A stretch of 64,000 nt of DNA, from positions 3,252,501-3,316,500 of the forward strand of contig WPIO01000029.1 of the NCBI GenBank assembly GCA_009760855.2, given 5' to 3'. Below are positions 1 to 64,000 of the stretch, piece after piece (within the stretch, counting starts at the first letter, position 1; the number at the start of each line of letters is the position of its first letter). Source of the DNA: Cristatella mucedo. Lineage: Eukaryota; Bryozoa; Phylactolaemata; Cristatellidae. Made by a program: the position numbers and the translations under genes. The notes below the pieces were generated by a model. That model ran no database searches. It worked only from the letters and a program-made list of their open reading frames with translations, and was not told the origin of the DNA.

Positions 1-153
1 GCCGCGATTCCGGACCTCCAGCATAATCTTTTCAGACCAGAGGGTGGCAATGAAGTTCTCGGGAAATGTTTCCGAGAACTTGCACAACAGTTCTACTGCT
101 TTGTTAAGAACATAATTGCTACCATCTTTTATATCGTCAGTATAGCCAACCAT
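1..153 (-). CDS. Partial reading frame running off the left edge, unknown product
   Basis: Read on the minus strand, an ATG at 153 opens a 51-codon frame with no stop before the window edge. The composition looks like protein rather than noise: a helix-friendly stretch (NKAVELLCKFSETFPENF) followed by IATLWSEKIMLEV. I do not recognise the family. It could be the start of a gene on the minus strand, an internal exon, or a fragment of a mobile element. No promoter or splice site decides between these. It points away from the homeobox exon. Confidence 0.35.
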   Translation of the reverse strand, partial: MVGYTDDIKDGSNYVLNKAVELLCKFSETFPENFIATLWSEKIMLEVRNRG

Positions 154-356
154 AGCTGCATCCTTTCATTGAGGTCTTACGCACATAGTTCTTGAGATTG
201 CTTCGACCCGACTCTGACGGTGCTGCTCCTGAATCAGGTCAGCCGTGTTTTCGACTTCGAAACGCTATATTTTTTAGAGCAGCTATCCGCAAAATAAATA
301 ATTAATTGTGATTCTACTTTCGGAAATTCGGTAACCCTGGTTACCACCATCGGGCT

Positions 357-358
<2 letters not shown>

Positions 359-430
<72 letters not shown>
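359..430. repeat. (TG)n microsatellite
   Basis: An uninterrupted run of TG dinucleotides about 72 bases long. The flanks 154-358 and 431-601 hold nothing recognisable. Confidence 0.98.
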
Positions 431-434
<4 letters not shown>

Positions 435-598
435 GAGCTGTGGTGCCAATGTGGTGCCAATGCGTCGTTCGTGGGAGCCGTTTCGGCATCTCGTTAATGA
501 TATAATATGCTCGCAACGTAAATTCCATCGACGCTGTCATTTAGGTCGCTAACCATGCGATCGATGTCGCTGTCATTTAGGACGGCAGCAGGACCACC

Positions 599-2232
<1,634 letters not shown>

Positions 2233-2763
2233 GTCAAAATTTGGTTTCAGAACCGCCGCATGAAGTTCAAGAAGGTCAATTCGAACCGGAGCGATAGGAT
2301 GGGCGACGGAAAGTCCGACGCCGACTGCGGACCGGCGTCCGGCGTTTTCCACGATCGCGGGTCATTCGGCGCGGCGGCGCAGTCGGAAGCCGTCGCGGCG
2401 ACAAGAAGAGACGGCGGCGTACTGGACCCGCTTAACCTCACCGTCAAAGCCGACGGCGGCGGCGGCGGCAAAGTACTCGACAGGGCTAGCCTAAGCTACG
2501 CCGCGGCGGATCCTTACGCAGGCGCCGCGGCCGCGGCAACCGCCGCCGCCTCCGCGCAGCAGCCGCCGCAGGTGCACGGAGTCGACTATTTCTCGAAAGC
2601 GTACTCGTACGGCGCGTACGCCTATCAACCGTCCAACGCGTTCGCGCTGAGCGGAGCGCTTCCCGGCCTTCCTTTTGGCCAATCGGCGCAGCAGGAGCAC
2701 AAGATGTACGGCGGCTATCCGTCCGTGTACAACGGCTATTACGGCTACCACAAGTCCGAGTGA
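2233..2763 (+). CDS. Homeobox gene (ANTP class, Hox-like), last coding exon
   Basis: The exon opens with VKIWFQNRRMKFKKVN, which is residues 45-60 of a homeodomain: the second half of recognition helix 3, with W48, F49, N51 and R53 all present, plus Q50 and M54 as in Hox proteins. An in-frame TAG abuts the exon at 2230-2232, so translation must enter through a splice acceptor there, giving a phase-0 intron after residue 44. The remaining 160 residues are low complexity: a Gly-rich stretch, an alanine tract, then a Tyr/Gly-rich end (YGGYPSVYNGYYGYHKSE) and TGA. The product would be a nuclear, sequence-specific DNA-binding transcription factor. K57-K58 followed by V59-N60 is compatible with a posterior (Abd-B type) Hox gene, while F56 also occurs in Hox3/zen proteins; sixteen residues cannot settle the paralogy group. 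It is not Evx, whose helix 3 reads KVWFQNRRMKDKRQ. Residues 1-44 are not in the window. Confidence 0.9.
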   Translation, partial: VKIWFQNRRMKFKKVNSNRSDRMGDGKSDADCGPASGVFHDRGSFGAAAQSEAVAATRRDGGVLDPLNLTVKADGGGGGKVLDRASLSYAAADPYAGAAAAATAAASAQQPPQVHGVDYFSKAYSYGAYAYQPSNAFALSGALPGLPFGQSAQQEHKMYGGYPSVYNGYYGYHKSE

Positions 2764-3532
2764 GGAGCGAGAGGGAGCGCTAGCGAGCGAGCGCCACTCG
2801 CGGCCGCCGTGCGCTATCCCCGCCGCCAGCGGCGGCGTCCGCCGAGGCAGCCGACGCTGCCGTGGCCCGGCCGAGCGCGAGGCGCCGGCCGCCGCCGCAA
2901 GCGCTCGACGAGCTCAGCTCTCTCGACCTGCGCACTAGCGGCTCGGCAGCGCTGAGGGCGGCGCGCCGGCTGACGAGTGCCGCGCCGCCGCGCTTCGGGA
3001 GGGATAACTCCGGAGCACCAGAGCGAGGAGAGGCGGAGCGGACCAGGAGTGCAGCTGCTGTCCGTCGAGTATCCGTCGTCGCGCCGAAGCGCGGCCTGAA
3101 GCCGCGCGGAGGACGCTCGCCGGCTCGACGCGGCGGAGATAAAGATTGATTTATATTCGAGTCGCGTCTCGGAGCCGACGCGCGATTCAAGAGCCGCCTC
3201 ATTAGCGCGGCCGACGTCGCGGCGCTTACGACAGCGTGCTCGCGGGGCGTAACCGGCGGCGCCGAAGCGATGCGTCGCGCTGCGTCGGGTCGGCGCCGCA
3301 CTCGTTCGAGGGCGACGCCCACAGGAAGTTGCTGAGCCGCGACGCAGACAAGACGAGAGAGCCGCGAGTCCGTGCAATCGGCCGTCGGCTCGCCCGGTCG
3401 CTGCGACCCATCGTCGCGCTGCGACCCATCGTCGCGCTGCGACGCGGCGGCACGAGCGCCGCCGCATCCGACCTCGCCTTCCATTTCACCGGGAGGCACT
3501 GCTGAGAGATGCTTCATCATCCTCCCGCTTTC

Positions 3533-3540
3533 GAGAGAGA

Positions 3541-3626
<86 letters not shown>

Positions 3627-3661
3627 TAGAAAGACCAAGAGAGAGGGAGCGAGAGGAAGGG

Positions 3662-3702
<41 letters not shown>
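3533..3702. repeat. Two (GA)n microsatellites
   Basis: GA dinucleotide runs at about 3533-3621 and 3664-3702, separated by a short purine-rich spacer with a G6 run. Confidence 0.97.
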
Positions 3703-3704
<2 letters not shown>

Positions 3705-3818
3705 CAATCTGCTGCCCCTTTTCCGCGGCTCACGGGCCACGCTCGCTGCTTTCTACGGCTTCAAGCGATAGCTGCTCAAATGCGCAGCGTCACGGTTTTG
3801 GAACAATCTACTCAGTTA

Positions 3819-3824
3819 AATAAA
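3819..3824 (+). terminator. Candidate polyadenylation signal AATAAA
   Basis: A canonical AATAAA about 1.06 kb after the homeobox stop codon, followed by A/T-rich sequence. This is the first good candidate for ending that transcript. Confidence 0.4.
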
Positions 3825-3845
3825 GAACAATTATTTGAATTATAC

Positions 3846-5079
3846 TTATAACAATAGTAAGCTACCGGCGCCATTGGAAAAGCTAGACTCGCTGTTTGGC
3901 TGGAGTACTTATGCTCTGGGCTAGACGCGCTTTCGGCCAGAGTTCGCCTCCGTTGGCGACGAGCTTTCCCGACGCCGAGCGAAATCTCCCGCATGGTCGA
4001 CAGAAAGAAACTTTAGAAAGTTAATAGAATTGATTGGGAGTCGATAGAAGCACGCCGAGGCCTAAGCACGTCGAGATCTCCATTACTCGAAGCTGAAAGC
4101 ACGGGTGGGCTTGCACCCTTTGCACGGTGCAGACAGCTAAATCCGGTTGATGATCGGATGCCATCCGGTTGATGATCGTGTATCGACGTTCGCGACGACG
4201 CATCCTCAGCGCGTCGCTGCTGCTTTTCGGCGGCCGTCAGGAAACGCACGCTCGCGCGCGTTTGCCAACGCCCCCCCCCCAAGGACGAGTGTCGCCGCCG
4301 CCGCCGCCGCCGCCCCCTCCCACTTTCGAGAGAGTCCTCTTCGAATGTCCCTAAGGGCGACAGGCTGATGCCGGAGTCTTGGGCCAGTGCTGCTTGCGTC
4401 GAAGGAGCGGGCAAAGGCAGGATGCTCTATAGGAGCGCCGAAGCAATGGCCGCGCGGAGCGAGCGAGACGCTCGACTCGCAGCGAATTCTTTGAAGAGAA
4501 TTGTTTCTTCATTAAAAACCTCCGCGAGAAGCTCCGCTGGTCCGGTCGGTCGCGCGCCGCCGCGCGTCTGTGCGGACTCGTCGCTGTGCCGCCTCTGCCG
4601 TCGCTGCCGCCTCTGGGACACTGGGCTCCACGACACTGCTCAGGATCGAGCGCGACCGGCCAATAGAAAGTAGGCTGCCCAAAGATCGAACTCGACACCC
4701 TGAGCACGGTGCTGAGAACGCTACAGCAGCCGCCGCCGCCGCAACCGGCCGCGTGGTGGCGCAGCCGGCGCGGTGCTGCTGCCACTGGGCTGCCACATAC
4801 ACACACCTGCTGAGCCGCCCGATGGTGACGAGGCATCACCGAGCACGCACCGGTCAATTTTGTTTAGGGCTAATCTGGTCCTCATCGAAAGGTCCACGTC
4901 GGTAGCTGTTAAATTTGTGAGTGAGTGCAGTTTTGCATGCCAAAAGACTGTAGAGACAACAGGGCTGCTTATTGCAAATCGCGGGCGCCACGCGGAAGAT
5001 GGTGGCCCACCGGGCCGACCATAGCCCCAAAGAATATGGAAGGCTGCGAATGGACTCGTTGTTAAGGGGCGAAAGTGGA
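3846..5079. other. CpG-rich intergenic sequence without a recognisable gene
   Basis: Continuation of the CpG-rich domain. It includes a C10 run near 4270, a short (CCG)n at about 4291-4318 and further GCC-rich stretches near 4728. Several frames are open by composition only. Confidence 0.5.
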
Positions 5080-6290
5080 AAGAGGAAGAGAACTGCTCTC
5101 CTCCATGTTAACAATGACATTCTATGGGGCAACGATGGCGGGAATGTCACTGCCCTAGTTCTGCAAGATCTGTCAGCTGCCGTCGACACCATTGATCACG
5201 ATGTTCTACTTAAACGATTGAGAACAACGATCGGTCTGACAGACGAGGCACTGGCGTCATTCAAGTCGGACTTGTCCGGTCGTGTTCAATCCGTGTCATC
5301 TGGGGGTCAGGTCTCATATACGAGACGGATCACCTGTGGAGTCCTTCAAGAGTCCGTCCTTCGGCCCCTTGCTGTTCTCCATTTATACTTAACCCCTTGG
5401 AAAACTGATTAAGGCCCGTGGAATAGGATAGCACTTTTATGCTGACGATACTCAGCCATATTTGTCATTCAAACCGTCGGAATCAGCTGCAGCAACTGAG
5501 AAACTGGATACTTCCCTTGCCGAAATTCGATCCTGGGTGTCGGAAGACTTCTTGAAACAAAATGACGATAAAACCGAACTGCTGCTCATAGGACACCCTA
5601 AGCGTGTGGCTGGATTAAAAGGCTTTGCTCTTCTAATAGGTGATGATATTATGCGACCATCGCCACGTGCTCGAAATTTATGTGTCGTTTTCGACAGCTG
5701 CCTCAATTTTAAAAGCTTTATTCAGGAGACTGCTTCTATTGCTAGCCATCACGTCCGATCCCTATCAAAGATTAGGAGCTGTCCTCCGCAGTGGCTTGCA
5801 AAAAATTAACTAGCTCCTTAGTTCTGTCTCGGCTTGATCATTGTAATTCCCTTTTGGCTGGGCTGCCAAATAAAGCAGCTAGGCCACTGCAGCTGACTAT
5901 GAATATGGCTGCAAGGCTAGTCTTCAAGTCCCAGAGGCTTGAGCACGTGTCTCCTTTGCTAAAAGAGCTAGGATGGATGCCGGTTGAGCAACGGATACAG
6001 AGCGAAGTTCTTACGCGGATCCACAAGGCCCGTCACGGCTTGGCTCCTTCGTACCTAGCTAAACTGCTGCACCAGTTTCAGCCTCTTCGCGCCCTCAGGT
6101 CCTGTATGGACAATAAATTAGCTGTTCCATTCCTCCACTTAAAGACCGTTGGCCCAAGAAGCTTTAGTGCTCTGCAGGTCCTAGACAGTGGAAGCCGCCT
6201 CCACAATTCTTACGCAGCGACAACTACTTTCCTGCTGCCGACTATGGCTCATCCGGCTGTCTTGCATCTTGGCTGGAGCCAAGTGAAGAA
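5080..6290 (+). mobile_element. LINE family A reverse transcriptase pseudogene
   Basis: A degraded non-LTR retrotransposon of the CR1/L2-like type. Conceptual fragments include LSAAVDTIDHDVLLKRL (RT domain), the catalytic YADD box (5438-5449), NDDKTELLLIGHPKRVAG and LGWMPVEQRIQ. The frame changes at least twice and [10 protein letters not shown] has decayed to GVLQESVLRP. Truncated at the 5' end; immobile. Confidence 0.92.
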
Positions 6291-6330
6291 GATGCTTTGC
6301 TGCTGCTAGCCTTGTACTTGGTCGTGGGCC

Positions 6331-6362
6331 GGAGAGAAAGGGAGAGAGAGAGAGAGAGAGAA

Positions 6363-6398
<36 letters not shown>
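6331..6398. repeat. (GA)n microsatellite
   Basis: GA dinucleotide run with two GGG interruptions, immediately after a LINE family A fragment. Confidence 0.95.
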
Positions 6399-6399
<1 letters not shown>

Positions 6400-7640
6400 A
6401 GTCTGTTCCGCAGTGGATTGAAGGATTTCAGCCTCTGCCACGGAGCATAGCAGCTGCAGCTGCGGGTTCGAGGATGGCTCGGCCTTGGGAGGAACCGTGA
6501 AGAAGATGCTTGATCCGTTAGGCAGATGGCGCGAAGTCCCGGCAACCGATGCTAGGTCGCTAGGCCTCAATGTGCCTGACAATCCTCTTCGCTTCCTTTG
6601 GGCCTGAATCGACTTTGCTGACCTATAGGAGTACTGGGCAGGCTGGTGCACACTATTACGCCCGCGGCGAGTCGATCAAGGGCAAAGACAAGTGCAGTAT
6701 TATTAAAGACAGCAGGACTTAACGTGGCAGCTCCTGCCCGCCGATAGTTGCGTGCCACTTTCAGCAGGTCCATTCGCGTCTGGGCCTTATCTAATGATGA
6801 ATGACTGAACGATGACTGGCAATGTCTGAACTCAGCCGTTAAGCAAGGATGGCGGAAAAAAGCCTCCCGATTGTTGCAACCACTTAGCTTTGCACGTAGA
6901 AAGCTCTGGCTCCCCCCCCCCCCCGGAGAATTATAGAGCGACCGAGTGCCAAACGTGCGTACTTCTCAACAAGTGTGATCTAACTTCTATGTCTTCAGCT
7001 ATCTCTTCACACCAGATTGATGGTAGGAAAATTTAAAAAGAGCATTATTTTTTGTCTTTGCCGCTGCTGTCACGCACAGTTCAAAAGGGGGTCCAGTCAA
7101 GTTCTCTTTCGCTGTAACCCAAACGAGCAGTGAAAACTGAAATTTATTTCGCAGAAAACAACGATTGGATAAAAATCTTCGCCCTTGGGTCTTAGCGGGG
7201 GGGGGGGTAAGGTGCTCGAACTTTAGCACCCGAGCTGTGGATTTGAGCCCTGCAGCCGACAGTCCTGCATTTATTTCCCTCAGCAAGTTCGGCCTACACA
7301 GGCGCCTGTAAGGGTCTTTATGGCTGTATGGAGAAAAGACGGCTCCTTGAGGGTAGCTCCAACATGGCGCCACCAAGCCAGTGTACGCGCAATGTGTCCT
7401 CGCCTGCGAATAATGCCCTAGGTCATAAATATCCACGATCGCCTAAGGATGCTGAGGTGTACTGCAGCGTCGTCCTTATGGGCGACGCTGCACCGGTAAC
7501 GATCCATCTTTGTTTGCCCTCCTAGGATCTGCAAAAGATTAGAAATTCTTTAAAATTAAGCTAACTAAGTATATCTGCTCTATAGAGCCAGAGAAATGTG
7601 ATGTTTCGGTTCATTCAAGTCACACCTAAGAATCCGCTTA
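6399..7640. other. Intergenic sequence with a decayed SINE head
   Basis: No gene seen. A C10 run lies near 6914 and a G11 run near 7197. At about 7200-7265 a tRNA-like head (AAGGTGCTCG followed by GATTTGAGCCC) resembles SINE family 1 in plus orientation. Confidence 0.4.
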
Positions 7641-7644
7641 CAAG

Positions 7645-7760
7645 GCTTCGGTATTGCATACCCTTGGGCTGTGAGTGCGCTATACAAAACTCTCCTGCGT
7701 AACACCCACATGGTCTTTATGACTTTGTGGAGTTACAGACGGAGATACATAACATAGCAT
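7645..7760 (+). mobile_element. LINE family A 3' end
   Basis: The terminal non-coding segment shared with the copies near 18240-18345 and 49850-49925: GCGCTATACAAAACTCTC, then the ACACCCAC...GTCTTTATGACTTTGTGG segment and a GTTACAGACGGAGATACA end. Confidence 0.8.
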
Positions 7761-7865
7761 TGGCAAGGTTATTTCAGTTGATGGCTCCGAATTATGGGTG
7801 TGCTGATTAATACCACCCGGCGTACTACAACCAACCAAGGCTTTTAAAGTGGTAACACTATAAAA

Positions 7866-8000
7866 AATACAATTAATTTCGCATTGTGCACTAAGAGAAC
7901 TTAATCTCTATCCAAGCGCTTTACATATGCCACAGGACTCGTGTCCACGACTGTGGTTGTTATAGGCGAGCATCTTACTTCTCGGCCAAACCAGGGTGGT
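7866..8000 (-). mobile_element. SINE family 1
   Basis: Minus-orientation copy. The LINE-B-like tail (AGAGAACTTAATCTCTATCC) comes first, then a decayed tRNA-like head ending near GGCCAAACCAGG. Confidence 0.65.
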
Positions 8001-10479
8001 GTTATACATCAGCTAGTGAGAAAGTCCCGCAAAGCTGACATGTCTACGTTCGTCTTTCACGGGCGCCATCACTTGATGACCTTTGAACTCATTGCGCTCG
8101 CTTGTCTGCCGATCAAAACGTACTGCTTTCGTTAGTTTTCTGTTGTTGGGCCCGCTGGCGTCCCTTAGAAAGCGGCGCCGATGGCACAGCCACTGTGCAC
8201 GAATCAAGATCAGGCAAGACATTGTCTTCCACGTCGGCCAACAGGGTATCGCACGAGTTGCACCTCAACGCCAGAGACATTTAAATTTCGTAAACGTAAT
8301 AGAGACGTCTCGCGAGATCCGTCGCGTGAGCCTAAAGAAAACGCCGCTGGCTGCGGTACTCAAACAAGACGGCAGCACAAGACGATCGCTCACATGCGAT
8401 CTTAACTCAGTAGCGTTTCCTGCAGCGTTTCTCGGCGCCGCCGTCGAATCACTGGCAAAGCGGCAGCAAGGGATGCAGCTCCGCGAGCTTCGGACGATGC
8501 ACTCCGCACTCGGTTACTCGATGCCAGCATCGAGGGAACATGGTTGAATGCACTATGGCGTACACAGCCGCCCGTCGCCGTTGGAACGAGAGGAGCAGCT
8601 TGGCGAGCAGGTGCTACTGCTGCTGCTGCTGCCGCAGCCGCCGCCGCCGCCGCCATTGCTGCTGCTGCTGCCCGCTGCCGCCGATGCTGCTGCCGCTGCT
8701 ACTGGTTAAGTCTGTGGATCGCTCGACGCGAGTTGACCGTCCCGCCAGGCTTCCAATTTCCTTCTCGTTAAGAAATGGCTCGTCGGTCGAACAAGGATGA
8801 ACTGAGAACAAAATGACTCGCCAGAGAAACACCCACTTAGACCCTACAGAGCGTAATTACATTACATTGAGAGAGTGAAGTCGTCGCAAGCTCGTCGATA
8901 AAAGCTTTCCATTTTTCTGGTAGACACACTGAAGCGTCTGAGCACGATCCATGTCTACGAAGCGAAGTGCGTCTACGAAGGCGGCAGCCGCCATGCTTTT
9001 TTGGGTCTTTTCCCGATTGGTCGGCTGCCTCCCAAGTCTCTGTTCTTCTGTCACCAAGAAGTAGACAGCGCGGCTATATCTTCTAACCCGGCCCTCGAGA
9101 CTCGGATCCTACCCGTCAGCCGCCAGTCCCCCGCCCCTTACCGGTTAAAATCAATGAGGCAAATGATTCTGGACAACTAGCATAAAACGGAAGTACTGAC
9201 AGAGGTACCATAGTCTGGGCAAGTTTCGTTCGTGCTCACGCCTAGATCTCCCAGTTTAGCCACTTACTGGCTGAGAAAGTAAACATAGGGATTGATATTT
9301 GGGCCAACAAATTAGTACTTAATCGACAGCAGTCACCTTGCAAATACCATGAATATGTCAAGATTGATTCATCCAGTGAAGTCGTTTGCTGAAGGTCTGG
9401 CTACCGATGGGGCCACGGCTGCTGGCATTACTTTAATTATTTTTTGTGAGGTCACAGAGAGAAAAATTCGGCATTGCACATCATTATACTCGTTTGCAGC
9501 AGCTAAATGCTGCTTAGACAATTAAGCAATTGTAGAATAAATCTGGCTTACATGTTGTCACGACTACCCAACCCTATCGGAAAAAATTCATAAAGATGAA
9601 GCAGAAAATTGGTCTATTATCTGTCAATCCTGAGATAGTAATGCAAACTTCAGTAATCACGGGTCGGTAATGCAAAGGCTGACTGGTCATCTGCAAATAA
9701 GATAGACAAAAACACAAATGCAGCACCAACCTGCAGCTGTTCCGCAGTCTCAAGGCTAAGACCTGTCGTTGCACTGATGCACCTGCTTATGGCCTTAATC
9801 GCGGCACTCTCTTCATCCCGAATCCAGCCACTGAGTTGGTGCATACCCAGCCACTGATTGCATGCAACGACAGGAAATAGGAAGATGTACAGCACACCGA
9901 GCCTGAACGTTCGCCCGCGTGGGGCGCAGCTTTAGCGCGATGCAGAGAAAGAACGACTGGCTTGTCGACGTTGCTTGTCAATCGACTGGCGTAGATTACG
10001 TGAGCACCTGCTCGCCGCGTTGTCGAGAGTCAAGAAACGCTAGCAGTTGTGGTAGCCGTCGCTTTGGCATGAGACATTTGGTCGTGCGACGTCGGCGGGT
10101 CCGAGTGGGCATTCCTCCGCCGCCAGGCGAGCCGCCAGCGCCTCGCAGTGTCTGTCGCGAAAGGCCTCGTGTTAAGGCGAGCCGGCGTCTCGTCAAACCA
10201 CCACTCGGCGCCCGCTAGCGAACGCCTGTCGGCTCGTTGCTCCCGTGAGCCCTTTTACAGGAGACCCGGGTGGCAGCTAGTGGAGCCGTGCGTCAACGGC
10301 CTCTTTTCTAATGGACTTTCTAATTTTGGGATCCCAAAAGCGGCAGATTTCGTAGCGGCACCTGGAGGGTATACATGCGGGATCGATCCATTAGAACGGT
10401 TCTCAGCGATCGCTCTCGACACTCAGCCCGACTAGACGCGGCTCCAAATGATGCCGAGCTCAAATGTGGCTCGGTGACT
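8001..10479. other. Intergenic sequence with a CTG/CCG trinucleotide repeat
   Basis: No gene recognised. 8613-8704 alternates (GCT)n and (GCC)n trinucleotides. The polyalanine, polyglutamine and polycysteine frames there are repeat artefacts. Moderately CpG-rich around 9990-10260. Confidence 0.45.
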
Positions 10480-10600
10480 AAAAAAGAAATAAACTACACC
10501 CTGAGCGCGACACGAGCCCACGACCTCGGTCGTTAAATATATTCACCTTGACCTTGGTCAAGGCGAGCACCTCAACCATCGGGCTGAGCCAGCGGGGACG
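10480..10600 (-). mobile_element. SINE family 1, decayed copy
   Basis: The reversed tRNA-like head is visible: GAGCCCACGACCTCGG, then GGTCAAGGCGAGCACCT and GGGCTGAGCCAGC, as in the copies at 36534 and 50594. Confidence 0.65.
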
Positions 10601-13600
10601 AAGGATGCTAGCATTCAGCAATCCCATTAAATAAATGAGCTACTGACTAAATTTATTATCGTCGTCCGAGACCTGTCTATGAGTAGGCTCAAGAGGACAT
10701 TTTTAATGTGACCTTGACCATGGCGAATGGTCTCAGGACTAGGATGGCTAAAGGGCGGTAAGGTGCCAAAGCCGGGGCACTTCCATTCCGCTTCGGTCCG
10801 AGGGAGTGGGTTGGGACTTGCCGGCCCCCTTCGTTATGCCTACGGTCTGCATACAGTGAGTTCTCACTGAAACTGCGGCATGCTAAATCACCCTGTCTAT
10901 GACTGCCTAGACATTTACGTATTATTCGCGGTTCCTGAATTGTAACGGTTTCGAACAAGTTATGCGATACTCCACGATTAGATAGCAAAGCCGAGGTCGC
11001 GAATTAGGCAGCCAGTTGTGCCTTGCTGTATGTAGCTCGGCTGAGCTGTGCTGCTCTAGACTTTGAGCCGTACGAGAGTTGTTAAATACACGCCATGACC
11101 GGAAATAAATGGAAGCACGTGGCCCTCCGGTGCTGACGTCCAGGCAGATCTGCGCGAGGGATATGAGTTTTCCCCATCTTCGTTGCTGCCGCGCTTCGCT
11201 GCTTTCGGCATGTCGACCTTCGTGTCGACCTTGGCGCTGCACCTACGCTAGTCGCTAGCCGCGTAAAAAGGTTCCAGCTTGGCCGGGATTCGTCGTGCGT
11301 CAGCGAGGACTAGCAACGTAACGAGCACTGCGTTTGCGACCTAGTTCTGTCCAGATTGGGAGCCGGCTGCATACCCTTTGCGACTGTACCGTAGTGAACC
11401 ACATTGTATCTGCACACAGCACTAATGATGCGGCCCTCGGCTTGATGGCCACCGGGGCCCGCCGCCCCCCCCCCCGCCTCGACCGCCGTCTAACTGTCCT
11501 ACCGCCGATCTGCATATCTGCTGGCATAGAACGAATGAGCAACGCCTACGTTAGACTGCGCTGGTGATTCATTATTATAATAGCGAGAGACCATCTCGCC
11601 CTCCCCCGTCACGACGTCTGGGCTAAGCCGCGATTTGACTGCGGTCGCAGACCTGAGGTTCGACACGAAATTCCCGCGCTTCCCGCTTTGCAGCAAATGT
11701 TAAGCGCCTAGAAAGAGATTGAGTTCTTTGAGGGCGCTGTATCAAGTGCATTATTATTATTATTACTATTATTATTAATACAAACCTCCCGCTGCGGCAG
11801 CAACGCCCCGCCGCCGCGCACGTCTGGAGGACGAGTTCAACCGCCGAATCAATTATGGCGGTTCTGGAAGCTTATCCATATCAATGGTCGGCGCTTGGCG
11901 CCTCGAAGTTTATGTTCGAGCTTGAGTCGTCTGCTCGAGCTTAGTTAGACCGTCCGGTCAGCAGGTCAGCAGGAGAGTCGAGTGCAGTGTGCACAGCACC
12001 CGCCAGCTGACCGCTGGTGCTCGTCGCCTTGTTGTTCTTCATTTTGAACAGTGACGACTGTGCATGGGCGGGTAGGCACTGAGCGTACCGCGGACGAATT
12101 GGCACGCTGCTTGCTTTCGCGGTGCACCCGAGCAGTAGGGCCCGGACTACGGTGTGGCGTGGTTCGAGTCGTACCCGTGTCTGGTCGAGTTCGGTCAATG
12201 CCATTCTACGCTCAGGTCTCTTTCTAACGGCCCTCGCACTTTCGGAGCGCTTGCAGTTTACTGGAGCGAAAGGAACGCAAAGTCGAACATTTACCTCTTT
12301 AGCTAAGACCTAAAATGATGCGAAGTCAGTGCAGATGGTGACAGTAGCCAGATGCCGGTTCCAGACTTCTCGTACAAACGAACTGAGGCCCGATCGCCAA
12401 AAGACTTCAATTTAGCGTGAGGACGAGGCGAGATGAGGACTGGCGGCCGACGTGCGAGTAGCGTGAGGCTGCACTGGAGGAGAAGAATGAGGTCAAATAG
12501 GCAGGCTGGTGAAAGCGACCTGCAAGCCTGAGAGAGGATTTTGAAGTCGATTAGATGCTTGACACGTGATCTCTCCTGTTTCTGGCTTGGGTTCTTCCTT
12601 CAAAGCCGCATCGCAAAGCTGGCTGCTACTACTCTGCTTTACGACGCCACTGCATTGCTACATCCGCTGCTACCACTTACTCGGATATTCTCCTGACTCC
12701 GATCTCTCTGCTCCCCTTTTTTGCGTCCGATCCTCGGGCTGCTGGCTGCTCGATTTCAAACCGAAGGGCGCCAAGACACACCGAATGCGCTAAAGAAAAT
12801 ATCTAGCCCAGCACCAACTTAGTCCTCACGGCTTCGTGGGCTTACAGACGCTGAAACAGACCCAGGCTCAAGGGAACACGCACACATGCACACGGAGGTA
12901 CATACGGCTGGACACCTGGTCGCAATTAAAATTGGATGTCACCCGCCGCCCCCCCCCCCCCGCTTGCTGCAGGCCATTACTTTCGATTGGTTCTTTCTGT
13001 GTTTTCGAGTCGAAGACGCGAGCCGGCACGTACACACAGGCAGACACACCGTAACCTCTCAACAGTGTCAAACCGAGGCTCACGACCCATTCGTGGGCCA
13101 ACGGTCGTGCGTACACTCACTCAGTCCTCGTGGCTTTGTTGAGCTACAGACGGGAGATACCATTTGAATTTGAATTGGTGACGTGGACAGACTGAAGCGT
13201 AGTCCGCCGTTCGCCAGTACAGCGATTCCTCCCACACTTCGGCCGCTGCCGCTGTGACACTCGAGGTGGCGCCCTACGGAGATCCGTTGTATCGTCCTGC
13301 TTCTTTTAAGCTAAGCACCGGATGAGCTGCCCGTGCTCTTTGGGCGAGCAAGTCTGCACTCAGACTACATACACCTGTAGGATGCCGATGCAGGTGCCCT
13401 CCCTCCCCTTCCCCCTTGCTACGACGCCTACGGTTACTGGACCAGAGAGCGAGGCCGACCAAAACGAGCCACGCCCGGCCTATCAGCAAGGCTTCTCGAT
13501 GCATTCGTCGCTCTTGGCTCGAAGGAGCTCAGTTTGAGCAGAGGTCGAGGCCAAGGACCAGGAGACCACCGCCGAGGCATCTCTTTACGTTCGTCAACGG

Positions 13601-14055
13601 GCAAGAGGCATCTTGATGAAAGCATGGCCACTGGCAGCAGAGCTGCCGGCGCGCGAAGCTCGACCAACTGAGCCCTGGCCAGCATCGCCTCCGCCTCCGC
13701 CGCCGCCACCGCCGCCGTCCATTAGCAAGCCGACGTCGGAGCCGCTCGCCAGTCGATCCGGGCAATTTCGTCCATTCTTCGTCAATTAATCGCTTGCCTA
13801 TTGCGGGCAGTCACCCGCAGTCAAATTTATGCGGCGATCGTCTCCGATGGGTCTGCGAGATTGTCCCACTGGCTCCTTCTGTCGTCGCAGTCTATGGGTC
13901 GCATTAATGGCGGCCGGCGGCGTGCCTATCCCCCGTCTCGTAGGCAGTCTGGGATATTGTCTACGTCGAACTGTGTGGACATTTTCAGCTTACTTCCTGT
14001 GTGAAGATCATTCTTGGCACGCAACGGAAGTCGGGTGATTACCGAAGAGGGTGCG
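10601..14055. other. Intergenic sequence with repeat shards
   Basis: No gene recognised. A LINE-B/SINE tail with (ATT)n is at 11695-11775. C-runs occur near 11464 and 12950. LINE A 3' shards (CCTC..GGCTT...TTACAGACG) occur at about 12820-12855 and 13115-13160. A CCG/GCC trinucleotide run is at 13685-13720. Confidence 0.45.
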
Positions 14056-14059
14056 AACT

Positions 14060-15110
14060 TACCACGTAATGTAATGTACATATTTCTGTCTGTAACTCCA
14101 TCAAGGCGCACGGACTAAGTGGGTGCTACGCTGGTGAGTTTTCGGTAGCCTAAGCGGCTTTCGGTGCTCATGCGGCAGCCAGCAGACTCGATCTCGTCAT
14201 GCAAAGAGAGCGCGATAAGCAAACCCGAGTCGAGAGGGTATTCGAGGAAGTGAATAGCATTGATGTAATAGCTCACGTTTGCTGAAAAGGTGCGCTGCAG
14301 TCAGCAGCAGGAGAGAAGATGGCGTTGGGTAAGAATTGTGGAAGTGAGTTCCACGGTCAAGGAGCCCTCGGATCAAAATAATCAGCCGCAAGCAGTTTGC
14401 AAGCTAATGGACGGAGCCCTTAATTTATTGTCCGTTAAGGACCCGAGAGCAAGAGGAGACTGAAACTGGCACAGCAGTTCATTAACGTATGGAACCAAGC
14501 GATGGTGGGCCATGTGAGTCGAAGTAAGAACTTTACGCTGCATCCATTGATCGAGCGGGAGCCATGGCGGATCCTTCAGCAAAGAAAACACGTGGTTTAA
14601 CCTCTGGAATTTATTGACTAACCTTGCAGTCGTATTTATCCCCATCTGCAGAGGTTTAATGGCTTTTGTCGATTACCCCAGCCAAAACTGGGTTACATTA
14701 GTCTAGCCCAGACAAAACCAGTGACCAAATAAGACTTATAGCCAGGCACCGTGATGGACAGTCTCTAATCTTAGACAGGGATCGAACGTCACGCGTAGCT
14801 GCGGAAGCGGTCTTTCGTATGCAGCCTTCAAACTGTAAGCATTTTATCAAAGGAGACGCCAAAATTCGGAACACATTATGATAACCACCATACAGTATCA
14901 CCCAATTAGAAGTGCAAAGTCTTCTCGCCCAGCCGTACGCTATGAGTGTGTACGAGCTCGGTTATAATATCGCTTAGGAAGAAAATTGGCAGATGTCCCG
15001 TATCTAACTTTTTCAAGGCAAGCATTCAGTTTATCAGTAGTTTGAGCTTATGCTAACGATTTAAAGTACAAGTACAGCTGGGCATCGTCAGCATTGAAGT
15101 AGTAGCCGAT
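14060..15110 (-). mobile_element. LINE family A, decayed copy
   Basis: Minus-strand fragments match the family A C-terminal domain: SLLKDPPWLPLDQWMQ, DNKLRAPSISLQT and VRSLSKIRDCPSRCLA. Many stops and frameshifts. The 3' end carries GTAATGTAATGTAC (minus strand TTACATTAC). Confidence 0.85.
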
Positions 15111-15659
15111 TCCTTGGGCCCGAATGAGTTTTCCGAGATGCTCCGAAAACTAGCCGACAACTCTCTAGAGAGAGATTCGGTGTTTCTAGCTCGTTTAGGG
15201 GGCCGGGAGAGGGTTCGAGACCCCGACGCAGCTATGCAAAATAGCGAGAAGCCGGCAGGCAGCGATTTTCAAAGACTGCTGTGGGTCGAGTTCGAAATGG
15301 CGTGTGGCGACCTGTTTAGAGTTGTGCACGGTCGAGAGTTTGGAGCTGCATATAGCCCCGACAGCATTGCAAGGCAGATAATGAAAAATAAGTAACAAAC
15401 CAAGCAGGGCTCCTAAGTGACTCGAAGTGTCTGCTTCCGTTATTTTTTCCTGTTGGAAGCTTTCGAGGCAAGCGAGGCTTGTCGGTGCCCTCAAGTGAGT
15501 CTCTGTATTACTGCCCAGTAGCAAGCGGTCTATAACCCTCGAAAAAGCCACAAGCTCAAATATCTTAACGATGTTAAATTTGCCGTAATGAACATATTGG
15601 TGTGTGATAAGATAATAAAGGAAACCATTGCGAAGCGTACGCCGATGATCTTTGGCTTT

Positions 15660-16050
15660 CCACTGATGGGTTGCATGTAATGCCTCTCCGTCTTTAACTC
15701 CACGCAGCCTCGAGGACTTAGTGGGTGTTACACTGTAGTACTTTCTATAGTCGTACTAAAAGTCAAAGAGGCTTCCGGTGAGCATACTGTAGCCAAAAGA
15801 CTTCACCTCAATCAATAAGGAGTAAGGCCGAAGCATAGTTGAGTCACGAGGGCAGTTGAAGAAAGTAGTAGCACGGAAGTAGCAGCTCGAGGCGGCTGGA
15901 AAGGGCGTGCCACAGTCGGCAGCTGGAGATTAGATGTCGTAGTACGAGGATAGTAGTGTGTAAGAGCTGTGGAAATGAGTCATCAGCGATTCACTTCATG
16001 TGGCGGGTCAGGAGGCATATTTTTCTTAAGTAACTCGGTGTGCAGGACAA
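15660..16050 (-). mobile_element. LINE family A 3' fragment
   Basis: Starts with the reversed 3' end (CCGTCTTTAACTCCACG...CTTAGTGGGTGTTACAC) and continues into the decayed C-terminal coding end (AGTAGCAGCTCGAGGCGGC, GAGCTGTGGAAATGAGT). Confidence 0.75.
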
Positions 16051-16589
16051 GCTTTGGTACCGGCTGGCATTCGGCTGCGGTACATTACCCTATTTGATTG
16101 GCTGTTTCTGGTAAGTAGGAGCGGGACGATTGGACCAAGGAGAGAGCGGGACTCGACGTCAATTCGGGGCGGTCGGTCGTCTGCTGCTTCGTTGGGATCC
16201 TGCAAGAGAAGATACTCGGCTGTTGCACTGGAATCCTGATGGGGAATATTGGTTCGCTTAAGCCCGTTAAGGGGCTTGATTCGCGATACTCAGCGACCGC
16301 CTTTGTGCGCATGCGCCGAACCTGAGCCGCTGGGGCGCTTCCACAGCGAAGCCTGCACCAAGCCGCCTAGAGGGGTCTCGCTAGTGCGGTTAGAGGAATG
16401 GAAATTACCACAATTAGTTGAGAAGGTATCGATCGCTCGTCTATTTCTCGAAACTCGGGCTTCCATTTGAATTGTGGATAAGCTACTTCCAATGATCGGC
16501 TCTCCTGACTATCGATGTGGACTACGGCGACTTCCGATCGCCGGTTTTGGCTCGTAAGGCGTCAAAAGAGCGGTTTATTATACGGCAAT

Positions 16590-16785
16590 CAGTTTTTATC
16601 CATAAATCATATTTACATGTTGACACCATGCATTTTATCTCTAACCATTATATGCTAGTTGACATGTAGATGCCATCACAAACTATGTGATCATGCTTCC
16701 TGCACAGCAAATGTAAAGTGAATAGAAAGAGATCGAGTTCTCTGAGGGCGAAATACAGATCTATTATTATTATTATTATCCAGAA
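16590..16785 (+). mobile_element. LINE family B 3' end
   Basis: Contains two decayed units of the family's 3' UTR repeat (CATGTTGACACCATGCAT...CTCTAACCAT), then AATAGAAAGAGATCGAGTTC and a TTATTATTATTATT tail. Confidence 0.8.
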
Positions 16786-17875
16786 GTTTGCGCCTGTAAG
16801 AGCTCCACATGTTTTCAGCACTCGCACACTGCAGGCATCATTTTTGAAAATTGCATCTATTTCATAAAATTCACTCCGAAAACTGAATTTCAAGTTTGGC
16901 TGCTTTACAGGGTTATTCGTGCACCCGAAGCCTGCTGAAATAAGGAATTGTATCCTCGGCGCCGCATTACAGCAACTTGGGCGCATTACGTTCAAGATGC
17001 TTCCGCCGCAGCGCCACTCGTACGTGTTTCAACTTACAGGACATCGCGCTCACGAGGCAGTCAAAATACAGCATGCATACCTGGGCTAGTACTTATGTAC
17101 CTGCATACATCTGTACATGTGCATACCCGGATTTACTGTAAATACAGTCCTATACGGTACATACAGTATGCCAGTGGATGTCGAAATATAGAGCACTAAG
17201 AAATCAGTTTCTCGTGATCGCCAATTAAATACGCTAGTGACGTATGTCTGTTGAAAACGCAATCCACTAGGCGGATGTGGATGACGCGTGGATGCTGCTT
17301 TCTCGCCATGAAGTTAATGCGAGACCAGTGATTGCGTCCGAAGCTAGACTATCGCCCGCTCAGCTAAAATGGTGGTTAGCATGCAACAGATGCTTACTGA
17401 ATCTCGAGGCAGTCCGCTCGCGTATATGGAGAATTTTCCGGATCTTTTTCCAGGATCCCAAGTAAGTTTTTTTCTTCCACTACCATGTCCACTGACTTTC
17501 CCACACAGCCGAGCGATTGGAGAAGTCACGTGCCTGAAATGTCAGGAACCGACGTAGTGGAAGGCTCATTTTTTGGCCATGTCTGAGAAGACTCGGAGTC
17601 ACCATCTTTGATGCGGAATAATCACTATCGAAAAATTGTCAAAAGCTGACGGTTCGCTGTGCACAAGTACGTCTCGGATGCAAGCAGTTTTACTGCTGCT
17701 AGGGGAAGCCTAACGAACGAGTTGAAAATTATTAAAAAAGATTTAGCATTAAAACTTACATTGCTCTTTCCTTGCCGTATTTGACCCGCTCTTCTGAGAA
17801 ATGCCTGCGACCCAAAAGAATGGCTATAACCAGGTCCGTTACTGGTTATCTGTCACTGTGCTTATTCTCGACCTG
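16786..17875. other. Intergenic, nothing recognised
   Basis: Unassigned sequence. An alternating purine-pyrimidine patch rich in GTACAT/GCATAC lies at about 17090-17170. Confidence 0.4.
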
Positions 17876-17879
17876 GAGT

Positions 17880-18345
17880 TGCCATGTCCACCACGGCATG
17901 GCTTGGCTCCTCCATACGGCTAGCTGAACTGCGACACCAGTTTCGGCCTCCTCGTGCTCTCGGGTCCTGTGTGGACAATACATTAGCTGCTCCATTCCTC
18001 CGCTTAAAGACCGTTGGCGACAGAAGCTTTAGCTCTGCAGGTCCTAGACTGTGGAACTCCTTTCCACAATTCTTACGCAACGACAACTACTCTCCTGCTG
18101 CCGACTATGGCTCATCCTTTCCAGCGGTCCTGAGCTGCTACTTCCATGCCACTCACTACTTCAACTGCTCTCTTGACTCTGCTATGCTTCCCATTTTTTC
18201 TTTGTTTGCGTGACATGAAGTCTGTTGGCTACAGAATGCGTACCGAAAGCCGCTTAGGCTGTGAGTGGGCTATACAAAACTCTCCTGCGCAACACCCACG
18301 TGGTCTTTATGGCTTAGTAGACTTACAGGTGGAGATAAATTAGAC
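17880..18345 (+). mobile_element. LINE family A 3' fragment
   Basis: The C-terminal coding end is quite well kept (APFLRLKTVGDRSFSSAG, RLWNSFPQFLRNDNYSPA, FPAVLSCYFHATHYFN), followed by the family 3' UTR. 5'-truncated. Confidence 0.9.
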
Positions 18346-18954
18346 TAAATTTATTGAGGCGAGTATTAGTGCTGTCGGGCTGGCTCACTTCGGAGAAACG
18401 CCGCCGCGAAGCGGCGCGCGCCAAAGGCACGCCGCCCTGGAGGGCTCGCTCGCGTTCACCCTGCGTATGAACGGGCGTACGTAACTGTCCGGAGAGCCAG
18501 CAGAGCTGCTGCTTGCCGCCGATGGCGCTTCTCCCGCCCGGGACCTCTCTGCGATAGGTCTAAAAAAAAATTACTTCTGCTTCTCCTGCACAAATTTATT
18601 GTCGGTCCTTCTAAAAAAATAAAATAAAGAGTTGTCCCTTCTAGAAGTTTGCTCGCCATGCACACCAACAGCGCACGGTCCCAGTCACATTTAACCAAAA
18701 ATGTGATTGACCCCTGAGCGATTGCCTCCTTCTGAGAAACGATACGACGCTGCGCACCAAAGGCGCGCCGCCCCAAGAAGACTCCAGAGCCGCTATCTGA
18801 GTACGCTCGCTCCTCAGCGAAAGCCACGTGGCCGCTAGGGCACTATGGCTACCGAGCATCCAAGGAGGGGGCGCCTGTTGCGCCGCTTACGGGGGAGCCC
18901 ATAGCGGCCCCTAGCATGACTTGCCGTCGGAGCTGGTCGTAGCTAAACAAATGA
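18346..18954. other. Intergenic, nothing recognised
   Basis: G+C-rich sequence with short repeated motifs (CCAAAGGCACGCCGCCC near 18420 and CCAAAGGCGCGCCGCCCC near 18757). No gene seen. Confidence 0.4.
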
Positions 18955-18989
18955 ATAAATATTAGCTGATTTAACAGCCTAATTTGTAC

Positions 18990-19830
18990 ATAATAATAAT
19001 AATTCACTTGATAAAGCACCCTCAGAGAACTTAATCTCTCTCTAGGTGCTTTACATTTGCTGTAAAGTGAAATGCAATTGAATGGTAAGTAAAATCATGC
19101 TTGAAAAACAAACGAAATGAATAATATGGTTAGGGGTGACATGCACAGGGTCAGCATGCAAATGTGGTTAGTGGCAGCATGCACAGTGTCAGCACGCATA
19201 AGCAAATCAAGGACAAATCACAGGGACCCGCTAAATGCTGTCCTAAATAGGTGTGTTTTTAGGTTCCTTTTAAATGTGGTCAGGTCAGGGGATGTTCTGA
19301 CGCAGGTCGGGAGGGAGTTTCAGGCTTTGGGAGCATACGAACTAAATGCACGGTCTCCAAAGGATTTGAGGTTTGTACGAGGTATTTGTAGACTGTTGGA
19401 TTCCGAAAAGCGGGTGGTACGATGCTTGGCCTGATGGGGCAGTATATCTGACAGATAGGCTGGAGCCATAGAATGAAGAGACCTAAAAGTGAGCGACAAA
19501 ACCTTGAAGTCGATCCGTTGCTTGACTGGTAGCCAGTGCAGGTCGGCGAGAAGTGGAGTAATGTGGCAACTGCGACGCCCACGGCAGACAAGTCTAGCTG
19601 CCGAGTTTTGCACCAGCTGCAATCGCCTGATCGCACATGCTGGTAGGCCAGTAAGCAGTGAGTTGCAGAAGTCGAGACGGGATGTCACGAATGCATGGAC
19701 CAACTTAGATGTGGTATCTTTATCTAAACAAGCCCGAATTTTAGCGATGTTATGAAGCTGAAAATAGGTGGATTTGACTGTGAAGCTGATATGGTCGTCT
19801 AACGAGAGGTCGCTTTGGAAGTATAGTGGC
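18990..19830 (-). mobile_element. LINE family B fragment
   Basis: On the minus strand the C-terminal reverse transcriptase region is readable for over 100 residues: TSRLDFCNSLLTGLPAC, QNSAARLVCRGRRSCHITP, LADLHWLPVKQRIDFKVL. The 3' UTR with its CATGCTGACAC-type repeats and an (ATT)n tail follows. A SINE 2 tail shard lies just outside at 18955-18990. Confidence 0.93.
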
Positions 19831-19839
19831 AGAAGAGCT

Positions 19840-19985
19840 TTAACGGCTATTACCGTCGCTTGCAGTGGGCATTAAAGGATCGCGCACTGCAAGATCCGAG
19901 CCCGTGACCTCGGTCGTGAAGAGCGAGCACCTTACCTCTTTAGCTATCACAACCCGTAACTACCGTGCGACTACCGCAAAGGGCG
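19840..19985 (-). mobile_element. SINE family 2
   Basis: Reversed copy: GCCTTTACGGC-type segment altered to AACGGCTATTACCG, GATCCGAGCCCGTGACC (B box region), then GCGAGCACCTTACC (A box region). Confidence 0.7.
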
Positions 19986-19999
19986 CTCTATTACCTGCA

Positions 20000-21126
20000 C
20001 TGCGATCGCGGTTTAGTCTAAAGTCAAGCACGTAACGCGAGGACACGACGCGTTCCTCCATCGCTAAGTTTTGGCTCGATCTTTTCTACAGCAAAATTAC
20101 GAGTGTGGTATATGATGTCTCGTCTCGACAGAAGAGATTCGTGCGCATATAAGGAATAAGTTTTTGCCTCGCTAACCATAAAAAGGACATTTAGACTCGG
20201 TAGTAAGAGCTCATGCAGTTAAAACACGCGTGGGTGGATGACAATAAGCCCCACGCTTCGTGCTTATGCCTGCAGAAAGCTGGAACTTGCTACTGTTGAT
20301 CTATATTTCAAGGGCAATAATATGATGACTAATACATCAAAGGCGCAGCCATAGTTAAAGCTCGATATGTTTATTTCGGGAAGCCGGCCTTTATACGGCT
20401 TGAGAAGCCAGAGATTATGATGGTATACGATAGCTTGGAAATGGCTTATGGTAACGTGACGGCGTCTAATACCAATACAGCATCTGTAAAGTGCCTACAA
20501 AGAGATTCACTTCTCTGAGGGTGCTATACAAATGTATTGTCATTATTTTTATTAGCCCTGACAAACGATATAAGAAAAGCAGCGGTCGCTCTTTCTAAGC
20601 TGGCTAAATTCACTACAGAGTCTGGATACCTAGCCTGCGTACCTGTATACCTTAATAATGTACCTTGTGTGCATTGTTACAAATGGGTATTGCGGCATTC
20701 ACGTCCGTAAATAACTAGGCCCGGAAAAACAGCACTCGCAACGGTGCTAGTCCCAGCCGACGAGCGACAAATACATGTGAAGCCCTTAGCCTAAAAATCA
20801 CGGCTAGCGACTTTAGCGTACAGCACCAATGCATGCATGTATGCCGAAAGTAGTGGAACGTGGTTACAACAATGAGCATCCGTAATTTATGATAAAAAGC
20901 CCACATCCGTAACGCAGAGAAGCTTATCTGACTGCGATTTAAGGTCATATGGGTTTAATAGAGGGTCATGACGCATAACATCTCTCGCCTGTCTCTATGG
21001 CCAAGAGCACAACTCAGCTTAAATGCAAAGGCAAACTGCCGAAAAGCAATTAACTGCCTATTACACGGCTTTGGCTTTTATTCTGCCTTGACCATAGACT
21101 ATCGCATAATCTATCTCTAGCCGTTA
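20000..21126. other. Intergenic with a LINE B tail
   Basis: A solitary LINE B/SINE 1 tail is at about 20485-20555 (GTAAAGTGCCTACAAAGAG, GGGTGCTATACAAATG). No gene recognised in the rest. Confidence 0.45.
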
Positions 21127-21606
21127 TACCGCATTTTTACGAGTATAAGTCGCACTTTTTTCATTGATTTAAAAAAATTATATGAGAATTATAAACTGAA
21201 AGTCAATATTTGACACCAGCAGGAAGAATTAGAAGAGCCAGTATCAAACATGTTTGTGAATAGTTTTTACATGCTCGGGAGAGCATAAAAACAGAAGTCA
21301 TTGCGAAGTCGTTCAAGAAGACGGAAATTTCAAGTCTGCTGGATGGAACTGATGATGAGTGCAATCTATGAGAAAAGTGACAATTCAGACATTGAAAATT
21401 TTTAAAAAGACTACGAAGATGTTAGTAGCGATACTAATAACGAGTTTTTTCTAACTTGATGATTAAAGCAAACTAATATGAATACAAAATAATCTATATA
21501 TTCAATAAAAATACTTTTCAATATACAACTTTTTCAAAAACTTGTGTCCATAAATTTAGGGTGTGACTTGTACTTGGGTGTAACTTATTCTTATAAAAAT
21601 ACGGTA
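21127..21606. mobile_element. Mariner/pogo-like deletion element (MITE)
   Basis: Inverted ends beginning CCGCATTTTTACGAGTATAA on the left and, reverse-complemented, CCGTATTTTTATAAGAATAA on the right. A TA dinucleotide stands at each outer edge (21127-21128 and 21605-21606), as expected for the TA target of Tc1/mariner/pogo transposons. Inside, 21294-21370 still reads VIAKSFKKTEISSLLDGTDD, which resembles the C-terminal tail of pogo/Tigger-type DDE transposases, followed by a frameshift into an acidic stretch. The catalytic domain is absent, so it is non-autonomous. Confidence 0.75.
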
Positions 21607-22320
21607 ATACAGAAACAATGAAAATGAATATCAGTCATAATCTGGATGATTTATCACGCCGCCGTTTCAGTGCTTCATGGACAGGACGTGTTGGACATTC
21701 GGCTCTGGCACGGTAAGCACAACGAAGGAAACACAAAAGCTCCTCTCTAATCGATTCATATTCGCGCAGCAAGGCCTATCCAAGTGGCTGAAGTAATTGG
21801 CTAATTGTGGAGACTGGCTTGCTCGCTAAATATTGCTAGTGTCACGCTCAGGAGGAATCACCGCCGGGCCGGAAGTTTAGGGAATTTTCTACTGCATAAA
21901 ACGTGCTTTTGTACTACTTTTCCAGCAACCGCACGTGATATCTTGGTATCTGCCTTCTAGAGCACCTTTTGTTTTACAAATAGCCGCTTGAACTTTCGGC
22001 GTCGTTTCCGACTTAAACTGCCGCAAGACTTTCTGAAGGTGCGAGAGCAATAATCATCCGTCACTGTACTGCATGGTATTTTGGAAGGTGGGCAAAGCTC
22101 GACTTTTTTATGCAGCACAAATAGGCGCCACTTCGACACCCAGAATACGCGCAGTTAAAACGGGTTTTTACCTCCGCAAGCTTATGCCGGAAGCTACGGA
22201 GAGTCGGCGGCCCGCCCCGGAAGCTTATGCGGCAGCATGGCGGCCTCCTTAGCTTCGACCCGTTGTTAATGACGTTGGTCTCTTTGCTCACCGCTTTAGC
22301 GTGCGCCTAGTGCGAAAAAT
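21607..22320 (+). promoter_or_regulatory. Presumed promoter and 5' UTR region of lunapark
   Basis: The last 180 bases before the lunapark ATG are locally CpG-rich (GGCGGCCCGCCCCGG near 22206) and free of repeats, unlike the A/T-rich sequence further upstream. No TATA box or defined start site can be assigned. Confidence 0.35.
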
Positions 22321-22347
22321 ATGGGCGCCGTAATCCGAGTTCTGAAG
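22321..22347 (+). CDS. LNPK: Lunapark exon 1 (start codon, MGAVIRVLK)
   Basis: A favourable start context (A at -3, G at +4) and nine codons ending in AAG before a GTACGC donor, phase 0. Chosen because lunapark proteins start Met-Gly followed by a short basic stretch, and because the phase fits exon 2. It is 3.8 kb from exon 2, so it is the least certain exon. Confidence 0.75.
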
Positions 22348-25300
22348 GTACGCCCGTCCTTATTATTTATTTGCGCTATCTTTGAAAGATGTGGCGCTAA
22401 GCAGACGCTTGCAGCTACGTTGCTGTCGTAGTTGCCTGCGAAATGCTGCAGCACTTTAAAGCGCGTTAACGACCGGAGGAGGCTTAACGTCGCAATTCGG
22501 AAGCTTCAAGACCCCCTCCCGCTTAAGATCATTCTTGCGGCGAAGAGATCCGACATTTAGAACTGAATGAGCAGCTACACAGGACAAGCCTATAGCGGTG
22601 CATTTAGCCGTCCGATCTAGCACGTGTGGGCAACCGCTCTCTCAGCTACTGTACTCACTTATTCTCTAACCAGCTCATTGCTTTATCATCTGCGCCGTCT
22701 GCTGTCTTAAAATTTCAGAATTTCAGTGTTAGTGAGCCATGCCCGTTGCACATGCTCGGTTAATGAAGAGACCTCCACTCCCCGCCCATCGCCCTTGGTC
22801 AGCCTATAGATGGTGTTAGACTGCCAGGCAAGGCTACAAAGACGGAATCGAGGCCTTCTTGACTCGAATTGCACAGTCGCTGCGCTGCGGCCGTTTTAGG
22901 TCACGACCGCAATGGAGCCTGCAGATTGAACATAGTAAGCAAGTGAGCTAGCCTCTTTTGAAACCGCGTCAGCTTAGCCCATGTACTTATTACTTCCTTT
23001 TTAAACGTTAGCATAGCCTCTTTTGAAACCGCGTCAGCTTAGCCCATGTACTTATTACTTCCTTTTTAAACGTTAGCTACGTCTGATGAGGCTCGTTATA
23101 GTTTCCTTCAAGAGTGCTTAGATAGGTATTCCTGCATAATCAATGTAATGAATGTCCCTCGCGGGGATCAACAAACCGGTGAACGGCAACCTGTGTACGG
23201 TTCTATGTGCTAATGCGAATCGCCCGTAAGGCAAGGATGAAATGCGGGTACAATTTTTTTCTCAGCCTATTTAACTAGACAGGCCTTAGCTAAGGAGCTT
23301 CCAAGTATGAAACCTCGATGCAGCCTTCTCGTCTGATTTAGATCCACTTCAAATCTTGTTGCCTGTCGTGTTTTATGCCCTTAACCATTTAGTCCATCTT
23401 TAGGCTTCAGCAGTTTTACTTTTTGCGGCTCAAGCATCAGATCTTTGTCGGAGCCATATTTTGCTGGCTGCCACCAGCAGTTTGCCATAGCTGGTTGACA
23501 TAGCTAGCCGTATTCATTGCAAAGGGCATGCCAATAGCCGGACTATAGCTGTTGAAAGTGCAATAGAAAAACGATGCTTATTGTACCACACCCAAGCCCT
23601 TGTGACGTCGCAAGGGCTCGAAGTTTGCAGATATCTTTACTTGGATTGTATGCTCCTTTTTAGGAGGTTTGTCTAACCTGCTTTGCTGACAGTGGCTTAT
23701 ATGCAGCTAGCATTTTGTGAACTTATTGCACGGGTAGCCTTTATTTTGTTTCGAAAAGTCACACTACGTATTGCGATGCCATGGACGGTTACCAGGTGGT
23801 TTTAGAGCATTTTTAATTACTGCCTGTCGAAATGGGAAAGTAGTTGTCAGTCACCTATGGTTTTGAGACACTCAACTCTTGATTATGCCATGGCATGTCC
23901 CTCTTTCTCCCTAGTGCTGCAATATCTCATTAGGAAGTTTAGCCTTAATTACATCCGGCTGGCGGTTTGTCCGCATACTTTCTACTGCTTCTTGAAACAG
24001 GTCTTGGCTGGGTAGCCCTGCTCCTCTCTGCTCTTGGCTACTTGCGATATGAGTGACGACAAAACTGGGATGGCTGTTGATCCGACAATTGATAACTGCA
24101 ATTGCTGTTCTCTCACTCATCTCTCTCCTCTCGGTTTTAGCAGATTGACCTATTTATACTGTTTCCTACTTACAAGGTCATGATGATAATCGAACACTTG
24201 GTTCAAGGGGAGGCCAATTTTTTTTTCTTTCATTGAGCTTTGCCCCTATTCGTTACTCGAAATGCCTATTCGATGTGGGTGTGCCGATATGATAGATCTG
24301 TGCGTTTAGCTGTGCCTCGAGTCAACCTTAAATCTCTTGGAAACTTTGCCTTTAGTTCGCATGCTCCCAAACCCTAGAACTCTCTCTAAACTGACGTCAT
24401 GCCATCCCCTGACTTACGACATTTAAAAGAAGCTAGAAATGCACCTTTTCCTCACAACATTTGCTGGGTTAATGTGAATTGTCCTATGTATGCTTACATG
24501 TGCTGATACAGTGCATGTTGTCACTAACCGTACTGACATGCTTCCTTTACAGCATATGGACAATGCCTAGAAAGGGATTTAGTTCTCTCGTGATGCTATA
24601 CAGATGCATTATTATTATTAATATATGCCATGTCCTTGTCCAGGTTTTCCCGCAATACCTCGTCGATACCCTATTGCCTGCATGTTGCAAGGCAGCCTGC
24701 GTGCATACATGTTTGCATTGAGGCTATCACTTTTGTGTGCATCATTGGAGCTGCATTTTTTACATGGTGTATATATGCCTAATGTTCTTAAATATCCGTT
24801 TTCCTTCGGAACCAAGGTAACTTTAAAAAATGATTGCTTTGTCTTACGGAGCTCCAGGTCTTTAAGATGCCACCAGAAAACGAGATTTGTATGAAGAAGT
24901 AATATTGATAGAGACAATATAGGTGGCACCTCATTTTACTTATCAGGTGGAACAAGACACAACACTTGCTTGTGTTGCTAGTTTGTCTCACTTTTTTAGC
25001 TTTTGACAGTCACAAATATTGAAGCATATTGTCTTTCAGCTGTAAACATGCTGTGACCTTTTCATCGATTTCTTGCTTTGTTTAATACCCGTAGAGCCTG
25101 TGGAGCTACGGGTCTCAAGCTCCCAGAGCCCGTGCTCTGGAGCCAGATTTGATGCTTACACGTGATTGTTGCTGGGAAGCGCCAAGCCCTAACGTTAAGA
25201 TGTAATGTAATGTAATGTAATGTATCGCCGTCTGTAACTCCACAAAGTCATAAAGACTATGCGAGTGTTATGCAGGAGAGTTTTGCGCACTCGCAGCCTA

Positions 25301-28300
25301 AGCGGCATTCGGTTGCCAACAGACTTTGTCTCAAGCAACAAAGAGAAAGTGGGAAGCATAGCAGAGTCGGGGGAGTAGTTGAGGTAGTGAGTAGCATGGA
25401 AGTAGCAGCTCAGGACTGCTGAAAAGGATGAGCCATAGTCGGCAGTAGTAGAGTAGTTGTCGTTGCATAAGAATTGTGGAAGCGAGTTCCACAGCCTAGG
25501 ACCTGCAGAGCTAAAGCATCTTCGGCCAACGGTCTTTAAGTGGAAGAATGGAACAGCTAATTTATTGTTCATGCAGGACCTGAGGGCACGAAGAGGATGA
25601 AACTAGTGCAGTTCAGCTAGGTGTGGAGGAGCCAAGCCGAGGCGGGCCTTGTGGGTCAGATGCTTTCCGAATCGGTGATCTCTGACACATCCATGAAATA
25701 TTACTGCCCAGCATTTAAATGTCTCCTCACTGAAATAGCCCCTGAAAATTGTGACTATATCGAAAACCAGATGAAGCATCAGATGCCCTCAGAGCAAGCT
25801 CAGTTTATTCACCCATTTTGCCCCTAGTAAGCCAGCCCACGTGGCAGCTTGCACAATCTCTCTCCATCAATATTGCTTCCTTATATCACACTAACCTTCA
25901 TAGGGTGCTGTGTTGGCCTGGAATTTGTAAAACATTGTAATTTTCTTGGCTAAATCTTGAATCTTGGACGGTCACCTGAAGATACCTCCCCCAGACTTGC
26001 TTGTAGTGATGCAAATGAGCATGCAGCATGCCGATGTTGGAAGGTATACAAACGTAGAAGAGCTTGGGGGCAATGTATTCTTAAACGTTAAAACGTGTTT
26101 ATCGATTATTTGTTGCAGAGATCAAAGAGCACTGTTGAAATTCTAGAAGACATCGACAAGGTCAGATCGAAGTAGCAATTGCTCCTGTGTGCAGTTGCAA
26201 GCCTTTTGAATGGATGAATTGGATGTGTGCCACCTTGTCCATCTGCTTCCTTGCATTTTGAACATCTTTTTTTTTCAGAGCATGCAACTATGTGCATTTG
26301 ACTTGAGTAGTGCTTTGTTTGTTAGTACTGTTTCCAGATTTTAGGCAATAGAATCAATATCTGTTGCTCTATCGTGTGTCATGCAGAGTGCCGGCTACAC
26401 CACTTCGTGTTTGACTCATAGGAAATTGAATTACGTCGAAAGCTTCGTCAACATAATCTACACCTTCAAAGAAAGTATGCCGTGGGCCTGGTGCTCTACT
26501 CGGCGATGGTCTACATCGGCGTTGGAATCTTTTTGGTTGCCTACTATTTTCCCACTCTTCAGTGGATGCATCGTATTTTTTGTGCGATCCCGTTCCTGCT
26601 ATTTCCTCCACTGTGAGTAGTACAGCATTTGAACTGCTTGCAGTGTTAGTCCGAGCAGCGGTACTGGCAATGTTGTGTTAGTGAGCCGTGATGACACACT
26701 AGATAAGGTGGTTGCTTTTCACGACCTCGGTCCCGAGGTCGTGGGTTCGAATCCTGCTATGGGCGATTCTTTATTGCCGCTGCAAGCAGTGGTGATAGCC
26801 GTAAAGGCTCTTCTGTTGCTATGCAAAAAAGGCTGTTAAATTAGCAAGCATTTTGTGTGACCGCCTTGCTTGTCGTGTTCTGCATAGTGTGTCTTGTAGT
26901 GCGCCTGGGCAGTATGACTGTAAGCATGGGGTGCTCTCGAGCTGCCTGCGCGAGTGGCTGGAAATCGGCGGCCGAATGCCGTTGTCACCTGCCGGCCTGA
27001 GAGGGAGCAGAGCTAGTGCTTCGTTGGTCAGTGCCCCTTGCTGTTCGATATTCTATCCGATGATGTGCTCTCGTGAGGTCTGATGTCGGTCGCCAGGGCA
27101 GATGCTGCTAGCTGTGATTCTGCAGCATCAATTGTGATATACAGGCTACCGTGCTCGTCGTCGTCGTCCTCCTCTTATCAGGCATCCCGTGCTTCCTGCC
27201 TGTTCCTTTATCTTCCTTGAAACCAGTCCGATGCGACTTCTGCCCGGTCGGCAGTAGTGGCCTGCTCTCACTGCTGCTGGCAGCTGCCTCGTTACTTCCG
27301 TCGGGAGATCTGGCCGCTTGATCGTCGTCTGTCTCCTCCTGCTCCGATTGTCGGCCGGTTCTTCTTGCTGCCTTGGTTTGCTGCCAGTTTGCCCGCTCCT
27401 TCCTGTCATTCATCTGCTTCTTGCCACATATTCAACCCTTTTGTTTTTACCGGTCTCCTCACAACTGAATGACGTGTGCCATTTTGTATCGCTCAGCATC
27501 TTGGTAAGGGCATGGTCGCTCGCACTGCTTGAGCACTGCTTGACCTCGATTGGCCCGAATGCGCTTGACCGAGTTGAACATCCGAAGCAACCTGGAGCAG
27601 AAGGCACCCGGCATTCACCTTCGTACAGCTATCTTCATTTGACAATCATTTGTGCCCGACACCGAATTGTTGTGCAGCCTGTGGGGCTCCTCCAATTGCC
27701 GCGCTGTGGGGCTCTTCCTCCACTCCACAATTCCCACAACTTGTTGGCAGCTGTGCGCTTTTTCAACGTGCTGTCGAAGTTCTGCATAAGCAAGTAGTAG
27801 CTGCTCTGGCAAGCAGCGTATGAGCACGCTTCACGCGGGCATTGGATTTGCTGCCGTCACCGCGTGGGGCGCTCTCCTTGCAGTCTCGAGGTGATTATTC
27901 GCTGCTGTGCCAAGGCCAAGGTTAGCCGTGCAGACGTATTGGCGAGCCTCTGCTCCTTGGTTCATTCACAGTAGCACTACCTTTTAGACTCTCCGCACAT
28001 GCCTTTTTCGTGCTGATGCCCCGTGTGCCTTCACGTGGTGATGCTTCGTCGCATGGCCCTGTTGCCCCCGACTTTCATGTAGGTCCTCCTTGGCTTCAGC
28101 TGTGAGTGTTATTAGACTGCTTTCTCTTTCCCCCGTCGGCCATGCTTCATTCGACAATTTTGGTTTCAGGATATGGATGCTGAGGAAACTTCTGCACTGG
28201 TACTTCGTCAGGCGTATCGAAAACAACGGTTAGACCCTTAGGCTGACGAGCTGCAACGGCTGCGCTCACTGCAAGCCGTTGCATGACAGCCGCCTTAGAA

Positions 28301-31300
28301 TGAGCATCAGTTGGCCGCTTCTCTTTTCTTTGCAGATTCAGCCCTTCAGGAGCTCAAAGAGAAGAAGAAATCGCTAGTAAGTTCGCTTGCAAGTCGGGGT
28401 GGGGGCAGAAACTGGCCTGCAGGCATTTGGAGGGGCGCACACACACACGCGCACACACACACACACGAGTGCAGTCAGTGCTCAACAGGTTGGCCTGCCG
28501 AGTAACAGAATTACTAGAAGTAGAATCTCTCCCGTAAGTTTTTAATCACATTTCTCAGCTGCATGCAAAAAAAAGATTTCATAGCCAGTCAGCAGCGAAT
28601 CCGGACTACCGGCTCTCAAGAAAGTGCATAGCAGATTGATATAGCACTGTAATAGCCAAGAGACACTTGCCTATTTACACTACGAGTGACTGGTTATAGC
28701 AGAATATTTATCATTCTTCAGCAAGTATATATTCAATGAGCATATGCTCAATCTTGATATTCAAGGGAAGGCACGTAATAATGTTTACTTTGAGCATATA
28801 TAGTCCTGAACTTGGCTGTTGTGTATCGACTTAAACGTGTTGTCACTCACTTTTAGGTCTCTTCATTATCTGGCTCCAACATATCTATCAGAACTACTTC
28901 CCAACCAGGCTAGGCATCGCACCACCCATTCCTCTGGCTCAGATCGTTTAGCTGTGTCTCTAGCCTACCTCAAATCCTTTGGAGACCTCGACTTTAGTTC
29001 GTATGCTCGTAAATCTTCGAACTCACTCCTACTGACTTCGCATCCCCTGACTTGACGACTTTTGAAAGGAAGCTACAAGTGCACCTGTTTCTCGAAGTAT
29101 TTGGTGGGTCCTTGTGATTTGTCCTTTGTGTGCTATTCGTGCTGACACCGTACATGCTACCACTAACCATACTTTACATGTTGATACTATGAATGTCACC
29201 TCTAACCAACCATGGTATGCTTTGTTGACGTCATGCATGTTACCACTAACCATTTATTCATGCTTTCTTTGCAGTGTATGTAAAGTGCCTAGAAAGAGAT
29301 TAATTTCTCTGACGGTGCTAAACAAACTTATAATTGTCATTATTATTATTGTGTCTTGATTGGGTTTTGGGTACACTGAAAACATGTAGTATTTGTATTT
29401 GCTGACGAGCAGTTCTCTGTGTATTTTCGTTCTATGATTTTGCTTATTTTTTCATATGCTAGCACGAGCGTCGTATACCTATCTGCTCATCCTGTTCCCC
29501 TAAAGCAGAGTCCTCCTCAGATTTTTAACATTGGATATCAGCACGAGTTTTACACAAATCCGTTGTATGTCTTTTCTTTTTGACTTGGCAAGTTTGAATC
29601 AAAACTGTTTCTCTATTCACGTTAGTGGACGTGCTGAGTGCCTTCCTAATTTCAGATTAATGAACTAGAGGTCAAGCTGTGCATTGGAAATTGCTTTTAC
29701 ACAATTCATGTGTATAAAGTTATGTAGAAATAATGTGCATGCAGCCACAACTTTTGTTACATCCCGAAAATGATAAATTCCTGTATATTTCTGCAAAACT
29801 GATGTTAAATATGTTTTCAAGACAGTGCCCTCTCCAAGTTCAACAACTTACTTAGGAGAAAGGTTAAGTATACAAAAAGTGTGAATATACAATGAGAAAA
29901 ATCTTCAGTTTGTTTGCTAAAAAAAGTCTGGAAAAACGTCAAGCCAAAATTGTAATCTCCATAGCATCCAAAGTAGGTCTTGAACATTAATACTGAAAGT
30001 GAAACTAGGATAACTGTTTCCTGTAGTAAGAGGCATCCAGTGCTAATCATTGCTTGTTTTCAGCATACTTGTGCATCTGCACGTAGCAGTTACCGACCCA
30101 GAAGATCGCCTGCTCCCGTAGTTGTGACTAAACCGGGCTCTAGCTTATTTTTATGGGCAAATGATCGCATTTTCTAGTATGTCTTAGAAGTAAGTTGTAC
30201 AATGCCTGTTCACTCTGTTTATAGTTTGAGATTTTTGAGAAATAGTTCTCCATTGCTATTAACAATTTTACTGAGCATATGTAAATCTGGTTTTGCACAA
30301 ATCCATCAGAGATCATCAATTTTGGGGGCCCAACAACATGCATGACCACTAACATAGGTGTGGCGCTTTTAGTATTACATGTAATCGGCTCCCTTTTACC
30401 TCCAGTAAAGCTTTATTCCCAACCACCATAATTGTATTCCTGGTGTATAATAAAAAATAGCATTTAAACATCTTGCATTGTTATGGACAATCACACTCTG
30501 ATGTGAATGCTAAAAAAGCTTGCTTAAATTTGTGCATTGTGTTCTCATTATTTCTAATTATTAGTTATTTCTATCAGTTGCGAAGAAGCTCCATCTCATG
30601 TTTGTGATGTGATCAGATTAAGTCATACCAATTATCATGGCAACTGTGTGATTAAGGTCATAATGATGTCCAGCTAAAGTGGTGAGAACTTCTGATCCAG
30701 TGATAAGCTAATAAATCTAACACGACACTGGTGAATTCATGTCTCAATAGATTGGTGATTGTGAACAGCCGATTTTCTTTTTAATGTAGTTAGAAGAGGT
30801 CATGGAAAAGGAAACATACAAGAAAGCAAAGGAAATTCTGGAGAAATTCGATCCAGAACAATTCAAAAAGCTAGAGGTAGGATTTTTTTCATGCCCGGCA
30901 CTTAATTAACATGCTGCAATGCTTAAAACTGCAGCTTTGTCTTTGTGGTGTTGTCTTCCACCTTTGCCGAATTAAGCTATGTTTATTTAATTGCTATTTC
31001 ATTGTATTATGTTAGGGGAGCGAGTATTGTGAACTCGGGTGCCCTTGTAAAGCTAGGTAATTGATGAGAGTTGGTAATGCGCGGTAGCTGCTTGCTTATT
31101 TAATACAGAATAACCATAATAATAACACGTCATTTGTATAGCACTATAAGAGAACTAAATCTCTATGCAGGCACTTCACAACTGCACGAGAAGCAATAAC
31201 CAAGGGTTAATGACTTGCATGGTATCATGCCTTAGGCAAGCAAGCAAAGGCACACAAGTATCAGGCAAGACTGCCTTGCTAAAAGACGTGAGGCGACACT

Positions 31301-34300
31301 TAGGGCCATCAGTTAGCCTGGCTAGTTACATGCCCTGAGTCACAAGGAGGTCAGCACGCAAAGCACATGGTAGCAAAACAGATAAGTACACTAGGGTTGG
31401 GTAACCTAAGCGGAACAGGCTTGTCTGTAGCCTATACTTAACACGATGCAAAAGGCACTGCTGGTTGTCGCAAAAGCTTTAGGTGAGTATTGTACTGATG
31501 CTGCATACGAACTGAAGGACAAGAAACCATCTGCTTTGTTCTCGAATTTCAGCCCTCCCTCGTGTCCTTCAAGCCCTGCCGATAAACGCAGACCGACAAT
31601 CGGTCGCCATCGTGTATCCGGTAGTGTGGTACAGCCTAGTGTGCAGTTGAAATAGTTGTTTATCTTCCACCGCTTAATGAACTAGCCACCACTGAGTGAA
31701 GCAGCTATGAGCAGCATCATCGATCGGCCAAAGAGCATTATTTTGCCTGCCTCTCAGCTGACGTGTAGACAGCTAACAAAATAGAAGACGAGTTTGGAGG
31801 AAAAGGTAGAAAAGAAAAGAAGAGTTATCAGTCTGGGTTTGATGGTGTCTAGTCTTGCCTGTGACAGGCTGCTCGGATCAAACCACCACTTCCGATTGAC
31901 GGCCGATGTCAGACCGAGTCCGGTGACTTTGTACTCGCGGTTCTTCTCACGTCAGCCAGGGATGAGGACCGTGAGAACTTTTCCTTTTTATTGAGCTGCC
32001 AGTTTTTTGCAAGCATAGTTTCACTTGGGATCTATGTGTGCACCAAGCAGACAAAGCCTTGTCAGACATTCGTTTGTTGGTTCCCATTTTCCTTTATTTT
32101 TGATGCATGGGTCTTAATGCACACATGCAATGGTTTGCATGCGTTGCTGTAGCTATTCAACTTAGTGCTATTTATGTGCATTGATGGCTTTCTTGGCAGT
32201 GATTTGACAATGTTTGTCTGTAGATCCGTCTCACGTATTCATGCCAAGTGACATTGCCTTACCAGCATGAGGCTGAACAGTGCTGAACCGTCTGAGAGAA
32301 TGGCAAGCCTGGGCAGGCGATCAGTGCACTCCGAGGGCCGTGATAATCTGTACCCAGGTTTCTCTCTCCACTAAGCAACAGCACTGCGCATGTCTTAGAA
32401 CACCCCTGCCATTCTACTCTCATGTTACAACCCCTCCACCTAGTGTTGGGCTTTTGCCCGAATCTGTCCGGCTCATCCTTAAGTCAAACTGGTGCCCACC
32501 ACGCTACACACTGTCTAGATTTGTACTTGAAGCCCGTAAAAGTTAACCGCATTTTTGCATTCATCTGTCCTCTCCCTTTATCCGCCTTCCGCTTCGTGAT
32601 GTTGTGAGGGGTATGCTTATGAACTGGGTTGCTGCTGCACTGAGCAGTGCAGTATGAGCTGTGCTGAGTGCGCTATGAGCCGTGCATTCTCTCCGGTAGG
32701 CCCTTTATGATGGAACCGAGCGCATCACCTCGCATTGTGGTTTCTTAGCTTTCAGGTGGCGGCAACACACATGGCCGAAAACACTGTCTTGTCCTGTTCG
32801 CACCGGGACACTAGTTGCAACTAAGCAAACCATGGCTGGCTTTCTGACCCTGTCTTGTGCCACCCACGTGATGCTCGAAGCCAGCGCCTTTAGCCTCGTT
32901 GTAGTGCATGCTCCCTCCCTCCCTCCCCCACCCCGAGGGCAGCAAAGCCATTGGTTGTGCTGCCGTCGGCTCGGCACTGCCTTGCACTTCGGCACATTTC
33001 ACTCGTGCGCTCATTTGCTGCAGAATGCCAACATCGAAGAATCGGCAGGCATTCCTCTGTCGACTCCGCTTCGGCTGCCGCCCGGAACAGGTATACGAGC
33101 AGCAGCAGCATTGCCATTGCACTGATGATGCCCCGAAGCAAACTCGCCGACCGAAGTAGCGATGGCATGCAGAGCATTGCTTTGCTGCTCAGTTAAGCTG
33201 CCCAGTGGCTCCCAAATTGAATAAGCCTTGGTGAGAAGGGCGGCAGCAATGTGGAGGAGTAGTAGACTGATCGCGAACAGCCGCTGGCCTGATCGGGGGT
33301 AGTCAGACCGTGTTCGTGTCATCAGTAGGGGGCAGCTTGACCGGCACAGGGGCACGGTTGGCCAGCGATGGGGTGTTTGTCGGTGGGCCAGAAGTCACTC
33401 GCTGCATCGCTGCTGCGGGTAATGCCAAGTGCCGCGCTCGCATTTGCAGATCTTAGGCGGAGACCAGTCGGTGGTGGCGGTCCTCTGCAGCAAGCGGTTC
33501 TCTCCGCTCCGCAGCTGGCATCGACGCCGTCTGCCCCACAACTCTCGCAGATGCAGGTTCGGAGCATGATGACTCCGATGCTGCCTCCTCACCTGCAAGG
33601 TCATCCAGGTAAGAGTTTTCCCACGTTTCTGTTACATATCTGCTTGGTGCCTGCTGTGTCTGCCTCTTTTCAGAGACGTGTGATCTGCTACTGAACCGTA
33701 TCTGTAAAGAAGCTTAGAAGCAAGAGAAAATCCTGGATCGTGGCGTTATCGTAAGTCTTGTTGCTGTCAAGTCAGCAAAGAACATGCCTGTTAGAGCTAC
33801 ACTGCATTACTGAGTTGCACACATTGCTAGTAAATGCTTCGATGACTAACGTGTGACTACATTTATTGACCGTGTGTGACATCTGCCGAGTATCACTGTG
33901 ATAGCTGCGCTTCCTAGACTTTGCACTTTCTGTTGTCGTGTTTTTTGCCAAGTCTTAGCACCGCAGTGCTCCAGGCTTCAACTTCGGCTAGTTAGTCGTG
34001 ATGCCGCTTGATTGGATTTACTTCACTTTCACATTGCTGTTCCGGTTACGAAAAGGATAGGTTTTTCGTAAACCTGTCCTGTCTACATTTAAATGTCACT
34101 ACTAGCTTTGCGCGCCTTGTTTTTCTCGTGATTCGAATGGTTCCAGGTTATTCGTTTGCAGCTTTTTTCATTTTGCGAGGCCATGCCACAAATGCAGGTG
34201 ATGGCTTGGAAATACGACTTGCAATCGACCGACTTGATTGCATGTTAGTCTTGCAATTACTTTAGGTTATGGATTTGCCGTCTTTCCACTCTATGACACT

Positions 34301-37300
34301 AATCCTTCATGACGTCGTACCTGCAAACTCGGCTTTGATGTGCCAGCCATTGTGCTGGCGTGTGCAGTGCTCAGACCAGAAATCGTGCTTAGCTTTGCCT
34401 GCCCATCACTGCATCGTAAGCAAACGTCGTGCTCTCATGTTTTGGATGTGTGTAGATTGCTGCTGTGGTAGCTGCTGCATTACCATCGCCATGTCAACCG
34501 TAAGGCCTGTGATCAGCAAAGGTCGTATTGCATCGACGTTTCAGGGTTCCAGCAAGCACCTCGACTGCCTATGCCGAGACACGTGCCTCCAAGGGAACGG
34601 TCGGCTATGGACAGGCTTGTCGAGTATCTTGTTGGTGATGGACCAAACCAGCGTTATGCCCTTATCTGTAACCAATGCCTCTCACATAATGGAATGGCCT
34701 TAAAGGAGGAGTTTGAATATCTCAGTAAGTGATCTAGCAACTTTCTGAGCTACCAATCGGCTGTATTGCTCGTCAAACTGTTGCATTGTGTAGTATGGTA
34801 GCATTCGTAGAGTGGTCACTCTGGCTTCCTCTGAGACACTTTTTATGTTGTCTGTCAGTCTTTTGTTATAGCTGCTTAGCTCTTCATTATAGCAGAATGC
34901 TTTCGGCAGAACAGTAGTACATACTTTTTTCTTTTTTTACTGACTTTCATTATTTCTTGACATGGTGACTCGCCGATTTTTGGTTGGACTTTCCACAGAA
35001 AGTGCAAAATGAAGTCAGTTTTCATATTCTTATATGTGCTGCTTTGTGTGGCCCTGCCCAGTACTTGAACTTGTAGTCAGCCATTCATTCTGCCAGAGCC
35101 TAAGGTTCCGAGCTCTCTTCTTAGACAACACTGCTACTGTGAGGAACGCCTGAGTAGTTATTGAGGCGTACCCAACGATGTGGAAAGCAGTGCCGTCGTA
35201 TGGGAGCCATCAAAGAGTAGTGTATGTCTACTGTTTCTTAGCTCGAAAGATAGAAAGTGAGTTCACTGCTTTGAGAGCTTACAGCTGAAGCATTTAGCTT
35301 GGTATCCCTTTTTTGGACTGGAAGCGCCATTGCAGCCCATCTAATTGTATGTATGCATGTATGTGTTTATGTTTGTATGTGTGTATGTCACTGTGTTAGA
35401 ATTGTGGAAGTGAGTGTCACAATCTAGGACACTTGGAGCAAAATTATCTATGACCAACAATATTTAAGTAAGAGAATGGAGCTCAGTTAGTGTCCTAGGG
35501 CACCAGGAGGTTGTAACTAGGAAGTGGTTGGTGTTATGTATGGAGGAAGGAGCCCAGCTATGGCAGACGTTATATGTTAGAATTCAGAGTAAGAATTCTG
35601 TTCTCTGGGAGCCGTGGCAGCTATATGAATCGCCTTAATGGCGTTTTTTAGGCAGCCCTGCCATTCCTGAGGTACTTAAGTCTAAAGACAGCCAGGAAGT
35701 CAGGACAATGCCAGACACAGCACTCTGTGAGTAGCCCCTGATCATGAAAAAACTTAAATCGACATCAGGCAGTGGAAATGGCCCCTCGAATACAACATGT
35801 AAATGTCAGGCTGTCAAAGAGGATGCCTAAATTAGGAGCACCCTACGATGATGGAATCATCTGGATCAACCATCATCGTTAACGTGACTCATACTGTCTG
35901 CACCATGCACTAATTCGTTACTTGAATTAATTAACTGAAACCGAAATAGTCTAACCCTGTGAGCGCGTTGTGACCTTGTATGATCACCGATTAGACAATG
36001 GTGCAACGAGCCACTCACCCGCAGCACCCGATTTTTCTAAATGCAGTCATCGTGTCGATAGACCATGCTAGTAGCTTCTGGACTCACTTTGTTCAGACCA
36101 AAATTTGCGTTGTACCGTACCGTAACGTAACCGTTGGTGACCATCCTGCCAACCGGCTAGCCGGCAGAAGCATAGCCAATCGGCACAAGAGTTAATTTAG
36201 GACTCGGTGGTATGCTTCACATTATGTGTGGAGCACTAGGTTCCATCGATATGATTTATTTGGCAACGAGCCAATATAAGAAGCTAGTATGCACACGAGG
36301 CCAATCAATGACGTGTAGTGCTGTGCTGCAATCCCAAGGTCTACAATGTAAATAGGCTGCCGTAACTGTCACCTGGCCTCGATAAAGCAGGAAGCTTTCG
36401 GTGGCCAATAGGCTGTCATTTGTCAGGTGAAGCGGTCCTTATCGATTCATTCTCAGGTCCAAACCAGTCGGCTGTGGAAGGATTCTTTGCCTGGCCACAT
36501 GCGGAAAGCCGACTCTTTGCTGCCAACTTTATATAATAAAAATATAATTCGTTTATATAGCGCCCCAAGAGAACTTCATCTCTATTCAGGCGCTTCACAT
36601 ATGCCTCAGGGCTCGAGCCCACGACCTCAGCCAGACCTTGGTCGGGGCGAGCACCTTATCCGCTGGGCCAAACCAGCTCGGCAACTTTGTGACCACTACA
36701 CTATACCAACATTGGCTACTAATTGGTCTTTTCTGTTTCACTAGAAGTGATAAGCCGAAATCGGCTAATAGTCACCGTGTATCACCGGGTGACCTGTTGC
36801 CGATTTGTGGTCACTGATTTTCCAGGCAGGTCTTAGCCATCCATGCTGTCCCCACTCACGACTTACTAGACCTTGGATTTGGTCTCATGCAGTGATAAAA
36901 TAAATTAACAATAGAACGAAAGACGCCCTATAGCTGAAAACGCATGCAGAATCAAAGAATCTTTACCCTTGACCCTCTTTTCTCGTGACATTGGTGTTCT
37001 TGTTTTCGGGTTGAATGATTTGGGTCTTACTTTCGAGTAGGATTCGACGTTGTGACCCCCACCCCCTTAGTTTTTTAAGATTCTACTTCTCGAGTGGTTC
37101 CTGACCGCTGTCTTTGTTCTCTTTTGACTCATTAGACATTTGCTCTCTCCGAAGCTAGCCAAAGTCATTGCTTCGGCTCACACTCGGCTTCTGTTGTGGT
37201 CTGTGCTAGTGTTTCCACTTCCGCTATGCTGAAGCCCTGCGGCAGCCTGCTGTTGCCACCCTTCTTCCTTAGCAACCATCTATTCTTAGCCGCGCTCTTC

Positions 37301-40300
37301 TTACCTGTTGCCTCTGAAGTTGTTGTGGCAGGGTTGTACTCGGCTCGGTCACTCAGCCAACGCTAATTATCAATGCCACAAATGTTCTTTGAGTAGTTTT
37401 GTCGACCGACGGATTTGTTCGAGCACCATCAGTTGACGGTTGGCCATTTCATTGGCAGGTTTCAGGTGCTGCTATTGCTACGGTGTAAATCACGCCAGAA
37501 AGCAGCGGCCCAACGCTCCATTGCTGGAGCTGAAGCCGGCGCTCCGCGAGGCGGACAGCTCGCATGATGAAGAGCTTGACGACGATGAAGGGGCCATCGC
37601 CGGTGCTGCCAACGGCGCATCCGAGTCGGTTGAAGAAGACTTTGGCAACGATGGTGATGGGGAAGGTGTAGTGAGTGAGGACATTGCACACGGTGGTGCT
37701 ACGGATGAGCAGGGTAACGATGAAGCAGGTGAGAGCATGTGTGCACATGTGTACAGGCGCCAGAGCACAATCGCACTCGTGTTGGCGTGCACGTGTTTGC
37801 CAGTTTTCGTCTGTATGGATGCATGCTTGTGTTTTGGTAAATGTGTGCATCAGTTGCTGCTGTTGCTGCGACCACTCCTGTCGCTGGCTCTGTTCTATGC
37901 CACCCATGCCACTGCTAGTGTCTACATCAGGGGCACCCGTTGCTTCTTGCCTTTGTACGTGGCCATGTTAAGGATCGGTCGTTTGGGGGAGGGGCTAGGC
38001 CGTCAAGTCGACTTACACTCGCTGCTGCATCGTGCACCGAGTGCTTCAGCCTCACTCAGAAAGTGAGATGGAGAGAATCGGAGACAGCTCGACTCCTCCT
38101 TGTGCAATCTCGGGCAGAGTAGAGAAATCTCGAGCGCCCCACTGCAAGATGGTCAGCACTGATCCGTGTAGCTGCGCTGATGATGCACTGCTCTGCGTCG
38201 GTATAGAGACTGAGCATGGAGTGCAAGCCCCTGTGCTTTAGGCTTTCCCTTGGTGTTGTTTTTGCGCAATTAATGCATGGAGTCTGGGAGATTTGAGCAC
38301 GAAACCGGTCTCAGTGTCCGTGCAATAATGGTTAGTGGGCATCTTCCTTAGCAGAGCCGGTGCTTTTTTAATCCTAATACAACCGTTAGGACGTCTTTGT
38401 TGTCGGTCTAGTTAGTAGACATCCTTTAAAAAGTGTGCTGCAGCCTCCGACCCTCCCTCGACGGAGCTGCACTCTCATTCGGTAGCTCAACTGATTAGGC
38501 ATGTGCTCCCCCCCCCCGATCGCAGATGGTTTGACTCCGATTGGGAAAGTTAGCCTGGATCTGTCCTCAGAATCTCGACGTAGTAGTTATTTTAAACCGT
38601 GACCGAACTAAGCACAGACCATGTCGAGCAGGTTGTGCTGTGTGCAGGGCATCATTAAAGCAGCTGAAAACTGTTATGCTTTGAATGCAGTGGCAAGTCT
38701 TAAATCTTAACTCTTATTGCTAGCTTACCCTGTAGACAAGATGCCACAATGCAGCCCCTTGTTATATTTGAGACCTCTTTAACAGATGCAGTCCTCCGGG
38801 AGAGCTTAGACCTACTACTGCCTGTAGGCCTTCGCTCTGTCAACGATTGGTCAGCTGCTCCTTGCCTCCCTACTTCCTATAGCTCGGTGCCCCCAGTTCG
38901 TCCTGCCACTTACTCCCTGAATTAGTTCAAAAGTAGGCTGGAAAGCTTGCCTTTTTGTTATCATCTTCAGGGTTGATGGATTTGATCACTGACCTACATT
39001 AATATGACAGTCCCTCCGGTCGTAGTGCATGTACTTTCATTGTCCACTATTGTACACCTCAGTTAATCGTTGTTAGTTTGCCTGGGCTGCATTTTTGTCC
39101 ATTTGGACGAGCTTTGGCCGTTGTACTTCTTCTTAAAGGCAATATGCCTTTTACGATTGTCAAGTGGCCGTGCAACCCACTGGGTTTTGCCGTGCTGTGC
39201 AAGCCCGTATACATCTATTCATTCACTAATGCACAGGCGGACAAGTCGATCAGCTTAAAATGTCGATCTCCTTAGATATCTTTGGTGTACCTCTGATATC
39301 AGCCTATTATCTATGAGTTGACTTTGCTGTGTCGAATGCAGCAGGCCTCGGTAATGGGACTCGGCGAAATTATTTTCTAGCTTCATCGGGGATGTTCCAT
39401 GTGTGTAACAGATAAGAAAATGCTTTTCTTGAAACTATTAGTGACAAGTCTGCCAACCCAAAAGCCTAACAACTCTTGGTGAGCGAGCCTTGCTGCCTCG
39501 TGCCACCATCAGTTGGGCATCGTATGAGATGCCCAAGCTGGTCAGACGTGGCAGTAATAACCTTGGCAGTCAGCAATGGCGAGGCAGGCAGCCATGTGAG
39601 TGTACCCTACTGTCCACCACCAGGCTTGTCACACTGCTTCTCAATGGACTAGTTGTACCAAGGTTTTGAGTGAAGCCGCTTTGTTCGTACTTGCAGAATG
39701 TTCAATACTGGTTCTCTGTGTGCTGTTTAATCGTATCACCCCCAATATGTAACGGCTCGCCGATTTGGCTAAGAAGATTTGACCTATAAATGCAAAAGCC
39801 GTGATAAGTCAACGGTCGTTATGCTGGAGAGATTTTCGTTTTGACAATTTGATTTATGCACATGATCAGTGCCCGAAATTCTACATCTTGTGCAGCAAAG
39901 TAGAATTAGAAGCATGGCTGAAATATGGGAGCAGTCGGTGAATTGGCAGGGGGAGGACATTGACGTTAGCAGTCTCTAGCGAAATGAGCTGCTCATCTGT
40001 TACCCTCAGTCGATTGTGAGCAAGGGGAGGTTGATACTGCTTCAGCAGTTCAATAAGGTACAGAAGTGACAAGCCATGGAGGATCTTCAAGAAGTTCACC
40101 GCCGTAGAAAGATTTTCACATGAGCAGTGTTGCCGCCTCTCTTGTAAGACTGCTAGTTGTCGTTTGGGGTCTGGGTTAAAGACATATTGCTTTGTGTAAT
40201 TGTGTCCTTTTCGAACTAGAAGTGCAGCTTTTGCTGCAAAAGCTTAGCTGCTTCTTTCCGTTTATGCTTCCTATTATAAATCGACGGCAGCATATGGCTT

Positions 40301-40692
40301 TGACTCGGTCCGCACCTGAATTAATGTGGGACGTCGTTGCAGATGAAGCTCTGTTAGAGCAATGTCTGCAACCTTTTGCTCTTTGTCAGTCTGCAGATAT
40401 AGCGCTGTGGGCATGCCACACTGCTGAGGAGTCATGCAAGCGCCAGACTCGATTGAATTGAATGAGCTTGTGGTTCGCTTGCCCTAGCCTTGTTGACCGA
40501 GCTGGTTTGCTTGCTAAGACGGCGGTTATTTTCTTAGCCTTTGGTGCACACTTGACCACACGATAGCAAGCCGACCCGTGGCCATGTAGCTCTTTCCAAT
40601 TCTCAGTGGCAGGAAGGTTTGAATGGTCACCGTCAGCAGCCGTCTGCTTTCCTAACTCGAGACGGATTCCCGTTCTTTTCGCTAGAGCAGAG

Positions 40693-40768
<76 letters not shown>

Positions 40769-41124
40769 TCACTCCGCTGTTTAGTGGAGCTGAACGCCCG
40801 ATTGAGCATCCTAATAAACTGTTCAGTTCAGTTAGTGGTCAGCATGCCAGCATTAACGACAGTGACCACTAGCCTTCGGTGTGTGAGAACACTGCTCTTG
40901 AAGCCCCGATGGGCTTCTAAGGCTGTGTTCATTTTCTTTTCTCTTTGCGTCGGTTCGCACGCGTGGTACTGGTTATGCTAACGAGCTAGCTCCACTTGGC
41001 TGAGTGGCCAGTATCGTGCTTCGACTGTTATCTTGTAGTTGCTTCAGCCGCAGGAAGCGTTGAAGCTCGACTCCCTCAGGTGACCGAGTCAGACGGAAGT
41101 GCAGATGCCTCGACCGTCAACTGA
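22321..41124 (+). CDS. LNPK: Lunapark, ER three-way-junction protein (whole gene, 11 coding exons)
   Basis: Joining eleven exons (22321-22347, 26119-26160, 26422-26612, 28170-28228, 28336-28376, 30790-30876, 33024-33090, 33450-33608, 34545-34724, 37459-37728, 41054-41124) gives 1194 nt, 397 codons plus TGA, with every intron phase matching and GT-AG at every junction. Lunapark proteins stabilise three-way junctions of tubular ER; both termini face the cytosol. Seen here: Met-Gly start (possible N-myristoylation), coiled-coil 10-41, membrane segments about 42-65 and 72-99, second coiled-coil 101-149 (EEVMEKETYKKAKEILEKFD is nearly identical to the vertebrate protein), a Pro-rich linker 160-240, and a zinc finger with C266, C269, C288 and C291 containing SHNGMALKEEFEY. 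An acidic tail follows. Vertebrate proteins are slightly longer (about 430). The LNPARK motif reads VNHARK. Introns hold LINEs, SINEs and a GA microsatellite. Small extra exons in the long introns cannot be excluded. Confidence 0.95.
22949..23077. repeat. 65-bp direct tandem duplication
   Basis: TAGCCTCTTTTGAAACCGCG begins at 22949 and again at 23014; the two 65-bp units differ at about one base. Confidence 0.97.
24310..24625 (+). mobile_element. LINE family B 3' end
   Basis: The last codons of the ORF are decayed (FAFSSHAPKP-like), followed by the 3' UTR with GTGCTGATACAGTGCATG repeats and a TAGAAAGGGATTTAGTTCTC...ATTATTATT tail. Confidence 0.85.
25198..25640 (-). mobile_element. LINE family A 3' fragment
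   Basis: On the minus strand: MNNKLAVPFFHLKTVGRRCF, PRLWNSLPQFLCNDNYS, then the 3' UTR. The terminal repeat is a pentanucleotide (plus strand TGTAA repeated, 25200-25224). Confidence 0.92.
26119..26160 (+). CDS. LNPK: Lunapark exon 2 (RSKSTVEILEDIDK)
   Basis: Acceptor TTGTTGCAG and donor GTCAGA, phase 0 at both ends. The 14 residues match the STVEVLE.IDKEI segment of vertebrate lunapark; the following EI is supplied by exon 3. Confidence 0.9.
26422..26612 (+). CDS. LNPK: Lunapark exon 3 (first membrane segment)
   Basis: Acceptor CTCATAG, donor GTGAGT, leaving two bases of a codon. It encodes EIELRRKLRQHNLHLQRK, the hydrophobic segment YAVGLVLYSAMVYIGVGIFL, and the start of the second membrane segment (FCAIPFLLFPPL). 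Corresponds to residues 24-87. Confidence 0.95.
26675..26850 (+). mobile_element. SINE family 2 in lunapark intron 3
   Basis: tRNA-like head with an A-box-like segment around TAGATAAGGTGG and a perfect B box GGTTCGAATCC (26744-26754), then a body with GTGATAGCCGTAAAGGCTC and a tail ending AGGCTGTTAAATTAGC. It is not a functional tRNA gene. Confidence 0.85.
26851..28169 (+). other. Remainder of lunapark intron 3
   Basis: Unassigned intronic sequence with pyrimidine-rich stretches; no coding exon other than exon 4 downstream. Confidence 0.6.
28170..28228 (+). CDS. LNPK: Lunapark exon 4 (second membrane segment)
   Basis: Acceptor TTGGTTTCAG, donor GTTAGA. One base completes Leu87, then IWMLRKLLHWYFVRRIENN, and one base starts residue 107. 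Matches the vertebrate segment IIWSIRTVIIFFFSKRTERN in position and character. Confidence 0.93.
28336..28376 (+). CDS. LNPK: Lunapark exon 5 (coiled coil)
   Basis: Acceptor CTTTGCAG, donor GTAAGT. Encodes DSALQELKEKKKSL, equivalent to the vertebrate NNEALDDLKSQRKKIL; ends in phase 0. Confidence 0.93.
28430..28466. repeat. Short (AC)n microsatellite in lunapark intron 5
   Basis: An imperfect run of about 37 bases of CA dinucleotide with one CGCG interruption. Confidence 0.9.
28800..29358 (+). mobile_element. LINE family B 3' fragment in lunapark intron 5
   Basis: Reads KVLSLTFRSLH-like residues (LNVLSLTFRSLHYLAPTYLS), then LLPNQARHRTTHSSGSD, followed by the 3' UTR with three CATGNTGACAC/CACTAACCAT units and an ATTATTATTATT tail. 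Confidence 0.9.
29360..30789 (+). other. Lunapark intron 5, 3' part
   Basis: A/T-rich unassigned sequence. No further repeat family or gene recognised. Confidence 0.55.
30790..30876 (+). CDS. LNPK: Lunapark exon 6 (coiled coil, most conserved block)
   Basis: Acceptor CTTTTTAATGTAG, donor GTAGGA, phase 0 at both ends. The 29 residues begin LEEVMEKETYKKAKEILEKF and continue DPEQFKKLE. This is the block from which I recognised the family. Confidence 0.97.
31105..31560 (-). mobile_element. LINE family B 3' fragment, decayed
   Basis: Reversed tail (ATAATAATAACAC, TATAGCACTATAAGAGAAC) and 3' UTR, continuing to a decayed match of the coding end (GCATACGAACTGAAGG compared with GCATACGAACTAAATG near 19330). 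Confidence 0.65.
31561..33023 (+). other. Lunapark intron 6, unassigned part
   Basis: No repeat family or gene recognised apart from exon 7 that follows. Confidence 0.5.
33024..33090 (+). CDS. LNPK: Lunapark exon 7 (linker)
   Basis: Acceptor TTTGCTGCAG, donor GTATAC. Encodes NANIEESAGIPL then STPLRLPPGT and one base of residue 172. PPGT joins exon 8 DLRRR, equivalent to the vertebrate RPGQEIRQR. It is the only acceptor-donor pair I found here that closes the frame. Confidence 0.88.
33450..33608 (+). CDS. LNPK: Lunapark exon 8 (proline/glutamine-rich linker)
   Basis: Acceptor CATTTGCAG, donor GTAAGA, phase 1 in and out. Encodes DLRRRPVGGGG and a Pro/Ser/Gln-rich low-complexity linker ending PMLPPHLQGHP, residues 172-224. 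Confidence 0.9.
34545..34724 (+). CDS. LNPK: Lunapark exon 9 (zinc finger, first half)
   Basis: Acceptor ACGTTTCAG, donor GTAAGT, phase 1. Encodes RSAMDRLVEYLVGDGPNQRY, then ALICNQCLSHNGMALKEEFE and YL. These are the hallmark residues of the lunapark domain. C266 and C269 are the first zinc ligands. Confidence 0.98.
34725..37458 (+). other. Lunapark intron 9
   Basis: Contains a TATG-rich microsatellite (35345-35393), a decayed LINE A 3' fragment on the minus strand (35395-35660: ATTGTGGAAGTGAGTGTCAC, TTTAAGTAAGAGAATGGAGC) and a SINE 1 (36534-36690). Confidence 0.65.
36534..36690 (-). mobile_element. SINE family 1
   Basis: Near-complete reversed copy: tail TTATATAGCGCCCCAAGAGA, B-box region GGGCTCGAGCCCACGACC, then GGTCGGGGCGAGCACCTTA and the 5' end GGGCCAAACCAGC. 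Confidence 0.85.
37459..37728 (+). CDS. LNPK: Lunapark exon 10 (zinc finger, second half, and acidic tail)
   Basis: Acceptor TTCATTGGCAG, donor GTGAGA. FRCCYC supplies C288 and C291, followed by YGVNHARKQRPNAP where vertebrates have FFLNPARKTRPQAP. The remainder is an Asp/Glu/Gly-rich, probably disordered tail typical of the family. Confidence 0.93.
37729..41053 (+). other. Lunapark intron 10
   Basis: Holds a decayed LINE A fragment on the minus strand (39885-40110) and a (GA)n microsatellite (40695-40765). The rest is unassigned. Confidence 0.55.
40695..40765. repeat. (GA)n microsatellite
   Basis: Pure run of about 71 bases of GA. Confidence 0.98.
41054..41124 (+). CDS. LNPK: Lunapark exon 11 (C-terminus and stop)
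   Basis: Acceptor TTCAGCCGCAG. In the required phase it reads GSVEARLPQVTESDG then SADASTVN and TGA. The sequence is low complexity, so the assignment rests on the phase, the acceptor and the expected short acidic end. An additional small exon in the 3.3 kb intron is possible. Confidence 0.75.
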
Positions 41125-41809
41125 TTGGGAGCCTGCTACTTCATCTGTACCACCCTCGTCAAAAAATCCTCGTGAAAGTACCCACCGATGTGCTCACCCT
41201 AGAGCTGCGTATCTCTCCTCGATATGCCAGTGACTGGTATTCGGTGCAATAGGTCGTGGAGCTGTCCCTGGGTCTCTTTTGCTATTCCCGTGGCCGTAAT
41301 AATTTATTGCTTTATGGAATACAAGTCTTGCTCAGTTTTTCTTTGGTTTTCTCTTGTGTTGCATTGACCATACGTACCTCTGGTGACTGCCGAGTAGATA
41401 GCGTCGTGATCATGATGTCGATGATGTGCACACGAAGCCTGCTAAAGATTGCCCCCCCCCCTGTCTGTGACCCCTATTCACAGCCATACCGATTCCGAGT
41501 ACTGGTGCTAATTATTTCCACTCTGTTCCGTAATATGCTCTGATACCTCTACGCAATTGTTTAATAATACTAACATGTGTTGGTGCTGCTGTCTGCAAAA
41601 GGTATTGCTGTTGCATGTGGGAGAAAAATCGGCCTCGATTGGGATTCCCTTCGAGGAAGTCGTGTTAAGGTAAGAAGAGAAAACGTTTTTTTGCCGAACA
41701 CAGCCTGCTGAACCAGCAGTGTAGACCACTGTAGAGGAATGCTCGTGTTGAGCATTACTGACGCACTCTGACCTCTTATTGCATTGGATGTGGCATTTAT
41801 GTGAAGTCG
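41125..41809 (+). other. Lunapark 3' UTR and downstream sequence
   Basis: No AATAAA is present in this stretch; AATAATTTATTG (near 41298) and AATACA (near 41318) are weak alternatives. A C9-C10 run lies near 41451. Confidence 0.35.
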
Positions 41810-43012
41810 GACCTCAGTGTGTTCGATCCGCAGTCAGGTCTCGTCCACCAGACCAGTCACATGTCGAATTCCGCAAGGGTCCGTTTGCTGTTTGCGTTCT
41901 CGATTTATACTCAAATCTCTGGGGAAAGTGATTCGGGCCCATGGAATAGGCTTTTTATGAAAAATTTTATGATGAAGATACTCAGCTGTATTTGTAATTT
42001 AAACAGTCGGAATCTGCTGCAACGACTGATAAACTGAGTGCTTGCCTTGCAGACATTCGATCCTGAATGTAGACAAATTTTCCCTAAACTAAACGACGAT
42101 TAAACTGAACTGCTTCTCATAGGACATCCCCAGCGTGTGGCTTCACTAAAAACTGCTAATTTGCTAAGGCTTACTAGAAGGCTAATAGGTGATGCTGTTG
42201 TGAGATCATCACCGTGTGCTTGGAATTTAAGTGTCGTCTTCGACAGCTGCCTACATTTTGAGAGCAACGTTAAGAAGACTGCTTCCACTTCTAGCCATCA
42301 CGCCTGATCTCTATCTAAGATTAGGAGCTGTCTTCCACGGTGGCTTGCAAAAAATTTAAGTAGTTCCTTGGTTCTGTATCGGCTAGATTATTGTAATTTC
42401 CTTTCGGTTGGGCTACCGAAAAAGCCATTAGGCCAGTGCAGCTGGCAATGAATATGGCTGCAAGGCTAGTTCACAAATGCCAGAGGTTTAACCTCGTCTC
42501 TTCTTTGCTGAAAGAGCTAGGATGGCTGCCGGTTGATTAACGGATACAGAGCGAAGTTTCTCGCTTACAAGGCCCGCCACGGCTTGACTCCTTCATACGT
42601 AGCTGAAAAACCACCGGTTTTAGTCATCTCGCATACTTAGGTCCTGTATGGACAATAAATTAGCTGTTCTATTCCTCTACTTAAAGACCGTTGGCGACAA
42701 AGCTGTTGCTCTGCAGGTCCTAGACTGTGGAACTCGCTTCCACAATTCTTACGCAATGACAGCTACTCTCAAGCTGCCGACAATGGCTCATCCTTTTCGG
42801 AGGTCCTGAGCTGCTACTTCCATGCTACTCACTAACTCAACTGCTCTCCCGACTCTGCTATGCTTCCCACTTTCTTTTTTTTGCGTGAGATGAAGTCTGT
42901 TGGCTACCGAATGCTTACCGGAATTAGGCTTTGAGTGCACTATACAAAACTCTCTTCCGTAATACTCACTTAGTGTCGGTGATTTTGTAGAGTTACAGAG
43001 ATACACTACATC
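41810..43012 (+). mobile_element. LINE family A, decayed copy
   Basis: Matches the family from the region before the YADD box through the 3' UTR, with many indels: GGACATCCCCAGCGTGTGGC, GAGCTAGGATGGCTGCCGG and GACAATAAATTAGCTG are at the same places as in the better copies. No frame is intact. Confidence 0.9.
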
Positions 43013-43171
43013 ATCAAACTGGCAGTGATTTTTGGGATGTATTCCAGTCGGAGCTCGTGATTTGTCATCACACCACACACGGCCTGCGGGACTCAGAATG
43101 CCTGTGGTCAGCGGAATTAAAGTAAAGATCAGCTGATTCAATAGCCTCGCTACTAAAGGGGCAGAAAAGTC

Positions 43172-43320
43172 TGAGCTGGTTTGGCCCAGTGGTTGTGCTC
43201 GCCCTGACCAAGATTTGGCAGAGGTCGTGGCTCGAGCCCCATGGCACATGTGAAACGCGTGAATAGAGATTAAGTTCTCTTAGGGCGCTATACAGATGAA
43301 TTATTTATTTATTTATTTTG
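43172..43320 (+). mobile_element. SINE family 1, best plus-strand copy
   Basis: tRNA-derived head: A-box-like TGGCCCAGTGG, GTGCTCGCCCTGACCAAG, B-box-like GGCTCGAGCCC (43229-43239). Then AATAGAGATTAAGTTCTC, GGGCGCTATACAGATG and an (ATTT)n tail. The 3' third is the LINE family B 3' end. Confidence 0.85.
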
Positions 43321-43334
43321 GCAACTTATAGGGA

Positions 43335-43800
43335 ATATTCAGCAAGCAGTAAGGCGCTACCTGCTGCAGAACTCAAGTCCACGGCCTACGTCATGAAGTG
43401 CAAGTACCTCACTCAGCTCTGGGCTAAAGACCTAGCGACAACAAGCGCATGTTATCGATCTGATCGATCTGCCTGGAAGACAGCTCACTTGTTTGTCCAA
43501 TGGGAATTTCTTAAACTAGACACAAAATATACAGAAACCGAACTTAAAAAGGTCAAGTTGAAGCTGCTGTCAGCACTTGAGGACGTTTATAACGGACCGT
43601 CCTCTGTGCAGACATAACCTCTCTCTAGGGTAAGTTGCAATGCAGAGCATGGAGTAAAAAGCTAGGTAAAGGTTAAGGTTAGCTGATTTAACCACGTTAT
43701 TGATATATAGCGGCAGACGAGCTTAAAGAGCCATCACTCACTTCAGTGGGCAATAAAGAATTACTCGTTTCGGGAATCGAGCGATTGCACCATCATTGCC
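43335..43800 (-). mobile_element. Decayed SINE copies
   Basis: 43355-43440 resembles a reversed tRNA-like head (AACTCAAGTCCACGGCC, GCAAGTACCTCACTCAGC). 43680-43800 resembles SINE 2 reversed (GCTGATTTAACCACG, GCGGCAGACGAGCTTAAAGA, GGGCAATAAAGAATTACTCG). The 99-codon open frame at 43318-43617 crosses the first one and has no recognisable domain, so I do not call it a gene. Confidence 0.5.
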
Positions 43801-45399
43801 GTGATATGTTAGCGCTTTACTATCGGGCTTAGACCCGGCGGTTTCTGAACACATTAGCCAGTGAACAAGTGCACGAACGTCTCTTTAGTCGTTGTCATTC
43901 AAGAAGCACTTGATCTAAAAGCTCCTCTACTTAGGAGCTTGATGCTTAGCTAATCGTCTACCTGATTCTTCATTGCTCAGCCGTTTGCATCCAGGATCGT
44001 CCTACAACGGCACTAGTATCACGCTAAAATTTGGCAGGAAAGACGTAAGTGTACCCTAACTCGATGGATACCCTGCTTCCGGTTTGGATAGCTACCAGCA
44101 ACCTAAAGTACAGGACACGGTAGCCGAGCTCCACTCGGTATTCTCCACTGGGACCAAAACTGTATGACCCAGGTTTTTGGATAATTTAGTAAACGAGCCC
44201 GATTTGATCACGGCAAACACATTCGATCCCGATCATGCTGTTTAGGCGACCTCATTGCACAAAATGTGCAGGCTCACGAGTTTATTAGCACGATCATTAA
44301 TCATATGTCGAACACCAGTTTTTTAACTTGAGCAATTTCAAGAGTTTAACAGTTATTACGTCAAAAGCAAATCAGCGCCTATATCAAGATAGGTTTGTTG
44401 GTTAGTCCGTGATTCACTGACATGACTTTTACATAATAAAAATAATATAATCTATTTTTATTCTAACGTCTTCCTAAATCTTTCTTACGGTCTAGGCATT
44501 TAATATTAAAGACTTTGCGATATATTTATAGAACTACCATGACGGGACAGCAATGACGAGCGTAGGTCCAAAAGAGGGAGTAATTTTGCCCCTTTCCATT
44601 TGTAGCCACAACATGCACCATCATAGGTGAAATCGAATATGCCTTGTTGCGCCTGCATTTGGTAAGCGATGGGCATGCATAGATGGAATCTGTCCGCGGC
44701 TCTTCATGGGTGCGCTTACTGCAAAGTTAACACAAAATGAGATGGTCAACACGTCTGTACGTTCCGTAGTCGTAACTCAATGCTGATTCGCTATCCGAAG
44801 TTGAAAAATAAATTTTATAAAATTATTTACATTTTTGTTTTATAGAAAATCACAAAATAGAAGTTTGAATTGCGTTTTCACTTACCCTCTTATACAGATT
44901 TTGCTCCATTGACTAACAATTCTTAAGCTCGGCAATCAATGGGACTGTCTCACCAGTTAGGTCAGCGGACACTCAGACCCGCCTTTCAAGGAGAAGTTAG
45001 ATTTGACCCTGTCCTTTTCCCGAATGCAAGTTATAAGGCTGATAAAGGCGTTAGTTCAGGTTACTGCCTCAACTTCAATATCCCGTATTCTGACTGAGCA
45101 TTGGATTAACTTTTCATTGATTCATGGGCTCGCTAAAGTAAAGAACATTTTTTTTTTATTAGATCACTTTTACAGATACTCCGAAGTCTCTAACAAACGG
45201 TAGCCCAGACAACAAGCACAGCATGCTTGTGCGAGTGCAGCCTGAGATCTCAACCCGTAGCCGTAGGCTGCAAGGTGCTCGCACTCGTGGAAACGCGACC
45301 TACAAGTGGGTGGAGGTCTGCCGTCGAGAACGCTCCCCTGAACTTAACCCCACCCACCCCGCCAGAAGCCCAGTTGCCTCCTTCGAGCTACCGCCAACC
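43801..45399. other. Intergenic, nothing recognised
   Basis: A/T-rich unassigned sequence between the SINE cluster and the satellite array. Confidence 0.45.
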
Positions 45400-47430
45400 T
45401 TCCGGGTTCGAAAAAGTCCGAGTTCGACGAATTACCGCAATCCACTCTAATTACGCTAAGGTTGCCGGAAATTAGCGTTGCCGAGCTCAAATCTTGCGCT
45501 GATTGTAGTACACGATCGAATTTATGTATCCCCCAAATAAATATCACATAGCTTCGTACAAGCGCACCTATACAAATGAGCTTCGACGCAGGACGCCTGT
45601 ACTACAATCCACCGCAATTCATTCTAGTTCCCGTCAAATCCATCACAAATAAGCTGCTCACAGCTCCAAAAAACTTGGAATATCAAACTACGCTACACGT
45701 ACAATGTATCTAGAAAATTTTGCGAAATTCCGCTCACGCGTTCTCACGAAGTTCACTGAAATAGCATTGCATTTGCCCAGGCCAATACATTCCACCGAGA
45801 AACGACAGAAATCCAGTTCGAAAAGCTCCTGTTTTGATTGCATATGACAGTACACTCTGCGAAAATTATACTTACAAAATTTCATTTGCATTGGCACGGC
45901 CGTTTTCGTGCAATGCGCTGCAATCGACTGCAGTAGCCCAGGCCAATACAGCAATCCACTTCAATCCTCTGCACACAAAAAAATTAAAATCGCTTGCGCC
46001 GAGTTCCGGTTTTTATTGCATATTAAAGTTCACCTTGCTGTGTGCACAACCACGTAAAATTAAAAAATAATTTGCATCCTCGCACTGTGGCAATAGGCGG
46101 CAATCGCCTGAAATGACCTGGGAAACTACCCCAATCCACTCTATTGCACTGCAAATCATCCTCAAATTGCCATGTCGAAGCTCTAATTGACATTGCATAT
46201 AAGACTAGACTCAGTTCAAAGTGCACCCACAAAATATCGCTCCAATATGCTCACGAGTTCTCACACAATGAATTGTAATCGACTACAACAGCCCGGTCCC
46301 ATACCTCAATCCGCCGAAATCTGCCTCACAGCGACCAGAACGCGTACACTATAAGCTCTAAATATGATTTCACGCTGCTCTACTCTTCAGTTATTGTGTA
46401 TTCGCATAACTTTATTGCAATTGCCTCGACTATTCTGCCACAATGCACTGCAATCGACTGCAACTGTTCGGGCCAGAATGTCAATCGACCGCTAGCCTCC
46501 GCAAAATGACCAGAATGCGTATACTTTAAGCTCTAATATTGATTGCACGTTGCTCTAATCTTCGGTTATTGTGTAATCGCACAATTTCACTGAAATTGCC
46601 TCAACCATTCGGCAGCAATGCACTGCAATCGACTGCAATGGTCCGGGCCAAACAGGCAATCTACAGCAATCTGGTGCAAAATGCCCTGATGAAATCGGTT
46701 TTGCAATGCACCCATTTTAATGCATGTTACAAAGCACACTGGTTAAAGTCAACCACATCATTTTAACTAGTTGCGCCAGCACAATCTCGAGCAATGCATG
46801 GAAATCTATGGCAAAGGCTCGGCTCAATGCAACAATCCACTAAAATCCTTGGCAAGTCGACCCCAAATTGGCTGCACGAAGTGCTAATCGTCATCGCATT
46901 TCACATTTCTTTGGGCTAAGAGTGAAAACGTAGGACTTTCGAGCTATTTTGTACGTCAATTTTCAACAATGCATGGCAATCGACTGCAATGGCAGGGACC
47001 AATACCGCAATCTGTGGCAAATCGACGAGAAATCGGCTGCACCAAGCTCCAATTCTCATTTCACGTAATATCTCACGGCGCGAGAACATACTTTTCACCC
47101 ATTCAACCAGCTCTGACCATTCAATCTTGAGCAATGCATGGCAATCAACGGCAATGGCCCGGGAAATTACGGCAATCCATTATGATCCATCGCAAATCGC
47201 TGGAAAGTGACTGGGCCAAGATCACCTGTCACAGCGCACCGTGTTTGAAGTTCAATCGCATCCTTTCAACCAATTACGCACGTACGATCGCGAGCAATCA
47301 TTGGCAATCGGCAGAAATGGCCCGAGCCAATACCCCAACTCGCGGTAAATCGACGAGAAATTGGCAGCTCGAAGCCCCAATTGTCATTGCATATAAAATT
47401 CCGCTGCGTCCAAAGTAAAACCATGGCGTT
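45400..47430. repeat. Degenerate tandem satellite, about 173-bp monomers
   Basis: A motif close to CAATCGACTGCAATGG returns at 45921, 46101, 46276, 46451, 46626, 46801, 46977, 47142 and 47305 (steps 180, 175, 175, 175, 175, 176, 165, 163). It is followed in most units by a CCCGGGCCAATAC-like segment and GCAATCCACT. Weaker units can be placed at about 45407, 45578 and 45761, giving about 12 monomers. No coding frame runs through. Confidence 0.85.
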
Positions 47431-49925
47431 TTAAAGATGCTTTGCTCGTTAACTGTCAGCAATATCAGCAACGATGTTCTGCACGAAGGCCTGCATGAGT
47501 CGCAGATTCCTTGACTGTCTGGAGAATTTTGGCTCGGTCCAACACGTTAATCATATCACCCACGTCGGTGGCCATATTGTAGATCTCGTGATCACTAAGG
47601 GTGTCCTCCCCACTGACCTTGTGGTGTGCCCACTGACCCTCTCAGATCATTGTTCGGTCTCGTTTACTGTTCCTGCTCCCATGTACGTACTGGGTAATGT
47701 CGAACTTGTCAAGCGACGTAACTTACAAAGCATTGACATAGAAAAGTTTTTGCAATCTGTTTATGATGCAGGTCTTCTTGATCTGCATTAAGACTCGACC
47801 GGCAGCCTCGATACCCTCGCTGATGCAACGAACATGACACTCAAGAATGCTCTTGACAAGCATGCTCCCGTTCATTCTATCCGTGTACAAAGTCGTGGAG
47901 ATTCCTTTCAATTTACAAAAAAACTCCTAAAGATGCGCCAGGTTAAGTGCAGCCTTGAATGTCGTTTCAAGAAATCAGGGTCTGATGCAGATCTAGTCAA
48001 TTTCAAAGACTTCATTCGAGTTTACACCAGGAAGGAAGTTTAAAAAAGCCAGGGCTTCTTTTTTCATCCGGAAGCTGAATTCCTGCCAGTCGGACCCTAA
48101 ACAGATTTATAAGACAGTAAACCATTTACTGGGGAATGCTGTGAGGTCTGACTCCCCAGATATTACCGGCTCATCCGAAAAATTGTTAAGCCTTCTTTAC
48201 TGAAAAAGTTATGCACATTTGTGCCTCCATAAAGCCCCTTCCGATTAAATAAATTGCGGTTCCACAACCTGTGACCTTCCTTAAAAGGTTCTCCGAGGTT
48301 TCTGCATGCGATGTGGCTACCTTAATAAGGTCTAGTAAAAAGAGCTCGTCTCCTGAAGACCTTCATCTCTGTGGTCTTCACTAGCAGACCAACTTAGCCC
48401 TGCCATAACCAAGATTTTTAATGTTTCTCTGGGAAAAGGGGTCGTCCCCAAGTCCTTCAAATCGGCAATCGTTCGACCCATACTTAAAAACCCTGGTTTA
48501 GATACAGAGGTCCTTGCAAACTATTGCCCAGTTTCCCTTTCTTGTGAAAGATTCTCAAAAAAGTTGTTGCTAAGCAGCTGGCTGAACATATTGAAAATAA
48601 TGGAATGTCAGAAACATTTCAATCAGAGTTCAAGCGGCAGCACTCCACTGAAACTGCTGTCCTCCGTGTTAACAATGACATTCTAAGTGGCAACGATGAC
48701 AAGAATGTCACTGACCTAGCTCTCTAGCTCTGTCTGCTACCTTCGACACTACTGATCACGATGTTCTGCTTGAACGATTGAGTATAACGATCGGTCTGGC
48801 AGACGAAGCACTGGCGTGGTTTAAATCGTACTCGTCTGATCGTGTTCAATCCGTGCCGTGTGGGGGTCAGGTCTCACACACGAGACTGGTCACCTGTGGA
48901 GTCCCTCAAGGGTCTGTACTCGGTCCCTTGCTGTTCTCCATTTATACTCAACCTCTGGGGAAAGTAATTAAGGTCCATGGAATAGGATATCACTTTTATG
49001 CTGACGATACTCAGCTGTATTTGTCATTCAAACCGTCGGAATCTGCTGTAGCAACTGAGAAACTGAATGCTTGCCTTGCCGAAATTCGATCCTGGATGTC
49101 GGAAAACTTCTTGAAACTAAATGACGATAAAACCGAGCTGCTGCTCATAGGACACCCTAAGCGTGTGGCTGGATTAAAAGGCTTTGCTCTTCTAATGGAT
49201 AATGCTGTTGTGCGACCATCACCGCATGCTCGGAATTTAGGTGTCGTTTTCGACAACTGCATAAATTTGAAAAGCTTCATTCAGAAGACTGCTTCTACAG
49301 TTAGCCATCACGACCGATCCCTATCCAAGATTAGGTGCTGTCTTTCACAGTGGCTTGCAAAATATTTAACTCGCTCTGTAGTTCTGTCTCGACTTGATTA
49401 TTGTATTTTCCTTTCGGCTGGGCTACCAAAGAAAGCGACTAGGCCACTGCAGCTGGCTATGAATATGGCTGCAATGCTAGACTTCAAGTCCTAGAGGTTT
49501 GGTCACGTGCCTCCTTTGCTAAAAGAGCTAAGATAGCTGCAGGTTGAGCAACGGATACAGAGCAAAGTTCTTAGGCAGATTCACAAGGCCCGCCACGGCT
49601 TGGCTCATCCATAACTGAACTGCTTCAACAACCAGTTTCAGCTTCCTCGCGCCCTCAGGCCCTGTGTGGACAATAAATTAGGTGTTCCATTCCTCCGCTT
49701 AAAGGCCGTTGGCCGAAGACGCTTTAGTCAGTGCTCTGCAGGTGCTAGACAGTGGAAGTCGCCCCCACAATTCTTACGAAACGACGACTACTTTCCTGCT
49801 GCGACTATGGCACATCTTTTTCAGCTACCGAATGCGTACCGAAAGCCGCTTAGGCTGTGAGTGCGCTATACAAAACTCTCCCGCGTAACACCCACAGTCT
49901 TTACGACTTTGTGGCGTTACATTAC
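47431..49925 (+). mobile_element. LINE family A, longest copy (endonuclease end to 3' UTR)
   Basis: Begins inside the APE-type endonuclease (HVGGHIVDLVITKG, LTLSDHCSVSFTVP with the SDH motif), passes a decayed linker, then a well-kept reverse transcriptase at 48778-49494: [27 protein letters not shown] (YADD at 48997-49008), NDDKTELLLIGHPKRVAG, LSRLDYCIFLSAGLP. Stops and frameshifts in the linker and C-terminus make it inactive. Family: CR1/L2-like non-LTR retrotransposon, moved by target-primed reverse transcription. Confidence 0.95.
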
Positions 49926-50070
49926 ATTACGAATTCATGGACCGGCATGGCACTGGTATCCTTATCTAAAAAGCCCCGAATCCTTGCAATGGTACTCAGG
50001 GGAAAGTACGTGCCTTGACTGAAGCTGATAAGCTCATCTGGTGAAAAGTTATTTTGGAAGAGGGTACACA
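49926..50070 (-). mobile_element. LINE family B fragment
   Basis: ATGGACCGGCATGGCACTGG, TCCTTATCTAAAAAGCCCCG and GAAGCTGATAAGCTCATCTG parallel 19693-19805 of the better minus-strand copy. Confidence 0.8.
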
Positions 50071-50593
50071 GATTCCGTCCAGAGGCTACAAGAAATATTA
50101 AGTAAAGCCTGCCTGCTGTCGTTCCAATCTGTAACTATTATAAGACAATAGCTGTCGCCTTTTTATCCATCTTAGCTGCACTGTAGATCGTGAAAGAAAA
50201 AAAGACCGTCAATAAAAATGTTGCAGCATGCTCATCACAAGATCACGCATAATGCTGAATCGAGTACAAAACGCACCTACATGTATATTAAGCCCAGCAG
50301 GCACAATCTACCCCTGTAATAAGCTAGGTTTGTAAGTTCGTCTTTATGCGAGTCACAGTCGCTGACGCCATGTTTAAATTGAGCTATTGGTGAAATATCT
50401 ATGGTACTACAATCGTCGTAGTTGTACGGGTAGAGCAATGCGTGTCAAAAAGGGTGAAAATTTGCTAATTGCCATATGTACCTGCAACATGCACTCATAG
50501 TTGAAATTGAACAGGACGCAGAATTTCGCAGGACAATGGATGAAGAAGGGTTGCTCAAAGGCTGGCCATGGCATTCCACCACCTCTTTTTTTA
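50071..50593. other. Intergenic, nothing recognised
   Basis: Unassigned sequence. Confidence 0.4.
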
Positions 50594-50730
50594 ATAATCC
50601 ATTTGTATAGCACCTTAAGAGAACTTATTGATCTCTATTCAGGCGCTTCACGTATGCCACGGGGCTCGAGCCCACGACCTCGGCCAGACCTTGGTCAGAG
50701 AGATCAACTTAATCACTCGGACAAATGCTG
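50594..50730 (-). mobile_element. SINE family 1
   Basis: Reversed copy: TTTGTATAGCACCTTAAGAG, GGGGCTCGAGCCCACGACC, CAGACCTTGGTCAGAG. The promoter end is decayed. Confidence 0.8.
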
Positions 50731-51484
50731 TCACCCGAAGTGGCGACTGGCGCTTCGGCTTGGACCAACTGAGTTGGCATATGGGGAAGCTGCCAGAGTG
50801 AGGTCGGCCGACCGGAAGCCGTGCTATCTGCCTTCAGTATGCGATGGACATGCATCAATATAATTTGCACGGCCCGGTGGCTTTGTGGAACCCCCCAGGC
50901 GTGGCCAGCTTTAGGATGTTTTACGGCCATCTACTATATCCGAAGGCAACCGACTGCCACCTCAAAGGCATGGACACATTTAAAAGCAGCAGTCCCACTA
51001 TGACTTAATAATAACAACACCTTGTTATAGTACCTTCAGAGAACAAAAATCTCTTTCCAGACACTTTGCATAATGAGAAAGGGAGCATACCAGCTGATCT
51101 TGATGCTTGCAGCATGCAGCAAATGATAATATCTATTTGGAGGGGAGGGGGAAGGAGCACCATCTATGGCTGCAATGGGCTCCAAACATAACCAGTAGGG
51201 CAGCAAATGAGCATCACGGACGGCCTAAGCTATCGCACCTACGGTCAGCATGATAGACTGTCTTAAGTATATCATGCCTTCGCGTCAGACCTTGCACGAT
51301 CCTCATGATCCCATCTAACTTAGTTGCTGCATCAGCAGGCAGATGACATAGTGATGCTTTATGGCTAGCACTTTAAGGAGTACCTCGCACGGATCGCGAT
51401 TTCGGCTAACGTCAATTCAAGCGTCGTGACAAGCAGAAAAGTTACAGCAGATGCTTGTTCTTTCTGTCTGTCTCTGTCTGTCTG

Positions 51485-51552
<68 letters not shown>

Positions 51553-52602
51553 TCTCTCTCTCTCTTTATCTCTTTATCTCTTCGCCATCCTCCTCGTCCT
51601 CCAAGCCACTGCATCTCGTAGCTTCTGCTGACATCACTGGCACATGGACGTGTTGCAGTGTGCGGCCAGCTACCAGCCATGTGTAGATCTGTGGACGGTG
51701 TACAATCAACCACCACTCTCACAAGCCTGAAAAAACGACAGGCGCGCACATGCCTGCATGCACACCGCATGCACGGCAAGCCGTCGTTCAGAGGTATGCG
51801 CTTAAAGAACGCTCCAGTAAGCAGCAGCTATATTAGCGCAGTCGGACAGATCGCAGCCGAGACACTGCAGCCTCTACAGTCGGCGAGCAGCATATCCGTG
51901 CAAGATCGTTTAAGTGCGGCAACAGAGAGGTGTGACGAGGAGCGCTGGTGTGGCTGGCCACGCGAAGCCTCATCGTGCCGCTATGCGACCAAGACAAAAT
52001 GCATGGAGCCGGGTCTTGGCAGACAGACAGACAGAGACAGACAGGAGCACCACTGCCTGTCACCGACCGTCGGAATTGCACTGGCAAGCGGCTGACGGCG
52101 GCAATGTTGCCTCTTGCCAGTGCTCCGGCTCTAAATTCTAAATTCTGATTCTAAACCGCCAACGCTGAACGTGACAGAGAACCATCCCTGATGTTTGCTC
52201 CATCCACACAGCCAGCTACCAGCGGAAGCAGTGAGTGCCACCGCTCTGCTGTCGGTCGGAGCAGAGCCCAGCTGCCTACCGCTCGTCCAAACTTGGGTTA
52301 TCCACGTGCACGGTAACAGTGCCTACGCACATAGCGCTACCGTTATAAATTAATAAGTCTACGGCCCACGAGCCAGTGCACGCTAGCCTTCACACGAAAT
52401 AATTCTGCGGCGGCTGAAGAGAGACACCCGGCAGAGAGAGAGAGAGAGAGAGCGAGCGAGCACTGCCGGTGCAGCAGCCGCTGGCCACGACGCGGTGCCA
52501 GTCGGTGAGAGGGACGTCGCAGCGAGGCCGGCAGCAGGCAAGCACCACGGGCTGTTGGCAAGTTAAAGAGCTCTCCTCCCGACAGCAGCTGCCGAGCGGT
52601 GC
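50731..52602. other. Intergenic or intronic sequence with microsatellites
   Basis: A LINE B/SINE tail, reversed, is at 51005-51075. A (TC)n microsatellite is at 51488-51580. CAGA-rich repeats occur at 52019-52045 and GAGA at 52433-52452. If the catulin-like gene continues downstream, its missing C-terminal exons should lie here or further left; I could not identify them. Confidence 0.4.
51488..51580. repeat. (TC)n microsatellite
   Basis: TC dinucleotide run with three short interruptions, preceded by TCTG repeats. Confidence 0.97.
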
Positions 52603-52767
52603 CTAGCGGCCGATGCCGCCGGCTTGGGACGCATCGCCGCAGACGTCGTGCGTCAGAGCGAGCAGTTCGTGAACGACAGCGGTCCACGTCGAGCGCACCG
52701 TTTCGAAGTTCTCCTCTGCCGTGCGGCTGGTGGCGTTCTGCGTGAGCACCCTCGCGGCGAGCTTCAG
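52603..52767 (-). CDS. Alpha-catulin-like exon C (vinculin/alpha-catenin superfamily)
   Basis: Minus strand. Acceptor TCTGAATTCAG, then a frame of 54 codons reading LKLAARVLTQNATSRTAEEN, then FETVRSTWTAVVHELLALTH, to TAG at 52605-52603. The pattern AARVLTQ...A.ENF.....W matches the helical repeat of vinculin, alpha-catenin and alpha-catulin (vertebrate catulin AAETLTLHPSSKIAKENLD). It joins exon B in phase without a gap. The exon's 3' end is unclear: the only GTs before the stop follow GAC (GTCTGC) and GC (GTCCCA), both poor donors. Either the donor is unusual or the protein ends here, about 200 residues short. Confidence 0.7.
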   Translation of the reverse strand: MKLAARVLTQNATSRTAEENFETVRSTWTAVVHELLALTHDVCGDASQAGGIGR

Positions 52768-52934
52768 CTGAATTCAGAGAGACGAAAGCAGTTGGCGATG
52801 AGGTGGACAGACTAACTGACGTTCACACTGCCAGAAGCTATGGTGTCCGCTTAGCCGCCGTTCGCCGCCATGCCCGCACGCAAGCATTTTCTATGTGCTG
52901 CATAAAGCCATAAAGGCGCAGCCAGGCGACTTAC

Positions 52935-53027
52935 GATGTCGAACACCGACGCAAGGTAGCCACGTATGCATTCGGCCCGCACGGCATGGCTCTCTGCTAT
53001 GGCCACATGCTGAAGCAGCCGGCAGGC
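52935..53027 (-). CDS. Alpha-catulin-like exon B
   Basis: Minus strand, with a strong acceptor (CGATTTCCTTTTCCAG) and donor (GTAAGT), phase 0 at both ends. The 31 residues begin ACRLLQHVAIAESHAVRAEC and end IRGYLASVFDI. They align without gaps with the vertebrate catulin segment TCRLLRHISGTEPLEITC; alpha-catenin has VANLACSISNNEEGVKLV at this place, which is less similar. Catulins are cytoplasmic scaffold proteins linked to Rho signalling and the dystrobrevin complex. Confidence 0.8.
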
Positions 53028-53374
53028 CTGGAAAAGGAAATCGAACGGAAACGTAAGCTGAGCTGCCGTGCGCAGCAGCACAGCACAGGTTCGGTCAGAC
53101 GTCGTCAGAATTTCAGCCTCGTTCGATCGCTCGGTCTTGATCTTCTTAATCAGTGCTACAGGACATGCGTGATACCAGTGGCCGTTGCACGACAGCTGCT
53201 ACCTAAGTGACAGCAAATAGCGAATCGCAAGGGTGTGCAGCCTAGATTCTGAGCACCCTCAAAGATGATGGTGAAAAGAGAAGTCAGCAAAAGTCGGAAT
53301 GCATTTGCAAGGAAATTGCTGGACCATTTGCAATCGCTCATCTTAGCCAGCATACGAACGGCATTTTTATTCTT

Positions 53375-53530
53375 ATGGATGTGTGTGCTTATATGCATGT
53401 ATATGTAAATACAATACTTGTGTGTGCATGCGGGTGTGCGCACGCATGCACGTGTGAGCGTGCATGCGTCTGTGTGTTTATGCTCGCAGAGGTGTGTGCG
53501 TGTGTGCGTGTGTGCGTGCATGCGTGATAG
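53375..53530. repeat. GT/GC-rich alternating purine-pyrimidine tract
   Basis: Imperfect GTGTGTGC/GCATGC repeats over about 150 bases. Confidence 0.8.
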
Positions 53531-54160
53531 CCATGATAGCCCAGGAGACAAGGTGCTCTTCTTCACGAGCGAGGTCGTTGGTTCGGAAGTCTTTGGGCGG
53601 CCCTTTATTTCCAGCTACAAGCGATGCAAGTCGGTGAGAGTGCCACATTTCACATATCTCAGCCTTTTGGCTGAATGCCATGCTCCAGTCTAGTCTTTCC
53701 ACAGTACTATACTCATACTCACAGTACTATAAGATCGTATTATGGGTGAGGATGGGTGACATGGATTTATTTATGCTGAAGCAGATGATTCAAGCCAAAT
53801 GCATATCCTTGCACTTCATTTCGGAAACACTGCGGCTTACATAATAGATAAGTGGTGTTGTGAAAGCTGTTTTCAGGGCTGTGCCCTAGAGCTGCAGATC
53901 CACAGAAATTTTCATCGGCATTGACATTGTACAAACGGACCATGTAGTGTACAACAGCAGAGCAATGCAGCTGCAGCTTAATTTGCTTCCGGGCTGTTGT
54001 GGCTCTCAACCGAAGGTTGTCCTAAAATGTCTATAATTAACATAGAAACCTGTTTTCACTGCATGGTCTCCCTGCTGTACATGATGCATACTAAGATCTT
54101 ATATATGCAATCACAGGATGCCAGCTAGGTTAACGAGTAGTACAACACTACTACCACTCC
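53531..54160. other. Presumed intron of the catulin-like gene
   Basis: A minus-strand frame near 53850-53990 ends at a possible GTAAGC donor, but no family is recognisable and no good acceptor was found, so it is not called. Confidence 0.35.
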
Positions 54161-54164
54161 TGGT

Positions 54165-55400
54165 GCCATGCAGATAAGGGGTACCGAGGTACTAAATTCT
54201 ACGACAGGCACCGGTGTTCAAGAGATCATCCAAGGAACCTCTGAAATATGGGGTACCTCAGGGATCTGTGCTTGGTCCTGTTCTTTTCACGATTTATATT
54301 CTCCTTCTTGCAGATTTGATTGCCAAACACAATCTAGGCTTTCACTTCAATGCAGATGACACTCAGTTGTATCTTTGCTTCGATCCCCCAGTCCTCCAGC
54401 ACGTCAAATTCTCTCAACTCCTTTGCTGCATGTATTGATGGATGGAAACTTTCTTAAATTGAATTATAATAAAAACCAGCCAACTAGTTATGGGAAAACC
54501 AAGCGTGATTCAGAAATTGGAAAGGCTATCGCTAAAACTCGGCTCTGTCATCATATCTCCTGTTGAATCTGCACGAAATCTAGGTGTCACGTTCCAAAGT
54601 GATCTTTCGTTAGACGACCACATCAGCTCCACAGTCAAGACTGCCTACTTTCAGTGACACAGCATTGCTAAAATTCGGGCTTATTTAGACAGGGATACCA
54701 CACCTAAGTTGATCCATGTATTTGTGAAATCCTCTCTCGACTTCTGTAACTCACTGTTTGCTGGTCTCTCGGCCTGTGCACTCAGGCCCTTACTGCTGAT
54801 GCAAAACTCTGCTGCTAGGCTTGTCTGTCCTGGGTGTCGCAGTTGCCACATCACATCACTTCTTGCCGACCTACACTGGCTCCCAGTCAAGCAATGCATC
54901 GACGTCAAGGTTTTGTCACTCACGTTTAGGTACTTTCATTATTGGGCTCTAGCCTACCTACCAGATCTACTCCCCTACCAGGCGTCGAACCACTTACTTT
55001 TCGAAATTTAACCGTTTACTCATACCTGGTACAAATCTCAAATCCTTTGGTGACAATGCCTTTAGTTCGTATGCTCCCAAACCCAGGAACTCACTCCCGA
55101 CTTGCGTCACGACATCTCCTGACTTGTCCACATTTTAACAAGAAACTAAAAACGTGTCTATTTATCACAGCATTTAGTGGGTTCCTGTGACTCATCCTAC
55201 ACGTGCTTATGCATGCAGACACTGTACATGCTGCCACTAACCAAAGTTGCATGCCGACCTTGTGTATGTCACCCCTAACCATGATATTCTTGTTGTTTAT
55301 TGAGTATGCTACCACTAACAATTCGACCGTGCTTCCTTTGCAGCAAATGTAAAGTGCCTAGAAAGAGATTGGGTTATCTGAATATCAAGTGTATTGTTAC
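54165..55400 (+). mobile_element. LINE family B, long fragment
   Basis: Reverse transcriptase from [16 protein letters not shown], with the catalytic box read as NADDTQLYL (54349-54360), through SSLDFCNSLFAGLSAC, LLADLHWLPVKQCIDVKVLS, to the 3' UTR with CATGCTGCCACTAACC units and tail. The frame is broken several times. It sits in an intron of the catulin-like gene in antisense orientation. A second tail follows at 55445-55520. Confidence 0.93.
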
Positions 55401-55719
55401 TACTATTATTATCATTAGTATTATATCGACTTGTTTTCTTCACAACACATGTAAAGTGCCTAGAAAGAGATTTAGCTCTCTGATGGTGCCATACAAATGC
55501 ATTACTATTATTATTATCATTAATGATCCCAGACCATGGAAAGATGTATCACAACTTTTTTCAACGACCAAGTTTTCCGGCAAGCTGAATATATATTTCA
55601 TTCAATTGTATTGTATTCACCTTGCCCTTGTTTCTGCTTAAACGACAAGTAGCGTATGACAAGCAGATCTGCAAGTGACTCTGCTGAGAGAGCTGGTCCA
55701 TTTTTATATCTGCACGAGC

Positions 55720-55825
55720 TGGAATAGTACAACAACAATAATAATAATAATAATGAGCATTTGTATAGCATCATGCGAGAACTAAATCTCTTACTAGCCA
55801 CTTTACATATGCTGTAAAGGAAGAC
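55720..55825 (-). mobile_element. LINE family B tail
   Basis: (AAT)n followed by CATTTGTATAGCATCATGCG, AGAACTAAATCTCTTAC and CTTTACATATGCTGTAAAG: the reversed terminal segment only. Confidence 0.75.
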
Positions 55826-56213
55826 CCCGTGAACTTAAGTAATGAAGAATAAGCAAGCAAGTTCGATGAGGTGGTCAAATTTTTTTAAGATCAGATGCAA
55901 AATCCTACGAAGAAGGCTTTGGCAATCGCCATGATCGGTGAACAAGTTTTGTGCCCCAGAGTAGCAATACCCACTCTACCCTATGTATTCAAGGGTTCTC
56001 TTGAGATTTGCTGCTAGTTTTTCTTCACTCTTGAGCACAACCTTGGTACATTGCTAATATACGTATCACATCTGCCACCGAATGGCCCCCTGGGAGTTTT
56101 TTTTATAGCATTATATGAAGGCAGCCGATGGTCGCAGCAACGCTTACTGACATTTCGAGCAATAACGTCCAAGGGCATGCATGCCACGTTCGGAAAGCCC
56201 CGTGCATACTTGC
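55826..56213. other. Presumed intron, nothing recognised
   Basis: Unassigned sequence between a repeat tail and exon A of the catulin-like gene. Confidence 0.4.
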
Positions 56214-56378
56214 CTCTATGATCTGATCGTTGCGGTCGGCGAGGCGTGCGACAAGCGTGTCTACATATTCTCCATCGCCCGTCTGCGCTGCGGTGAGCAG
56301 CGTACTGAGCAGCGCACCATCGGCCACGCCCTGGTCCGTGCCTGCAGCAACGGCTTGCACCCGTGCCGCCGCTACCAG
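56214..56378 (-). CDS. Alpha-catulin-like exon A
   Basis: Minus strand, 55 codons in phase 0. Acceptor CTCTTTCCACCGTTGCAG; the donor is GAG followed by GCAAGT, a GC-type donor with otherwise perfect consensus. The residues start LVAAARVQAVAAGTDQG, continue ADGALLSTLLTAAQTGDGEY and end VDTLVARLADRNDQIIE. Position and pattern match vertebrate catulin NLEALAEYACKLSEQKEQLV and, more loosely, alpha-catenin LIEAAKNGNEKEVKEYA. It joins exon B (IIE then ACRLLQ) exactly as LVE-TCRLL in vertebrate catulin. The upstream run of leucine codons at 56397-56425 makes a false signal peptide if the acceptor is ignored. Confidence 0.78.
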
Positions 56379-56905
56379 CTGCAACGGTGGAAAGAGCGTG
56401 CTCGAAAGGCTTAGCAGCAGCAGCAGCAGCAGCGCTGGGCCTTTACTCGCGGTAACACGGCCGTTCATCGGCAAGCAAACGGCACGGCTCACTCTCTAAG
56501 GAAAAATGAATAATGCAGTTACCCACGATGCACTGCACTGCTAAGATTCGAGAAGGACCATCCGACCGAAGAATGGGCATACTGAAAGTGAGAATGACAC
56601 TTTGCTTTGTCTTGCCTACAACAAACATGTCGCATCGCTTTTCGCTAGTTTGCCGCTGCAGTTTCCCTCTTCTGAGTTGCTTTTTTTTTGTTCTCTCACG
56701 TGGTGGTCGATAACGTCCTAGATATGGGAAGCTGTCGCCGTGCGATTTAAAGCCGCAATGCGCATACGTACTACGTAGCGAGAAAGCCGAAAAAAAATTC
56801 GTAGGCACGGCAGCCGGTGTACAGCACACGATTGTCGGATGCCTCAGCCACATTGGCATTCAAGGCAGATCAGATCGTGCGACTGGATTGGGCACTGCGG
56901 TAGCA

Positions 56906-57003
<98 letters not shown>

Positions 57004-58302
57004 AGGGAGATGCTCCATCCAGTGCTCCCTTTTCTTGCAGGCACTCGATTTGCAACCGTCTCGCTAGCGAAGCTGCCTGCAGCCGCCACTGCACTTCGAC
57101 TTGCCGACGACTGCATGCCTGATCGGCCGAAGCTCGACCCGGCTAGTGGCCGCCTTTGGCCACTCCCCCGCCCCCAGCCCTGGCGAGAGCCTATCGCTTC
57201 GAGACATTGCGAGCACCAAGTATCGCACTGCGGCAGCAGTAGGGCTTTGCGTCTGCAAAAAGAAATGCCTTTCCGGGGGGGGGGCTCCTTCCATCTGCGA
57301 ATATTTCCGGTGGCGGAGGGCGACGGTTCTTTGCTGAATGGCCGAGTCTTTACACTGCACTTGTCGGTCATGGGTCTTGAGCCGGCGAGCAGTGTCGTCG
57401 TGAGATGCCTGCTTCGAGATCCTCAGCAAACTATCTAGTGCTCACCCGAGTAGTTGTCCCGGTTCCAATGCCACTATGCTGCTTGGCAAGATGGAGCTGC
57501 TTGAGCTGCTAGCATGGGGGGGGGAGAAGTAGTACTATGCTGGAGCAGAAGACAGGAAGTACACGCCGAGGTGGCACCCTGGGGTAGAAGACTAGATAGT
57601 ATTACTGATCCCCAAAATTCTGGACAAGCCCGGAGGCAGCTGTGAAAAGTGGTGACTGATCATATATCGAAAGAGGGCGGGAAGTTCTTTCACTTAGTGC
57701 TGGCCGCACTGTATAGTCCGTCGCACGATCGCTATTGGCTGCTCCTCAACCATCAGCTGACGAGTCCGCGCCCACGCTGGACTACCTCTGCCCAGGGCTC
57801 CCTGCGCTGCTGCAGATGTGACACGCCACGAAAGCTCCCCCAGAGCCGACGTCTATCAATCCATTTTCTGGCGCACTTCGAAAGCCTGCGCGCAGTGCGG
57901 TGCAGGCACCGAAGTGCGGCTTCTTTTTTCTCTATTTGTTTCCATTAATTTCCTTTTTAATTCATTAATTTATTAATTTAACTTATTTTAATTTTTAATG
58001 CGCTCATTTTTCCGATGCCACAGCACAGCAGCGGGCTCGGCAACGGCTGCCCGGCTCTGAGCCGCTGCTTCCAGCCATCATCTGACATGACGATACACTT
58101 CCAACGATCACCTTCGTCCGGAGACTTAGTGTAGCCGGTCAAGCTCAGAGAAAAGAGGTCAGGAATCAAATTAATCTGCAATATGGAACTGCATGGAATC
58201 ATCGAATCATGTGAACCGTCGAGCCGAGTTTATTAATGTTCATGCCTGATTCTGTAGCAAGTGTAGCCACCCAGCACAGAAAATCACCAGATAGGCACGT
58301 AC
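56379..58302. other. Presumed intron of the catulin-like gene
   Basis: Contains a (CT)n microsatellite (56909-57001), G-runs near 57275 and 57515, and an A/T-rich stretch near 57930-58000. An exon covering about 75 residues of the family is expected here but was not found. Confidence 0.4.
56909..57001. repeat. (CT)n microsatellite
   Basis: Pure CT run of 93 bases. Confidence 0.99.
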
Positions 58303-58389
58303 CTGCTTGTACATCGCCTCGAGTGCGCTGGCAGCTTCATCCACGGTGTGAATATACTCTGCTTTAAAACCAGACCCGTCGTCAGCTGC
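58303..58389 (-). CDS. Candidate upstream exon of the catulin-like gene
   Basis: Minus strand, 29 codons, phase 0 in and out: acceptor TTGTTGATGGCAG, donor GTACGT. Reads AADDGSGFKAEYIH then TVDEAASALEAMYKQ, an amphipathic helix pattern compatible with a vinculin-superfamily bundle, but too short to assign. It is included because of the clean splice signals, matching phase and strand. It could belong to another gene. Confidence 0.45.
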
Positions 58390-59239
58390 CTGCCATCAAC
58401 AAACGAGAGTCGTGGACTAAACAAAGGTGAAGGTCACATGGCAGCAGAAAAGGCAGCAATAACGACAGCACTAACCGAAGCTGCTACGGTAACATAACCA
58501 AAAGAATCTGCCGTAACAATCGTGTTATACATCGGAGCAAGAAGCAGAAGCAGCAGCAGCAGCAGCAGGGTTATAGGAAAAGAATCTGCCGTTACAGTCA
58601 TGTTACACACGGGACCACTACTACAAACGAACTCTTGTCATTCAGAGCCACGGGTGATGGATACGACCTTGTACTTGAGCGTACTCGGAAGCTGGTGTTC
58701 ATTATTAAAACATAGTGGTAACAATTCCTCCAATCATTACCCATGCAGGCCCGCGTCTGTCTTGCTGGTGGGCTGAGATTGTTTGCAGTAGACAAAGTCA
58801 CTTAGGCATGCAGCTGAACTCTTATTAAAAACGTAAATAAGAGCATTCTCGGAAGCATATATCTTAAACAAATGAACTGCAAGACAGATGGAAGCTCTGC
58901 TGCCTTTTTAAAAAGTGGCATCAGCAGCAAGCATTAGATGGGGCTGAACACAGTTCGACCAGCTATCAGCAGCAGGAAATGGTCACCAGCAAGCAGCATG
59001 CCACTGTTGGCTGACAAGTCAATGCCATGGTTGTAGCAAATGATCGGAGTCTAGGGAAGAGGGTAGGGGGAATAATGTCTCAATTCGCCAAGACGTGGAC
59101 AATAATGGCCATCATATTTAACTATGCAGTGATGCCATGCCAGCAATGCCTTTCAGATTGGTATGGGCAGAACTTAATAAGCATTTAGTGGCCATGCCAC
59201 TAGAATGTCACCGATAGCTCTACGTCAGCAGGAAGTAGC
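58390..59239. other. Unassigned sequence
   Basis: A short (AGC)n run is at 58540-58567. CATGTTACAC/CGTGTTATAC-containing segments near 58495-58530 and 58570-58615 are partial duplicates of each other. No gene recognised. Confidence 0.4.
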
Positions 59240-59615
59240 AGCCGGCTGCTTTCAAGCCACTAACATTACTTGCACGCTGACCCTGTGCGTGTCGCCCCTA
59301 AGCATGTTGCCGTGATGGCACACTAGGTAAGGCGGTTGCTTTCACGACCTCGGTCCCGAGGTCGTGGGTTCGATTCCTACGGTGGGCGATTCTTTATCGC
59401 CACTGCAAGCGGTGGTGATAGCCGTAAAGGCTCTTCTGTCACTATACAAAAAGAGGCTGTTTAATCAGCTAGGATTTTTGTTTGTTATTGAGCATGCTAC
59501 CACTAACTATTCGATCGTGCATCCTTTGCAGTAAATGTAAAGTGCCTAGAAAGAGATTAAGTTATCTGAGGGTGCCATATCAAATGTATTATTATTATTA
59601 TTACTATTGTGCCGG
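59240..59615 (+). mobile_element. LINE family B 3' UTR split by a SINE family 2
   Basis: LINE B 3' UTR repeats (59255-59309) are interrupted by SINE 2 at about 59310-59482 (A-box region CTAGGTAAGGCGG, B box GGTTCGATTCC, tail GAGGCTGTTTAATCAGC). They resume with TTATTGAGCATGCTACCAC, AAGTGCCTAGAAAGAG and an (ATT)n tail. Confidence 0.88.
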
Positions 59616-59619
59616 CTGC

Positions 59620-59760
59620 TATCAAGCAGGCTGCTAAAGTGGAATAAGAGGACGCCGGTCGGCTGAATAAGCTAGTGCCATAGAAGTAGCAAGGACGAAT
59701 GGAAAAGAAGTGCTAGAGTCGGCAGCAGCAGAGAAAGTGAAGTTTGCAAGAATGTCAGGT
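59620..59760 (-). mobile_element. LINE family A fragment, decayed
   Basis: AGTGCCATAGAAGTAGCAAG and AGTGCTAGAGTCGGCAGCAG parallel the reversed C-terminal coding end seen at 25400-25450. Confidence 0.6.
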
Positions 59761-60019
59761 ACGACAACCCTACACCCTAAGACTTGCAAAGCAAAGGTAT
59801 CTCTTACCAACAATATTTACAAGAAATTGTACAGAGGACAAAAACAATGCAATGAAGCATTTGGGAGCACGCCACCTAGATCAGAGGGAAAGTGTATCTA
59901 TCCACTGCACCACAGGTAGAGCTATACCTCCATGGTCGAATAAGAAGGAGCAGTATAGCAGAATTTGTTGACTTTATGACCAGCCTAGAGGCCACACTTA
60001 GTACTAACTGTAAAAAAAA

Positions 60020-60195
60020 ATACTAGCTGATTTAACAGCCTCTTTTTGTATAGCGACAGAAGAACCTCTACGGCTATCACCACCGCTTGCAGTGGTGATA
60101 AAGGATCGCCCACTGCAGGATTCGAACCCATGACCTAGTGGCCGAGGTAGTGAAAAGCAACCGCCTTACCTAGTGAGTCATTACGGCTGTAGAGA
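60020..60195 (-). mobile_element. SINE family 2
   Basis: Reversed, near full length: AGCTGATTTAACAGCCTC, ACGGCTATCACCACCGC, GGATTCGAACCCATGACC (B box) and CAACCGCCTTACCTAGTG (A box region). Confidence 0.85.
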
Positions 60196-62389
60196 TCACG
60201 TGGTATCTTTTATAACCTAAGCAATAACAAATTTTTAGTAGTCTCAACTCGAGAGAATCAAGAAGCCGGTCCAGATCGTTAGCCTTTCATTTCGGTAAGC
60301 AGCACATGCTCCATGCGATGAAGCAAGTAATCAGTCTTTGGGATAAATCTGCCAAAAGCCAGGTAATTGATTGACGGCCACGTGACATGCAGAAGGCGAG
60401 TATTAGACTACGGTTTCGCAATTGCACCTCTGACTGATATATGCAAAGCCTCTGATCGCAACTAATGTTTAACTCTACCTAGGGGAAGTTTAGTTCATCA
60501 TAATTTAACTTAGGAACGTTGGCCGACATCCAGGAGCTAATGTTTGCAAAACATGAGTTCGGTTTTACAAGCACTGAGAGTTGAAACTACATGCAAAGTC
60601 TTCGGAGCCTGCACAGCTGATATGACAGCAGATACCGCAAGCTTGAATTACCTGGTCGAGAGACAGTGCATAGAAGCAGAATGGCAAAAGGGACCAACAA
60701 TTCCGAAGGAGTTCCACAAACGATAGGACTGCTATTTCAGACCTGATAATTTCGCGACACAATTTAGACTCAGTCGGATAGCTACAATGCGAGCCCAGCC
60801 AGCGCCTCAACTGTCAGAACGACTGCTGTTCTCGATGTTTGTGCAAGGCTCGGTTGATCAATGATGTGAATGCTGCCAAGTCACAGCTTCTGAAGAGTCA
60901 TTGGTCACGTGGAGAAGTGAATGTTTCAGTAGAATGGTGGTGCGTATAGGTAGATTGATTGAAATTTGAGGGAGCTAATCTTTACTACATGGGCCAAAGG
61001 TTGACAATCTTCTCAAGACCTTTCAAGACTCGTCATAAAAAAAGAAGACTGGGGGGTCATTTTAGCCACAATCTCAGAACTCAAATCAAGACTTTTCATA
61101 CTTGAAGGTAACAAAGGCCGACTGCAAAATAGCTTAAGAAAAAACCACTGCGCGCATCTAGGGAGGCCTTGATAATCCAAGCAAATCGCTGCGCGAACGT
61201 TGTCCACTAAATAACATAAAAAGAGGGGTTGGTATGGGGCCAGCAAGTGACAAGCCTTTTTCCTGGCCCTAACTATTGTAACCACCATATAGTCCTTACA
61301 GGGAAGGCTGATCTGAGGAAAACGCAGACAGCGCGTCTACAACAGTAAAGCAGCTGCAACTCGATGGATGCAGCAGCCGAAGGAGGAGCACGAATAGAAG
61401 CACGAATCGTGCACCCATCGTAACAATAGTGATTATGCTAATAAACATTTAACAATAAAATAGAATAATAAACGTAAACTTAACAACTAGCACCACAGGA
61501 TAACTGAATATATTTCTAGGCACTTGATATTTTGTGTAGGAAAGTTGCATGCTACCAATGAGAATGTTGGTGATATCATTTACTCTTGGAAAGTTGGCCA
61601 ACATCCCAGGAGCAAATAGGAGAAATATTACTGCAATATTTCAAACCCTCGGATGCTGCTTCGATGGTTGCAAATCTGACTACTCCAGTCTTGCAGACTG
61701 CTCTTGGTCTGCCACCATAACGTGGCTGCCCTATAAGCTGCCACTGACCTGCCAGCTGTTACAAGCAAGGCGGTCCTAAGCATATCGGCTAGGCTTAGCC
61801 ACAAGTGTCGTCTGCCTGTTGCACGAGCGATGCAGCAGATCGTTATGTCGGCGAAAACTAATGCCGCTGTCCTTCCCCCTTATTATTGTGCATCATCTGC
61901 TTAGTATGCATGCTGAGCCAGCATGCATAGGTGATAGCAGCAGAAGCGGAGGAGGCAGCCGCAGCGGAATAGGACACAAACAATAAGGCTGCAATTGTCT
62001 GGGGGATAGGTACCGCTACTGCATGGGCCGATAGTCTGTCAAATACAACCGCTGCATGGGCCGATAGTCTGTCAAATACAACCGCTGGTGTAGTTAGCAT
62101 GCAGTTACGAAAGCAAAAGGCAGCAGAGGTGCAAGCCTGCATGCAGGACCCGAAACTAGGACTGGTAGTCTCATTTCCAAACCAGGCACCATAAAGCATC
62201 CGAGAATACACCAAATGTGAAGAATTTTGAGTATCAGGATATTACTAGGCTACGCTTTCATACAAAGCTCTTTGGCCGCTGCCTTTGCAAGCGATTTGCA
62301 GAGGAAGCTGGACATTTTTCAACCTGACCAAATATTCTAAATAACGCATGAGATCTTGCCCGCTCGAGCACACTCATGATGCACTCCCA

Positions 62390-62391
<2 letters not shown>
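60196..62391. other. Unassigned sequence
   Basis: No gene recognised. A 33-bp tandem duplication is at 62019-62084. GTTGGCCGACATCCAGGAGC (60519) and GTTGGCCAACATCCCAGGAGC (61589) look like traces of one more dispersed repeat. Confidence 0.4.
62019..62084. repeat. 33-bp tandem duplication
   Basis: CTGCATGGGCCGATAGTCTG starts at 62019 and 62052; the two 33-bp units are identical. Confidence 0.97.

Positions 62392-62441
<50 letters not shown>
62392..62441. repeat. (CA)n microsatellite
   Basis: CA dinucleotide run of about 50 bases. Confidence 0.98.
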
Positions 62442-62444
<3 letters not shown>

Positions 62445-63389
62445 ACATGCATATGACGTCGTTGACGCAACAGCAACTGATATGGCATGAGCATTTCCTG
62501 GGCAGATTTAAAGTAATATTTATCCATAATGCGATACCAAAGCTCAGCATGCATATAACACGTTACCTTTATTAGCTGGAGGGGCAGGGAGAGAGGTTGG
62601 ATCCTCCAGATGCGACTAACGAGATCCGACTTAAAACAACAGTTTGACAACGAAGCATTCTCACTGAACCAAATTAACTGAAAACGTTTGTTTCACAGCA
62701 TGATTTAAACCCCTGATATTAAAAGTCTGCAAAAGAACCCGTCATAATTCTTGTATGTCGGCTGTAGATCAGCGACATTATATTTAGTGACATTTCAATT
62801 CAAGAGGCTACAGAAAAATACTCCTCATGTTGGAATGAGGGAAGTAATATAGCAGGCAGCTAATTTAGCTACACAAGTACTGTACGACAACTGTTGTTCC
62901 AGCTAGATTTTCCTTTTGCTATTTCTTTGTCTTGGTGATCCCATCGCTAAAAATCTACTCCTTTCCTGGCATTCTTGCGTTGACCGGGAGCACTGCACGA
63001 AATTGATAATTACACGTTCACGCAGTTTCATGCAAATTTGTACACATACCAGGCCCCTATATTAATAGGCCATCAACGACTCAATTGACGATGATATAAC
63101 TTTACAGGCCAGTGGCCATTTGGAGGTTAGCATTTTTTGCTCCACATGTGCACCTATTAAAATTATGCTAGTGCAAGTGTGCATGCCCGAGGGCACGAGC
63201 TTGTGCATGTAGGTCCGCACAAAGTACACTTACATGTATGCACATGTGCATACATGTAAGCATGTGTGTGGTGCATGCATGCATGCATATCACATGAATC
63301 ATGCACATGCACACACACCCTTGGGTATGCACTGCCATTGCCTCTGGTTCTTAGAAGGGTGTAGGGCCTTTCTACTAGTTCTACTTTAT
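62442..63389. other. Unassigned sequence with an alternating purine-pyrimidine tract
   Basis: 63170-63320 is rich in CATGTATGCACATG-type alternation. No gene recognised. Confidence 0.45.
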
Positions 63390-64000
63390 ATCCCTCCCAG
63401 CCGTCGAGCACCTCGAATTCTCTCAACTCACTTGCTACGTGTATTGATGACATCTACACATGGATGGCAGCAAATTTTCTAAAACTAAACGATGATAAAA
63501 CTAACTTACTAGTTATGGGCAAACCCAGTGTGATTCACAAATGGAAAGGCTGACGCTCAAAATTGGCCCTGCCAGCATATCTCCTGTTGAATCAGCTCGA
63601 AATCTAGGTGTCATGTTCCAAAGTGACCTCTCGTTAGACGACCACATCAGCTCCACAGTCAAGTCTGCCTACTTTCAGCTACACAACATTGCTAAAATTC
63701 GGGCTTGTTTAGATAAGGATACCACGTCTAAGTTGGTCCATGCATTTGTGACATCCCGTCTTGACTTATGTAACTCACTGCTTGCTGGCCTACCGGCATG
63801 TGCGATCAGGCGATTACAGCTGGTGCAAAACTCCGCAGCTACGCTTGTCTGTCATGAGCGTCGAAGTTGCCACATCACACCACTTCTCGCCGACCTGCAC
63901 TGGCTACCAGTCAAGCAACGGATTGACTTCAAGGTTTTGTCGCTCACTTTTAGGTCACTTCATTCTGTGACTCCAGCCTATCTCTCAGATCTACTCCCCC
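63390..64000 (+). mobile_element. LINE family B, continues past the right edge
   Basis: Matches the 54.4-55.0 kb copy from the block after the RT catalytic box: CTAGGTGTCATGTTCCAAAG, GACCACATCAGCTCCACAG, then the LADLHWLPVKQRIDFKVLS block and LTFRSL. At least one frameshift is visible. Confidence 0.92.

Follow-up and report, generated by a model that had tools for sequence, protein, structure and literature searches.

A probable proboscipedia (pb/Hox2) gene with lunapark as its downstream neighbour at the anterior end of a bryozoan Hox cluster piece

The window analyzed in this study, a stretch of 64,000 nucleotides of Cristatella mucedo DNA, appears to come from one of the two Hox cluster pieces of the genome and to hold its anterior (3') end. 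The homeobox gene near its left end is probably proboscipedia (pb/Hox2), and lunapark is the next recognised gene downstream of it on the same strand. We hold this anatomy and the naming, taken as a whole, with good confidence, and this confidence does not extend to the cause of the proximity. The preliminary description of this DNA had placed a Hox-like gene upstream of lunapark, with the 5' end of lunapark facing it, and had regarded the pair as a possible relic of the posterior HOXD-EVX2-LNPK block. The exon order and the strands agree with the arrangement itself. That is, the neighbourhood is real, but it is not demonstrated as an ancient relic, and the posterior-relic reading is unsupported because lunapark lies at the anterior end of the cluster and Evx finds its best matches off this contig.

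The features of the window's contig (C221) are as follows, where positions without a contig name are those of the window.

C221:3113969, + strand: Lox5-type homeodomain with a KLTGPN flank, 141 kb upstream
C221:3223651, + strand: Hox4-type homeodomain, 31 kb upstream
2233..2763, + strand: last exon of a homeobox gene, probably proboscipedia (pb/Hox2), with homeodomain residues 45-60, the C-terminal tail and a TGA stop
2764..26124, no strand: stretch from the Hox stop to where lunapark is first recognised; 24% of its sequence recurs at other places in the 264 kb examined
26125..26163, + strand: short lunapark exon that carries the N-terminal motif STVE(I/V)LE, located by a motif scan and comparison with human LNPK; bounds approximate
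26422..26612, + strand: lunapark transmembrane exon, 29% identity over 62 columns with human LNPK (E 5e-5), with splice signals
30790..30876, + strand: lunapark coiled-coil exon (LEEVMEKETYK..), 72% identity over 29 residues, with splice signals
34545..34724, + strand: lunapark exon with the first part of the zinc ribbon, PF10058 at 58.3 bits, 71% identity over 56 residues, with splice signals
37459..38066, + strand: lunapark exon with an acidic tail after the second part of the zinc ribbon, 64% identity over 22 residues, with splice signals; the right bound given is where the open frame closes and may not be the true splice site or stop

The open reading frame at 2233-2763 starts directly 3' of an AG acceptor and encodes 176 amino acids. 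Against the Pfam Homeodomain family it scored 17.9 bits (E 0.0027) over homeodomain residues 45-58, and this value is under the curated cut-off of 22.9 because just 14 homeodomain residues are in the exon. Over these residues the exon carries a recognition helix of the Hox type (ANTP class); helix 3 (VKIWFQNRRMKFKK) is the part that we take to read DNA. The helix was identical at 13 of 14 sites to each of the helices of Hox1, Hox9, Hox10, AbdB and Dlx2, and it differed from the pb consensus at three of the 14. The closest PDB match of the exon was Hox-A9. In the search against its own genome the exon matched itself (5.2e-113), and the remaining seven of the eight matches had E values of 0.2 or more. 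A six-frame search of the readable sequence with the HMMER filters off, in which matches with E > 0.5 were counted as chance, gave no exon for homeodomain residues 1-44 besides those of the two known Hox genes; the sequence is partly N, so this absence means little. Homeodomain residues 1-44 were not readable in the sequence examined, and the assignment to the Hox genes draws on residues 45-58, on the position in the cluster and on the hexapeptide exon described below.

The preliminary description had suggested extending the assembly leftwards for more Hox or Evx genes. Hox genes were indeed found there, namely the Hox4-type and Lox5-type homeodomains listed above, which lie on the same contig and the same strand as the window's gene. 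The KLTGPN flank of the latter is a mark of Lox5. A second Hox piece was found on another contig (C665), and its three genes share one strand.

C665:11633496, strand common to the three: Post2-type homeodomain, intact in one frame
C665:11746971, strand common to the three: Lox5-type homeodomain
C665:12041927, strand common to the three: Hox4-type homeodomain

The genome also contains two Cdx-like genes (loci L062 and L071).

In the sequence that separates the Hox4 gene from the window we found an exon with a hexapeptide, AFGWMKERKTKM (AFGWMK), which ends in a consensus donor and lies about 4.8 kb upstream of the terminal homeobox exon. The scan of this interval for W-M gave nine matches, and this one was picked by its context, frame and donor. 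Such a W-M hexapeptide is expected of a Hox gene of the ANTP class, and it presumably binds the PBC cofactor. The hexapeptide exon and the terminal exon probably belong to one gene, which would consist of three exons, namely the hexapeptide exon, an exon for homeodomain residues 1-44, and the exon at 2233-2763. Its product is presumably an ordinary Hox transcription factor.

These findings bear on two other readings of the gene. If it were a posterior Hox gene, the locus would show the vertebrate arrangement, with a posterior Hox gene adjoining lunapark. The 13 of 14 agreement with Hox9 and AbdB and the Hox-A9 match suit this reading, and genes of the AbdB type can likewise have their homeodomain split by an intron at 44/45. 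However, the order on C221 (Lox5, Hox4, then this gene, all on one strand) continues anteriorly, the Post2-type gene of the genome is on C665, and the W-M hexapeptide exon is in place. We consider a posterior Hox gene very improbable. An ANTP gene outside the Hox genes, for instance Dlx, is more improbable still, in view of the position in the Hox cluster and the hexapeptide exon, although the Dlx2 helix differs at a single site and Dlx too has an intron at 44/45; moreover, a Dlx-like exon for homeodomain residues 1-44 is on another contig (C111, locus L058).

We therefore return to the reading of the gene as pb/Hox2. Its likeness to the pb/Hox2 of other animals consists of the WMKE-type flank, the intron at 44/45 and the position anterior to Hox4. 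In contrast, I47, F56 and K58 here replace the diagnostic residues V47, H56 and R58, and the usual proline of the hexapeptide is missing (AFGWM). Because these three residues are absent and the identity comes from position and structure, we call the gene only probably pb.

The published Hox genes of C. mucedo are [Post2, Lox5a, Dfda] and [Lox4, Lox5b, Dfdb, pb], together with two Cdx genes, and its pb gene has two introns and encodes 309 amino acids (PMC10675955). On C221, Lox5, Hox4 and a last gene stand together in the sequence seen in the second of these groups; Post2, Lox5 and Hox4 occur together likewise on C665, and two Cdx genes are present likewise. By description, the order and the two Cdx-like genes agree with six of the seven published Hox genes. 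The seventh, Lox4, is reported there but was not found here; the Lox4-type query gave 51 matches, and on C221 these were just the two known Hox genes. The intron number and the summed length of our gene would also fit the published pb, both counts including the unseen middle exon. The first exon has 84 or 90 whole codons and the last exon 176 residues. Of the 309 residues, 49 or 43 are then left over for the middle exon, roughly enough to encode homeodomain residues 1-44. The genome as a whole fits a spiralian of the phylactolaemate bryozoan kind. A flatworm like Macrostomum, to which the duplicated Hox4 and Lox5 types and the presence of Cdx had first pointed, fits far less well: a 34-base part of the M. 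lignano spliced leader (PMC8629364), with up to two mismatches allowed, gave no match, a result that bears on M. lignano itself and not on flatworms in general. A chaetognath was rejected because the Hox complement of that group is different (PMC12460157).

Hox1, Hox3, Scr, Antp, Lox2 and Post1 were not identified in bryozoans (PMC10675955). Of 91 homeodomain matches the 24 best were read, and Hox1, Hox2 and Hox3 were not among them; a Hox1 query gave no new locus. An identity as Hox1, with which the helix agrees at 13 of 14 sites, was set aside as less probable, on the grounds of that report (PMC10675955) and of the hexapeptide flank WMKE.KT.

Lunapark is an endoplasmic reticulum protein of three-way junctions that shapes this organelle. 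Human LNPK matched four exons of the window in order (26422-26607, 30790-30876, 34559-34726 and 37461-37526), each with plausible splice signals; many low-complexity proline-rich matches, some with E values as good as those of the two weaker exons, were left out. The gene thus has the transmembrane region, the coiled coil and the LNPK zinc ribbon. The zinc ribbon family (PF10058, cut-off 24.2) had a single match in the 572 Mb assembly and none in the 14 control genomes. The motif scan of 2800-26500 gave no convincing first exon. The spacing of 18-20 kb given in the preliminary description was not reproduced, since the first exon of lunapark was not found; the exon at 26125, the earliest one recognised, lies 23.4 kb beyond the Hox stop (2763).

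We compared this arrangement with that of vertebrate HOXD-EVX2-LNPK. In both, lunapark adjoins a Hox cluster, which its 5' end faces. However, lunapark lies on the posterior side in vertebrates and at the anterior end here, where the order is Lox5, Hox4, the pb-like gene and lunapark. Evx intervenes between the cluster and lunapark in vertebrates, whereas the Evx query (35 matches) had its two best matches on C55 and C507, and on C221 it matched only the Hox4 and Lox5 homeodomains as cross-matches. The mtx2 gene flanks the other side of the vertebrate cluster, and in the cichlid HoxDb cluster lnpb is upstream and mtx2 downstream; here a metaxin-2-like exon is on C665, not adjacent but 5 Mb from the Hox genes. 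This is a weak match, at 29.1 bits against a cut-off of 28, and the family also matches in four of 14 control genomes. OLA1-family matches were on C111 and C3, and CIR1-type matches on C22 and C624. On the simplest reading, the proximity would not be a conserved HOXD-EVX2-LNPK block.

The proximity would most simply be due to rearrangement, with or without a shared ancestry on one chromosome. That lunapark came to lie beside the Hox cluster by chance, its resemblance to HOXD being coincidental, is not far from an even prospect in our judgment. The C. mucedo genome is listed as highly rearranged, the Evx, OLA1-family and CIR1-type matches are dispersed, and for a gene already on a Hox contig a proximity of 35 kb or less has a chance of 2.8%. 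On the other hand, under uniform placement the chance that a given gene lies within 35 kb of any of seven Hox genes (as many as are published for C. mucedo, of which six were found here) is 0.00086. If the gene is chosen in advance, this falls below 1 in 1000, though lunapark was named after the window had been seen.

This same value favors the alternative that lunapark already lay close to the Hox cluster in the bilaterian ancestor and that the cluster was inverted in the bryozoan lineage, so that the 5' end of lunapark now faces Hox2 and not Evx/Hox13. To reach the observed orientation, it would suffice to invert the cluster once, without lunapark, and the metaxin-2-like exon is on one of two Hox contigs that together make up 3.05% of the genome. 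Against it stand the Evx, OLA1-family and CIR1-type matches off the Hox contigs, the weakness and distance of the metaxin match, and the reported rearrangement. We consider this ancestral linkage possible but doubtful. Slightly less probable is its fuller form, in which a tight linkage older than the protostome-deuterostome split was kept in a rearranged bryozoan genome with the cluster flipped, and lunapark is an old bystander of the Hox regulatory region. By title, none of the papers listed for lunapark or KIAA1715 together with Hox concerns an invertebrate Hox cluster, which also weighs against ancestral linkage, and those listed for lunapark with the Hox cluster are all on vertebrates; the subscription literature was mostly outside this search, and an earlier report is possible. 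The main text of PMC10675955 does not mention lunapark.

The locus provides a bryozoan-type pb gene together with its downstream neighbour. Should lunapark prove to be an old neighbour of the Hox genes, it would serve as a landmark for tracing flips of the Hox cluster, and it would bear on whether the regulatory domains flanking Hox clusters predate vertebrates.

In the window and its right flank, none of nine chosen open frames matched a Pfam family. Pieces of ATP5MC3, ATF2, HNRNPA3, MTX2 and Evx, searched by tblastn against 264 kb, found only Hox homeodomains and one chance match. There were no tRNA genes, and across the window no Rfam families at the gathering score. On the left flank, 14 of 15 loci (140 kb) were searched with Rfam; mir-10 was absent, and a single rRNA fragment was obtained. 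In the stretch at 2764..26124, broken reverse transcriptase frames resembling those of LINEs were seen by eye.

The last exon of the Hox-type gene in the window lies at 2233-2763 on the forward strand, and this gene belongs to a Hox cluster. The window occupies C221:3252501-3316500 of the assembly G000 (688 contigs, 572 Mb in total). In G000, our genome-wide homeodomain search gave at least 91 matches, with 150 of 167 candidates scored. We extracted 47 of the 91, the 24 best among them, and obtained homeodomain readings for 40 of these 47, including all of the 24 best; the other seven fell below the threshold of the small model. The preliminary description proposed a leftward extension for further Hox genes, and two of them were found upstream on the same contig (C221) and strand. 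The Hox genes are as follows; the names Lox5, Hox4 and Post2 come from judging the sequences against known families.

C221:3113969, + strand, Lox5-type homeodomain, upstream of the window, same strand as the window gene
C221:3223651, + strand, Hox4-type homeodomain, upstream of the window, same strand as the window gene
window 2233-2763, + strand, Hox exon with homeodomain residues 45-60 and then a 160-residue tail, an open frame starting at a splice acceptor
C665:11633496, + strand, Post2-type homeodomain (search and reading)
C665:11746971, + strand, Lox5-type homeodomain (search and reading)
C665:12041927, + strand, Hox4-type homeodomain (search and reading)

On C221, W-M hexapeptide frames precede the Lox5-type (IFPWMR) and Hox4-type (LYPWMK) homeodomains. 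Within the Hox4-type gene, the stretch that separates the hexapeptide frame from the homeodomain frame holds a fragment of eukaryotic large-subunit rRNA (- strand; L016:9375-10000 and L004:1-734, two loci extracted from the assembly).

The window exon gave a partial Homeodomain match in Pfam of 17.9 bits over 14 residues, below the cut-off of 22.9. The PDB ranking placed Hox-A9 first and Antennapedia second, but this order does not discriminate among Hox genes, because the match is confined to the recognition helix and several families reach 13/14 there (Hox1, Hox9, Hox10, AbdB and Dlx2; Hox3 and Hox4 reach 12/14, and Hox2 11/14). The helix residues V47, H56 and R58, specific to pb (proboscipedia, Hox2), are absent from the window gene.

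The layout of the bryozoan Hox cluster is already published (PMC10675955). According to that survey, the genes of the phylactolaemate Cristatella mucedo lie on two scaffolds, one with Post2, Lox5a and Dfda and the other with Lox4, Lox5b, Dfdb and pb; Cdx is in two copies; and bryozoans yielded none of Hox1, Hox3, Scr, Antp, Lox2 and Post1. Six of the seven Hox genes agree with our findings, also in order and two-contig split, as do the two Cdx-like genes of G000, and the window gene occupies the place of pb. The genome is therefore probably that of C. mucedo or a close relative. We recognised no counterpart of the published Lox4 on C221, where a Lox4-type query (51 matches in G000) hit only the known Lox5-type and Hox4-type genes.

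Between the Hox4-type gene and the window there is a hexapeptide frame, AFGWMKERKTKM, followed by a consensus donor; it was picked from nine W-M matches by context, frame and donor. This exon would fit naturally as the 5' exon of the window gene, and we infer that the exons are joined. No exon for homeodomain residues 1-44 was found in the readable sequence searched, part of which reads N. Published C. mucedo pb has 309 residues and 2 introns (PMC10675955). With 84 or 90 whole codons in exon 1, by choice of start, and 176 in the last exon, the middle exon is left 49 or 43 residues, which comes near the required 44 or slightly more. We think that the window gene is probably pb.

The second gene, lunapark, is real. 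Its zinc ribbon (PF10058, 58.3 bits) is the only such match in G000, and four exons with splice signals are collinear with human LNPK, low-complexity matches being left out. By family knowledge, the two genes would be an ordinary predicted Hox transcription factor and a predicted ER membrane protein, with nothing unusual in either. Between them, 24% of 2764-26124 is sequence that recurs in the 264 kb analysed, and broken LINE-like frames were seen there by eye.

A Hox-type gene near lunapark, and lunapark oriented toward it, were correctly described at first, but the posterior HOXD-EVX2-LNPK trio, of which a possible relic was proposed, is absent. Since the order on C221 along the direction of transcription is Lox5, Hox4 and the pb-like gene, the window gene forms the anterior end, with lunapark outside the cluster on that side. 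We regard this whole anatomy as likely. In vertebrates, in contrast, lunapark flanks the cluster posteriorly and metaxin 2 anteriorly; the cichlid HoxDb has lnpb upstream and mtx2 downstream of hoxd4b (PMC2080641). Of 35 matches to the Evx query, the top two fall on C55 (73% identity) and C507 (71%), and those on C221 and C665 correspond to the Hox homeodomains already named. The observed orientation would also result if the cluster had been inverted once next to a lunapark that stayed in place.

Under uniform placement, a gene has a probability of 0.00086 of falling within 35 kb of any of seven Hox genes (seven as in C. mucedo; G000 gave six), or 0.028 if it is known to be on either Hox contig; these figures are rough, because genes are unevenly spread and lunapark was chosen after the window was seen. 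We searched the whole genome for four more HOXD-side genes: metaxin, Evx, OLA1-family and CIR1-type. The metaxin search, which also gives matches in 4 of 14 control genomes, found two weak ones (cut-off 28 bits), on C376 (30.4 bits) and at C665:6623062 (29.1 bits). The latter shares its contig with Hox genes, 5 Mb away, and prefers MTX2 (38.1 bits) to MTX1 (20.8 bits); for the former the two are about equal (30.0 and 31.2 bits). OLA1-family matches (C111, C3) and CIR1-type matches (C22, C624) are off the Hox contigs. These positions weakly favour shared ancestry on one chromosome, and a tight ancestral lunapark-Hox linkage is not borne out by them. C. mucedo is counted among highly rearranged genomes (PMC11371463). 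The main text of the bryozoan survey (PMC10675955) does not contain the word lunapark, and none of the titles listed by our literature searches pointed to an invertebrate lunapark-Hox pair; the wider literature may contain one.

The following LINE-type or LINE-like frames were seen in the window.

48715-49494, + strand, LINE-type reverse transcriptase (PF00078, 64.5 bits)
5432-5809, + strand, LINE-like frame
19320-19871, - strand, LINE-like frame
63505-63999, + strand, LINE-like frame

The last three resemble parts of such an element by eye and gave no reverse transcriptase match. Elsewhere, a decayed, frame-shifted Lox5 homeobox copy with a readable KLTGPN-like flank (C664:413634-414634, - strand) is directly preceded by a LINE reverse transcriptase-like fragment, identified by eye, and was possibly brought there by a LINE element. 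Contig C3 carries a full-length YchF C-terminal domain (158518-158769) within a 366-residue open frame, and is perhaps a bacterial contaminant. Similarly scoring homeodomain exons form an array at C74:112605-160035 and C566:5842-15612; most cover profile positions 4-46, and many are about 4.8 kb apart. Two Emx-like genes (C332:9453673 and C188:550424) make another pair in the assembly, besides those of Hox4, Lox5 and Cdx.
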